Part shown: positions 1-64,000 of the stretch, piece after piece | How the letters are laid out: each line of letters opens with the position of its first letter | How positions within the stretch are numbered: position 1 is the first letter of the stretch | The notes under the pieces: model-generated | Seen by the model: the letters and a program-made list of their open reading frames with translations, nothing else | The model's database searches: none | What the model was told of the DNA's origin: nothing | Source: Glandiceps talaboti | Taxonomy: Eukaryota > Hemichordata > Enteropneusta > Spengelidae | Direction: 5' to 3' | Length of the DNA: 64,000 nt | Assembly: GCF_964340395.1 (NCBI RefSeq) | Contig: NC_135552.1 | Location: 23,831,681 to 23,895,680 of the forward strand | Made by a program: the position numbers and the translations under genes

Positions 1-205
1 GCAAAACATTTCTGTCAAAATTTGTTTAGAAGTGTGAAAATGAAGGTCAACAATTGCATAGCCTGCAGACTCCCTGAACTAGCAGTGTTTGCTTATTTGA
101 GCTTGTGTGACATTGTGCGACCATCCCTTAGATAGATCACTATTTTCAATCATTAATTAACAGTTTCTGTTTTCACAATTTCACCTCGTCATGTATTTTT
201 TTCAG

Positions 206-2493
206 GTTATTATGTCAACATGTATTTTGTGTTTAAACATCATCATAACAACGGTTACCTTGGTGATATTACAAAGAAATGATAGATTTAGAAGAAATGA
301 ATACTTATCTATAGACGATGAAGATTCTGGAAGTGATAACGAAACTACTGTTAATTTGTTAAACGATGAAGTAAATGAATATTCAGGTGAGAGCTTGATA
401 TCATTCTTACTTCCAATTAAGCCCTTTGTAGGAACTTGAAGGAAGTACTATATCATTGTCTTGTACGTCAACATGTCACCTAAAAGCAGCCATATTGAAA
501 TATTGAGGATGTTGAATTCCATAACCTCTGTCGAAAACCCTTGATGTGAGTTAATAGTTGCCTAGGTATGCAGCATGCCCATATACGGCAATAAATGTCC
601 ATGTGATTTATTGACCAATCAAAATGTGCAATTTTAGTATGTGTGAGAGGCCTAATTATGTGTTTAAAAAACCAGCTGTCTGGCCATGCTATAGAAAGTA
701 AGTCCAGAGAAAAACAATAATCTAACCATTGTGGCTCCACAGATATGATAACAGTACTTTAATAACCTGGGATTTATCCCTGTCCTAATCAAATAAATGC
801 AAAAAAGTTTCCTCAATGATGTGGATATTTTATCCTTTTTCTGTGTTCATCAGATCCTAGCAAAGAATCCGGGTATGGAGATAATGATGAAGATAACAAC
901 AGAGAAGTAGTCAACTCCAGCGATACCAACAGACTACCAGAATTAGTAGTTGACATTGAAAATATAGCAGAACACACCTGTCAACGTAATTCAAGATGTG
1001 ACGAAGCTCAACAGAGAAGATGTCGACATTTGCTACGTAATTATGAGAATAATATAACACAACTTAGTGCTGAAGTTGATGAAGTAGCATCTGCCATTAA
1101 AAGACATCAGATGGGCCGACATATAGTATTATTGCTGTTACAAATACTCTCTATGTTAATAGTAAGTACTGTTACGTTAGATTTACATTGTTTGGGTCAA
1201 AGGTGAACTCTGAGTATGAAATACATTCAATTTAATACCATAGGTTAAAAAACTTAAATCTGCATGTTGCACTGTTGGCTTTGAAGGGACATACATATAT
1301 CAAATAACCCACTTAGTAACATGTAAAATACAATGTTGTATATGGGCCATGTAAAAATCACTCTTCATATAAGTTGACGTCTGATAATGTTTGAAAGTCA
1401 TACATATACATTTACATGGTACTTTAGCATATTGCTTGTGGCAACCATAGATTATGTTAGACACGACCAGTTGCAATGAAGATTTGATCAGTTTGGTGTA
1501 ATATAGTCTGTAGTTATTAGAACATTTGATAGATAGAATGGCGTGAAAAAGAAGAGGGAATAAAGGTACAAAATAGAATGGCCTGAAAAAGAAGAGGGAA
1601 GATAGGTACAAGATAGAATGGCCTGAAAAACAAGAGGGAACATAGGTACAAGATAGAATGGCCTGAAAAAGAAGAGGGAATATAGGTACAAGATAGAATG
1701 GCCTGAAACAGAAGAGGGAATATAGGTACAAGATAGAATGGCCTGAAATTGAAGAGGAAATATAGGTACAAGATAGCAATGTCAAACAGAAGATGATTAA
1801 TGAAAGACCCAAACATATCGGAAGATGCAGAGTCTTGTTTTTGCAGTTTAATTCCAATTGTAATACGAAATCATAAAACAGAAAGATATATCATTTAATC
1901 TTATATTTTGCATTTCCACTTTTTACAGGGTTTATTCTTGTGTTTCTGGAGGTTATTCAATGAAACCAGATCAGGAATTTATGTGGAGGTTGAATTCTTG
2001 GATAGTGTTTTCTTATTTGGTCAAAGTTTCTTTGTCTTGGCATGTTTTGGATTTGATACTCAGTATGTAATTATGCCATTTGTTAAAAGGTAGGTGTCAT
2101 TTCAAAACTTTTTAACACTAACCATCTTATGTTGTCATATATGTGTACACTGTATCATGTCCCATGTATCGTGTAAAGACTGCATCAAGTCAGATATTTC
2201 ATGTTGACTGCTGTATCATGTCGACTGTATTATGTATATACTGTGTCAACTGATCACGTCAGCTACATCATTTTTGCCACATCTTGTCAGCTATATCACA
2301 TCAACTGTATCATCTTGGCTACTTAACGCTGTCTAGTTGTTTGTACAGCTTACCCTTTCATGTGTTCCATCACTTCCATTGTTACTTGAATAGATGTACA
2401 GCCAGTAAGACTTTATCATACCCCTAAATAATATCATGTTGTGTGATTTGCCCCTTTAACCTTTGTGTATTATAAACTTACGCAGTATGTAAA

Positions 2494-2564
<71 letters not shown>

Positions 2565-5500
2565 GGATGGATGGATGGATGGATGGATGGATGGATGGAT
2601 GGATCAATGGATGAGTGGGTGGGTGAATGAGTGGATGGATGGATGGATGGCTGAGGGGAGGGCGGATGGATGAATGTATGTATGTATGTATGTATGTATG
2701 TATGTATGTATGTATGTATGTATACACAACTGCAATATTTTCTGTTTTTGTTTTATTAATAGCTATGTGTTGATCTGTGAAAATATTGTTGCCATAGTTT
2801 TCCACCCATGCAGGTCATTCTATGCAAGCTTTTATGTCTTAATGTACGAAGGCCATCATCTCATTACTTACTATAACCTTACCATTGCATGTCATCAAAT
2901 TCTGCATACGCATGTATAAATAGTGCAATTATCTTATTAGAAAGCTTTGTTTGAAGTTTTTGGTAGTTAATATTTATTGTTTAAAATGTACTTTTTGAAT
3001 TATGCTGGTATATGGACTATGAATAGAAAAAGGGCTTTCTCTTAGATCTATTGAGATGGTCCTTTCTTATGAACACAAAACAGGCTTTTTTCTCAGATCT
3101 AATGAGATGGTCCTTTTTGTTTCATTATCCATATTGTTTCTGTAATAATTCCTTCTTACATTAAAATCACTAACTATAGATATCTCTATCATTTTAAATG
3201 CTCACTTTGCAATAAAAGGATTTCACTAGAGTTTGATTATGTAGTAGCATTCATCGGTCGTAGGTATATCTTTCTCGATGACATCAGTATTCACAATTAT
3301 TATTGTGTTTTGTAAGCGTACAGTGTGTATACTTCGTTGTCAGTGTCTATGGTTTATGTATGTTGAGTCATTCATTTTTGGTGTCATTTATTTTGTCATT
3401 GACGTCTTTGTCATTCCATTCAATGTATCTATCAAGTTTTGGGTTTTCCAACTTTTAGTGCTTTTATACTCAAAGTACACATGGTAATTTGAATATGCAC
3501 CCTGTCTGCAGCTATCTTGGCACCCCACTTCTGTACTCCCATTGACAAAGTTCAACATGCTAGTGCCCTTTCAGATGTGGTTTCCTCAAGTAGCACAGAA
3601 ATATGCTGGTGGTGTTACTGAAAAGTATACATGTACATAACACCATTATTGCCAGTGTTCTGAGATATATGGTAAAGAAACATGTTTAGCCAGGGTAAAC
3701 AGTGATAACACAGATTCCAGGTATTGCATGAATGCTTAGCAGTTCATCAGCAACTCCAGAAATTGTCATCAGATTCAACTAGTCCTAACTCTAACAGTGG
3801 ACACTCAGATAGCAAGACATCAAATATAAAACTTGCATGCTAGTCTGCTTTTGCATCAGTTGAATGCAGACCCCTCTCCTACCACCTGTCCCAACTGCAT
3901 TACTTTCATCTTTTTACCAATGTGCATTATATAATAAATTACTTATGCCAGAGTGTGCATACTCAAACTTCAAAGCTGCTGACAAACTAGAATGTACAAT
4001 TATACTATACACATATCAGGTGCTAGAGCTAACCCAAGTGCACACTGGTATTAGCTTTAACACTGCTTACACTTGACTAGCCAAGTGGCCTGCCCGAGTG
4101 GAATTATGGCAAGATAGCTGTTGACAATGGCAGGGAGTGAATTTGAATACTTGGAAAGAGCAGCAAGGTCAAAGCCAAATTTGATAGATACACTGTACAC
4201 CATCATGTCATATAATTAATACTAATACGTCAAGGTAGGTTCAGACAAATTCTTCATTTTTATAACAATACTTCATGCATGGGATTATTATATACATGTA
4301 TATCAGTATTTATTCATTATTCTGTATTATCAAAACAACCCTGCATGGTACATTATGTACACACATCATATCTGAATGTATGCATGCATCCATATTATCA
4401 AAACCACATGATTCATTATTTCACTATAATTTCATGTTGTCTAGGGTACTTTCACTATTCACCAACTATGCATGTTATTACTAATACTATTGTCATACAT
4501 AAACACAGTTACCTGTATAGTCTATGGACTTTGATTTGATATCATAGCACTAAACCATATAAATCTGCCTTTCCATGCCAGTCTATTTCCGAAGGTTGTA
4601 GTGTAGATGATGGCCATCACAACCGAATTCATATTTTCCATAAATGGAGCCAAAATAGCCATTGCAACATTCATATAGATTATCAATATTCATTATTCAC
4701 AGACATAATCTGACCCTATGTGGTTTATCCAAAGTGGTGACCATACCCTCCTACAGTTTGATAACTTTTGATGGTTGAAAGTTTGCAAATGTAAATATTA
4801 CAGTACGTTTATTTTGGCATTGAACCATAAGATCTGTCCACAAGAGCTCTTTACTTATGGTCAACATATACATGTATTCATTTAAGGATTCTCGGCAACG
4901 TTTATAATTATCAATTCTTGATCTATGCCTTGACATTTCACTTTCAAAAAAAGTGAAATCCTAGCGTCAATCATTTTACATCATTGCAAATTACAAAAAC
5001 ATATCTCCCCCCCCACCCCCACCCTCACCACCGCCACCACCATAGAAATAAGATTGAAGATTTTTTGAGAGTACGAGGCATCGTGAACTCAAAAAGAATT
5101 ATTATCCAGTGTACATGGAGAGTATTGAAACTATACTTAATTTATTATGATTTGTGTAGATGGCGTAAGTTTTTGTATGGTGCAGAACAAGTAAGACTAC
5201 CCAAACCAGAAGATCTGAGTAATGAAGTCAATTTTACCTGTGAACAGTTCAAAATGTATCATAAAGAAAGATGTCAACAGGAATTACTCCAAGACCTGAG
5301 GTATGTACTTGTGTGAGGGACGAAGAGAGATTGGGAGGTAGGGAGGGGAGAGTGAGGGGAGGGAGGGAAAGAGGGTGTGTTTGTGTGGCAGCAATGGAGT
5401 GTGTGTGTGTGTGTGTCTGTATGTGTGTGTCTCTGTGTGTGTGTGTCTGTATCTGTATCTGTATGTGTGTGTGTGTCTGTGTGTATGTGTGTCGGTCCAT

Positions 5501-5819
5501 GATGTACAGAAAGAAAAAAGAAGAGATATGAGTCAATATCATCTGATTTTTCAAGATGACAATATATATGTACAACAAGTAAATATGCCAAGTATTGTTC
5601 ATTTGTAGGTATCGACTAAGAGTGTACAAGAATGTATTCAAAGGTGATGCATTCATAGACTGGCTGATTGAGGTTGGTCTTGCCAAAGATAGGTCTGATG
5701 CAGTGTCCTATGGAGAAAGACTTTTAATAGGTGGAATTATTGCTCATGTGAAGAGAGAACATCACTTCCATGACAGACCATATTTTTACCAGATTGGTGA
5801 AGAACCAGAAACGGCATAA
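206..5819 (+). CDS. GPR155: GPR155/LYCHOS-like protein, C-terminal five coding exons (5' part outside window)
   Basis: Five exons join in frame: 206-386, 854-1161, 1929-2089, 5160-5300 and 5609-5819 (stop TAA). All have AG acceptors and GT donors (e.g. CAG/GTGAGA, ATA/GTAAGT, AAAAG/GTAGGT) with compatible phases, giving about 330 residues. Exon 1 encodes a membrane helix (from [11 protein letters not shown]) followed by an acidic loop. Exon 2 encodes a polar, coiled stretch and then the helix [14 protein letters not shown], which runs on into exon 3 ([11 protein letters not shown]). Exon 3 ends with another hydrophobic segment and PFVKR. Exon 4 carries the linker motif [14 protein letters not shown] and exon 5 the DEP domain ([21 protein letters not shown], then YGERLL). 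From memory this order and these motifs match the end of vertebrate GPR155, a lysosomal cholesterol-sensing protein with a transporter-like N-terminal part, a GPCR-like part and a C-terminal DEP domain. The vertebrate protein is about 870 residues, so more than half of this gene lies upstream of the window. The protein stops soon after DEP, without the longer tail I recall in vertebrates. Confidence 0.85.
1531..1770. repeat. Minisatellite, six copies of a 40-bp unit
   Basis: Six tandem 40-bp copies (starts 1531, 1571, 1611, 1651, 1691, 1731) lie in the GPR155 intron between the second and third exons shown here. Each begins close to AGATAGAATGGCCTGAAA and ends near TATAGGTACA, with a few substitutions. 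Long open frames on the minus strand here are repeat-driven and not genes. Confidence 0.95.
2140..2325. repeat. Degenerate short tandem repeat
   Basis: About ten loose copies of a 16-18 bp motif around TGTATCATGTCGACTG lie directly after the third exon's donor site. The copies are strongly diverged, so the array is old. Nothing coding is visible. Confidence 0.6.
2494..2722. repeat. Compound microsatellite (GT)n-(GGAT)n-(GTAT)n
   Basis: A run of more than 30 GT dinucleotides (2494-2563) is followed by GGAT/GGGT tetranucleotides (2564-2650) and a TATG tetranucleotide run (2675-2720), all inside the long GPR155 intron. These account for the threonine/histidine and tyrosine/valine-cysteine open frames on the two strands. 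Confidence 0.95.
3032..3120. repeat. Tandem duplication of about 51 bp
   Basis: Two copies of a block containing GGCTTTCTCTTAGATCTATT, then GAGATGGTCCTTT, start near 3032 and 3083, with several differences. It is intronic in GPR155. The remainder of the intron, 3121-5159, shows no recognisable element apart from a short C-rich tract near 5005-5040. Confidence 0.7.
5306..5495. repeat. Purine-rich tract and (GT)n microsatellite in a short intron
   Basis: The 308-bp intron between the last two GPR155 exons is mostly low complexity: a G/A-rich stretch (5311-5372) followed by interrupted GT and CTGTAT repeats (5395-5495). It starts only a few bases after the donor site, so length variation here would alter a very short intron. 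Confidence 0.9.
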
Positions 5820-6500
5820 AGCATGAAAGAAGGGACATAGATGTATACGATGGATAGGAATGGCTGCAATGAGAAAGCAGTATTTGTTGTACTTTATGTC
5901 TAAAAGCAAGATGCTGAAAATTTCAAGAATTCAAGGCACATATCAGTACTTCGCCTACACCTATCTTGTCCTACAGAGCATAGACGTAGACTGACAGATC
6001 AGTTGTTGTCGGCACGGTCTAATCTCCCTTTCCTTCCCTTTATTAGGGCAGGCTGATAAGTTTCTGAATGGAACAGCAAAAGGTCTATTCTGCTTTTAAA
6101 ATAATCATTTACATATTTCAAATACATAAATGATATTGATTTTCATGTCAAATTGTACCATAAAGTATGAAATATAATATGGCATATTTTTCCAAGAGAA
6201 AAGATACTATGAAATAATTTTGATACGTATCAACAGAAGGATACACAGTAGTTGTATTTACCAAATCAGTTAGTTATGTATGGTATAATGGGATATTGGC
6301 AATCATAATTTACATCTCATATTATACCGTCAATATATATTTTTACAAAGTGATGTCAAAGATACCATATCCTGGTTACGCTGTATGCAAATGACCTCAT
6401 TTCCAAAAGTTGTGTTTAATATGTGTAATAAGGATGTATATAAAGAATATTTCAGTCACTATGACAACGATAAAGACAGCATATGTTATTTGTAGGAAAT
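5820..6500. other. GPR155 3' flank, no gene seen
   Basis: AT-rich sequence after the GPR155 stop codon, presumably 3' UTR and flank. No canonical AATAAA was found close to the stop, so the transcript end is not placed. Confidence 0.5.
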
Positions 6501-6882
6501 CTCTATGGTGGTACACCTCTCTACAGTGGTACACCTCTCTACAGTGGTACACCTCTCTACAGTGGTACACCTCTCTCTACAGTGGTACACCTCTCTACGG
6601 TGGTACACCTCTCTACAGTGGTACACCTCTCTCTACAGAGGTACACCTCTCTACGGTGGTACACCTCTCTACAGTGGTACACCTCTCTCTACAGTGGTAC
6701 ACCTCTCTACGGTGGTACACCTCTCTACAGTGGTACACCTCTCTATGGTGGTACACCTCTACAGAGGTACACCTCTCTACAGAGGCACACCTCTCTACAG
6801 TGATACACCTCTCTACAGTGGTACACCTCTCTACAGTGGTACACCTCTGTACAGCAGGCAACTCTCTACAGTGGTACACCTC
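6501..6882. repeat. Minisatellite of about 21 copies of an 18-20 bp unit
   Basis: The unit is CTCTCTACAGTGGTACAC, repeated about 21 times with occasional two-base insertions and AGTGG/CGGTGG/ATGGTGG variants. Because 18 is a multiple of three and the unit lacks stops in several frames, it makes long artificial open frames on both strands (VVHLST, GTPLYS, WYTSLQ repeats). I do not regard any of these as a gene. Confidence 0.97.
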
Positions 6883-8165
6883 AAGCCTATAACATACCTT
6901 GTAGTTAACCCTTAAGAAACAATACTCATTAAAGTGGCACAACCTGAGTTTATGACCTGTTAGATGTAAGTGAATATACTTTCATAAAAACCATAATCAA
7001 AGGTTGCAAGTATAATGTTAATGTCAATGCATGCCTTCAGTGCACCACAATTTTATTCTGGTGTAGTTAATAATGTCATTTATAGTAGTTTCCCTGACAT
7101 TTTGGTATACGTACACTAAATTATATCATTGTATTATTTATATGTTATTCCGAAATACGAGATTTGAGTTATGTATCCAATAACAAGTGATGATTCAATA
7201 TATTTCACAAATCAGAATATGACTGGTATCTTTTACTCTATAGCAAACACTTCACCCCAAAAACAAAACTCAGCTGGTGCCCCTTTAATGTATAGCAATA
7301 TTTTGATGTAACCGTGAAAATCTCTTAATTTTGGCATGCCACCTCGATCCCCACCCCCTCAGGCTTCAGTTTATATTACATCGGAATGTTTTATCTTTTG
7401 ATGAGTTTTCAACAAGCAAATTGTGCTAATAAGCCACTAAAAGTGCTATATTATCTTACCTCATCAGGGGCATTACAATTTTGCAGGTGCTAAAGTGTGA
7501 ATTTGAGTTGCTTTTGGAGAAAATTTTCAATTTTATTTTCACTTGATGTAGTCACCATTTTCTCACAGTTGGAAACAAGTATTCAACTTTGAAAACCCTC
7601 AAATGAATGCAATGTTCATATTCCACTGCAATGATATAAACTTTTAGATTACATCAAATGTTACATGTAATTCAGAGAAATATTGGGTTAAGAGCACAAA
7701 TACAATATGCAATAGAGATTTTGGTATGTTTCTCTTATTTGATATTACTTTACTGGGCATTATCAAAAATGTGTATGTTAATGGTGCATTGACTTTTTTA
7801 TTGATAATTCTTGTCAGATGTAAGTTGCAATAGACTAGGCCAAATGTATTTTGTTGAAGAAGTGTACTGTGTAAGGTCTTTCATTTTACAAAAATGTTTT
7901 ACTAGTCTCCATTGTACACAACCATTGCTCTCCAAATCGAATGAATACCATGTACATCGAACTACAGGTGTTTCCGTGTACCCTGTGAAAACAAAAGTAC
8001 TGAGCCATTGCCCGAGTGAGGGCGCTAAAGCACCCCTGTATACTTACATCCATGACTTACATCGACTAAACTTGCCCATTGCTGTTTCATTTTATGTGTT
8101 TTGATAGAGCACATTCATTGAATTTTTTATAAAGCACATTATGAATTGTTAAATACACTTATACT
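6883..8165. other. Intergenic, nothing recognisable
   Basis: AT-rich unique sequence without a convincing exon, RNA gene or long inverted repeat. A 97-residue frame at 7811-8104 has no recognisable domain, and no splice or promoter signals support it. Confidence 0.5.
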
Positions 8166-8316
8166 TAGATATTATTCCCAAGTATTTTTCTTCATTCAGC
8201 CAAGGAAAATACACGTGACCTTGTCAGACTTGCTAGACTTGTAGTGACAAAACCCAGAAGTCAAAAGTATTTTCCAGCTGAGTGAAGACAAATATTGGGG
8301 AATAATATAATTATAC
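8166..8316. mobile_element. Foldback MITE, copy A
   Basis: A roughly 150-bp element with imperfect terminal inverted repeats of about 45 bp. The left end reads ATATTATTCCCAAGTATTTT and then CTTCATTCAGCcAAGGAAAATAC. The right end is its inverse: GTATTTTCCAGCTGAGTGAAG, then TATTGGGGAATAAT. A second copy in inverted orientation lies at 57822-57948 and shares both termini, so this is a dispersed family and not a chance hairpin. No transposase is present. The superfamily is unclear; the target is very AT-rich and a TA or longer duplication cannot be separated from the repeat ends. Confidence 0.75.
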
Positions 8317-9056
8317 CTCCCCAAACAAAATTTATGAAAAATCAAGACAGATGTTCGCAATTTGGAATGATTTAACTTTTGTTTCATGCAACACACAACC
8401 AGTGATGGAGACATGTATTGTCATAACATAGAACAATCAGGGTATATAATCCATATTTTCTGTTCAAAGACAATAACTTGGCTTGTGCATGGTACTATCT
8501 GAAATATTTTACATTGAAATGAAACTCTTTGACATTTTTTTTCATTAGTGGTGTTTGTATATTTCATGACTTTATCAAAATAAATTCCTACTACCTTCAC
8601 AGATTCAACATCTTAAAATATGTGGGCAATTGCAAAATGAGTGTTTAAAATATATTATAGAGTATTGCCTTTGTAAGTTTATTTTATTTACTTCAAGAAA
8701 TGAAAAGATGATGTTTAGATTAGCATTCACTGCTTGAAACAATCCTAATCATGTTATGGTGCTTGTGTTTTGATAATAAACTTATTTCACATATCTTATA
8801 TTATTGTGGACTTTTATGACATATTTCCTCCTAATTCACAGAACATGTACAAGTTTATAACGTTATCTTTCTCACATGACATGTTTTGTCATAGTGAATT
8901 AAACACCAAGTTAAATTCACAATATTGGTTACCAATGACAACATGTACATATTAGTAACTATCGTGTTAAAAGTTAAAATAAAATGATTATTCTGTACAT
9001 TTCACATTTGTGGGATTTATAGTTATTAAGTGTACACTTATTATTTCCATCAGAAC

Positions 9057-9170
9057 TCATGAGGATTCTCCTTCAGAGGCTGACATTGAGTCCCTGGTAC
9101 CCCCCTTCCTTAAAGGAGACATTCTAGTTAAGAGACATTTTCATAAACTGGGTTTTGAAGTCATTTCATG
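9057..9170 (+). other. Possible alternative terminal exon (uncertain)
   Basis: After a plausible acceptor (TTATTTCCATCAG at about 9044-9056) an open frame of about 37 codons has protein-like content (EDSPSEADIESLVPPFLKGD) and ends in TGA. Its phase would fit directly onto the 5160-5300 exon of GPR155, which could give an isoform lacking the DEP exon. This is inference only; chance remains likely. Confidence 0.2.
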
Positions 9171-9914
9171 ATTTTGACATCACATTATACGCTATCTTCC
9201 TTGCGATGTCAAAGAAGAGATAATAAGAGATGCTTTACATTGAAATGAATAATCATTTTAATATCAGAGTTCAAGTACAGTGGTCATTAAGGTCAAGCTT
9301 AGGTCAAAAACAACAACCACACTCACTTGAGTTTATTTCACACAATGATACTGCAACTTTATACATAGTCTGTAACGTACACCATGATGGGACGCCCCAC
9401 ACATCAGTCAACGTCGGGTGAGGGCGGAAAGGAACAATGTATCTTACAGTCTACTTTATACAATATATACAAACTTTTTGGTTAGCAATATCTGTGCCCT
9501 TTAATTTGATTCATTAATATCACCCTTTCATTGTCAGTACGTATATTCTTTTTAGGTTATTCCACAAGGTAAACTTTTTACCACTTAGGTGTTTGTGATT
9601 TATATTATGCAGAAACTTTAAGTTCTGCAAAACAGAACAGTTCCCCACCTGCTGATTGGTCAATAGCTGCCTGTCAGTAACTCTACAGACTTTGGCTCTG
9701 CCTTGAAAAAGTATAAATTGTATATATTGTGAGAGTATTCGTAGATCATTATAATTACTTATTCCATAACATAATGTGAATGATGGCAATAGCGTTTCTT
9801 GTTCATGAACAACTGAAAGCTTCAATCAAGTACATCTGTTGTAAATTGGAGAAGTCTAAATTAAGAAGACCACTTTCTAAGACCAGTGTATGACTCACTG
9901 ATACGTAAAATATC
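9171..9914. other. Intergenic, nothing recognisable
   Basis: No supported gene. The region separates the convergently arranged GPR155 and DED genes. Confidence 0.5.
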
Positions 9915-9920
9915 TTTATT
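9915..9920 (-). terminator. Poly(A) signal of the DED gene
   Basis: AATAAA on the minus strand about 330 bases downstream of the DED gene's stop codon. It is the first canonical signal met and implies a 3' UTR of about 0.35 kb. Confidence 0.55.
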
Positions 9921-10248
9921 CCGTATGGTGGCATTGATCACTACAATTACAAAAGGCAAACCCTAAATCAATAGATAAAATTATTCAACCTTTTCTTGTA
10001 CTATAATTTGCATACACTTTTGAATAAACCCTAATATGTAGCATTGATACATTCAAAGAAAAGAAAGGTGGATGTTTTGAAGGTTTTAAAAATCTACTGT
10101 TTTTAGTTGGTTTATGTCAAAGAAATTCAATGTACCAATTCCTGATTCTTGTTCAAATCAGTAAAGTGTGTTGTTTTTTTCTTGCATTGTGGTTGAGTGG
10201 AAATATGGCACCTGAGTGATGCACTTTCATCTCAGCTAGTGTCTGCAT

Positions 10249-11747
10249 CTAATGATCATTATCATCTTCCATCACTTGTAACCCAGGCTCTCTCGTAGCC
10301 CAATTTGGACAGCCATCAGGTTGATCCCATGAGCTACCTGTAAAGAAGACGACCACAAGGAGAAATAAGTTAAGATATAAACACATTTATAGCAATTCCC
10401 TTAACTGGTTATGCCATTATTGGGTGTCTCTTCCAAGCACTTCTTAAAGGCCCACTTTGAAAAAGCATTACACATTAGATGTAAAAATGAGTTCTCTGAC
10501 AAAGATATATAGTCTGCAACAAAAGAATAATGCTATGTAATAATAACATAACATGAATGTGAAGCCTGGGATTGAAACATTGGCCTTTAAAGCCATCAAA
10601 GCTATCAATATCACAGAATCACAAAACAGTAGTACACCACATTTCCCACGAAACATATATCATATAATATCTCATATATCCCATAATTTCAAGAACATGA
10701 CAGACAAGAGAGACAAATACACAATATTCAACAACAATTAGTTTATATCATATATATACCTCATACCTCCTTGAATCCATTGTGTGCCTTCTGGTTTGCC
10801 TTTACCATTCCAAATCTTAACCCATTTTTTAAGGTCTTCGTCTGAAACATCATTGTCAAACCCTAAAGCATATCGCACTTTAACTTGATCCACCAAGTCT
10901 GTACGCTGTATTTTACCAAATAATGTGATGAGTAATCCAGGGTCTTGGGTGGATATATCTCCCCTTTCCTTTAATTTCTCAAACAAGGCATAAGCCTCCC
11001 TTTCTTTCAGTATATCATCTGCTATTCTTTTCTTTAGAGGACCTTCACTACCGCCACACCACTTCACTAATCTTCTAAATTCATCTGTTGAATGATATTC
11101 TAAGTTTAGGAAGGATAGCTTGTTGTTGTTGTTATTGTTGTTTGTTTGTTTGTTTGTCTGCTGTGTAGTTTTGATCGACAGTAATCTCAAATGATCACAA
11201 TGAATAAGGAAGAGATAGATAAAAGCAATGACAATAGTGACAGTGTGAGATATAGATATTGAAATCTATTCGACATTTTTGATGATTATATATGCAACTT
11301 TAACCAACCTGCACTAGCATTCATAATTATTGGGGTATTATTATTTTGAACATACAACAAACAACATCTTCATTGAAAATAGTTAAAATACCAACACTTA
11401 GACATTGTACATGTCAATTAGAGGTTTTGTGTGATCTATAAGTAGATTAGAAATATATTGAAATTTTTATTCATTTATTTAGGAAGCTGATTTTTTGGTG
11501 TGGACCCAAAAATGAATTTGGTTTGATACACTTTACCATAACTGATATACAAATATATTTACCCACAGGGGATTCAATACTGTGCAGGGTGTATGAAATT
11601 ATGATTGAGTCATTTTATTTCACAAAACAGTTTAAAAAACATTGTTGTTGCTGCTAGTGTAGCTTTAAATAATATTTTAATACCTTGAGTGATATCATCT
11701 GACCAGCACATAAAAAGATCGGTGAGTCCGTCCAACTTGTTGGCCAT
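10249..11747 (-). CDS. Small death-effector-domain protein, 161 aa
   Basis: Three coding exons on the minus strand join in phase: 11747-11684 (ATG, MANKLDGLTDLFMCWSDDITQ), 11099-10767 and 10337-10249 (stop TAG). Donors are CAAG/GTATTA and GGAG/GTATGA. Acceptors are a pyrimidine-rich CTAAACTTAG and CTTTACAG. Residues about 22-100 look like a death-effector domain: DEFRRLVKWC for the first helices, EAYALFEKLKERGDIS for the helix-turn region, and LFGKIQRTDL carrying the RxDL motif typical of DEDs. The C-terminal 60 residues are unusual, acidic and tryptophan-rich (LKKWVKIWNGKG, WIQGGSSWDQPDG, CPNWATREPG) and match nothing I know. DED proteins act as adaptors in caspase-8/FADD-type apoptosis or immune signalling through homotypic contacts. 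No caspase or death domain is fused here, so a stand-alone adaptor or regulator is likely. An AG at 11764-11763 (GTGTTACAG) implies a 5' UTR intron. A DED is my best call; another death-fold domain is possible. Confidence 0.75.
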
Positions 11748-12654
11748 GTTTCAGAAGTCTCCCTGTAACACAGCGTCAGTAGTATTTCCTAAGGTATTGA
11801 AAGTATAAGTGAAATAAATACATTACAACAAAAGATGATCAGGGCGATGATGGTGGTGGTGGTGGTGGTGATGGTACCAGTGGTAGCCACAACAACGACA
11901 ATGTCGGGGGGGGGGGTCATTTGTTTGAGCTACTAACTACTGTTATTATGGTAATTAAAATGTTGGGTTTGGCGTTTAAATCAGATTGCAGTAAATTGTC
12001 TAATTAAAATTATATTACATTAGTCTGGATATTGCTAACCTCAACTTGTTGTCTGCCTTGGTCTGTGTTTCACCATGGCTCTCCCCTAGTGACATCCATG
12101 GGGTTTGATCAGTTTAAACTAATTATTGGTTTCGATGTACGTGTTTATGTCAGTTTCATTATGCAAATCATTCACAGAAATCATTGGGGTAGTCATTGTG
12201 TCTAGTTTTGTTTTACAAACTGCTCATTTACGCCATAATTTGATAAAATCATTTGGCAGTGTTTCGGGTGCTATCGTCCGCTATTTATGCATTCAGCTTT
12301 ATAACAACGTCCGACGTTCTGTTGAATTGAACATAGAAGGGTTTCACCAATTGAAAGTGATTCCATATCACCATTTCCTTCCAAGTAAGCTCAATATTTA
12401 GTCTGACAATAAGGGAAGAGAGTGAGACACTGTATGGTCCAATTCTACTGTGTTTGAAAGGTACCAATCGTACATGGTAATTATGTGGGTTTTTCCCTAC
12501 TAAACACATGCAACGACGCTTTTATAAAAACAATAATATCGTCTGAATATCGTCCAAGAATCTCTTCTAATTTTACTAAGTTATGTGGTCATAGTAAATT
12601 ATTCTAAGATCTTCTAAAGGTGATTTTACGTTGTTATAACGAACTCGGACTTAC

Positions 12655-13020
12655 CGGTTTCAGCAGGCCTAACCTTGTTAGCCAAACAATCGTTTCTGGT
12701 TGCTCACAGATTCGCAGAAACCCTACTTTTCTCCGAATTGTTGTTTTGTTCAACTTTTGACTCTTGTACGTACGTACAAGTCTTGCAAACGCGGATAATA
12801 AAATTTACTTATCGGAATGTTGCTAAATTCTAGTATGAAAATACGCGAACTCACACAGTAATTATCAGGCTGGTCTGTTACAAGTGCTTGGAATCTATGT
12901 TTCTATCGACGAGGGGAGACTCAGAGGAAAACTTTGAATTCGATCACAAGCTAAAAATAGAAGGGGCATTCCAAAATTAATTTATAAAGAAACGCATGCG
13001 CAAACGACACAACCCAATAA
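12655..13020 (-). promoter_or_regulatory. Putative 5' UTR exon and promoter of the DED gene
   Basis: A strong minus-strand donor (AAACCG/GTAAGT) ends a potential non-coding first exon at 12655, which would splice to the acceptor at 11763. Upstream, 12993-13003 holds an NRF1-like motif (TGCGCATGCG). CpG dinucleotides are visibly commoner across 12.6-13.5 kb than in the flanks, as in an unmethylated promoter. The transcription start itself is not resolved. Confidence 0.4.
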
Positions 13021-14308
13021 AACGGGATGACGATGAGATTCATCAGATAAAGATAGAGTTGAAATATACCTATTGTTTTGACTGCAGGCAATGAAAATAA
13101 ATGTAGTAACTATCATGGTTTAATAAAAATTACTCATGACCTTTAACCTACAGGTACACGTCACTCGTTATAAATTACAAATCATCTTGACCTCCAAAAA
13201 CAATTTTGGCCGCGCCTTGTTGTCACTCTCCAAGTGTCTATGTTTTTTACCCAGACCCATAACTTTCTTTTGCGTATTCGAGGAAAAAATAATAAAATCG
13301 CGAAAAATGTGGCCTCGCAAGAAATAGTCAATGCGGAAACTGGCAGAATTGATCTATAAGTAACACATTTTGGTATAATAATATTGCTTACAATATGACG
13401 ATATGATCATTAACGCTGCACGTTAACGCAACAAATTTTCAACACACACGACAACGTTGCAACTGGTAACCACGACAACACAAGTGAGTTCCGTTGAGGT
13501 GAAGGACGTCCCTAGCTAGTTATTACAGGTTATCTGTAAACAATAAATGCTTCGCTTTATAATATGGCTTCTTTTCGTTTGAGAGATGTCAGCCTGTGCA
13601 AAGCAATTTGCAAGAAAGAGAAAAACGTGTGCTTCCTACATCGACTAAAAATACGATATTTGCCCTGAATCGGTTAACCAAAATGTACACTGTAACATAC
13701 AACACACCACAGGCTAGGCATTGGACATGTTTCAAATGCTACAGCAGTGCAGTGTAACACTCGATGTACACCCTATCACGAGTGATTGATCAGCTGAGGA
13801 CAAACTGTCACCTTTTCTAACCTTGCAACTTTTCAGACAATATCTTCACATTTTACCATGGTTAAATATAGAATTTTCATTCGAACCGCCAGCATTGAAT
13901 ATTGAAAATTTTAAGTGTTGTACCCATTATTTTTGCACTCTGTAAGTATGTATGTATCTATCTATCATGTGTACGTGTACAGTGTATGCTTCATACTTGG
14001 ACATCTAACTTAGGGACAAACCATTCTATGGGGGGGGGGGTCGGAGGATTTGTATTATGCAGGACTGGGGCTTGAAATTAGCCATATTTGTTTACAAAGT
14101 TATCTTTGTCTATAGTTTACGTCTTCTTTACAAAATTAGTTTTTGTTTACTTTTCTTCTATTTGAAAATATCTTTTCCCTACAAGGTGCCATGCAATAAA
14201 GTGATGATTTGAAAATCTGGTGTGCTTTTGTCTAATTCGGATTTAACATATTTCTTGTAGCACACAAGTTACAGAATAACAATCGAGCAAAGGTTTCAAA
14301 AGGCATGG
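13021..14308. other. Intergenic between the DED and histone genes
   Basis: Relatively CpG-rich near 13.1-13.7 kb. A short frame of about 34 codons at 13564 and others have no support. A poly(G) run lies at about 14031-14040. No gene is called. Confidence 0.5.
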
Positions 14309-14323
14309 CATTCTCTTTTTGGA
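14309..14323 (-). promoter_or_regulatory. Histone downstream element (HDE)
   Basis: The purine-rich sequence CCAAAAAGAGAATG follows the histone stem-loop on the minus strand by about 10-12 bases, the position at which U7 snRNA pairs during histone pre-mRNA cleavage. Confidence 0.8.
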
Positions 14324-14332
14324 GGATGTGGT

Positions 14333-14348
14333 GGCCCTGAAAAGGGCC
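14333..14348 (-). terminator. Histone mRNA 3' stem-loop
   Basis: GGCCCTTTTCAGGGCC on the minus strand followed by ACCACA. It is a perfect 6-bp stem with a four-base loop and matches the SLBP-binding consensus of replication-dependent histone mRNAs. It lies about 30 nt past the stop codon. Confidence 0.97.
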
Positions 14349-14377
14349 GTTTGGTTTGTGTATGCCAGGCACACTTC

Positions 14378-14794
<417 letters not shown>

Positions 14795-14848
14795 CTATAC
14801 TTTGTAGAATTTACGAAAGTAATGTCTGTTACAAGTTCGGCAGATGAA

Positions 14849-14969
14849 TTTATACTATTTTGAAAAAGGCGCCAAATACAAAATGGTGCAATATTACTGG
14901 TCAACTAAGCACAAAGGCAACCTCATTCATTGGCTTTTATAGAAATTCCTTGAACTGAGCTCTGATTGG
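14849..14969 (-). promoter_or_regulatory. Histone H3 promoter: TATA, E2F and two CCAAT boxes
   Basis: Reading away from the start codon on the minus strand: a TATA box (GTATAAA, 14855-14849) about 60 bases upstream of ATG, an exact E2F consensus (TTTGGCGCC, 14876-14868) just behind it, then two CCAAT boxes at 14933-14929 and 14969-14965. This arrangement fits S-phase transcription (E2F, NF-Y). Confidence 0.8.
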
Positions 14970-14989
14970 TCAAGAATGCATATCTAATG

Positions 14990-15975
14990 AGACGTCAGGA
15001 TCCCTATGTATTTCACACCTCAGTCACACATATACCTACGTTATCATTTTTCTGACAAAATCAGAATTTGTATATAGTAATTGAATAAACATTGCATGTA
15101 GATTTATGTACCTCACAGGCACATCATATCAGAAAAGAGATTTTGCTAATTCCATGGTAACAGAGTTGAGCAAAAATATCATATTTTCTAATATTACAAT
15201 TCCATCACCCTCTAGCTCTAGCTACACAGAATGTAGTGACAGATAGCTTTGTGCTGAATTTCACTTCACACAAGTAACTACAGGTTGTAATGGTAACCAA
15301 ACTGACTGAAATTTGGTAATTCATATCTTCAAAAATATCACAAAATGGAACATTTACTGTTTGATTACCGGTATCCACAGCTACAGTAACTAAAATTATT
15401 CAAAATAATGTTAGCCTGAAAGATTCACAAAACAAGAGATTGATTGAATGGTACATTTCAAAACATTAGAAATATTTACCCCGGGTATTTACCATGGTAA
15501 CCGAAATACGTTGGTATGATAAAAACAACTATTACTGTATTTGTATGTTACACTGAACAGTCCGAATATACATGTATGATGTATGTATCATTGTATGCCC
15601 ATGGTAAGCCAGTGAGAGACCATAAAGTGATTAGTAATTAGCTGATGACAGTCGGCATATACTATATAGGAATGAAGAGACTTTCTTCCTTTAATACTAG
15701 TTTATGATCAATTGTTTGTCCAGTGTGATAATGTCCCAGAAGATAAGAGATAAAGCTAAATAAGCTTAGGGTGTTTTGATTTAGATAAGAGGAGAAGAAT
15801 GGACAAGGCGTCTTTATTTAGTCAATAAAGAGAGATACAGCTGAAAGAGAGAAAAGAAGACCCCGGGAAGTAGACAGGGAAAGCGAAAAAAAAGTTTTTA
15901 TATCACCACAAAACTCAATGAGTGAATTGATGAATATCACACACAAAATAAGTTATATTGCACCACAAAAATGAT
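14990..15975. other. Intergenic, nothing recognisable
   Basis: AT-rich unique sequence upstream of the histone promoter. No supported coding or structural feature. Confidence 0.5.
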
Positions 15976-16047
15976 CATTCAATCTATCAATCATCCAACC
16001 AACCAACCAACCAATCAATCAATCAGTAAATCAATCGATCAATCAAT
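15976..16047. repeat. Tetranucleotide-rich tract (CCAA/ATCA)n
   Basis: Interrupted runs of CAAC/CCAA and CAAT tetranucleotides. Confidence 0.8.
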
Positions 16048-16280
16048 TACATTCTCGCTGCCACCTGTGGTTCATGTCAACACGCCCCTCGTAAAGTGGC
16101 ATTACAAAGGACGTGTTGGCCTAGGGCTATGTTTGCGATATTTAAAGACTGGTCATTATATCAAATTTGACTTTTTTTTTCGCCCAAGCTAATAATAATT
16201 AAGCAAGTGTATAATATATAAATAAATCATAATTATATGAAACATTGTGGTCAGTTTCATGAGTTCACTGACCTTGCTGA

Positions 16281-16316
16281 TATAGACCATAGACAAATTC
16301 TTGTCTGTGTATAGAG
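16281..16316. mobile_element. Short palindromic insertion, CATAGAC family, diverged
   Basis: The insert 16288-16309 (CATAGACAA...TTGTCTGTG, 22 bp, 8 of 9 arm positions paired) lies between TATAGAC and TATAGAG, a 6-of-7 match. It shares the CATAGAC end and the 7-bp spacing with cleaner copies at 21649, 28859 and elsewhere. Confidence 0.5.
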
Positions 16317-16462
16317 ACACTGTGTGTGATAACTCGTCTGTAAGATCGCACAATCGCCATTGCATGCGCATGTTTACACTGTGTGCGTGTATGATTGCGT
16401 GTATGTCGTACGTGTATGTGATAATCCTTCTCCATGTGTGAGTTACGTAGTAGGAAATGTCA

Positions 16463-16579
16463 TTATGCAAATATTGAGGTCATTTAAGGTCACAGAACAG
16501 CGCAATCGTTCTGAATTTCATAGTGGAGAACTATCACCATGCACCACTATATAGCGGCAGGTAAGTACGTATATAAATA
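16463..16579 (+). promoter_or_regulatory. Putative promoter: octamer, DR4 element and TATA box
   Basis: An octamer ATGCAAAT (about 16465-16472) is followed by an exact direct repeat AGGTCA-TTTA-AGGTCA (16477-16492), the DR4 layout bound by nuclear-receptor/RXR heterodimers. About 80 bases further on is TATATAAATA (16570-16579). A strong donor CAG/GTAAGT sits at 16560. Surrounding CpG is raised. The only plus-strand gene downstream is the BTB-kelch gene at 19663, whose start codon is preceded by an acceptor-like TTTACTCTAG, so a 5' UTR intron is plausible. Assignment is inferred. Confidence 0.35.
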
Positions 16580-17125
16580 CCCATATCGGTTTCGTCAATT
16601 TGTGATGCTGGCATTTGCAATGTTTGGGCTTTTTGTGTGTTTCTGATGTGTAGAAAGGTTCAAATTTCGGTATGTCGACACATTATTTTTAAAAACCTGA
16701 ACCCGGATACAAGTATGTAGGCCTAGCCTATGCCATGGTTTAAAACAAACATTTGTTTACCTTGCGTCGTCAAAGCTATTCTATTGCGTGTTACGTACTG
16801 ATATCAATATTCTTGTCTGAGGTGTACAGATTGTCACAAGTGTCCAAACCCAGTAATTCACCATTTTAATACAGGCGTATTCTTTTTTCAGTGTCTCAGA
16901 GTATAAGCTCATAAAATCATTATACATGGTTGTAAATACAATGGGTCGAGCACTGCAACTCACGACTGTCATAGTCACGAGGCAAAAACCAAAGTATGAT
17001 ACATGTATGTACATACTGTACTGTCAAACTCTAACCACCGCTACTCCCGCTGTGTAGCTAGGTAAACACATTGATTCACATACAGCTAAAATAGGCCTGT
17101 GGTTTTACTTTTTAAGTCTGTCTGC

Positions 17126-17127
<2 letters not shown>

Positions 17128-17160
<33 letters not shown>
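17128..17160. repeat. (GT)n microsatellite
   Basis: About 16 GT repeats. Confidence 0.95.
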
Positions 17161-17415
17161 GCATCGTAACTATAAACAGTTGTTATATATCATCATACGA
17201 TAGATTATATGTCCTGTGTTTGAAAATGTAAGATTAATATATGATATCAAATATGCCAAAGAAGTGTAAATAGAGTAAAGTGACAATACCAATGAAATAT
17301 TTATCACTTAATACACGTCACAGTTCGTCACGTAACTGCTTCAGTTGCATGCATCATTACCAGTTAATAGTTAATACGCAATCATCGGACACCATTCCAG
17401 AGAACTAGAAATACA

Positions 17416-17876
17416 TAAGGGGCGACATCAATAGTTCAATGTAGGATTTAAAAAAATCATATTTTTTTAGTTAGGCCTCAGACCCCCCCCCCCCCCCTAA
17501 TAAATTGGCCGAAATTGAAAATGTTTCGGACAGCACAATCAATTTCAAATCAGCTTGTAGTATGTAGTGCTATGAATACAAAGGGGTGTATGTAGTTAAG
17601 AAAAAATCATTCTTTTCGTATTGACACTTTACTTTATTTTATTCTAGTGCCATGCATTTACTCTTTTACTATTTCTCAATTTGACATTTTTTTTTAAAAT
17701 ATTGCATTTAGGAGTACAAACAGATCCTTTGAAAGTAAAATTGATTTTGTAGGATGAGAACTAAAATGGCTCAACCACCCCACCCCACCCCACCCCACCC
17801 CACCCACCACACCCCCCCCCCCCCCAAAGTAAAAGATTTTTTTAATCCTACATTGATTTATTGATGTCGCCCCTAA
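17416..17876. mobile_element. PIF/Harbinger-like MITE with TAA target duplication
   Basis: Element 17419-17873 (455 bp) has inverted repeats of about 40 bp. The left arm begins GGGGCGACATCAATA and then reads TCAATGTAGGATT and AAAAAAATC. The right arm is the same sequence inverted, with two mismatches and one indel. TAA flanks both sides (17416-17418, 17874-17876); a 3-bp TWA duplication and G-rich ends are typical of PIF/Harbinger. The interior holds a C run (17484-17498), a CACCC tandem tract (17775-17810) and another C run (about 17812-17825), but no transposase. Confidence 0.75.
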
Positions 17877-17909
17877 TTGAACCATGGGCCGTTTTATCGT
17901 ACGTTCCAC

Positions 17910-19020
17910 AAGAAACTACTGGTTAAAGTGTAAGTAGATGCTACGAAAAGCCATTAATTGTTACAGTATCACAATACTGACCGAAAGTGAAACTTTATCA
18001 GGGTAAGCATCCACCAGGTTTTTGCCACTATTAAAATTATCTTCCAATGTTAACGTTATTGTTGTTTCAGACAATGCCGTAAGTTGCTTTCATATATTCA
18101 GATATTGAAATCTAGCGTTGATGTTTTGTTTGTCTTTTAATCGACATTTTTGCTAGTACTGGCTGTAGTCAGAATAACGGTGATACAACATGTGGTTTGA
18201 TTAAAGTTCCAATATCTATGCCCCGTTTAGGATATCAATGCCGAATGAAACTGTGCGAAGATTGAATAAAATACCACTTTGCAGTGAATATCTCGAGCGT
18301 TGGTAGCCCGAAACGTATACATGTTGTCTTGTTCTACATTATCAAATTAAAGGAAATGTTATACACGGTAAGTAAAGTTTACAGGTTGTGTGTTCGGATG
18401 CTTTGATCGAGGTAATTATTTTAATGGCGTGATTCATCTGTTTGACATGCATGTACGTGTCTGTACACTGTCTCCCATTCTCTGTGACAAAATAAATCAA
18501 TATTCTAATGATAGACACCATATACGCTCTCATGGATGAAATCACCATAAATTGATCGCGCAGTTCCTCTTTTAAATTTGGTGACGTCACAGTACATAGT
18601 GTTTCATTTTGGCTGACATATTTTAGTTGACACATGTTTGTTGACATCACATGACATTTCATGTTCTTATAGTCGTTACGCGTTTTATCATTCTCATCAG
18701 AAAATTACAAATTTGTACAGTAACTCTGAAATGATTGGGAATTTCCAATTGTTATAAGAGATAAATTTATTTTTGCATTCATGCCAATTACGGTTAAGGT
18801 GTGGGTGGCTTTATATATATGTGTTCTTTATGTAATAAATCACCATGAAAGCTGCGTATTGATCGCGTTACAGAGCACTGAGTGTATTTTCAGTTGTTGT
18901 TTACATGTAAACGTGCTTATATCATTGCTTCGCAACAACCACCATACAGTTCTTTTCGGAGAAGCTTGCCATGCTATCAAGATCAGTGATGATCACAAGC
19001 TTTCATGTTGAGATAGACGC
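17910..19020. other. Intergenic upstream of the kelch gene, nothing recognisable
   Basis: No supported gene. A 106-residue frame on the minus strand (18342-18662) shows no domain and has no promoter or splice context. Confidence 0.4.
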
Positions 19021-19027
19021 AAAACAG

Positions 19028-19028
<1 letters not shown>

Positions 19029-19061
<33 letters not shown>
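19029..19061. repeat. (AC)n microsatellite
   Basis: About 16 AC repeats, 0.6 kb upstream of the BTB-kelch start codon. Confidence 0.95.
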
Positions 19062-19063
<2 letters not shown>

Positions 19064-19662
19064 GTGGGTGGACTCTTTATTTAGTTAATGTCAGTATAAT
19101 TACTCCAAGGTTAATGATACATGTATATTAACTGATCGTGCATTGTTATAAAGCTTTCAAATTTTTATCAGAGTTGTGTCCCAAGACTGACTGCCGTTCA
19201 ATTTAACTACTTTCAATATTAGCAGAGCAATGTATACAATGCACAATCCGAGGTTTTAGCAAAGGGAAAAGGACGAATAATCAATTTGGTCTTATAATAT
19301 TATTTTCTGTATATTTTTCTAATAAAGTTTTAATTATTGTTTCCTCTCACTGTTTTTTTCCTATTCCCTACCTGTTATCAATGTCTTATCAGAGTTTATC
19401 AGCTTTACATTAATTAGTAGCTTGCTAATCCGAGAACAAACTCACTGGTTATTTGCCCACTTACTAGTAACGTATGAAGTCAGTGAGTGTGAACATCCAA
19501 AACTTTATTTGAAATGTAGAGAAAATAATATTATAATTCTGAAAAATCGAGCGAACAAAACTGATTATTTGTCCTTTACCCTGTGGTTTTAGAACAATCT
19601 TGCCCGGTAAATTTGATCTAGTTATGCAAGTCTGTCATGTATTTACTCTAGATTGAAATAAA

Positions 19663-21456
19663 ATGTCAAGATCGGCTAAGAACCATACGTCATCATCAGA
19701 AAGACCGGTGAAGAATAGGAAAGTCGACCACAATAGACCAAGCCTCAACCAAGACTTTCAAAGGAGAGACTTTTTGTCTTCAGTATGGACGGAAATGAAT
19801 GCCTACCGTAAAGAAGCACAGTTTACTGATGTGGTTTTGATGGTTGGAGGAAGAGAGTTTCCATGCCATAAGATAGTTTTAGTGAGTGGCAGTGATTACT
19901 TTAAGGGGATGTTCTCGCCAGGAATGGTTGAACACCAAAGAGGTAAAGTTTCCATATCTGGAATAGAAGTTCAAGCCATGGCAGTATTACTGGATTACTT
20001 GTACACTGGTAATGTCAGCATCACTAACATGAACGTCCAGGCGTTATTAGAAACTGCTAATCTGTTACTCGTCTGTTCACTGAAAGATAGCTGTATAGAG
20101 TTCATGCTTGACCACATTGATGCATCCAACTGTCTTGGAATTTGGCAGATTCTAGACTCTCTCGGCCTACGAGAATATGAACGTGCAAGGAACTATGCTT
20201 TAGAATATTTCCAACTCGTCAGTTGCTACGATGAATTTCTTGAGTTGACCAAAGACAAACTCATCGAGCTTCTTCTCAACGATGGCCTTTGCGTTGACAG
20301 AGAGCAATTTCTTTATGATGCTGTGATGAAATGGTTTCAGCATGACAAAGAATTCAGGACATGTCATCTTGCCGATGTATTAGACCTTGTTAAAATTGAA
20401 TCGATGGAGTCCGACTATCTTTTGGAACGGATCGAAAAGGATGTATCACCCATAAACTGGGAGCTATCCATTAGCATAATGGACAAAGTGATTGCTGGAG
20501 AAGTGTGCGATAAACGAAAGTCTAGCGTCATAGCCATCGTTGGAGGGTCACCTGGACCTGGACAAGGACAGTCAAACCGGTACCAATCGTATTTAAATGA
20601 CAAGAGTATTTACTTCTTTGATCCAGTGAACATTACTTGGACTCATCTGGCTCAGGCTCAGCAGTTTGATATAGACGATGACGTCATATTGTCAGATAAC
20701 AGAATCATCGTTCCTCGCGGCAGAAGGCTAACTGCGTTCGATCTCGATAGCAAAACTTGGAGTGACTTGCCAATCTGTGGACTGGTAGGAGACTGCTTTG
20801 CAAGTTACTACATTAAATGGACTATTTACCGAGGGAAACTGTACATCTTGGGAGGGGATGAAGATGGATTTTTCCTCGAAGAATATGATGAGATCGATAA
20901 CTTGAGCCAAGAAAGGTTTCTGTGCTATGACTTGTCTACCAAAGCCCTCATACCTGTAACATCACCTGCTAAGTGTGTGATTATCAACGCTTCCGTTTTA
21001 TTTCGGAACAAGCTGTACATCTTTGGGTATGAAGGCTCAAGGAACAAACCACGTTCGGTGATGCAATGTTATGACATAAAAACCAACGTATGGGCTGAAC
21101 CTGTTGAAATTCCGAATGACGTACCTGTAACGGATGTCAAGGCAGTTGTCTTGGACAGATACGTGTATGTATTTCAGAATGCAACCAGACTGTACATCTA
21201 CGATCCCATAGATGGTGAATGGTTGTCGTCGATTTCAGGAGCTGAGAGTCACCGAGGTTTCATCAGCTGTGGTGCTACTGTGTGTAACTGCAAGTTGTTC
21301 ATTATGGGAGGATACATTGAAGATACAGGTATCCACACTGATCAGATCTACTGTTATGACCCATCCGAAGAGACCGTGAGAGAAGTTGGGAAGTTGAAAC
21401 AGCCGATGGCATCACCCAAGTGTGTAACAATAAGTAAACCTCCATGGTACAGATGA
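19663..21456 (+). CDS. BTB-BACK-kelch (KLHL-family) protein, intronless, 597 aa
   Basis: One uninterrupted 597-codon frame; the start ATG sits in AAAATGT with a stop-rich leader. Domains in order: a basic, serine-rich N-terminus (1-35); BTB/POZ (about 45-150, with TDVVLMVGGREFPCHKIVL and LLDYLYTG); BACK (about 155-260, with NCLGIWQILDSLGL and FLYDAVMKWF); then kelch blades from about 288 to the end. Double-glycine turns are visible at IVGG (292-295), ILGG (395-398) and IMGG (547-550), and degenerate ones elsewhere (IFGY 453-456), so roughly five or six blades. KLHL proteins bind cullin-3 through BTB/BACK and hold ubiquitination substrates with the kelch propeller. I cannot assign an ortholog number; the degenerate blades suggest a lineage-specific paralog. 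Lack of introns is common in invertebrate KLHL expansions and may reflect retroposition. A first AATAAA follows at 22043. Confidence 0.93.
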   Translation: MSRSAKNHTSSSERPVKNRKVDHNRPSLNQDFQRRDFLSSVWTEMNAYRKEAQFTDVVLMVGGREFPCHKIVLVSGSDYFKGMFSPGMVEHQRGKVSISGIEVQAMAVLLDYLYTGNVSITNMNVQALLETANLLLVCSLKDSCIEFMLDHIDASNCLGIWQILDSLGLREYERARNYALEYFQLVSCYDEFLELTKDKLIELLLNDGLCVDREQFLYDAVMKWFQHDKEFRTCHLADVLDLVKIESMESDYLLERIEKDVSPINWELSISIMDKVIAGEVCDKRKSSVIAIVGGSPGPGQGQSNRYQSYLNDKSIYFFDPVNITWTHLAQAQQFDIDDDVILSDNRIIVPRGRRLTAFDLDSKTWSDLPICGLVGDCFASYYIKWTIYRGKLYILGGDEDGFFLEEYDEIDNLSQERFLCYDLSTKALIPVTSPAKCVIINASVLFRNKLYIFGYEGSRNKPRSVMQCYDIKTNVWAEPVEIPNDVPVTDVKAVVLDRYVYVFQNATRLYIYDPIDGEWLSSISGAESHRGFISCGATVCNCKLFIMGGYIEDTGIHTDQIYCYDPSEETVREVGKLKQPMASPKCVTISKPPWYR

Positions 21457-21460
21457 TTGA

Positions 21461-21489
21461 GTTGATCTATGATGGGAACCATGATCAAC
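21461..21489 (+). other. Hairpin just after the kelch stop codon
   Basis: Five bases after the stop, GTTGATCTATGATGG pairs with CCATGATCAAC across three bases (one bulge region). It lies in the presumed 3' UTR. Function unknown; it may be a chance structure. Confidence 0.4.
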
Positions 21490-21641
21490 CAGACACGTTT
21501 ATTGGCCATGCATTAGGCCTATACAGCTGCCTGGTGACCATCTGATGATGAACCTTCCGCCTATACATCATAAAATTAACGTGATGTGAAGGGTCATACA
21601 CGTACCCAATCAACATTTCGTCACCGTGTCGTTTATTACAT

Positions 21642-21693
21642 GTTGAATCATAGACCCTCCACCCACCTCTGGGTGGAGGGTCTATGGTTGAAT
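21642..21693. mobile_element. Short palindromic insertion, CATAGACCC family, perfect copy
   Basis: A 38-bp insert (21649-21686) with two perfectly complementary 17-bp arms (CATAGACCCTCCACCCA and its inverse) around a four-base spacer CCTC. It is flanked by an exact 7-bp direct repeat GTTGAAT (21642-21648 and 21687-21693). This is the type copy of the family. Confidence 0.85.
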
Positions 21694-23194
21694 TTACTAG
21701 TAACATACCGATATCAACAAGAAACCAAGCAAACTGAAGTTATTCATAAGTACACGAATTCAAAACTGATGATATAATCCCGATACAAGTTAAATTTCGA
21801 ACCTAGTTTGTTTATTTGTGTATTTAAATACTTCAACGTTCATGACAATAACTTTCGTATGTTTACAGTGACCCAGCGATACGTTTGATGCATATTTTTT
21901 AAGGGAATTGTTTTCCCAGACGATAATGTTTAGATGTTGTGTTTCATTTGACTTGAAATATTATTTGGAACGTCTGCTGGTATCGATTTTTTTTTCAAGG
22001 ATAGTATTATATTATCGGCAATGAGACAGCAACACCAGATGTAATAAATATTAACACAACCATGTAATAATGTTGTTGTAAATCAAAATACTTGCTAACT
22101 TTTAAACTTGAAGATGTCCACAAAGTACGTGATAGTAGTACAAAATATTTAAATACAAAGTGTTAGTTTCGCAGTTGCCATATTGCCTGCCAATGACATT
22201 TTATTTGTTGGGTGACGTTTGTTGCTGGAGATAATGAACCAACACCTTGTGAAAAGAAGACAGTCTGCAACTTCGATTCTAACTGTGTCCGTGTTATCTA
22301 AACACATTTATGCAAATTATATGTCGATACACGATTTTTTTGGATCCACACCGTTAGTTAGATGGAGATATTTACAATACAATTTCAATCGTGTAATACA
22401 GTGTGGTACCTATATAGTAGCTGAATTACAGTTTTATTTCTTCAAGACCTGTGTAAGTAAGAAAAGAAAAGAAATGTATATTTTGGTACAACGTTGACAC
22501 TTTATGTTAATTTGATACCAACAAGAACTTCATTTTTTTTATGCAAAGCAAACTTGTTTGCATCAAGTAAACAAAATATAGTTGTTCAAATGATGAATGT
22601 GTAGTGTTTCTATTTTTATTGTTTTTAAATATTTGGTGTTGTAATGATGGCTGTTATTTGGTTTTGTTAATTTCGACGAAGAAGACTCTTCTTTTTTCTT
22701 GTGACTACTTGTTTCCCTCCAAGAATTAGTTTAATTGCCTCAATAGTCAGTAGAGGGGATCAGCCCTTTTAGTTCGCCGCATCGTCATGAAAGGTAAGGG
22801 AGCTTAGTGATCGTTGTTTTATTTCTGATGCTGAGAGGGGACAGGCAGTCCATATTTGGCCTGTTAATCTACCCTGCTGGTATCTGTCTATGCACTAGCA
22901 ATCCCGGACTTAATAAGTTCGCCCTCCCATTAGATGACCATTGACAGGGGGGGGGGGGGGCTATTTTCTTGTTTTCTTTCCAATGGTATTTATTTTTTCA
23001 ACTGCAAGTGATAAAATTGACATGAAAATTTGAATTCTTACAGACAAATATAAAATTGTACGTTACATGCCGCTGGTCCCATGTAGGCGTACCAGACCTT
23101 GTCCCGGTCACACTATCGATTTGCCAAATATTTTTATGTAGGGAATTAAGAAAGCGGAACGTAGTGCTAAACCAAACAAAGCGAATTTTTGGTT
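21694..23194. other. Kelch-gene 3' flank and intergenic
   Basis: AT-rich. It contains a candidate poly(A) signal AATAAA at 22043-22048 and a G run at about 22948-22962. No further gene is supported. Confidence 0.5.
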
Positions 23195-23448
23195 CCCTGC
23201 ACCACAGGGGCGTGTAATATTTCATAGATGGTTGTTTTCCAGGTTTACAGACTAAATATAACAACATTTTTATTAATATATATTCCTACATGTAAGGGGA
23301 AGAGACAAGTCCATAATAATTCTTCGTAATATAGAGATTGATACATTTGTAGCAGCAAGATTCGTACGATATTTTCCTAAGAAAACGACATTCTAAGCAA
23401 TAAGAAAACAACAATCTATGAAATATTACACGCCCCTGTGCCCTGCAC
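23195..23448. mobile_element. 238-bp MITE with 8-bp target duplication (hAT-like)
   Basis: Element 23203-23440 has 37-bp inverted repeats matching at 36 positions, starting CACAGGGGCGTGTAATATTT and continuing into TCATAGATG. It is flanked by an exact 8-bp duplication CCCTGCAC (23195-23202 and 23441-23448). The duplication length and CA..GGGGCG-type end fit hAT; a P-superfamily element with an 8-bp duplication is the alternative. No transposase inside. The near-identical arms suggest a fairly recent insertion. Confidence 0.85.
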
Positions 23449-25623
23449 CGGTACCGCGGACTGAAGTTTGCAGTTATAACTAGCGCCCCCACACGATATT
23501 TACGGTACATGATTCTTCCATTTTAACGGTGTTTCGGTAGCTTACTTCTTGTAAAAATGTAACATGCATAGATTTTATGAAGGAATTTGGTTGTTTCAAA
23601 GTTCTTACTATAGTTTGTAAATATGTTGAAAGGTTTTCTAGTCCTAACAATAATGACCCAATGGTGACTGTAACAGCGATTTATTCAGGCATATCTCGTT
23701 CCTAAAAGTTACCACCCTATTTGACAATGGTTCGTTCTAAATAAAAAAGACTGCTGAAGCCAGAGAATAAACTGCGTGATATCGGTACGTATTTTAAACG
23801 AGTTACAGAGCGTGTGAGAGAAGTCAGTCATGTACCTAGTGTTTTTGTTCTGTCCTCGTTGATACAGGTAAGTGTGTTTGATTCTGACGGAAGGGAGAAG
23901 GTCTAGCTCTGGCTCCTTCTATAAATTGTTCAAGCGCCCACATGTCCCAATTCTTGTTTTCGACTCAAATTTTTCATGTTCTGCCCTAGAGGTCCATATT
24001 TTTACTCTGAACTGTGCTGACCTTGCTGCTGTATGTTCTAATGCCGTGCTAGTGCTAGCATTATTACGAATGTACCATGAACATTATGTTTGACCAGTGC
24101 AGTGCTGTGGTTCAGTGTTTGTAGTTTATCTGCAAATATTTAAAACAGAAACCACATAACCAGTAAATGCGGATGACGAATAGATCCCGGGTATAAATGT
24201 ATTTCACTGTTTTCAGTTGGGACTTCAGAAGTTCAGTACATACAAATTAGAATAGTTTGAACTTCAAAGTTCCCGTTCCACTGTCCAAAAAACATGCTGT
24301 ATTTATGTGCTGTGAATATGGTCCAAAGGTCCCGGGGGTCAAAATCTTAGCAATAGATTCTATCATTCATTTGTATAGGTATTAGGTACTCTCGGTCTGT
24401 AAATCTAAAACAAGAAAAGTTACACTAATCTTGAATAGCGCTACAGAACGACAGACTCCCTGAACGTTCATGATACCCGTAAACTTTACTGCCTATTCTT
24501 CCGATTTGTTAAGATATCGTAAAAAGTTGTATTGCTCATGTCAAGGCAAAGAGGTGTTATTGAAAATAACTATGAAGGTGAACGTCAATGAAGAGATGTA
24601 AACTAAATCGTAAACGCTGTGTACATGTTTTGGCTGATGTAAACATGGAAGTTTAAGAGAGCTCAACAATCCTTGCATTGTTCACAAATTTAGATTTAAC
24701 TACCCTGTTATAAAACAAGTAATTAATTACTGGTTAAATACTTTATTTTATTACTTTATAAACTGACAGGGCGGGCTTGAAAAGACATGAATTTATGTGC
24801 ACCTGATCCCAACTATGCAAACAGATAGAATGATAAAGATAACTAAACTAGTATATATCCATACATCCATAATAATGTATCCCTCTATCACAAGAAAAAA
24901 AATGAAACAAGCAACTTAAAATATCAATAAAACAAGTGATGACATATCCTGAAGCTATTATAGTAAGAGATTGAACTGCAGTAGGATAGGTGTGTTTCTA
25001 AAATGAACTAGATTGCCAATGTGAAATGTAAGTGCAAAAATCTATGAAGCCTTTTTCTCCAAATTATGTGTTATTTCTCATCTACTTCATGATACTTTAA
25101 CTCATGGGTTTCAGTCTTTTACTTTGATGTTATCTACAGAAAGGCTGGTTGTTGGTGCAAGTTGACTAATAGCTAATTGTTATATTCAGCGTTCACTGTT
25201 CAGTCACTTTTCCTGTATGTCTATGTCTGTAAAGAGTTGGTATTTGCAGTAACTCACCTATTGTTAGCAGTCTTCTCAACAGATTAGCAACTATAAGTCC
25301 CTATACAAATAATGACTCGAAATACCAACTCCATTGTTCCTAAATGAAGGTAGCCATTTGGCCAGACAAAACACTCATTTACAGGTCCTTGGAAGCAAGG
25401 TAGACAAACTGTATACTCTATTCACACATCACAAGTGTTTACACCAGACCCAGCTGACAGTGGTGACATCAACAAGGGAGTGAAGTAAGCCAGACTGCCA
25501 ATTAACCTCTCCCTATACAGGAAGAGACCAAGCTGTCTTTATCACTCCATTTTATAACACTGTAATTGTAAGAAGTCTACAAATTGAACTGTGCAGTAAT
25601 GGTGGACTGAACCAAACAAGTCT
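23449..25623. other. Intergenic, nothing recognisable
   Basis: No supported gene, repeat array or RNA gene. CpG is slightly raised at 23.45-23.9 kb. Confidence 0.4.
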
Positions 25624-25681
25624 GTGCAATCATGGATGTATTCGTGAATCTTAAATGAATCTAATACATCCATGGTGCAAT
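25624..25681. mobile_element. Short palindromic insertion, CATGGATG family
   Basis: A 44-bp insert (25631-25674) with 12-bp complementary ends CATGGATGTATT / AATACATCCATG, flanked by an exact 7-bp duplication GTGCAAT (25624-25630 and 25675-25681). Confidence 0.85.
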
Positions 25682-26305
25682 CCAAGCTCATCAGATGAAA
25701 TCAATGGCCCATGGCAATGCATGGCCAGTTTAATTATGTGTACTTCCACACTTTATAGTGTAAAACTATTGCCAAAATGTGAATGCATTCTGTCTGTTGA
25801 CTTCGTTCTTGTAAACCAGAACTGTTATTTGTTCCACGACACTGCAAAATAATGAAGCCTGTCTTAGCGGTGCATCTTGGATGGTGTCGTAAAACAGGCA
25901 GTGGTTTACGTTGATGAGGTAGTGATTTAAAATGCAAGGCTTTGGCAGGTCTGGCTTAGAAAGAGATGTGGATCCAAGTTTTACATGTCCATAATTTAAG
26001 TGAAATATTTCACCCAGCAACCATGCACATTACTGTACGCGATATTCCACAAAGGATTTATCATTGTATTACATAGCAATATCCCATTTTCTTTGCTATA
26101 TTCATGATATTGGGGCATACATCCAAATTCTTTCTGTGATACATGTGCAATACTATTAATAGTAAATAACTCATCACATGTCACAGGGACTGAGTGCATG
26201 GGTCTATGATAGCAGTAATCCAACTCCTTTAAGTGCACTTCTGAGCACTTGTGAAGGACTATGAATGCAGGCAGAGTAGCATTTAGTGAAATCTTGGATG
26301 ACTAT

Positions 26306-26347
26306 GTCCAATCATGGATGTTGCATGTATTACATCCATGGTCCAAT
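26306..26347. mobile_element. Short palindromic insertion, CATGGATG family
   Basis: A 28-bp insert (26313-26340) starting CATGGATGT and ending ACATCCATG, flanked by an exact 7-bp duplication GTCCAAT (26306-26312 and 26341-26347). Confidence 0.85.
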
Positions 26348-27040
26348 AGTGAATACCAGCATAGACCCTCGGAGGGACTACCGTACAGCACTGTGGGCTA
26401 TGATTTATTCAACATGGCTACCTAACATGCACATCCTTCAAGTGTGCAGGACCACATGCCAATTGGATGTATATCAGCATATGTGTACTTTGCTGAATTG
26501 CAGGTACTTCATACTTGAAGTACATTGTAATATTCATAGAACTGTATAGGTAGACCCCCTGAAATTTACATAAATTATCAATCATGATAAACCAGAACAA
26601 TTACAAAATCATTTCTATTTCCCATAGGCCTTTCCCTTTGAATTACTGTCAACTGCTAGTAGATGCAATAATTATAGCAAGGAGTACTACCTCATACATG
26701 TATGTTCCAATGTTACATTAAACTTGGTATATTGTCAACTTTAACACTGTCTTTCTGATCATACGGCTTGCCAAAGGGCTATGTTAGTATATGTACATGT
26801 ATAAATAAGTTTGGCAGGCTAAGCAATAGATAACCCTGTAATTTTAGGCAAAGTTTTCCAAAAACCATGAGCATGTATTGAAGAAGATATATTGTACGAC
26901 TCAGTATAAAGGATCCTGGGTTTACATCATTGTGGGAGGGAGATGAAGTACCTATGGGATATTGTGTCAGAGCTATGCAAAGCCCACACACAAAGGATGG
27001 ATGTATTTGTAAGGAATTGATAGTGAGTGGAAGAAAATCT

Positions 27041-27081
27041 ATTGTGCCATAGACCCAACCATGGAGGGTCTATGATTGTAC
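27041..27081. mobile_element. Short palindromic insertion, CATAGACCC family
   Basis: A 27-bp insert (27048-27074), CATAGACCC...GGGTCTATG, flanked by ATTGTGC and ATTGTAC (6 of 7). Confidence 0.75.
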
Positions 27082-27811
27082 TGAATGATTTGAGTCAAGA
27101 TTATCCTACTTCACTAATTCCCAGGTGAGAGGAAGTAGATCAGTTGCTCAGATGAATAAGCAAGACTAAGATGTGGCTATACATTGTAGAATATATATGA
27201 GAAATCATGTGAATATACATTGAACGTGGATATGTGTTAGATCTTATTAACAACTAACGAAATACTTTCAGTTTGATTTTAAATGATGGAATCCAACTGA
27301 TTGTGTTAAAATTTTGCACGACAGTATCTTCGATACAGATGTTTGACATCCCTAAGTCCTATAAGAGTGTTACAATCCTTCATAATTGTTCTACTAATGA
27401 GACTATTGGTTTACTTCTCACAGTATTGATTCCTGTACTCCTTGATTAACATCCACTGTGTTTCCGTGTTAATTGCTATTTCCAAATCCTGTTATTCATG
27501 TACATCTTTTACTTCCATCCTGATGCACTCAAATGAGAGTGTGTAAAGCACATTGTATTAAATTCATGATTCTATTGTGGATTCAAAACAATGTACTGAT
27601 GTATAGGTTTATCCATAGAGTTAGTCCTTCTTCCTACCCCCATGTTTACCCAACAGATGTTATGTAGAACAGTGAGTGTCTTGGTTATGTGGAAGTATTA
27701 CCGAATCTTTAGGACCCAATAATCAGTTTTCAAACATTTTCGACAATATCATAAGGTATGGTAAAAGTTGATAGTAACAATTATGCATACAGATTTTATA
27801 AATCATCCTCA

Positions 27812-27859
27812 GTTGGATCATTTATGTTAGGTCTCCCTTAAATACATCCATGGTTTGAT
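27812..27859. mobile_element. Short palindromic insertion, CATGGATG family, diverged
   Basis: A 34-bp insert (27819-27852) with an intact right end AATACATCCATG and a decayed left end CATTTATGTTAGG. Flanks GTTGGAT and GTTTGAT match at 6 of 7. Confidence 0.6.
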
Positions 27860-28851
27860 CTAAACATGTCATTTGAAGTCACAAGTGTGTTGTACTTGTG
27901 TTGGTTGATTCAGATGTTTCAAACTTTGTTTTGAAGCCTAGATTCATTTTGAGTACTGGTAGTGATTCTCCACACAAGCAAATCAGTAATTTGTATAGTT
28001 TTAATTCATATCTCACATTAATACATAACTGATTAGATGATGTGATTTGATATCATATTCTGAGACAGGAATCCCTAATAATAGAACAATGCCAGGAGAC
28101 AATTTTTTAAATGCTACTAGTATCAAATGTATGCATGCATTGACATGATTATCATACATAGATCAGGTTAATAATTGTTTTATGCCAAGTTTTACAAACC
28201 ATCCCACATAAAAAAAAAGTTGATAAATCCAGCTTGTATCACTTTAACATGGGGATTTGAATCTTTTTCTGTTCAAGGCGATATTAAGTGTGTATACCAA
28301 AGTGGTATGGAGTCATCTCTGAAGAGAGATCTTGTGATTCAATGAAGGATATTAGCACAAGATTGGACAATATTGACAGTGATAGCTGGGTGCATATACC
28401 TTACCATGAGATGGATTGTCTAATGACTGAGATATTTGTCAATGATTGTCTAGAAAGATGTGTTTATCTGTTACAAACAACTCCATTATTGTAATCTGTA
28501 GCTACTTTAGATTTTTATTGTGTTTGTTGTCTGAGTTTTATCTTATCAATTTTTGGCTGGCTTGTGACTACTTGTCTAGTAAACAGCCTATCTTTTCACA
28601 GGACAAAAATACTTGAGTGACAGGAGTAGGCAGCATGTAAACCTAGAAGGGTCAGGCAGAGGTCATTTGCTATGGTAACAGGTCTTTGGATTCACGTTAT
28701 TGCATTGAACTGTACTTGTAACAGAGATTTCATATTTGATAAGGAGCTATTCAAATCATAAATGTAAGCTGTAGTGAGTGACATATGTATAAAATCAGTA
28801 GTTTGAAATATTCAAAAAATTGTTGAACAGTTATACTTATTCTGTCTCTGT

Positions 28852-28916
28852 GTCTATCCATAGACCCTCCACCAACATTTATTTTACAGTAGTGGGTGGA
28901 GGGTCTATGGTCTATC
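28852..28916. mobile_element. Short palindromic insertion, CATAGACCC family
   Basis: A 51-bp insert (28859-28909): CATAGACCCTCCACC at the left, GGTGGAGGGTCTATG at the right, with an unpaired centre of about 20 bases. Exact 7-bp duplication GTCTATC (28852-28858 and 28910-28916). Confidence 0.85.
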
Positions 28917-29776
28917 CTAGAATGAACACTTGTACAGTGGTGTTCAGATTTGCAACTCTGTGCAATCATGGCATGATGGACCATAATCTGCATACTCTCA
29001 GTATGAATTTAAGGTAGGAATACAGCGAGTTTCTAGATAAATGACTTATCTGGAGGCTTTTCAGGTACACACTGTCGATCAACATAACTCAAGGATTTGT
29101 CTCAAGCTGCTATAGTCTTGGTGGCACCAGAGATAGGGAGACTACCACAGTGAAACTACTTACACTGAGCAATTTATCATGTCTCTTGCAGACAAACCAT
29201 GTCTCCACTTGCCTAGAATAAAAAACTATTAACGCTGTACTGGTTTAGGTATAATCAGTTCAAAACTACTTTCTGTCTATGCTGGTTTATTAAACTATGG
29301 ATTTAGAACAGGTTATTGTAGCTCAGCTGTCCTCACTTGAATGGATTCCCTATCAAATTATATGATATTACTTGATCAAGTGCAAATGTTAAGTTCACCT
29401 GACTCTTTAATACACTGTTCGAAGTTATATACATGTATTAACTAGACTGATAATAGTATGGTATACATGTACACCACTGTGTTCTCATAGAATGATAGAT
29501 ATATAGTGTATAGGGTCCTTTATTCTATAATTTCAGCAAAAAATAGAAATACATGTAAATCAACATTACCAAAAATTATGTTTCTAAGTTAAGTAAATAA
29601 TAGATATATTCTCAGAGAATCTTTGAGGACACCAAGACAAAGCTTCTGTATAATGTATATATTAGGTAATGTGAACATGTTCAGTAAATGATCTACTTTG
29701 AGCTGAATTAACTCCACGTAGGGACTTTGAAACTCTTAAATATACTATACAGTGTTACAAGTGGGATAAGGACTAG

Positions 29777-29823
29777 TGTAAAATAAATACCCTGGACTGA
29801 CAGCCTCGGGTCTATGTGTAAAG
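29777..29823. mobile_element. Short palindromic insertion, CATAGACCC family, decayed
   Basis: The insert 29784-29816 keeps the right end GGGTCTATG, with a weak left end TAAATACCC. Flanks TGTAAAA and TGTAAAG match at 6 of 7. Confidence 0.45.
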
Positions 29824-30525
29824 CAATTATACCAGTTAATTCTGAATGAGCCATCATTAGCAATCTAACTTGTAACTATTTCACGAAGTTCTTTCATCTA
29901 AAACTCAATGACATTCACAGCATACGTAGACTTGATTTGACATACATAGTCCTGTACATTTGCCTTCCACCTTCATAAATTGCTCATTGGTTTTGCAAGA
30001 TGACACTTTGTGGAACTTGATGCAGTTTTTGAGTCTCTGAGAAGTGTTACAAGAAAGGGGATACTTTCATGGTATGTTATCCATATTGTGGTTGAACATT
30101 TGAGCATTATACAGAGTTGCCATAGTGTGACTTTTCCTTTGTCCTTTCCAAGATGTCATGATTTTCACTGCCTGATCTGGACGACCTTTACTAATGAAAG
30201 GGTCACACAGTATCCACACACCCCTAAGTAAAGTACTGCCTGCCAACAACCTATGTTATAAAGACATGAAATTGTAGAAGGAGAGGATAATTCTGACCAC
30301 CAACATTGCTAGTGTGTTTTCAATTTCTAATCTGATTAATACACATGAGTGCATCAAGCCAAGAAAATGAACTTAAAGAAAATTCTAAAGTTTTAATGTA
30401 TTCAGGTACAGATCATGGCGCCAACACCTTTCCCCCAGGAATAACACAAAATATTTGTTCTGATGAAGTTCTTTCATTTTGCTGAAAAGAGTGTATATAG
30501 ACCAATGACAAGTCAAGTTTTGTGT

Positions 30526-30554
30526 GTTTACCCATAGACCCTCTATGGTTTACC
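30526..30554. mobile_element. Minimal 15-bp palindromic insertion, CATAGACCC family
   Basis: Only CATAGACCCTCTATG (30533-30547) lies between exact 7-bp duplications GTTTACC (30526-30532 and 30548-30554). It consists of little more than the two element tips, so it cannot be a mobile unit by itself. Confidence 0.8.
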
Positions 30555-32553
30555 CAAGTTTTACAGTATACACCCATGGTGTACCTGTCTGATTTAAAGA
30601 TTAGCTGCACAGCTCCATCCTGCAAGTCCTGTTATAATTGTCTTGAGTAGGGCATGATGGGACAATTCGATCTAAAAGGAATGTACAAGGTAAAATGCCA
30701 TCAGTTGTTTATAGATTCAAAGAGATCTATTCCCAGTTTTAATTAGTACATTTACTTGATATTATTATGATTAAGATAATGTAGAATTTACAATTTATTA
30801 ATTTGCCGAGTTCCTGCTATGGATTCCCACCAAAACAGTTGGATTTCTTTGAACCTCAGACCACTAAAAAGATAGGGGTCTGAGTTTGAATGCTATATTT
30901 CGACCCTGGGTCTTTACATTCATGTTATCACATCAGTAGATCCATGAGGATTACACACTATCTTCGTTCCTTTGTCCTGGGTCATGTTTTTACTAAAGCT
31001 CTACATAACAACTGTTTGTCACACCAAGACTTTAATCCTAATCTGAAGTAAGCCTTATTTTGTACATTATCTTAATTAGATTGGTATTAAATTTGGTAAA
31101 TGAGTGTATTTTCAGCTTACTGAAATGTGATAGACTGATAGATAAAACAAGAGCTTGAAAATGATATGTACTGTTGATAAATTAGTTATCATGAATAATT
31201 TATGCAATATTTGATCCAACATGTTGGAATCAGATATATGATAATTTATGTTTTGTTGCAGATAGAACTTTTCAGAAATTAACAGGCTTCAATCTTAATA
31301 ATGGCATAATCTGCACAAAATGAAGTTGATAATTAGGTGTTTAAATTAACTATGTTGTCTTGTGGAGTGTCATTGTTTGGTGTATGTGTAAACTAAAACT
31401 AGACTGTAAGATACTTCATGTTGCTATGTTGACCGATTTCTGAGGGTACCCGTTACACTGTACCTTACAGACTAACTTTAGCTATGGTTAGGACAAAATT
31501 GTGTTAATCAGAAAAGACAACTTTGAAGATGAACTTCAGTAGTCATTGGTTTGTGAAAATTAATAAGTAAACCAGATTAAATTGTAATCCTGTTTTATGT
31601 TGAACATATTTCAACAATCAATTGATGATTAGTGAAGCTGTTAAAATTATCAGAAGCTATGTTTGTAAGCTGGTGATATCTAGACATCAAATACCAATGG
31701 TCCATACTTGTTGGAAGAAGTTTGTTTTCACAAACTAGGCTTGTCTAGACATCAGTGACACCACCTTAACACCTATATCTTCTATATTATTAATCAAAAC
31801 AGAGTAATTTTAGTGACAAGAACAACTGTAAAGTATAATCAAAATAACTCAAAATGGACTTGAACTCAGATAAGGTGATAAATATAGATAATGTGAATGA
31901 GAATAGTAAAAACATGGTTGTAAGAGCGTAGACAGTGGAGAGATCACTAATATTGTATAACAGTAACTGTCAGCCCCTATGGACCTATGCTACATTGTTT
32001 TGCTAAGATTTGCAAACCCCGGTAACCTGAGGGAACCAGATAAAAATTTTGCATTATTTCTGTACCTTGTACCATGATAATTTTGATGTTGAAAGCTGTC
32101 TCCCTCTCCATCATAAAAATGTTGAAGTCGGGTAGATTTTACTTATAAGATTTTACTTACCATCTTTAAGGAAAATATTCTACTTTGAAGTTGATGACCC
32201 AACTACAACTCAGTTTCTAATTATACTTGTTTATTTTCACTTTGATTTATCAAATTGACTTCCTAATTTGCAATAAAGCTGTGACATCTCTTTTACACTA
32301 GTTACCCACCGTACACATATATTATTTAGGTTTCAGTGGTCCTGTACTATATTTTAGGGTGTATGTTGTGAAGGATTACATGTAGTATATTGTCAATAAT
32401 CTTTCTAGAGTGTAATCATGACATGTATTTATAGGAAATGTTGTCATCGCTTGCAGTAAGTGGGCAATTATACCAGCTGGAGGTTACTAACTCAGTGAGA
32501 AATTGTTGTGAAAAGTATCATATGTCCTATGTTCTGTTATAGATTATGTATGT
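30555..32553. other. Intergenic, nothing recognisable
   Basis: AT-rich unique sequence; no gene, array or inverted repeat identified. Confidence 0.4.
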
Positions 32554-33269
32554 GGATATGCTACATCATGTTGTATTCTTGCTGAACCAGGGATAACTCA
32601 CAGTTAATCCTGCTTGCCGACGGTACACGGGTCTAGATTACTGACATGACCCTCAACACCGTCCTGAGAAAAAACAATGTACTCAGCCTATTTCGAGGCT
32701 TCCACACCATTTATCGAAGAATTACATACCCAACGATTAAATATTAGCAATCGATCAAAGATGTACTCATTTTACATCTCTTTGATGATAGTAGTCGCTC
32801 GTACGATAAAAAAAACTTGTACAATAAAGGAACTTTTCTAGTTCCGGTTGTAATTTCAAACAGCCCACCTTACAAATGCCACCATATTTGATCAGTATGT
32901 CCACTACATCATCGTACGTAAGGCGGATTCCTGAAATTATGGTTGAACTCGTGATTTTGGTATTTTTGGTCCCCCGAACTGGGACTTTTGTAGCCATGGC
33001 GAGGTAAAATTATTAAATAGTATATTTATTGCTAATATTTAACCACATGGTGCGTTAATTCTTTAGTTACCAGCATTTCTGGTAAGCCCAAGTTTCACGG
33101 CTGGCTCTTCACAGGACAGAGAAGGAAGGGATGACTTAGTCCGTATGCAGGCAGCACTAACACAGTATATATATGGCTAAGTTTTAATTTTGACATATCC
33201 TACAAGTTTAGTGCAGGATCATATTCTACAATGCATATGCTACATTCTTGCTGAACCAGGTGAAACTCA
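32554..33269. repeat. Segment bounded by two diverged ~40-bp direct repeats
   Basis: GATATGCTACATCATGTTG, then TATTCTTGCTGAACCAGG (32555-32592), recurs as CATATGCTACATTCTTGCTG, then AACCAGG (33234-33260). Both copies are followed by a similar AACTCA. The roughly 640 bp between them is visibly richer in CpG than its neighbourhood and contains the minus-strand frame at 32767-32997. Confidence 0.5.
32767..32997 (-). CDS. Unidentified short frame, possible first exon (uncertain)
   Basis: A 76-codon frame starts with ATGGCTACAAAAG (MATKVPVRGTKNTK) in a good initiation context and includes ISGIRLTYDDVVDILIKYGG, which looks protein-like. GT-containing donors (ATTT/GTAAGG) occur after about 42 codons, so it could be a first coding exon. 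I recognise no family and found no downstream exon on the minus strand. It sits in a CpG-rich island. Confidence 0.25.
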   Translation of the reverse strand: MATKVPVRGTKNTKITSSTIISGIRLTYDDVVDILIKYGGICKVGCLKLQPELEKFLYCTSFFYRTSDYYHQRDVK

Positions 33270-33636
33270 AAGTGTGTACTACAACTTGGTACAAGATTTC
33301 ATATATTTTAATTATGAACAATGCTAACATGTACTTGTCAAATCCAGTGTAAATATAAAATATTCACTAGATCAAAGGGGTCAAAGTGGCCTGAAGAAAG
33401 GCAGGGGTATAAAATTGTCAGATGTGTTTGGAAGGTGTGTTTGTACACTACCATGCTTTGATCCATAAGATCACTCCAGTTTGTCTCGTTTCCAGCTGTG
33501 ATAATGACCTCCTCAGCATAATCCTCTAAGTGTTATAAACTTTGTGAAATCTACTGCAGAGTACATGTATACAGCTGTAATATGCAATTTTTTATCCTCC
33601 ATCTTGCTAGTGAGAGTCTATTATAATAGTCTAGCT

Positions 33637-33766
33637 ACTAGTCCCTTGGGCAATTCTGCCAACTTTCCAACTGATAGCGTGTGCCAAAGGTGCTGTCGCA
33701 GGCTAAATTGCCTGAGGAACTGTCGTCCTCAGCTTTTGTTCGACAACCTGTGAGACTAGTTCTGAA
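33637..33766. repeat. Possible interspersed element with ACTAGTC ends
   Basis: A CpG-richer block between CTACTAGTCCC and GAGACTAGTTC contains an internal hairpin (GAGGA...TCCTC near 33713-33731). The inverted ACTAGTC tips suggest an old MITE, but no second copy is in the window. Confidence 0.3.
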
Positions 33767-33787
33767 GTCTTACCACATGACTATGTA

Positions 33788-33863
33788 TAGTCTGGATACC
33801 AATGTGAGTTGAGGTGTAAATGGTAATGATACTGTTACTCAGTGATTATGAACTAGACTAGAC
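33788..33863 (+). repeat. TAGTCTGGAT interspersed repeat, copy 1
   Basis: It starts TAGTCTGGATACC, continues GAGGTGTAAATGGTAATGAT and ends GAACTAGACTA. The same modules occur at 43477-43641 and, inverted, at 46334-46404. Confidence 0.6.
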
Positions 33864-36800
33864 TATGTTACATGTAGAGCCTATCGACTGTCCCTTTTTA
33901 GCACAACTGAACTGATAAGGTTCAGTAGAGCTATAAGCATGGCAAAGTGCCTGTCTATCTGTGACAGTGCAGTGTGGATGTGTGTCAAAACTGCTGGACT
34001 GATTGCCATAATATTTGGTGGGTACATTACCTTGGGTGTCTAGTTGGGAAATTGTTCAAATGTAAATGATCGTACCATTGCCATCAGTGTATGATTTGGG
34101 TCAAAACATGCGAGTTTTGGTCAAAAAAACTTAAATTCCAAAACTGTTCATAACATGATCCCATCAGTGATATGCAAATTAGGGCTGAAAATGTGTATTT
34201 TTTGTCAAAAATTTATAATTCCAAAACTACTAAGAGATTGGGCTAAAATTTGTTCGGGATGTGTCTGGGATGTATAGATGGTGTATTCACAATACGATGA
34301 TCCCTTATGCAAATCATGTGCAGTATACTGTTGTTTGAATCATCTGGGTCCCTCACATCCCTGTGCTCTCTTTGGTGTGTATATGTATAGGAATGGCTGG
34401 CAAAGGTAAAATTTGTCCAAGAAGACACTGTTGCACTTGCAACCCCAGCTGTTCAAACAAATGTTCTTTGAGAGAAGTAGGGACATTTAATTTTGCGTTG
34501 CCATGAATAGGTCTGTGGTAGTAAACAGTGACAGTAAAGTTTCTTTCTTTACTTTTCTGCATTGACATGGCTAGCTGTAATTCTCAGATAGTTTTCCCAT
34601 GCCCATTTCTGTTTACAGTGTATCTACTATCAGTACAAATGTACTAATGTTGAAATTGTGAATGTTTATTCCCAAAATAAGTGATTACATCTAGTGCATG
34701 CAACTGTGTCCGACTTCCACCAAAATCCTTTACTTAGGTTGGCCAAAATTTGTTATTTTTGCCGTGCCCAAGTGAAACGTCACACAAGATGGACAGATAT
34801 GTAGCTATATAATGTAACCACATTTTCTGAATGTCTAGGCCCAGTCAGTTGGCATTGATCAGGGTTTGTTGTTTGAACTCGACTGTGTACATAAAGGCCG
34901 AAGAATTCTAAACATACCAGGCAAGACAGAAACAGATACTGAAATCGCTACTCTGATCAAATGACCTACTAAGGTTTCACTGTAAGAGTCTAATTGGACA
35001 ATTGAAACCAGTGGAATTTACCATTACACAAGTAGTGGTCTACTGTCATAATATTGATCATTTGAAACAAGTAACTGTAGCAAATGTACAAGGATAGTGA
35101 GCAAGCTGAGCAAGGGGACCTGTTTTTTTGCATACAAGTTTGTACACCTTTAAATCCACCCTTTGCACAAATGGTATGGTCCTTCTTGCAGGTCATGTAC
35201 ACAATGTAAAACTTGGAAGAGGCTCAAGCGTCATCTGTTGTCATTATACTGTCAGATGTTACTAAGCACTGGGATGTCAGGACACAAAATTTAAGAGTTT
35301 GGTATGTGTGTATGCAATGTCTGTCTCAGGCAGTATTTGAAGAGTTACAAATACTAAATACCTATTTGTTTTGGTCTCTCAAATTCTATTTGTCTTTTCA
35401 CTTGATGAAGATGAAGTGCTTGTAGTCTGTAGAGTAAACTTGTTGCTTGTTTTACCTTGTTTATAGAAGTGACTACCGGAATACTCTTTACTGAAAAGAA
35501 GGATTTCATCTCTGATTTGAATCCAGTGTATGTCTTCCAAGTGTGATTTATAGAGAACTATTGGTAAGTTGTAATTCCATATCTGTAAATCATATGTAAA
35601 TGTAACTTGGCAAAAAATATAGCCTTTTGACAAAGTGTACTTTCAAGATTACTGAATTCAGTACTGGAGAAACAAACATTCAGCAACTGTTCTAATTTAA
35701 GTACATGTAAGTAGAGGGTTAAGCTGTTTTAATAACTTACAAGTATCCACTGTGAAATAGCTGGGAATCCCTGCTAACCGTGGCAGCATTTTATTTCCAA
35801 CCATACATGTACATTGTACATGTAGTAGTATACTACAGGATCTGAATCAAGGCTACATGTAACTTTATGTACATGTTTATTATGAGGGCTCTTGTCACCC
35901 CATTACTTGAACCATAGACAAGTAAGAATTGAACAGGAGAGTGTAGCCCATGATATCCAGTAGGTTATAGTGGATTTTCATAACAATATGTCTCTTTGTT
36001 ATGCAAATCACATGTAACTGAGACCAGGAACACAACATGTATAGCAGTGTTCAATCAAGGTCTGAAATTGCAGTCTTGTTCTAGATTTAAGTGTACGTTT
36101 AACATTTATTATAGAACATAACAATTATCACCACTTTTGTTTGACTTCCTGTTTTTCCCAACTTCCAATTTTTGTGGTTCAAACAAATATCACCCACATA
36201 TCCCCCTCCCCTTCCCGCACCCCCACCCCCACCCCCATGCATAGATTACTATGGAAATAGCTTAAGTATAGTACAAAATGGATTCAGGCTTATGTGATAC
36301 ACTTGTACATTTTCTTCTAAACCACTATACTCAATCTTCTACATCCAAAAAGATATATTTTTGTAAAAGAATGCTAACATTGTCACCTTTGAATCATGGT
36401 GCATTTCCATATTACAGTGTAGTCAAAGCTGCCTGAGATGGATACTGCAATGAGCAGTGAGGCTTTGTGTAAATTGAAATTAACCACCTTTGTTGAGTCT
36501 GTCTACAAATGAAAGCATAATCACACTAAATCAGGTTTGCCAAGTATGTGTGACTATTGTAGCAAAGACTTGAATAAATGGGTAAAGAGCATTGATTCAG
36601 GTGTAGAATTCTACAGTATGGCAGGCAATTCCCCCAGGTTATTGACATTCTAGGTGTGTTTTAGGTACATCACACTTCTGTATCAAGTCTCGTTTGTGTG
36701 TGAAATTGACCAGTAAGGTGAACACTAGAAAGTAAGAAATGTGGAATTGAGCTGTGAAATTTATGGGGAATTTGTTGTGGCTAGTAATAACTTGTCAAAT

Positions 36801-37309
36801 CCAAAAGAAAACTGACCAGTAAAGGCAAGTGAGATGTCATTTCCTGAAATTTACAATGATGAAGTGACCTCATACACAGGACAAGAAAAGACCACACTCG
36901 GATCTATGTATACAAACACAGGGTCATCAGCTGTGTGGGTATTGTTGAACAGTTACTACATAAGTCCTTCCTTCTTCAAGTAACATGCAGTCCTAGTTTC
37001 TTCATACTTTTTTTGGTCTGTCTTCTAATGTCATAGAAAAAATACATACATGCAAGAGTTAACTACTATATGTTTCAGTGAAATGAAATTTTAAATGATA
37101 TTGATAACTCAAAATAATGTAGTATGTACATTGGTTTATTTATTGATTTTCTTGAAGCTCCCCCTCCAAATGTAGGTGTTTTGAAATAGTAAGACTCAAG
37201 TATGGGAAATATTTAATTGTCATCTTCCTTAGATAATGGTATGTAAAAGGTAAGAAACATGAGTCAAGGTACATGTATATGTCGATTGTAGTTGTAACAC
37301 TCATCTCAT
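33864..37309. other. Intergenic, nothing recognisable
   Basis: AT-rich. Diverged repeated phrases (CCAAAACT..., GATATGCAAAT) at 33.99-34.3 kb hint at an old repeat. A C-rich tract is at 36202-36238. No gene. Confidence 0.4.
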
Positions 37310-37616
37310 TGTAGTTAGTCTTGATATGTCTGTGTTCCATTCACTCTCACTCTTAAATTACAGACACAACTGTCAAAAAAGCTAGCAGTACTTTAGGAGT
37401 ACTTACCATTCATCATAGTTAGTCTTGGACATGGCTGAATACCATTCACTCGTGCTTTGGTTACAGAAACATTTTGTCAAAATGGCTAGCAGTACTTTAG
37501 GAGTACTTACTGTTCGCCATAGTTAGTCTTGGACGTGGCTGACTACCATTCACTCTCGTTGCTTTGATTACAGAAACATTTTGTCAAAAAAGGCTAGCAG
37601 TGCTTTAGGAGTACTG
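37310..37616. repeat. Tandem repeat, three copies of 104-108 bp
   Basis: Blocks containing AGTTAGTCTTG, ACCATTCACTC, ACAGAAACATTTTGTCAAAA and GCTAGCAGTACTTTAGGAGT repeat three times; the GCTAGCAG landmark is at 37381, 37485 and 37593. Confidence 0.9.
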
Positions 37617-37745
37617 TATTCAACTGTTCGTTAAACGTCAATGTGTCTAGATTACAAGGGTTGTGAGTAGATGCAACCAAGCAGTGTGGATTCATTCATT
37701 CGTGTACACATTAACAGTAAATTAATGATGTTACGTTGTAGCTTA

Positions 37746-37795
37746 GTAAAAGCATGGATGTATTAGGGAAAACCCTAATACATCCATGGTAGAAC
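37746..37795. mobile_element. Short palindromic insertion, CATGGATG family, best palindrome
   Basis: A 36-bp insert (37753-37788) with perfect 16-bp arms CATGGATGTATTAGGG and inverse around AAAA. Flanks GTAAAAG and GTAGAAC match at 5 of 7, a decayed duplication. Confidence 0.7.
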
Positions 37796-40700
37796 TGATC
37801 ACTTTTTAACAAGCTAAATCTCAGTTGTAGTCTCAAATCGTTGTGTCACAACTATCAAGATAGTAGAACAATGTCAAGTTTAAAATAAAAGATACTGAAA
37901 CATGTAATTCAGGTTATGTTTGAACTTCTAATAATACTAAGTGTACATAAATATGATCTCTTTTTCAGTTAATGAAAGGTATGGATGCCAAGATTCAATG
38001 ACCCATCACCTTCTTTCTTGCCTGCCTATTGTTTTTTTTTCAACAACAGTAAACATATCAGATGCACTGTCTTTTCATTGAACTACCTATTACCTAAAAA
38101 GCCCCTAGGTTAATTTGCTTAATTAGAGTTTAAAAACAAACAAGTGATGTATAGTAAAACAATGGTGTATAAAACTATTGTTCTTTCTACTACTACTACT
38201 ACTAGTAGTACTACCGGTACTAGGCAAGTTCATAGTTGGTGAAACTTAAGACATTTCCATGTCTCCTTTAATTGTGTACTGTTATGCCAGGTGTTTTATA
38301 AAAGCAGTTTTAGTTTCATTGACCTTTGTAACTGTGCACATTTAACAAGATAGTGTTACAGTCCATATTCAGTACAGTACTACATGTGCCCAGGAAATCA
38401 CTCAGTGTTTTTTGCTAAGGTGTGGGAACCCCAGTTACAGACAGTGGTAAAACTGGCATAGTTCCCATACATTGACTTTTGGTGGGGAACTCGATAAAAT
38501 GACTGGGAAACTCAGGTAAGTTTGACCTACTTTAATAACTGCCCTTTAAAAAACACTGACAATAAAATGTATCAATGACTAGAATGTAAAGTTATTCAGC
38601 TGATCAAACTCTCAATGTTGAAAGAGCAACTTCCTTGGTTTATGGAGATAGAATTGTACAACAACATTTGGTGTCTTTTTTGGAATATCCCATCGACATA
38701 TTGTCTTCAGTTTTACTGTCTTTATTGATAATACTGATTGCCTGGACTAATTGATGGTCTATTAACACCAGGGTAGAACTGTATTGTATTGAAACGTGTA
38801 TATAGAACATGTATTAACATTTTTTTTAAACTTTTAATATAGAAAGTCTTATTCCCTTTCACCTGTCTATTGCGATTGGCTGAATCTGTGACTGTACTAC
38901 ATCCATAGCCTGTCTACCAACTGAATCTGTGAGTGTGACTCCATTACACTCGTTCACACTTTCTGATAAGGGTAATCAAGTGTAGCTGAATCACAAATTC
39001 AGTCAAAGGCCAGGCTTGAATCGTATTTCCTAAGTGTTTATGAAAAAAGGGGGAGATGCATGTGATAATATAAAGGTTTGCAAGTAGATTGTGTATCATT
39101 TTCATTTTACCAACGCCCTTCAACAGGAAACATGAGTGTGGTACTACTAGGATACCGTTTGTAACTTTTAGTGGAGTTTGACTCAAGTGGCTATGCAGTA
39201 TGTCAGTGGTAATTTTGTAGGAGGGAGAGGAGAGAACAAGGGTAGCAATGGTCAATTAGTTAGACATGTGATATCAAAGGCCTTGTATAAAATCTGCCTT
39301 GGGCTAGGATTAAGTTTAACATGGTGTTTTGCAGTACCAGGCAGACTGGTGCTGGCACTTTCAGTCTTCGAAACTCCATGCAAGTATTGTCCAGTGGTTG
39401 TTTTTTTTGCACCCGTTGAATGGATTGCTCTTCTCACTTTTCACAAGGGGTACTTAGGATTGATCTCCTACAAGAAGTAAAACATAATGCTTCATCAGAT
39501 TTGCCTGAGAGACAACATGGATCTCTCTTTCTGTCTTCTCCCACTAAGAAGGTTACTATTCTTCAGAGTGACAAAGCTTCACAGAACTCTTTTGAAACTC
39601 TTTGAAACTACAACTTCTTTTCCCACTGTGATATCAATACAGTTGTTCAGCTTAATGCATGATTGGATCCAACTTGGCTAATTCTGATTGGGGAGAAAAA
39701 TCCCCGCAGTGTGGTGTCTGGTGGTAGCTAAGGCAGAGGTGCCTTCAAGCATTACACGTTGTAATCATTCCACTATAAATACAGTATAGATTACTCAATG
39801 CCAAATTGTTTCTGCCTCACCTACAACTGGCATGTGGTCTTTTTAATAAGATGATCCCCTGTAGATATCTGTCTTCAAAGAAATCCGGGTTTTATCTGTT
39901 TAAGGTGTTTTTTCCTCTTCAGAATCACCTATAAGTAATGCGGAGATAATTAAAAACTCAGAGGGAACACTAAAGGTGGAGAATATAAGCAGCCACATTG
40001 AAAGGTAGTGATGGTATGCCATAATTATCTCTAATTGAGATTCATTCACACCTAGTTGTTACTGTAACCCTGAGATTGTCATGAATCCTAATATGGTATT
40101 TAGGTTGCTACCTTAGTTACCTCAGATTAAAGGGTGGGATGGGATGGGGGCAGGTCGGTAAAAACAGTGTTTTCATTTGATTGCTCCCACAGTTACCTCA
40201 AATGAAGAGCATTTGTAGAATAAAGAGGGGAGGTGTAAGGGGTGTAAGGGTGCAAAGACAGTGTTTTCATTGGGTTGTTTTATAGTTATCTCAGATGGAG
40301 AATGGGAGGGGGGGGGGGTGGTAGTGGGGTAGGTAACACAATGTTTTCAATTCATTCAAGATGATAAGTATATGTGAGTAAAATTAAATATATCCGAAGT
40401 CTTTGCATAGAAATTCCCACCAATCTCACGGTATAGTGTGTAAAAAAACCCACACAGTTTTATCGGAAAATTATAGATACAGCCTATACAGATACCAGTG
40501 CTACATCCATATGAAAAATAATACATTGGATTTTGAGTTTGCAGGTTATGCTTTCCTCCCGTCTGTTACCATGGTACTGACCACCTCGCCAAAACACAGA
40601 GAGATCAATACAATAGTAGAAGTTGACATATCTAGAGATATTGATTTTTGAAGGATGAGTCATTGGGTCATACATGTAATAATGTGTGTAATATCTATGA

Positions 40701-43476
40701 TTGACTTCACAGAGTTAGTTCTGCTTGGCAGGAATTAAGATTTGAAGTTGAAATTTGATAGTGACACAGAATAGAAATTGAGAATGGTTTGGAAGTTTTA
40801 GCATACATCTTGTGTTACATGTCTATGGTTGTTCCTTTGATTTGTATTCATTGCGATATTCATTTTATGTACACCAACCAATCAAATATTTGAGCAAATT
40901 CTATACATATATTGACATAAAAAACCTATCTTGGAACTTAAGACAAATTTGAGCCGTTTGAAGAATTTTGATGGTGAATTGCATTTCTAAAATGACACGT
41001 AAACATGGGTAAGCCTTTTTGACTAAGACATGAAAGTTGTGATATGATTGCAGGATGGATGTTGTTCTGGTCATAGTTGCATGTTTTGAAAAAATTACAT
41101 AATGTAAACATGATGATGATCATTTCTGTAGGAGTGTGAATCCATATGTAGCAGTTACTAATTAGAGAGGTTCAGTGTGTCTTCTAAGCCAATTTTATGT
41201 GCAAATGACACTTGTGACATGCTAAAATTGTAGTGTTTGCTATCTCTAACTGTGTGCTAACTCAAGAAAACCCTTTATCATTTTGACCCACAACAGAAAA
41301 TGTTGTCTTTCAGTAGAGAGAATACTGGAGAGTTTAACTGAGTTTAGTATAAAACAAGATATTTTACATAATTCACCACAGAAAAAAGATAAAAGAATCT
41401 GTTTACATACCAGTATAAACTATAATGTTTCAACTTTTAAGTAACTTGTCAATAGATTAAAAAATAGATATGATGATACCAGTATTTTTGGTGATTTGTT
41501 TTATATATAAATATAAGAGAAAGGAAGGAAAATGGAGGAATCTGAACACATTACCTATAATATTTACATAAATGTAATTCAATATTTATGATTCGTTGCC
41601 ATATAATTACACGCTCTGTGCTCAAAACAAGTCAGCAACCATACAAGAGGTTTTTTTCAAATAAAGGAAAGTATTAAAGATTGGATTTTGTACTTCCCGA
41701 AAAATACAGCAATTTTAGTAATGCTCAATTTAGTTCACACACTTGAGACTGCCCCTAACTTAAGAAAAAAGGTCATAACCTATGTATAGATTTCACATTT
41801 GTGCATTCGCTGAATGCATGTAATCTAGATCACACAAAAGATGAAAGAAGAACGGCTCCCTGCCAATTATTTTAACATCAGTTCTTTCTCTAATCATATC
41901 GATTGTAACACTGCCTTAAATCACATTTTATGTTTAAGCTGTGTAATCCTGAATGCCTGCGTAAAATACATTATAGTGTTCAAATTAAGTTACAGCAGGG
42001 CCATGTTGATATTTCTATTTTTCCATTTTCACTATTTGAAATAGCAATTACGTGTTACTTATTAACTTTCAACCCCTAATTTGGTTTTACTTGTGATTTA
42101 AAAATTGTGCAGTAGATTAGAAAACAAACTTAATGGATTAAGTGCCCGTGTAATATTGATTTTCATGCGTTAAATGAAATACCGAAATACTTACAGTGTG
42201 AATCGGTATGTTCTGAGTGAATTTTATGGAATGAAATTAAGGAGAGTAAATTTACATGTCAAATATATTGTCCAGGACTGTTAACTTTAAAGTTAAAAAA
42301 GTGATCTGACATGACCTTTTAAAGCCTAGCACCCAATATTTAGGATGCAATTACATAGAGTTACAGAAACCAAGTCATTAAAGGGTCAGTAAATCTGCTA
42401 TACTACACAAATAATTTTTCAAAATGTGTACCATAATACTACAAAGGAATCTCTAGACAAGATAACCAGGAGTGTCATATTTTATAGACGCTTCCCATGT
42501 TCATCATTCATCAATTTATCAAGACATTTCATGATGTAATTTTTCCCAAAGACAACTGTGAATGAATCATGATAATTGACAGAAAGATATTGTTTCTGAA
42601 AATGATTACCTTCACTGAGAGATTGATATGTTTTATTAGACTCTTTAGAATTTCCACACGAGGCATTAAGAATTGTCTACAGTGTACTTCCCAGATACGC
42701 AGGATATGTAGAAAGTGATGGATGGCACCCAAAATTGTTTGAAATGTGATATGGGGCATATTTATCCAAACTCATTTGTATGTCTGAAGAAGTCCTGGAA
42801 ATATCAGGTGGTAATTTATCAAAGATAATGATGTACCAGTAAGATATGTGACAGGATTCTACCAGTAGTAAACCACTTATCTGGTTGTAAATAATCATCT
42901 TTGCCATGTACATTGAGAATTTCAATCTCGTCTCCACCTTACATACTGTAAATTGGCTGTTTTGTTAATCACCATGAATGGAATTCTTGAGTGCTTAAAG
43001 ATTGAGTTCTCACATTAGAGGGAAAAAATGAAAGTAGTTTTTCTTTCTTTGGATGCCGCGTTAATTTAGACACACATGTGAATCACTGCCCAAGATTGGG
43101 TTGTTTTGAAGTGTTGTTAGTAGGCAGGTTGCAGAGGTTACTTGAAAACATACTTGGTAATGTCTGTATTGTCTGGAAGTCCTAGGCATAGTTCATCTTT
43201 TTATCATCAGCTTGTAGCGATACATAAGAATAATTATCCATGTCTATATTAAAATTGCATACAGTTTTTGCAGCCAAATTGCACTTTTCTATGATCTCAA
43301 AATTGCACACATTAGAGCAACCTTCCAGACCTGGTGAGACATGATTATATTTTTTAGGGAAGTCCTAAATTATAGCTATCTGCCTATCATATACTAAAGC
43401 ATCACCTTTATACTGTGTATTACAGATTTAATAACTACGTATGAATCATGATGTGGTAGTGGAACTCTTACTGTAG
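37796..43476. other. Intergenic, nothing recognisable
   Basis: About 5.7 kb of AT-rich sequence. Frames near 38.9-39.7 kb lack domains and splice context. A G run is at about 40309-40318. No gene is supported. Confidence 0.4.
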
Positions 43477-43641
43477 TTAGTCTGGATGCCACCGTGTTCT
43501 CTAACTAAATGAGTGGAGGTGTAAATCGTAACAATACCATATAGGGACTAGACTAGTGGCAGTGTAAATCGCAACGATACCATATAGGAACTAGACTAGT
43601 GGAGGTGTCAATCATAACGATACCGTAAAGGAACTAGACTA
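43477..43641 (+). repeat. TAGTCTGGAT interspersed repeat, copy 2, with internal triplication
   Basis: TAGTCTGGATGCCACC begins the element. A 43-bp module (GTGGAGGTGTAAATCG...GGGACTAGACTA) is then repeated three times (43513, 43556, 43599) and ends at GAACTAGACTA. The opening TAGTCTGG and the inverse of the closing ...ctAGACTA form short inverted tips. Confidence 0.7.
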
Positions 43642-44579
43642 ACCGCGGTAGTTGTCAGTATTTAACTTACAACATTATATCTGTGACTACTGGTACTAGA
43701 AAGATTATAAGAATAAGGTGGAAATGTCATTTTATTGTCTCAATTTTATTCTGGATAAAACCTCTGACCTGAGACTTTTTTTCTCCAGACCCATTTGAAA
43801 GTTGTATTGTGCATATACCTTAGTTAGGTTAATTTCGCAACTATTGTAAACATTGTCAAATTTTGTAAAGTTGCCATCTTTTATGATGTGTGTAATATCT
43901 GAATTTGATATCACTCAGACTATATGACTATTATTACCTGTCATTGGTTACTGTTGTTACTAAATAATCAATTGTACACGTGGACATGTACATGTTTGCC
44001 GCTAGTGAAATTAATATAAATGTGTATGTAATCCATACATGACACCTTTGTACATTTCTGTTTGTCTACATGTACATGAATAGTTATGTCATTTTCAAAT
44101 CCAACTAACTAAAATTTAATCAAACTTCGATTGAATTGTCAGACACATCTGTTTTACAATATTTACAATCCAGGAATTGTCAATCATTGAAAATTTATTG
44201 ATTATAAATACTGGCTGTTAATAGAATGGCTAGGCATGAATATATGTTCATAGTGTGAAAGGGAACATTGCTACCAGCCCTATTGGAACAGTTGGGATCT
44301 GGAAATCCAAAACATGCATGAGTTTAGTAGCCTAGTGGCTATTTGTAGCTTTGAAGGTCTCTGTCGTGAGAAGAGATTCGATGTCATAGATACTAGTAGT
44401 CTCTAGACTGCATACATGTAGATTTTGATATTTTACAAATATGAGTAGGAGATATTGTTCATTGTTCATGTACATGTTTTTAGTTCTGTTGAAATATTCA
44501 AAGTTGCAACACATAATTACTATTTTGTTGTTTCAGTATTCTGGTATGATTATATATCTCAAATCATAGCAGTGACGCA

Positions 44580-44697
44580 GCAGCTAACCTGTTTATGGCG
44601 CTAAATGACCGACTATGATAACGCTTGTGTTATTCAGACAAGTATAATTGGAGTCAGTCATTCAGTGCCATAAACAACTGAGGCTAAGCAGCTAACA
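44580..44697. mobile_element. Foldback element, about 100 bp
   Basis: Arms GTTTATGGCGCTAAATGACC, then GACT (44591-44614) and the inverse of GTTTATGGCACTGAATGACT, then GACT (44652-44675) pair at about 21 of 24 positions, with a second nested stem inside (ATAAC/GTTAT). An AGCAGCTAAC direct repeat flanks it. No coding capacity; MITE-like. Confidence 0.6.
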
Positions 44698-46333
44698 TTT
44701 TTTTAGAAATTGACACAATTTATGAAACAGAAGCCCAGAATTTATTTCATGCTTTGGGACTTATTTTCTTTACATCTTGAAATGATAATAAATTTCCCAA
44801 AGACAGCGTAGCATTTTAAACCAGGAACAATAGGAGGGGACTACAAAATGTATACATAAAATATATGTAAGTCATGTTTTTATTCATTACTGAAAAAGGC
44901 CCCTGGCTAGATTTATGTTCAATATTTAGCAGACTCTAAGCCCAGGAATATGTTACTTACAGTCGTGTATAGATGAATTACATTACTGGAGAGGTGAATC
45001 TAAGAGAATGTTGCAATAAATTATGCATGATAAAATGTAATAGTTACTTTGGTAATCAAATATCACGTAGAATCTCATAAATAAGATAAAAACTGTGTTT
45101 CTCTGTGAAATAGTCAGAAATTACATTACAGAAAAAGTATACCCTGAGAGATAGCATAATAACTGCATCACATCTAAAAGATTTCATCCTCTGACTGACC
45201 TCGTAATTATGATAAATCATGTATCCATAAGCAATATTATTAATGCATCTAAAATGGTGAAAAATTATTTCTTGAGAAAATTTCATCCTCTCGCAGACTT
45301 CGTCACTATGTTTCTCAATTCTTAGACACACCATTGAACAATGACAGAAGTAGCAGATCACTCATTAGAGAGATGCACCAAAAAGGAAATCGTCTGTGAT
45401 GCATCATTAGATAGAGAAGATGGTGTGTACAGATGTCAGGAAATTTCAGGTCTATAGATACTTAGTAGATGGCAAATAAGACATGAAGCCAGTGGTTATA
45501 TGTCTTCACTTTGTAATAAGTTGACTCATCCTTTGTGTTGGATAAATTGTGTCAAATGGCTTAGTCACATCCCTTTCACAAAGTTGTTTTGTAAACCACC
45601 ATTAATTGAAGTATTTATGACAAAATCCATCCAATTAAAGGACAAGATAGATGACTTTTGTGCTATTCAATACAGTATCTATGGGATTTACTGTGAAATT
45701 TAATATTATGAGTTGGTGATATATTAGGTTATGAAATGAACGATTGTCCAGAAATGGATTCTTATTTCCATGATGGATTCAACTCTGTATATGACTACTT
45801 TGAAATTTTCAAATGATAAAATTTTTTGTATGTGCTTGGTATGTCTCATTTATCTGAACTCACATGTCTTTAAAATTGTGAATATTGGATTTCTGTGATT
45901 ATATGTAATATATATAATATATATATAACCCCAGAAATATTCTATTAATTCTTATAATCTCACCATTTCTTCTCATGTGACATTCATATTTCATGACAAT
46001 CACGATTGAATCACTACTGATGTATTGAAAATAAACATTGAAGAATGTTATATTCACATTGATGTGTTTCCCTGGACAACTGTAGATTAAGACTTTTGAT
46101 GATGATAATAATGCTTGATGTCAAATGTATAAACAGATATGTAATGTAACTTGTACCAGCTCTGTGGAGCTGAGATCTAGCTAAAAGCTTAGAAGTTCTG
46201 CATAAATATGTTATGGTGACCTCAAGACTCAAACTCTTAGACCTCCGCTATGATTCCATAGGCCACAATACATGCAAGTTGTTATACGTAAGCGCATGCA
46301 CAGTATTAGAAATCTGGAAGATGCAGCCACGGC

Positions 46334-46404
46334 TAAGTCTAGTCCCTTTAGATACGGTATCATTACGATTTACACCTCACCTCACACCATGACAGCATCC
46401 AGAC
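46334..46404 (-). repeat. TAGTCTGGAT interspersed repeat, copy 3 (inverted)
   Basis: Read on the minus strand: GTCTGGATGCTG..., GAGGTGTAAATCGTAATGAT, ACCGTAT..., GGGACTAGACTTAG. This is the single-module version of the family. Confidence 0.65.
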
Positions 46405-46567
46405 AACCATGGCCATTGTAAAAAACAGCAGAATTAGGTGGCAGAAGGTTATTGTTATTATTTAAAAAATAGTTGTGAATTTTAGAGGTTTTTTTTAGTT
46501 CAAGAATATTGCAAATCAAATTGATGTGCTACCCACACATAGTGCTGCTAATGTAACCACATCGGAA

Positions 46568-46771
46568 GTGCAAGTCCAAGTAACAACATCACCATATATG
46601 TAGCATATTATCCAGAGAAGGTGCAAGTCTGAGTATCGACATCACCGCAGGAGTGTATTATTCAGAGCTAGGTGCAAGTCCAAGTATCGATGTCACCGTA
46701 CTAGTGTATTATCCAAAGAAGGTGCAAGTCCAAGTATCAACATCACTGTACTAATGTATTATCCAGAGCTA
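46568..46771. repeat. Tandem repeat, four copies of 50-53 bp
   Basis: Copies start at GTGCAAGTCCAAGTATC-like boxes at 46568, 46621, 46672 and 46722, each running to TATTATCCAGAG. Confidence 0.95.
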
Positions 46772-49056
46772 AGTAAAAGCACCATGATGATGAATATTTA
46801 TTTCATATATTAATGTATATACTAGGAATTTGTTATCTAAAAAGGTCCCCATCATCATTTGTCTTATCTTAAACTATGATACAAGAGTACAGACTCTTTT
46901 ATCTCCAGCATAATCATCTTGATTTACCAAATCAACCTCTGTTCTAATCTGACATCTCAAATCTGAGTCAGTTCAGTAAGGCTTCAACCAACCATCTTCA
47001 ATTTTCATTAACTCTAACTCCAAGTAATAGAAACAGTGTAGTAGCAACTGTGTCTCTCATCGTCATTGATTAGGATAGTAATCCATGTACCGAATGAAAG
47101 TAATACGTTTCTTTGCTGTGAAAGAATATCAATTGATGGATATGTATCTAATACACAGCTAAAACTGACAGTACATCCAGGTTTCAAGTCATCAAACCTA
47201 GTTATATCATTTCGTGTATGTAACAGCTGCCGCCAGCAATGACATGATAGCCGTGTTTATCACCTCAATGAAAAGGAAAGCATTTACTTCAATATTTTTT
47301 GTGTTATTATATTTCAAAAGCTGGCGACTTCCAACATGAGTCACTTTATAGTAAAACTGTACAGTACACAGTGTGTATGAATAACTAGATATATACCTGT
47401 CTGTTACATCTTTGATATGGCAAACAGCTGCATCATAGTTATATATAATGTAGTGATTTCATCTTGTCTTCAAAAAATAGAAGAAAAATTACACATGCAC
47501 TGTCGCAACCTAAAAATAATGTCCTAATTGTTGGAGTGTTAGATAACATTTTCAGATCTGTCCTGATTTCACTTTTCCCTTGTATGCATATATCACATTC
47601 ACCAAACATTTTATTTTGCATAACTGTAAATTTGACCTTAGGCCCTAAACATTACAACTGAAAGGAATTCCATTATCTATTACATGTGTTACATATCCCT
47701 TTCTCAGATATCAGTATTCATATCAAACCCTTATTCAGTCTTCTACAATACTGTAGTGCAGTCTCTTTTTTGTGAACAGGTTTTGCACTTATAAATGATT
47801 GTTGATAACAGATTTTTCCACTGATGGATGGTTGTTGAAAACTGGGTTTGAAGCGATGGATCATTGTTGAAAACTGTTAACTTCCTTTGTGACTTAAATT
47901 TCAAAATATTGATCAGCAAACTTTAAATTTGATTTATCATCACCTCAAGGGATAGTTGTAGATAATACTTTTGATATCAGATGTCCGTTCCAGTTATCTG
48001 CCACAAAGACAAGGAATTTGTGTGTTAAGTACTAGGCGAAATAGCCACCAGAGTCACAGTGCAAGGAAACGTGATCCCAAGTGGTGGACAGGGGTACACA
48101 AATGACCTTATAAGACTCTGATTGTATGGAGGCTCAGTTTGAAGAAGGATATCAGTATCTCCTCAAATCTCTAAGTATTCAATGATCTTTTTTTTTTTAC
48201 AAGTCTGAGTGATCCGTAGCAAATGCATGGATTCTTTCATCCTTTTCACAATCCTGCAAAATACTATTTTTGTCTGTAAATACGCTTATGCAAGTAAAAA
48301 CCATTGTGTAAACTCTTGCACAAGAATGTGAAGTTTTCCATCAAAGGACAGAACCAGGTTTGCAGACATGAGGACTGCTAATAAAGAATGAAACCCAGCA
48401 ATCAGAGCTTGTGCTCAATAGAAACCATACATTTTGAATTCTGTAAATTGACTAGGATCGATGTCTCTTCTTTGTCTATTCATCCAGCATGGACATTTCT
48501 TCTCAAAATTTTCATAAATAAAGTCAGCATGCCATCACTGACACAGCATAAGTATCGATCCAGCCATATTTGCATGGATAGAAGCTGATTACACACAATT
48601 TAATAGAAAAAGATCTGACAATTATCATGTATAAAAAGAAATTCAGGTGAATGATGGCTCAGACATGATAATTGAGGTTACAGATATTGGAAGTCTATTG
48701 AATTAAAAGTACAGTGATTCAAAAGAACTATTAAAGTGCATATGTACTGTTAGTGTCTGTTTTGAACAGATCTAAATTAAAGTAGAGATGGTCTTGTCAG
48801 TCTGATTTTGTGTCACTGCATGCCCCTCTGGCCATCATTTATGAAGGATCAATTCCCATGATTCAGTCTGTTTTTCCTTTACCCAGTGCTGTAACTAGCA
48901 CTGTTGTCACTTGCACATTTACATCTATTATTACGCTAGAAAACAGATAATAGACAGTATACACTATTTCACTAAGCTTTCAGGAGAGCAATTTCTGTAA
49001 AAGAATGACAACTATATATAGCAGCTGCATATCTCAATTATAGGCCTTTTTGATAT
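46772..49056. other. Intergenic, nothing recognisable
   Basis: AT-rich sequence with no supported gene or repeat array. Confidence 0.4.
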
Positions 49057-49103
49057 GTTAACTCATAGTCATAGACCCTCCACCCATGGGTCTATGGTTA
49101 ACT
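49057..49103. mobile_element. Short palindromic insertion, CATAGACCC family
   Basis: The insert 49064-49096 (CATAGT + CATAGACCCTCCACCCATGG... to GGGTCTATG) lies between exact 7-bp duplications GTTAACT (49057-49063 and 49097-49103). The left tip CATAG is duplicated. Confidence 0.85.
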
Positions 49104-49904
49104 ATATGTAATTTCTATCTCTCACAAGGTCAGACAGGACAGTAGGATGTACATGTATCACAACAGGCATGTTTTAAACTTTTACCTTCAAGTTTTGAAG
49201 TATTTGTTTTTACCCATATTTAGCACATGAGATGAATTGCAGTCCTTAAGTATCACTTATAGTGTGCATATAGAAACTGTACCGATGCACGTCTGAATTT
49301 ATTCTGTGGAAATCAATCACAACAGGGAACACCTTATACAATCAGTATCTTACATTATATTGGCAAGGTGTGAATTGCTAACACTTGTGGTACTACTTGG
49401 GATGAGTTTCTCACTTCATTTTAACACGACTTATCAAGAAGACTGTACTCACACAACTAGTACAGACAGCTCCATATGTAGACGACAGAATGTCAAGGAG
49501 TTTTATTTCACACCTGTTCACAGTGACAAGGAGTACATACATACACAAGACTACGAAATAGTGGTGATTTTATATCTTTTCTACGCAAGTGATCTGGCAT
49601 GACAAGTAAATATATTGAAATGTCAGGATCAGAATCCTGCTGACTATACTGATGTAAGCCTTTAAGACAGATCCCAACTGTCCTCTAAGCCTTCTATAAG
49701 GTAACAGTCAAGGTATATATCAGATAATGAGTATAGATGGTTTATATAGGTCAAGTAGTGTTCCCTGTAGTTCTGGACTTCCCCAATCAAGTGTGTTACA
49801 AAGTGACTTTGTAATAAACCAGTTATATATAGTGTCACATTTTAGCACTTTACCTTTCTTAGTCGACTTGTGAGGTGTGTTGTTGTTGTCATATTGTAGT
49901 TTCT

Positions 49905-50157
49905 CAGTCTAATGGTATGATGCTATAGTACTATGCTTTTCTCAATGTGATGCTGAAAGTAGTTAACTGCACTTTTTTCAGTCAAATATTGTGATGCTAA
50001 AGTACTATACTTTCTTACTACTCTATACTTGGTGCTAAAAGTAGTGACATGTAGCAGCACTTTCTCAGTCAAATATTGTGATATTAAAGTATTGAATTAC
50101 TTTCTCTATTGTGAAAGTACTTATAACTGTAACAAACTGTACTTTTGTCTGTCAAAT
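49905..50157. repeat. Degenerate tandem repeat, three to four copies of 74-87 bp
   Basis: CAGTCAAATATTGTGATGCT followed by AAAGTACTATACTTTC recurs with starts near 49905, 49979, 50066 and 50149. Confidence 0.75.
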
Positions 50158-50631
50158 AATGTGAAGGGTACTTTATTTACAAATGTAACTTGTTGTTTGG
50201 CATTTTGATAGCAAATAATTGTCTCTAAATGCAAATAATACAGATGTATATAATACATAAACCATATAAATTTAAGTAAGTAGCAGCATTTGAAATGAAA
50301 ACAGGAGGTATTGTTTATCCAGGGTCAAAGACATACATGCTCATGTCAATATTTTGTAAAACTGTAGACTGAGCCAAACTTTAGTTATAAAATGAAACTT
50401 GCTTTAATTTTGAACAATAGGGGATAGGTTCACCACTACGCTAGATCTAACCTTAGCTGTGTGGTAGTTTGGATTTTTACAGTATTGCAGAATTTGTAGT
50501 CGATACAACAGCTCTGTTTATTGTGCTATGCTATATTTTATCCATTGTTTTCCTATACCTATATTGCTACTAACTCTGTGAAGTCTATCTGTATGTATCA
50601 AAATGAACAATTAATCAAATATGTGATTTGA

Positions 50632-50709
<78 letters not shown>

Positions 50710-50723
50710 GACACAGAGACAGA
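50632..50723. repeat. Compound microsatellite (GT)n(GA)n(CAGA)n
   Basis: About 9 GT, 10 GA and 11 ACAG/CAGA units in succession. Confidence 0.95.
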
Positions 50724-53700
50724 GGTTTAGCAAATGGATGCCAAGGAGTCTTTCATATTATATTATTCATAAGCAGTATGTCAGAACATGTAGATACTTC
50801 CTTTATGACAAAATGGAGAAATCCATTAATTAACACATACATATATTTATGTCTTTTACTTGCTATATACTTTATACTTTTGATTCTAAAAGATGGAAGT
50901 GTCTCCATTATACATTATATTTGTGTAAGATGAGGTTGTTTTTAAAGTTCCATAAACTTTACACCAATTATTGGCACTTTTTTGACTGACGCACGGCAGC
51001 TAGATAGATCAACATTATGCATATGAGTAGCATTATGAATGACAATCATAGTGAAGTCTCCACCCACTGTTCCAAACAGTCTATTAGTGTTGCAGGGAAG
51101 TAACAGCCTCACGCTGTCTGCTGGTAAAAATTCTTCATAATATCAGTGATTCAACCAAAGGTCGTAATTTGCAGCTCCATGTAAGTTCACCAACGATCTC
51201 TACTTAACTGTTGTTGTGTTCTTTTACAATACTGTGTTCGTCTTTGTCATTCATTGCCGTAGCTAGCCCCAGTCTGAAAAAAAAAGCCGATTAGTGTCAC
51301 TGTTCACAAGGTTGTTGTCACTTTCACTGCAGCTGTGTGTATACGCTCACTCGCTCACTAGTCTATTCAAAGCTGGGCCTTTTACCTGACAGATTTAATT
51401 AGCTCAAGTGTTTAAACATTAATTTTAGCTTTCTCAACAAGGTAACTGAACCTATTGTTAACTAATAATGCCAGTATTGTTTCTGTAAGTAACACATCTC
51501 ATGTTTTATGCAAGTACTAGTTGTTTTCAAACAAGGTATAGAAGTACTACTCTACCTTCGTCAAACCCTTTGTATACAATTACTTAATGGACTGGCATAT
51601 TTGCTGTAGTTTTCCCATGACCAAAAGAAGCAAACATTTGAAAATTGTGGTCCAATGAGATCTATAAAAGTTATTTCATAGAGACTACATGTACATTGTA
51701 GGTTTAGAAACTTAATTTCAATTTGGTGAGTACTGTTGAGTATTATAGGCTTCACAGTGATGTACGTACCACAAGCAAATTGCACATCGAGCTTTACTCA
51801 CAAACACTAGTATAAGGTGTATGTGTACAGCAAATGTTTGTGCAGCAAATTCACATTTCCACTTCAGAGAATTTTTGGACTGTATTCAAATATTCAATTG
51901 AAAATCAATGTGAGTCTTTATAGAATGAAAACATGCATGCGATACTCATTTAATGTCGGTTTAAATATGTCCTAATACACTGCAAGTATTCCCTACACAT
52001 TCCAAAATGATTTCACTAGGTAAATTGTCATACATCATGTACGCATTCTGAATTAGAAGTCTCGCCAGTTTCATTTTAAAAGAAGTTTGTCCAGCATTGT
52101 AAGAAATTGAACCTAAGTTGTTTTATTAGTCTCATAATTCTTTGTCTCTATTCTTATATGCTCTGAAACATTTAGAAACATTTTTGGCCTTAGGATGCCG
52201 ATAAATTGAATCGGCGGCCATTTTCTCCATTCACTCAGCAATGTAGTAATTGGACAGCTTTGTGTTTCATATTGACTTGCTGTATGTGGGTTTCATATTT
52301 GTAGTTCAAAATTTATTTTAGTCACATCCTAAACTTTAATCATTCCTGAAAAACAATGGAAATTGACAGTTGCATGAAATGTAAGACGGTGAGAGAGATA
52401 GTCATAAATTTTATAAAGGCAGCTATCTGATAAGTCATTCCCTGTGCTTCCATTATGATATTATCTCTGTCTTCATTGTTGTATCCCTATCATCACTGTA
52501 GTCACTGCACAGAGATATACATATTTCATTCAGTATGCAGTTACTGCTCATAATAGATCTAAATCTCCATGGGTAAAAGATAAATTTTGCTAACAGATAC
52601 ACTATAATGGAAAAAATAATGCAGTTTAATATGGTGTCATTTGTTTTAGTCGTCTACAGGAACAGAAAACAAATTGTTGTAGAATTTTCTTTTTATTGAA
52701 GTGTAGCTTGAAAAAAAAAAGCCAAAGGGTGTGAGTGAGGGAAAAATTGAAATTCATTGAAACATTTTGGGTTTGAATCGAAGCTGTTGACAAAAATCAT
52801 GAAAGTTGACTGGGTATGATTTTAAGGATGTGTACAAGGCATGGTTTAGTGATGTAACATCGAGTGGCAGTCTCTACTGTGTATCGATATGATAGAATTC
52901 ACTGGTAACACGTTCACTGAACTACTCGTCTCTTTACGCCAACGGTAATACAGGTTCTTGTCTATGTAAAAATTAACATTGCCTGGAGAAAAGGAATTTC
53001 ATTAACTGAACTAAAGCGACAGCAGAGGGTAGGACAAAATAAAAAAAAATTGGTTAAATTCTACCTACTCAAGCATGGTATGTGGAAAAAGTGTATGTAT
53101 TGCCAGTAACCACTTTTGAATTTTAATCATTACAAGTGAACAACACAATGCAAAAACTAATGTTTACCTAGACCGAGTACTTTCTACCATTGTACAATTA
53201 TCGCATTTCTATCCGGTATCATTGAATATTGGGTACCTGGAATACAACTGAACTCTTTCTAGGGCACCTTTATTTCCCCTCGAACCTCAGTCTACATCAC
53301 ATGTGTAAATGTTGTTCTGTGTACAACAAGTAAGAGAACAGAAACAGTATTGTTTGTCTAACTTGCTGGGAGAGCAGCAAGTCTCTCTTGAAAGAAGCGC
53401 TTTGCATTGAAATCCACACGTACAATTTCATGAGTACAACAAGATAGCATACACAAGATATATAAGGAGGTCCAGAAAGCAGAAAGCTAGAATTGAATTT
53501 GATAAAACTACTTTCCATATATGCCCTGAGGCCCAAATAGTTTCTGTAAATTCATTTGCGTTTTCTATATATGCACTGTAGATTGTAATTTGCGGGAAAT
53601 CTAATACACGTTGCTACATCTAGGTTACATTGTAACAAAATTACAATTCATCTCAGGACAACTAAAAATGTATACATTTTAGTACTACTCAGAAGTGATG

Positions 53701-55543
53701 ATATTTAATCCAACCTCAAAATAGTGTAATTCCTACTGGCAATCACAACTGAAGTCATGAGAGGTCACTTCTCTGCGCATGTATTTTTCAGAAGTTAGGA
53801 GTGAAAAGCCATTAAACTATTAATATTTAATCATGTTATGGTCTATTCTGGTCAAAGATCATGCAATACTACAAGCATGTAGATGAAAAGGAAAGAAATT
53901 CACTTTAAAAAAAACACCTACAAATTGATGCTGTATGGTTTTAATGGTACATATAGCAGTCAGATGCTCATTTGTATGTTAAAGTAACTGTAAAATTACA
54001 TAGTTTGTTTACCTCAGTTTTGTGACTTAGAATATTTCATTTGTTCAAATCTAATATTTGAACAAAAAGTATAAAAAAGAAATATTGTTTGTGATTGTAG
54101 ATACGAGTTCAAACAGATTCTTGATAAACATTTTAAGTTGGGAAAAAAAGACAAGTTTGTTTTATCCAGGTAAACCTCACCTTTCCTGCCTTCACATATC
54201 TTAATATTCTACAGAAGTGCTCTGCTATTGTCTGAAGTCTTACCTAAGACACAAAAGAATATGTTAAAGCAGTTGGATTCCTGTCAAAGCATTGTCACTA
54301 AGGCACCAAAACCCACTCATCACTGTCAGTAGACAGTGTAGCATATTTACACAGTCGACCTGGAGTGTCCTTGCAGGCTTTGTGTTACCCAGGTCATCCC
54401 CAAGCCTGTACAGTTTGATTGTTATTTGGAAATGTTCAATTTGCCGTGAGTAATTCATTGCTGGTATTCAGCACTGTAAGTTTACAGTCTACTGGGCCAA
54501 ATCACTTCAAGATATATTCTGTAGACTGTCAGGTTTATTGATTTCAATACAACAAACCAACTGACTGGAAAATTATCTTCAAGGTAATAGTATTGAATAT
54601 TTTGAACAATGACGAAATGTTGATTTCCACGTTGGTTAAAATGAAACAACATTTTGACACTTAAAGAGAGCAGATTTGATAGAAACAGTGCTGCCAAGTC
54701 TTTACTAGTAAGACTCTGATATGATAGATGACAGTTTACCATAAAATATTGTTTGTAAAAATGAAAGAATAGAACACAAAACTGAGGAAGATAATATGGA
54801 GTTGGTACAACTTAGTTTTTTACTGACTTGACTTATCAGTACTCATGATGCAAAAATCCACCTTCTTCCTTCTTCTTCATGAAATACTGTAAACCTACAT
54901 AGTTTTGCTGAAGACAAATGTTTGCTAATTTTGGTGAGAATGAAAAAAATGACACAAAAAAGTGTTACAGAGTGAAAATGTCTTATTTATACATGTATCC
55001 ATTAACACTGTATCAGGCTCAAGAAGGTGCAAATTAGGTCTAGTCTGTGGAAACTAGTCTAACATCTTAAAAATTGCAAAATTTGTTGGGGGGAAAATAT
55101 CTAGATATATAGATCATTTTGAAATACTGTAGGCATATGTACGTTCAACACTCAATCCTCTACATATATATTACTGCCTTGAACCTCTACTGTAAATATA
55201 GAATGCTTTTACATGACAAGGTTAATTACTTCCCATGAAAACAGGAATTCAGACTTGCAATTTTACCGTGACTTCATGTTTGTTGTATGCTTTTGACAAG
55301 ATGCATCTAATGTGGGGTTTTTTCCAAGCACCTTTACATGTATCTAGACTCAATGTTGTATCATGATTGTTGGTATGTATTCGTTAATATAGACATTCAA
55401 GGTATTACAAGAAATACTTTGTTTTATGTCTTCATTGTTAAACTGCAGAAGATATATGATTGATAGCGAAAGGTGTGATCATTAGCTAGTCTAGTGCTAC
55501 CATAGGGCATATTGCTTACTTTTAAGCATATGAAATAACTGAA
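50724..55543. other. Intergenic, nothing recognisable
   Basis: About 4.8 kb AT-rich. A short CpG-containing stretch at 52190-52230 (GGCGGCCATTTT) resembles a YY1 site but no gene is seen beside it. Confidence 0.4.
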
Positions 55544-55590
55544 TTATATCATTGCAACTGCCCCATTATATCATTGCAACTGCCATATCA
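55544..55590. repeat. Two tandem copies of about 24 bp
   Basis: TTATATCATTGCAACTGCC occurs twice in succession. Confidence 0.8.
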
Positions 55591-57821
55591 GAAAGCAGTA
55601 TGACCTTTCACAGATAGCATTGCAAGTATGGATATGTGTATGAGCTCATTAACAGCATCTACAGGGATGTTATATATATTTTTTAGTCTGGTTGCCTTTC
55701 AGAAATATGAACTACATCTGTTGGTCTGCAAAAACAATATGTATGTTTTCAGCATTCTTGACCAAACAATTCTGTTGAAGTCTTCGAACTGTTCAATTTT
55801 CAAATATGTTTAGTGCGTAAAGAAACGGTATCTATTGATGTCTTTTGAAGTCTTTGAATACTTCTCAAATGTTAAAGTTATGCTGTCTTGTAGGAATATT
55901 TTCTGTTTAAGTCAGGTTGATGGGAATCTGTCTTATCTGTAAAATCCACTTTACTATTCAAATAAAACTACAGTACAAAATATGCATGTTACATGTAAGG
56001 TAACTTCTAAGACTAAAATGTCATGAGTTCCCTTTCAGTTAGTAACAAGTCAACTGATTGGTTTCAATATAAATGTATGTGATGGCATTTCTAGGGCGTC
56101 CTGTTCTGACCTGGCACACACACTCTCTTCAACATTGGCAAATACATGAAAAACATGTATGCCAATGTATATGCTCTGTCATACATAATAAACTTCATAG
56201 ATTTGATCATGTGATAGTGTGTACCAATAACCAATGTACCATGAATACATACTTCTAGGTTATAGTGCTAAATAAGTCAGAATGGTATATTTACCATATT
56301 TTGGTCCATGAAAGCTTTTAAATGGTATTTATTCACTGGAATGATTAATGACGGAGGCCAACTTACAAGGATGTTGTTGTTTACAAAAGTTAATTATACA
56401 GATTTATTGTATGTCTAGAGAAAACAAATTATCATATTTCAAATACATGACTCGAATATTAAACTTTGTATCATGCAAGGATTTAGGTTCTTCTTTCAGT
56501 AATTGAAATAAAATATGTACAAAAAAAGCATTGAAACTATAATCGATCATATTTATGAAAACTGGCATTCCTAGAGATAATCTCTGTTTTAATATGGTAG
56601 ACAAAATGTTCAACCTACACTTAACCACTGTGACTTAACTGCTGCAGGGAAATAATGACATGTTTGGTAATGTTGCTATGTTACATGTAATTTGTAATTT
56701 TGCATATTCTTTTTAGAGTTTCTGTACATCGCACTGTGACGTATGTGTAGTGCGTTTTCTAAGAAATTAAAATAAATAATAATAATAATGTATGTATTTC
56801 TTACTGACTTTTCTGTCAAAATGTGAGAATACTAGGATGAGGCTTCCTTAGATAAAAAAACAACAACATTTATTAAGATATTCGTCCTAAATATGTATGT
56901 TTTAATCATGTTACACTTTACAGAAACCCAGAGTGTAACAAATAATAACCTACCCGTACATGTACATTATCACTAGTCAAACAAGTATTAAAGTGGGATT
57001 TTGTGAATTCGATTTTCTCATTTAACCAAATTATCCTCGACACTAATATAGGAATACAGTGTACAAATCTAGTTCAGCCCCCTCCAGTGTACATATCGTG
57101 TAGTTACGCTATAAATGCCACTAAACTAATCGTAGCCTTGCGATATGAAAAGGTGGTGGATTTTTACCTTGAGACATACAAATTTACACAATACCTTTTA
57201 CATTGCAATTAGTATTCCAGTCAGTGTAAATAATCAATGCTGTGTATGAAACGTTTTGTCATTGCTTGGCTGTTCCGCTGTTATTTCAAGCATTCACACC
57301 TCTTACCTGGTAACAGGTCAGCCATGCATTAATGAATCAAATTCCATTTCTACTTCATAGACTTGGCCAATTTAATTTCCAGCTGAATATGTTGACAATT
57401 GTAAAAAGCAGTGGAATGAAACACTGACCTTATATGTCCCCGTCTGTTCTCCTAAAATATAATATTACATTATTCTATGGCATTTATTTATTTTCTTCGA
57501 AATTTTGAAATCAATTTTAAAAATATTAAGTGTCAACAAAGTATATTTCAAAGAGCGCACTTGATGTAAACAATTTTTTCTGCCTTTCTTTTGATACAGT
57601 GAAGAATTACTTACATTTATATTTTTGCCTATTGAAACATTTTTAATTATACCATGCACAAGCCAAATTATTGTCTGTGAACAGAAAATATGGATTACAG
57701 ACCTCTGTATGATGTCAGCCTGTGTCTACGTCTCTAAGGTTCTTTGTTGCTTGAAATAAGAGTCAAAATGTTCCAAATCACCATTATTTTATCCAATCTT
57801 TCTAAAGTTTATGCTTGAAGA

Positions 57822-57948
57822 AGTATAATTATATTATTCCCCAATATTTTTCTTCATCCAGTGGAAAATACTCATGACCTAAGTGACTTTTAGTGACAAA
57901 AGCCCCTTAAGTCACTCATATTTTCTTAGGTTAAACGAATAATATCTA
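57822..57948. mobile_element. Foldback MITE, copy B (shorter, inverted relative to copy A)
   Basis: TATAATTATATTATTCCCCA, then ATATTTTTCTTCATCCAG and GGAAAATACTCATGACC at the left, with a degenerate inverse ending GAATAATATCTAA at the right. It matches the reverse complement of the element at 8166-8316 from end to end but is about 20 bp shorter. Confidence 0.75.
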
Positions 57949-58086
57949 ATCATCATTAATAATCAAGGGATTTGTAGCATCACATTTATAACCAAAGTTA
58001 TACAAAACTAAACGAACAAATCAATGATATAATTTTCAGAAAGCTGAAAATATTCATGTTGTGGGTATTCAACACTATACTTTATT

Positions 58087-58149
58087 CCTCTTTCTCCCAA
58101 GTTGCACTAATAGTTGTGTACAAACAATAGACCCCCAGGGAGAAAGAGG
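58087..58149. repeat. Inverted repeat, 12-bp arms
   Basis: CCTCTTTCTCCC (58087-58098) and GGGAGAAAGAGG (58138-58149) pair perfectly across about 39 bases. It may be a small MITE; no clear target duplication. Confidence 0.5.
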
Positions 58150-58626
58150 ATAGACTGTAAGCGACAGCAATGCACAGAGTGCCAACAAGGATGAACCTTT
58201 CACAGCATCAGTGTAGATTTTTAGGTGCATCCAGAAATTGTCATGAGAATCATAGAGAAACTATGCGTGTGTTAACCTGTCAGTACACTACAGGTTATGT
58301 TATACTAACTTCCGCCCACAGATTGACATCAATATGATACTAGATGAGCTTTATGTAAATATATCCATAGATTGATAAATGGTATCGCAAGTTGAACTAT
58401 GTCATTTTCATCATCAATCAATCTAAATGCTTAATATGAAGAATTGAACACTTGTCATTTTTTCCTTGCAATTTACACTATGCAGTACATATTTTAAAGT
58501 CCTTGAATATATTAAAGAGAGTAAAATTGTGGTGAAGCTACTTATCATTCTCTTAAGTTTACAGACTATATTTGTGATGTTCATAAATATTATACCAATT
58601 ATTCGGTCAGCAAAATTGTTCACATA

Positions 58627-58868
58627 TTTCCAAATATGGTCATCCCTTTGTTTCGAAGTTTCCAAATATGGTCTTGCTGTCCCATATTTACCAGTTTCCA
58701 AGTATTGTTGGCCCAGTGTCTAGAGGATTCCAAATACGGTCAGCCCCTTGTTTAGGTGTTCCAAATATGGTAAACCCTGTATTAGAGATTTCCAAATATG
58801 GCCAGCTTCTTGTTCACATGTTCCAAATATGGGTGGCCCTATGTGAGATGTTTCCAAATATGGTCTGC
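58627..58868. repeat. Minisatellite, eight copies of 31-36 bp
   Basis: Each unit begins TTTCCAAATATGGTC and continues with a looser, often CCCTTGT-like, tail. Starts are near 58627, 58659, 58695, 58727, 58758, 58788, 58820 and 58851. It creates open frames on both strands that I reject as genes. Confidence 0.92.
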
Positions 58869-61800
58869 TGCCATTTGTCAGTCTGTAGGAACAGAAAAAC
58901 ACAGACAAATCAGAACTTAGTATTCCAGGTGTTCAAAAGTTTGACTCATGAAAACCTGATTTATTACATGGAATGGATGTGGAAAGAAAAGATGATGTCT
59001 GAAATTTTATATGAAGTAATAACATAAATCTTCATTTACTGGCAATTCAGTAATGTCACTGGAGAGACTCATAAAAATGTGTGTCATGAGTCATGTGTGT
59101 TGAAGTGTACAATGGGTTATGTTGCTGTGTGAAAATTAAACGTAATTTTACAGTTCTCTGCTTGGTTGCAGTCTTAGTAAGACAGGGTTGAATACATGTA
59201 CCCTTACAGAATGACCAGCTGCAATCTGAAGTGGGTAACATGCATAATGATAATGTATTTGTATTAATGCGTTCATATGTAGATTTGTCAAGTTTGTAGT
59301 GATTGATAATAAAGAAATGACCAGTTTCAGTTTTACATGTAAAGTATTTTAACATAAAATATTAATATGTTGTAACATTTAACAACCTTAATTAAATTTG
59401 TAATGATGGGATGAACAATGGCAAGCATACGATGATAATATTATGATAGTGTACCTACAGTACATTTCTTCATAAATTGTCATTAGTTTATAATGATTGA
59501 TAGAGAAATAACCAAAACATGTTAATTGCTTCCTTGTAAAATATTAGTATATCTTAATATAACCTGACTACATGAATAGGTTGAATGTAGAGTAGATTTG
59601 TAACGAAGGGATCAAGGTTGGTAATGTTATGATAATGTATACCTGTACATTCCTTTGCAAATTATCCAAGTTTGTAATGATTGATAACAGAAATAATACT
59701 ACACATACATGTTTACAGTTATATGTAACAAAAAACCTGACTGGGAGTGTAGATTAAATTCATAATGAAGGTATAAACAGCACCAATCATGGATTACTAT
59801 ACTACACAGCTTTCATGCCGACTTTGTTATGTCACTCTATATCCTGTGTGACAGTTGTAATAAATGAATGTGGTTTACTTAGTTCAAAATTTAATGAAAA
59901 TGTATGCATTACTGATTAATTGGATACAGGTACAAACACATGTACATGTACTCAACACGTGAAAAAAAATAGACCTCATCGGTAACAATACTGTATGCAA
60001 CAACAGCATGCATTCTGTATGTATATAATTATGTGTATGCATGTTGGGGGAGTGTACGTATGTATGTATGTATGCATCGGGAGAGGTAGTACTTGACCAT
60101 TTGTTACACTGTTCTTGTTAAACAAAGAAAATCAGTTTTGATGTTTTAGTATTTATTCTTCGATTCATTAATAAACAATGGAATCATTACTGCCATAATA
60201 ATGGTACTTGTCCTAAGTCACAGTGTCATCCCTAACTACTTATAACCATATTATCACTTCTGAAAATAAATCAATAGAATCATGAGATATCATGTAATGA
60301 TAAAATGATATTATTTTATTAGATTAAAATAAGTATCTCATAAAATCAATTGTTTTCTATTAAAATGGCAGGTGCAAGTTGGGGCAGTAGAACATAATGA
60401 TACACTCAATATAGCAAATAATCTAGAACTGACAGGGTTTTGTCTTTGCCTCTGTAGAGCTTGATGTGTTACCTGAATCTTGTGCATTTAACTGTCCATC
60501 ACCATGTCTTTTATTCATATGTAAATTTCAATGATTTGTATGTATAATCAAATCATATGCAGGTCATAATGCTAACAGATGGTCAGTAGAGGGTATTTAA
60601 TTAATTCCTATGTATGACCAGGCGTATGCTTAATTGGGTTGCTATGTTTGTGTTTACTTTGAAATTTATCAACTAGAATGATATGATAAATATATTCTGT
60701 ATGAAAAATCAAACTTTTCACAAAATATAAGTTATTGGTCAACAGCTATGTAAAACAGTGGAGTTACAGTTTTAGAATGAAATTCAAGCATGTAATTATT
60801 GAAATAAATAAACAAATGAATAATACATTTACAAGTATAGAGGTCTCATAGCATAGCTCTGCAACTTCAATACTGTGACCGTTTTTGTCAAATATTCTAT
60901 AATATGTCCAGTTCAGGCTTCGATTAAACAATATATTTTCAATTGTTATGCTTTTGGCTCATTTATGCATTTTGTTGTGTATTTCATACAGTGTATTGTT
61001 TCATGTTCATTTCAAGACACTCAGGTCTGCCCACAGACCTTAAAGTTGGCCATCAATGATCTTAATTAAGGTACGTGTAGGTGTGTATAGAGGACTTGTT
61101 TTTCTGCCCAACATATTGTACTGTGGACCAATGTACATGTTAATGAAATACCTCTAAGAGATTAAATGATTCATTGCCTGGCAAAAGTTTCATAGTGGTT
61201 TTTGGTACACTAACTGACCTTGAATGCATCAGTGAATTCTAACATATCTTTGGACAATTACAAAGTAATTTCTATGGAAACTGCTATGTTTATCCTGTCT
61301 TTTATCTCACAGAATATAGATTCCTTTCTCTACCAGCCTCCAGCTTGTACCATTTCAGAACTAACACTTTGAAAGAGAACTTGTATGTACATGTGTAAGA
61401 AAAGGTTTTCAAACATCACTGTCAAGTTGAAATATTGATTGAAATACACCAATAACTTGTTGTATCAGTGCCCTGTGGATATTGTAAGGAACATTTACAT
61501 CTACATGTTTGTGGCATCCTTTATGTCAGTGAATGGCAAACCAGACATACCGTCTACATACATATGTTTTCAAGAGTTTAAATCCCTTTTCTCATCTAGA
61601 TACAATATTTGATGTAAAAACACAGGTGGCCTGAAGCAAGTCTATGTAGTTTTCATAGTTTCCACGCACCTTCAAGAATTGTACTGGTTGTAGTCAAGCA
61701 TTCTCACAAACCAGAGTTACTATTTCTACCACTACATTTCGAAGAGGCTCGTAAAGAACTTTGCCGTAAAACAGGCCATGGTTTGCAATGATGTAGTCAA

Positions 61801-62039
61801 GATGTGTGCTAGCTTCAAAGTCATGTGACTTTGAACATACCAATATTAAGTAATCATAACCCCCCCCCCCCCAGAAAATGGAGGTTTACCAACTATATAT
61901 ATGGTAAAGACATCTTGTGATATGTCTGTTATATTTCATAACTAGCTAGAAATTGGTGCTATTATAATAAAGGTTAAAAAAATATTATTTCAATATTCCG
62001 ACTACACAGATATGTCTGCACTGATGTAGGTAGGTCTTC
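58869..62039. other. Intergenic, nothing recognisable
   Basis: AT-rich; a (GTAT)n stretch at 60055-60073 and a C run at about 61861-61872. No gene. Confidence 0.4.
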
Positions 62040-62800
62040 ACATGCCATCACTTCTAAACTCCAGTCAGTGCTAACACTGTAAGATTAAACATTAAAGACT
62101 GACTTAGTTCAACCATACACTGTTTGTCAATCATGAAACTTTCATGTGTACTTATAGAGGTGATATTAGACGCAATACTGATGAGTTCAAAATTACTGTT
62201 GGCAGTGCATGTTTTACAGCAGACACCTTGGTGCCAGCATTAGTAGAACAAATCAGGTGTTGGAGTAGAAGACGTAAGAAATCATTACTTTACACGGCTA
62301 GTTGAGTCACTAGCTGGCATTGAAGTAGTCAATGTGACATGTATGACAGCATTTCTACATCAGTGGTATTGATTTACTTTACTGAAGGTATCAAGTGTGA
62401 GATTGTTCATATCGTTCTGTTCTTCTAATCCAAATTTGTACAGTAGTACTTGATGTAAACAGAGTCTCCAAGTCTAAGATGTACCAGTTGTTGACTTGTA
62501 GTTGCGTCTGTCTCTACATCTTCTTTATACCTCAGTCTTGTACTGAATTCATATCTAAATTCTACAATTTCTGTCGTCTGGAGAGCATGAACATTAAATG
62601 CGATGAGTTTCTGACTCAGTCTGTCTTAGCTGAGATACCTTTAGTACTAGGTGAGAGACTTGGCAATCTGATTCCGCATACTAGCTTGACAGTAATGTTC
62701 TGGTGAACGACATTTTCAAGCCAGATAACCAAGTCTCTGGGCAACCTTTGTAGGCTTTTATGCCTCTTTGTAGCTTCTGTTTGTCATATGACCAAACCAT
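62040..62800 (-). other. Coding-like stretch of unknown identity
   Basis: Several consecutive open minus-strand frames have protein-like content, for example PRDLVIWLENVVHQNITVKL (about 62.67-62.75 kb) and EIVEFRYEFSTRLRYKEDVE (about 62.50-62.58 kb). The plus strand also has an open frame at 62110-62306 with GDIRRNTDEFKITVGSACF. None starts with a good ATG or is bounded by a clear splice pair on both sides. It may be a decayed coding sequence or chance. Confidence 0.2.
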
Positions 62801-63376
62801 GTGATAAATCAGAGAAACTGATCTGGCTTTATGTAACTGGGGCTGTCAAACTCTTTCTGTGAAATCTTTCACTCCTTTACCCAAATATTACAGTTTAAGT
62901 AGGCGTTAACATACAAATTTGTACCATGAAAGTCTACAATTCAAAATGAAATTGTTGTGTTTCATATTTCAGAATGTCGTCATTTTCATTCTCCGAGTGC
63001 CATGTTTAAAGCTACAAGGTGTACAAGTGATAGGATTAGCTGGTAGCCTTCAATTCTAAACAATAGAGACTGTCTATGATTCAATGAAACCTTGATTGAT
63101 AATAATAGTAACAGTAAAGAGTATCAATTATTCAAGAAACCTTTTACTTTCTCTTTATCAATAATGCAGTATTGTAAAATACTACCAGACTTTGATAAAA
63201 GAATTATATTGTAAAATATCACTAGAGTTTGATAAAAAAAAAACTAAGGTTTCTGAGCTGAGATTAATGTCATCCGTTTAGTCTAACATTTACAGATCTT
63301 TCCTTCAAGAGAGACACTCTAAGTTCTAAACAAAGTTCATTTGAAATTAAATGGTTTGACTAAAATGAAAAATGTC

Positions 63377-63730
63377 ATCAAAAGAAAATTCCCTCATCAC
63401 CATTTAGCAAATATATTCATCTGAACATAACAAAAGTCTACACCAAATCAAAAGAAAATTCCCTCATCACCATTTACTATATGATTTAGGAAATATATTC
63501 ATCTCAACATAGCAACAGTCTACACCAAATCAAAAGGAAGGCTCCCCTCAACACCATTTAAGAAATATATTCATCTCAACATAGCAAAAGTCTACACCAA
63601 ATCAAAAGGAAGGCTCCCCTCAACACCATTTAAGAAATATATTCATCTCAACATAGCAAAAGTCTACACCAAATCAAAAGGAAGGCTCCCCTCAACACCA
63701 TTTAGCAAATGCATCCATCTCAACACAACA
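63377..63730. repeat. Tandem repeat, five copies of about 70-72 bp
   Basis: Copies start at ATCAAAAG boxes at 63377, 63447, 63529, 63601 and 63673, each with CACCATTTA, AAATATATTCATCTCAACAT and AGTCTACACCAA. The last full units are exactly 72 bp and nearly identical. Confidence 0.95.
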
Positions 63731-64000
63731 ACTTATCAACCGGATGAACTGGGTGCGAAATCTGTCGTCTTCATTTTGACACTGACAATGCCTAGAATGT
63801 CAAAGCATCATACTTTAGACGGCTTGAAGAAAGACGCCCCACAAGTCGGCACTGAAGAACAGTAATGGTTGGTTGCCTAGATGGAAAAAGTATTAATCAC
63901 ACTTGACTAATATTTCACAGGGTACATTCTGAGTGAACAATTGCTTTCTGCTTTCTTTTCATAGGTAGTCATCCCTAGTGACAGCATTCTCAATTTACTT

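Follow-up and report, generated by a model that had tools for sequence, protein, structure and literature searches.

Short palindromes between 7-bp duplications in Glandiceps talaboti as probable excision footprints of P-type DNA transposons

The donor sites of cut-and-paste transposons are repaired in ways best known from Drosophila, where the steps of excision and repair have already been established. In the account of P{w-a} repair junctions cited here, the excision products of the fly P element consist of a duplication, a tail, filler, a second tail and a second duplication (PMC2895639), and a review gives a stagger of 17 nt for the Drosophila P transposase (PMC7776569). The usual setting for studies of such scars is the laboratory fly (e.g. 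PMC2895639). Among relatives of the P element, the cited descriptions of Galileo, of the P superfamily in Drosophila, give 7-bp palindromic duplications of the form GT...AC (GTANTAC/GTATTAC; PMC4168063), terminal repeats of unusual length and a transposase that has a THAP domain (PMC3688188). For the zebrafish Pdre2/THAP9 system, with its P-type transposase, 13-bp repeats, 8-bp duplications and ends starting with CATA (CATACCTGTCAAC) are described (PMC10983969).

The present analysis concerns a stretch of 64 kb of Glandiceps talaboti DNA (hereafter the window). The sequence-only reading of it had proposed a family of tiny palindromic insertions, and its four main inserts of 15-51 bp are found between exact 7/7 repeats at the coordinates and with the flanks that it had given. 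No strand is assigned to these sites or to the weaker ones described after them. The first presumed excision footprint (21642-21693) has GTTGAAT at 21642-21648 and 21687-21693 on either side of a 38-bp insert (21649-21686) composed of 18 nt of the left end, 3 nt of filler and 17 nt of the right end. In the second (28852-28916), GTCTATC at 28852-28858 and 28910-28916 encloses a 51-bp insert (28859-28909) with the left end CATAGACCCTCCACCAAC (CCAAC type), filler of about 15 nt and 18 nt of the right end (CCCAC type). The third (30526-30554), with GTTTACC at 30526-30532 and 30548-30554, holds the 15-bp insert CATAGACCCTCTATG (30533-30547), trimmed at both ends; its flanks are single-copy, without a match elsewhere in the genome, and hence offer no empty site for comparison. 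The fourth (49057-49103) carries GTTAACT at 49057-49063 and 49097-49103, and its 33-bp insert (49064-49096) begins with CATAGT (a repeat of the end), followed by 17 nt from one end, a single base and 9 nt from the other. The first, second and fourth were also returned by the genome-wide pattern search, as C5:23853329, C5:23860539 and C5:23880750, respectively. A probable fifth footprint (27041-27081), for which 6/7 flanks had likewise been noted, has ATTGTGC (27041-27047) and ATTGTAC (27075-27081) around a 27-bp insert (27048-27074).

The remaining candidates are weaker. The copy proposed at 29784 has 6/7 flanks if read from its GGGTCTATG end, but is one-ended; it is listed as a doubtful old footprint (29777-29823, one-ended scan) with one recognisable end at 29808-29816. 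The copy proposed at 16288 (CATAGACAA...GTCTGTG) has the flanks TATAGAC/TATAGAG, matching 6/7 by eye, but the site (CATAGACAAATTCTTGTCTGTG, 16281-16316) is too degenerate to call and inseparable from chance here. Lone end motifs lie on the plus strand at 26200-26208 (GGGTCTATG) and 26360-26369 (CATAGACCCT), and no duplication was found at either by the scans. The rule that inserts start with CATAGACCC and end with GGGTCTATG holds for some of them, but the one at 30533 ends with CTCTATG and that at 49064 starts with CATAGTCATAGACCC.

The window was scanned for CATAG...CTATG stretches of 12-75 bp whose 7-bp flanks agree at no fewer than six positions, and the scan returned five sites (the four with 7/7 flanks and 27048) and no others in 64 kb. 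A null set of 100 first-order Markov sequences, each as long as the window, gave 0.01 sites per 64 kb at 6/7 or better and none at 7/7. The claim that the insertion traces are not due to chance is thereby upheld, and the sites are confirmed to be real transposition traces with genuine 7-bp target-site duplications.

Hundreds of further sites of this kind are present in the genome, where exact CATAGACCCTCCACCC occurs 685 times and exact CATAGACCCTACACCA 332 times, while the reversed-pattern controls gave 0 matches genome-wide. The upstream 7-mer is repeated exactly within 160 bp in 53 of the 78 distinct A-type 16-mer sites fetched, which were taken in with or without a duplication found (one of the 53, inside L014, is trivial), as against 86 of 3510 control upstream 7-mers. 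There are 59 distinct duplications among 67 distinct footprints, whose flanks conform to a palindromic target motif with the consensus TnnGTTNAACnnA. The preference noted earlier in the window, R-T at the start and a pyrimidine at the end, recurs in the symmetrised flanks (G 53% and A 25% at position 1, T 69% at position 2). In the four empty sites, L113, L114, L122 and L123, which are diverged relatives of one repeat (68-83% identity) and not orthologous alleles, the 7-mer is present once and not twice. A flank match of at least 6/7 at 12-70 bp spacing is lacking in 14 of the 78 A-type sites, which were counted against the excision reading; four of them (L010, L011, L054, L074) are element ends, two (L024, L111) belong in mutated form to the two multiplied repeats, a further one sits within L014, and the others (L007, L013, L019, L026, L063, L070, L093) are single-ended or poorer-flanked sites of which the excision reading gives no account. 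Clustering is not claimed from the two listings in which local hopping was tested. Pairs within 32 kb number 4 against 1.09 expected (p 0.024; 86 of the 90 listed loci, with the four on C10 left out) and 2 against 1.03 (p 0.27, among the matches listed) when the three sites of the window are reduced to one; among 62 listed sites on C1 and C2, with multiplied repeats removed, pairs within 20, 50 and 100 kb number 1, 6 and 7 against 1.06, 2.59 and 5.09 (p 0.67, 0.046 and 0.24, respectively).

Long elements are bounded by the same ends as the small inserts, with terminal repeats of 35-37 bp (CATAGACCCT[C/A]CACC[C/A]ACAGGATACGCAACTGCGG...). The long copy at C24:18349274-18358452 (9,179 bp) lies between exact 7-bp duplications (GTTACAT), a 781-bp element (L011) has the duplication GTTCATG, and in four copies of about 1.6 kb, of which the ends alone were fetched, the duplication is exact in three and 6/7 in the fourth. 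A 6.7-kb pair on C2, considered as the autonomous copy, was rejected, as its transposase is incomplete and it includes fragments of a Core-2/I-branching enzyme gene, and the C24 copy was used instead. The C24 transposase matches the Pfam families PF21787 (TNP-like_RNaseH_N, 2.2e-25) and PF21789 (RNaseH_C, 7e-8), and a frame of the element matches PF21788 (TNP-like_GBD, GTP-binding domain, 3.7e-8). Its sole match in the PDB up to E 10 is the Drosophila P transposase 6p5a (E 0.001). In the translation a D(2)H motif (DVPHL) is visible, as are acidic residues that align; together they probably form the catalytic triad, judging from the alignment to 6p5a and from PMC8230255 and PMC7776569. A genome search for PF12017 (Tnp_P_element) gave no match, but as control genomes gave none either, this absence carries no information.

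The transposases of P, Galileo and THAP9 typically carry an N-terminal THAP DNA-binding domain. The genome has 74 matches to this domain (PF05485), of which 0 lie inside the C24 element or other transposase loci in an exon-by-exon search that could miss a split domain, and three diverged transposase copies have a common N terminus, MPYK(L/W)G, without THAP. The parent element thus has the RNase H core, the GTP-binding domain, the 7-8-bp duplication at a palindromic target and the CA ends of the P superfamily but no detected N-terminal THAP domain, and it is filed as a P-type variant, not as a canonical P element. It shares with Galileo the 7-bp palindromic GT...AC duplication (here GTTNAAC), and with Pdre2 the P-type transposase and the CATA start; it differs from Galileo in its 35-37-bp repeats and in that THAP was not found, and from Pdre2 in the length of both repeats and duplications. 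A second gene lies convergent to the transposase, and its long exon gave no Pfam match; a related copy of it in L046 gave no meaningful PDB match. L046/L047 represent a second family, with a transposase 36% identical to the query of the transposase search, and no clean terminal repeats were recognised in the stretch fetched.

The anatomy of the inserts was examined in 100 of the 227 matches of a gap pattern, corresponding to 90 loci once 10 opposite-orientation duplicate rows were dropped. Among these listed matches, 70 distinct inserts occur at the 90 loci, and the junctions, most of them unique, indicate mostly independent repair events. The match to the terminal repeat continues beyond nt 16 in 76 of the 90, beyond nt 17 in 32 of those 76 and beyond nt 18 in 9 of those 32, the last value being close to the chance expectation of 25%. 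In the A-type sites the match to the full terminal repeat ends by nt 21 in 73 of 78 and continues to at least nt 24 in five; the 18th retained base of A-type scars is inseparable from a chance one-base match, and trimming blurs the 17/18 boundary. Exactly 18 nt are kept on the better side in 13 of 17 distinct B-type footprints, and the exact 18+18 palindrome of 36 bp occurs at six sites, each with a different duplication, in a sample biased towards this class, since 16 of its 20 B regions had been chosen for being close pairs. The 18-bp insert of L057 has one end only, and in L082 one end is represented by 18 nt and its counterpart by no more than 2 nt.

These observations are best explained if the small palindromes are the end-joined, repaired donor sites of excised P-type DNA transposons, a reading to which a probability of about 0.94 is assigned. 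It rests on the same ends on long P-type elements, the limit on retained ends, the variable junctions and the anatomy known from flies. A transposon with 35-37-bp terminal repeats would enter the palindromic target and generate the 7-bp duplication, a step which, like the anatomy of the scars, is shown by the present data. The P-type transposase would then excise the element by cutting one strand at its boundary and the opposite strand some 18 nt into the element, and each flank would be left with a single-stranded overhang of 18 nt derived from the transposon end. End joining would seal the break, with 0-18 nt retained from either tail and, in many cases, filler that is partly copied from the ends. 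The 17-18-nt limit, which agrees with the 17-nt overhang in Drosophila, and the likeness to Drosophila P excision products both point to a staggered cut followed by end joining. As in the P{w-a} repair junctions, there are flanking duplications, tails up to the overhang length and short end-copied filler; unlike Drosophila P, with its 8-bp duplication and 17-nt limit, the duplication here is 7 bp and the limit apparently 18 nt, and the scars are hundreds of natural ones as against laboratory events. As read from the scars, the stagger would be 18 nt rather than 17 nt. The footprints far outnumber the resident ends.

The sequence-only reading implied that the units inserted were the palindromes of 15-51 bp, as ultra-short MITEs mobilised in trans by a transposase, and its interpretation is thus partly supported: the insertion traces stand, and the small element as the inserted unit does not. 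The inserts resemble MITEs in being short, with inverted ends, exact target duplications and a larger partner family, and some of them recur, namely the 36-bp B palindrome and a 26-bp A form ending with AGGGTCTATG (7 of the 90 listed loci). Such recurrent forms may, however, be expected from joining two fixed 18-nt tails with little trimming. The middles are mostly unique, the retained part of the 35-37-bp repeat breaks off at 17-18 nt, the terminal repeats are not both present in every copy (L057, L082), and the set does not consist of homogeneous copies from few masters; the insert of L057, without a second end, could not move. This explanation was rejected on its variable junctions, one-sided inserts and 17-18-nt limit and is very improbable, the inserts being products of leaving rather than of arriving. 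Footprints of hAT excision have an 8-bp duplication and a terminal repeat nearly or wholly gone, and do not fit the sites described here, in which the duplication is 7 bp long and at most some 18 nt of each end remain.

Little more can be said for internal deletion, in which copies shrink through aborted gap repair or replication slippage within resident elements, with no rejoining of cut ends. Three asymmetric copies (L137, L143, L145), whose short end measures 14-19 nt in a by-eye count against a longer stretch at the opposite end, look like products of aborted gap repair and as such are also counted in favour of excision. C6:2792761, which keeps 32 nt on one side, has the same look and, as one of the 90 listed loci, counts against the excision reading. 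The endpoints of internal deletions should fall anywhere, yet the limit sits at 17-18 nt, and even the asymmetric copies hold just 14-19 nt at the short end, so that it is hardly a credible source of the set. Palindromes arising by chance, or a dispersed satellite whose flanks match by coincidence, can be dismissed almost entirely: two footprints have multiplied inside other repeats, and raw counts accordingly exceed independent events, but the Markov null, the empty reversed-pattern controls and the diversity of the duplications refute this explanation.

End-joined excision footprints of a P-type family would be unusual here in the apparent 18-nt stagger, in that no THAP domain was found, in a second gene convergent to the transposase and in how many scars there are. 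It is conceivable, though rather doubtful, that they belong to a two-gene, THAP-less P-type lineage in which a convergent putative zinc-finger protein gives DNA recognition, the stagger is 18 nt and hundreds of independent germline end-joining scars outnumber the elements. If so, the range of repair outcomes in a non-model animal could be read directly from near-identical 18-nt overhangs.

No description of a natural archive of such scars was found in a literature search outside which most subscription-journal papers lay, so that its absence in print is unproven. In such an archive, many sites would record the repeated repair of the same broken end in the course of evolution, from a starting structure and a duplication that are known, by virtue of which joining, trimming and templated filler become countable without experiment. 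Short palindromes with duplications might be classed as ultra-small MITEs and yet can mark departures, not arrivals, and the counts of resident copies can greatly understate the activity of a cut-and-paste family. The 18-nt cut suggested by the scars, together with the apparent absence of THAP, would widen the knowledge of P-type transposases.

On re-scanning of the window (C5:23831681-23895680, GC 35%, in an assembly of 590 Mb and 47 contigs), the four main inserts were located precisely where the sequence-only reading had placed them, at 21649-21686, 28859-28909, 30533-30547 and 49064-49096 (footprints 1 to 4), with flanks matching at 7/7 positions. The scan for CATAG...CTATG inserts of 12-75 bp between 7-bp flanks with at least 6/7 matching yielded no sites in the window beyond these and a fifth, 27048-27074 (flanks 6/7), which had been named as a further copy together with those at 29784 and 16288, both of them doubtful. 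Simulation of 100 Markov sequences gave 0.01 sites per 64 kb at the same flank threshold and none at 7/7. The flanks of footprint 3 are single-copy in the genome. By eye, the window also contains a 136-aa open frame resembling histone H3 (14378-14788, minus strand) and a 597-aa open frame resembling BTB-kelch proteins (19663-21456, plus strand), which stops about 190 bp ahead of footprint 1; two overlapping frames of short repeats with YTSLQW and STVVHL units (6410-6915, plus strand) probably represent a tandem repeat that is free of stop codons in at least two frames.

The two versions of the outer transposon end, type A (CATAGACCCTCCACCC) and type B (CATAGACCCTACACCA), have 685 and 332 exact matches genome-wide, respectively, with none for either reversed control. 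The first 93 of the 685 type A places, in contig order, were fetched and reduced to 78 distinct sites after multiplied copies were set apart, 15 places being one footprint copied within a recently multiplied repeat and two more identical copies in another repeat. Exact recurrence of the upstream 7-mer within 160 bp was observed at 53 of the 78 sites (one of them, inside locus L014, trivial), against 86 of 3510 other upstream 7-mers, and flanks matching at 6/7 or better at 12-70 bp at 64; seven are single ends without explanation or have poor flanks. Exact 7-bp duplications occur in 19 of 20 type B regions, 16 of the 20 having been picked for two ends standing close together. Since an intact 16-nt end served to locate every fetched A site, scars trimmed as heavily as that at window position 30533 are under-counted. 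With orientations and repeat copies merged and the window sites with an intact 16-nt end included, exact duplications flank 67 distinct footprints (50 A, 17 B) and comprise 59 different 7-mers. Once symmetrised, the flanks of these footprints reveal a palindromic target motif, TnnGTTNAACnnA, strongest at T in position -3 and at G, T and T within the duplication. Three A-type scars lie inside 27.4 kb of the window (21649-49096), versus a few hundred genome-wide; local clustering is unsupported, nothing significant being observed elsewhere with the window discounted.

Insertion is demonstrated by empty sites in related copies of a dispersed repeat that holds the footprint GTTGAAT-CATAGACCCTCCACCCATG-GTTGAAT. 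Four of 15 further copies fetched (L113, L114, L122 and L123) lack the insert and carry one 7-mer each at the insertion point (GTTGAGT, GTTGTAT or GTTGAAT) rather than both; ten hold the insert or a variant, and L124 has diverged too far for a call. The pattern named in the sequence-only reading as counting against it, an empty site with both 7-mers already in place, is seen in none of the four. These empty copies are diverged relatives of 68-83% identity, not alleles.

The palindromes of 15-51 bp had been described as tiny insertions far smaller than ordinary MITEs; that they moved as tiny elements is contradicted by the sharp limit of the retained ends, the variable middles, the one-ended inserts, the asymmetric copies and the fillers copied from the end, so that the inserts are better described as scars. 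Counted without requiring a duplication, the 78 A sites match the full repeat over no more than 16 nt in 12 cases, 17 in 36, 18 in 17, 19 in five, 20 in two and 21 in one, and over at least 24 nt in five, which belong to resident elements and continue into their inner repeat. A genome-wide gap-pattern search gave 227 matches (control 0); at the 90 distinct loci among the 100 matches listed, 70 distinct inserts occur, and the match proceeds past nt 16 in 76/90, past nt 17 in 32/76 and past nt 18 in 9/32, near the 25% expected by chance, with one locus extending to 32 nt. Inserts such as that of L057 (18 bp) keep one end only and hence could not have been moved as units by transposase. By eye, L137, L143 and L145 are asymmetric, with 14-19 nt left of one end but more of the opposite one, as would result from gap repair begun from one side and then joined to the opposite tail; the filler copies the end itself in L008, L014 and footprint 4 (window 49064).

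In Drosophila, P transposase cleaves the two strands at different points, one at the boundary of the element and one 17 nt within it (PMC7776569), and fly excision products consist of duplication, tail, short filler, other tail and duplication, with a large part in joining and templated filler described for polymerase theta (PMC2895639). The scar anatomy is the same here, but the limit lies near 18 nt, which suggests a transposase cut with an 18-nt stagger and frequent loss of the terminal base. For type A alone, a 17-nt stagger with additional chance matches may also account for the lengths; type B, however, favours 18, as exactly 18 nt are kept on the better side in 13 of 17 distinct footprints, and six are an exact 36-bp palindrome (18 + 18 nt) with duplications that all differ.

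Long elements are bounded by the same ends as the small inserts. These include a 781-bp copy (L011; duplication GTTCATG) with terminal repeat CATAGACCCTCCACCCACAGGATACGCAACTGCGG, its two ends differing at one position; a 9,179-bp element at C24:18349274-18358452 (L043/L127), with the first 37 bp of its ends identical and an exact duplication, GTTACAT; four copies of about 1.6 kb, fetched at their ends only, with exact CTTGAAG, GTTGAAC and GGCACAC and 6/7 ATTGGGC/GTTGGGC; and a 6.7-kb copy at C2:11451194-11457886 (L009/L010) with imperfect GTTTGGG/GTTTGGA. The C24 element carries a P-type transposase: it has a 724-aa open frame on the minus strand with TNP-like_RNaseH_N (2.2e-25), a frame downstream with TNP-like_GBD (3.7e-8) and a further frame with TNP-like_RNaseH_C (7e-8), and a sequence search of PDB up to E 10 returned Drosophila P transposase (6p5a, E 0.001) as sole match. 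No THAP domain was matched inside this element, and three diverged copies share the N terminus MPYK(L/W)G, also without THAP. A second gene runs from the opposite end, convergent with the transposase, and comprises an acidic N terminus, a frame with a weak match to a C2H2 finger (E 0.0043, which misses the Pfam cut-off) and a frame of about 346 aa that contains YACGYIPMALTKQL and has no Pfam match. L046, from a family with diverged transposase, has a similar-looking second frame by eye, also convergent, with no meaningful PDB match. The L009/L010 copy has a transposase fragment beside parts of a gene for a Core-2/I-branching enzyme (Pfam Branch, 1.3e-16), which may have been captured from the host. 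At L146 (C1:25519200-25519410), a short tandem unit starts with a terminal-repeat variant (TATAGACCCTCCACCCACAAGATAGG...), possibly a beginning satellite derived from a transposon end.

Scars outnumber resident elements: the inner terminal repeat CCMACAGGATAYGCAACTGCGG has just 43 exact matches genome-wide, versus 1,017 for the outer 16-mers, and ends are cut short at 73 of the 78 A sites. Raw counts exceed real events, since two footprints multiplied within repeats after scarring, one repeat having at least 40 identical copies and the other 23 with an identity of at least 97%. The former, seen at L001, L023, L055 and others, is a repeat in which one footprint became trapped; identity of 40/40 scored copies over 401 bp indicates its very recent spread.

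P-type excision footprints are already known from flies, and the 7-bp palindromic duplication, already described for Galileo (PMC4168063), is common to Galileo and this family. As far as literature searches go, the P-type element with a convergent second gene and no THAP found is new, as are the 18-nt stagger suggested by the retained ends and a natural scar archive of such scale.
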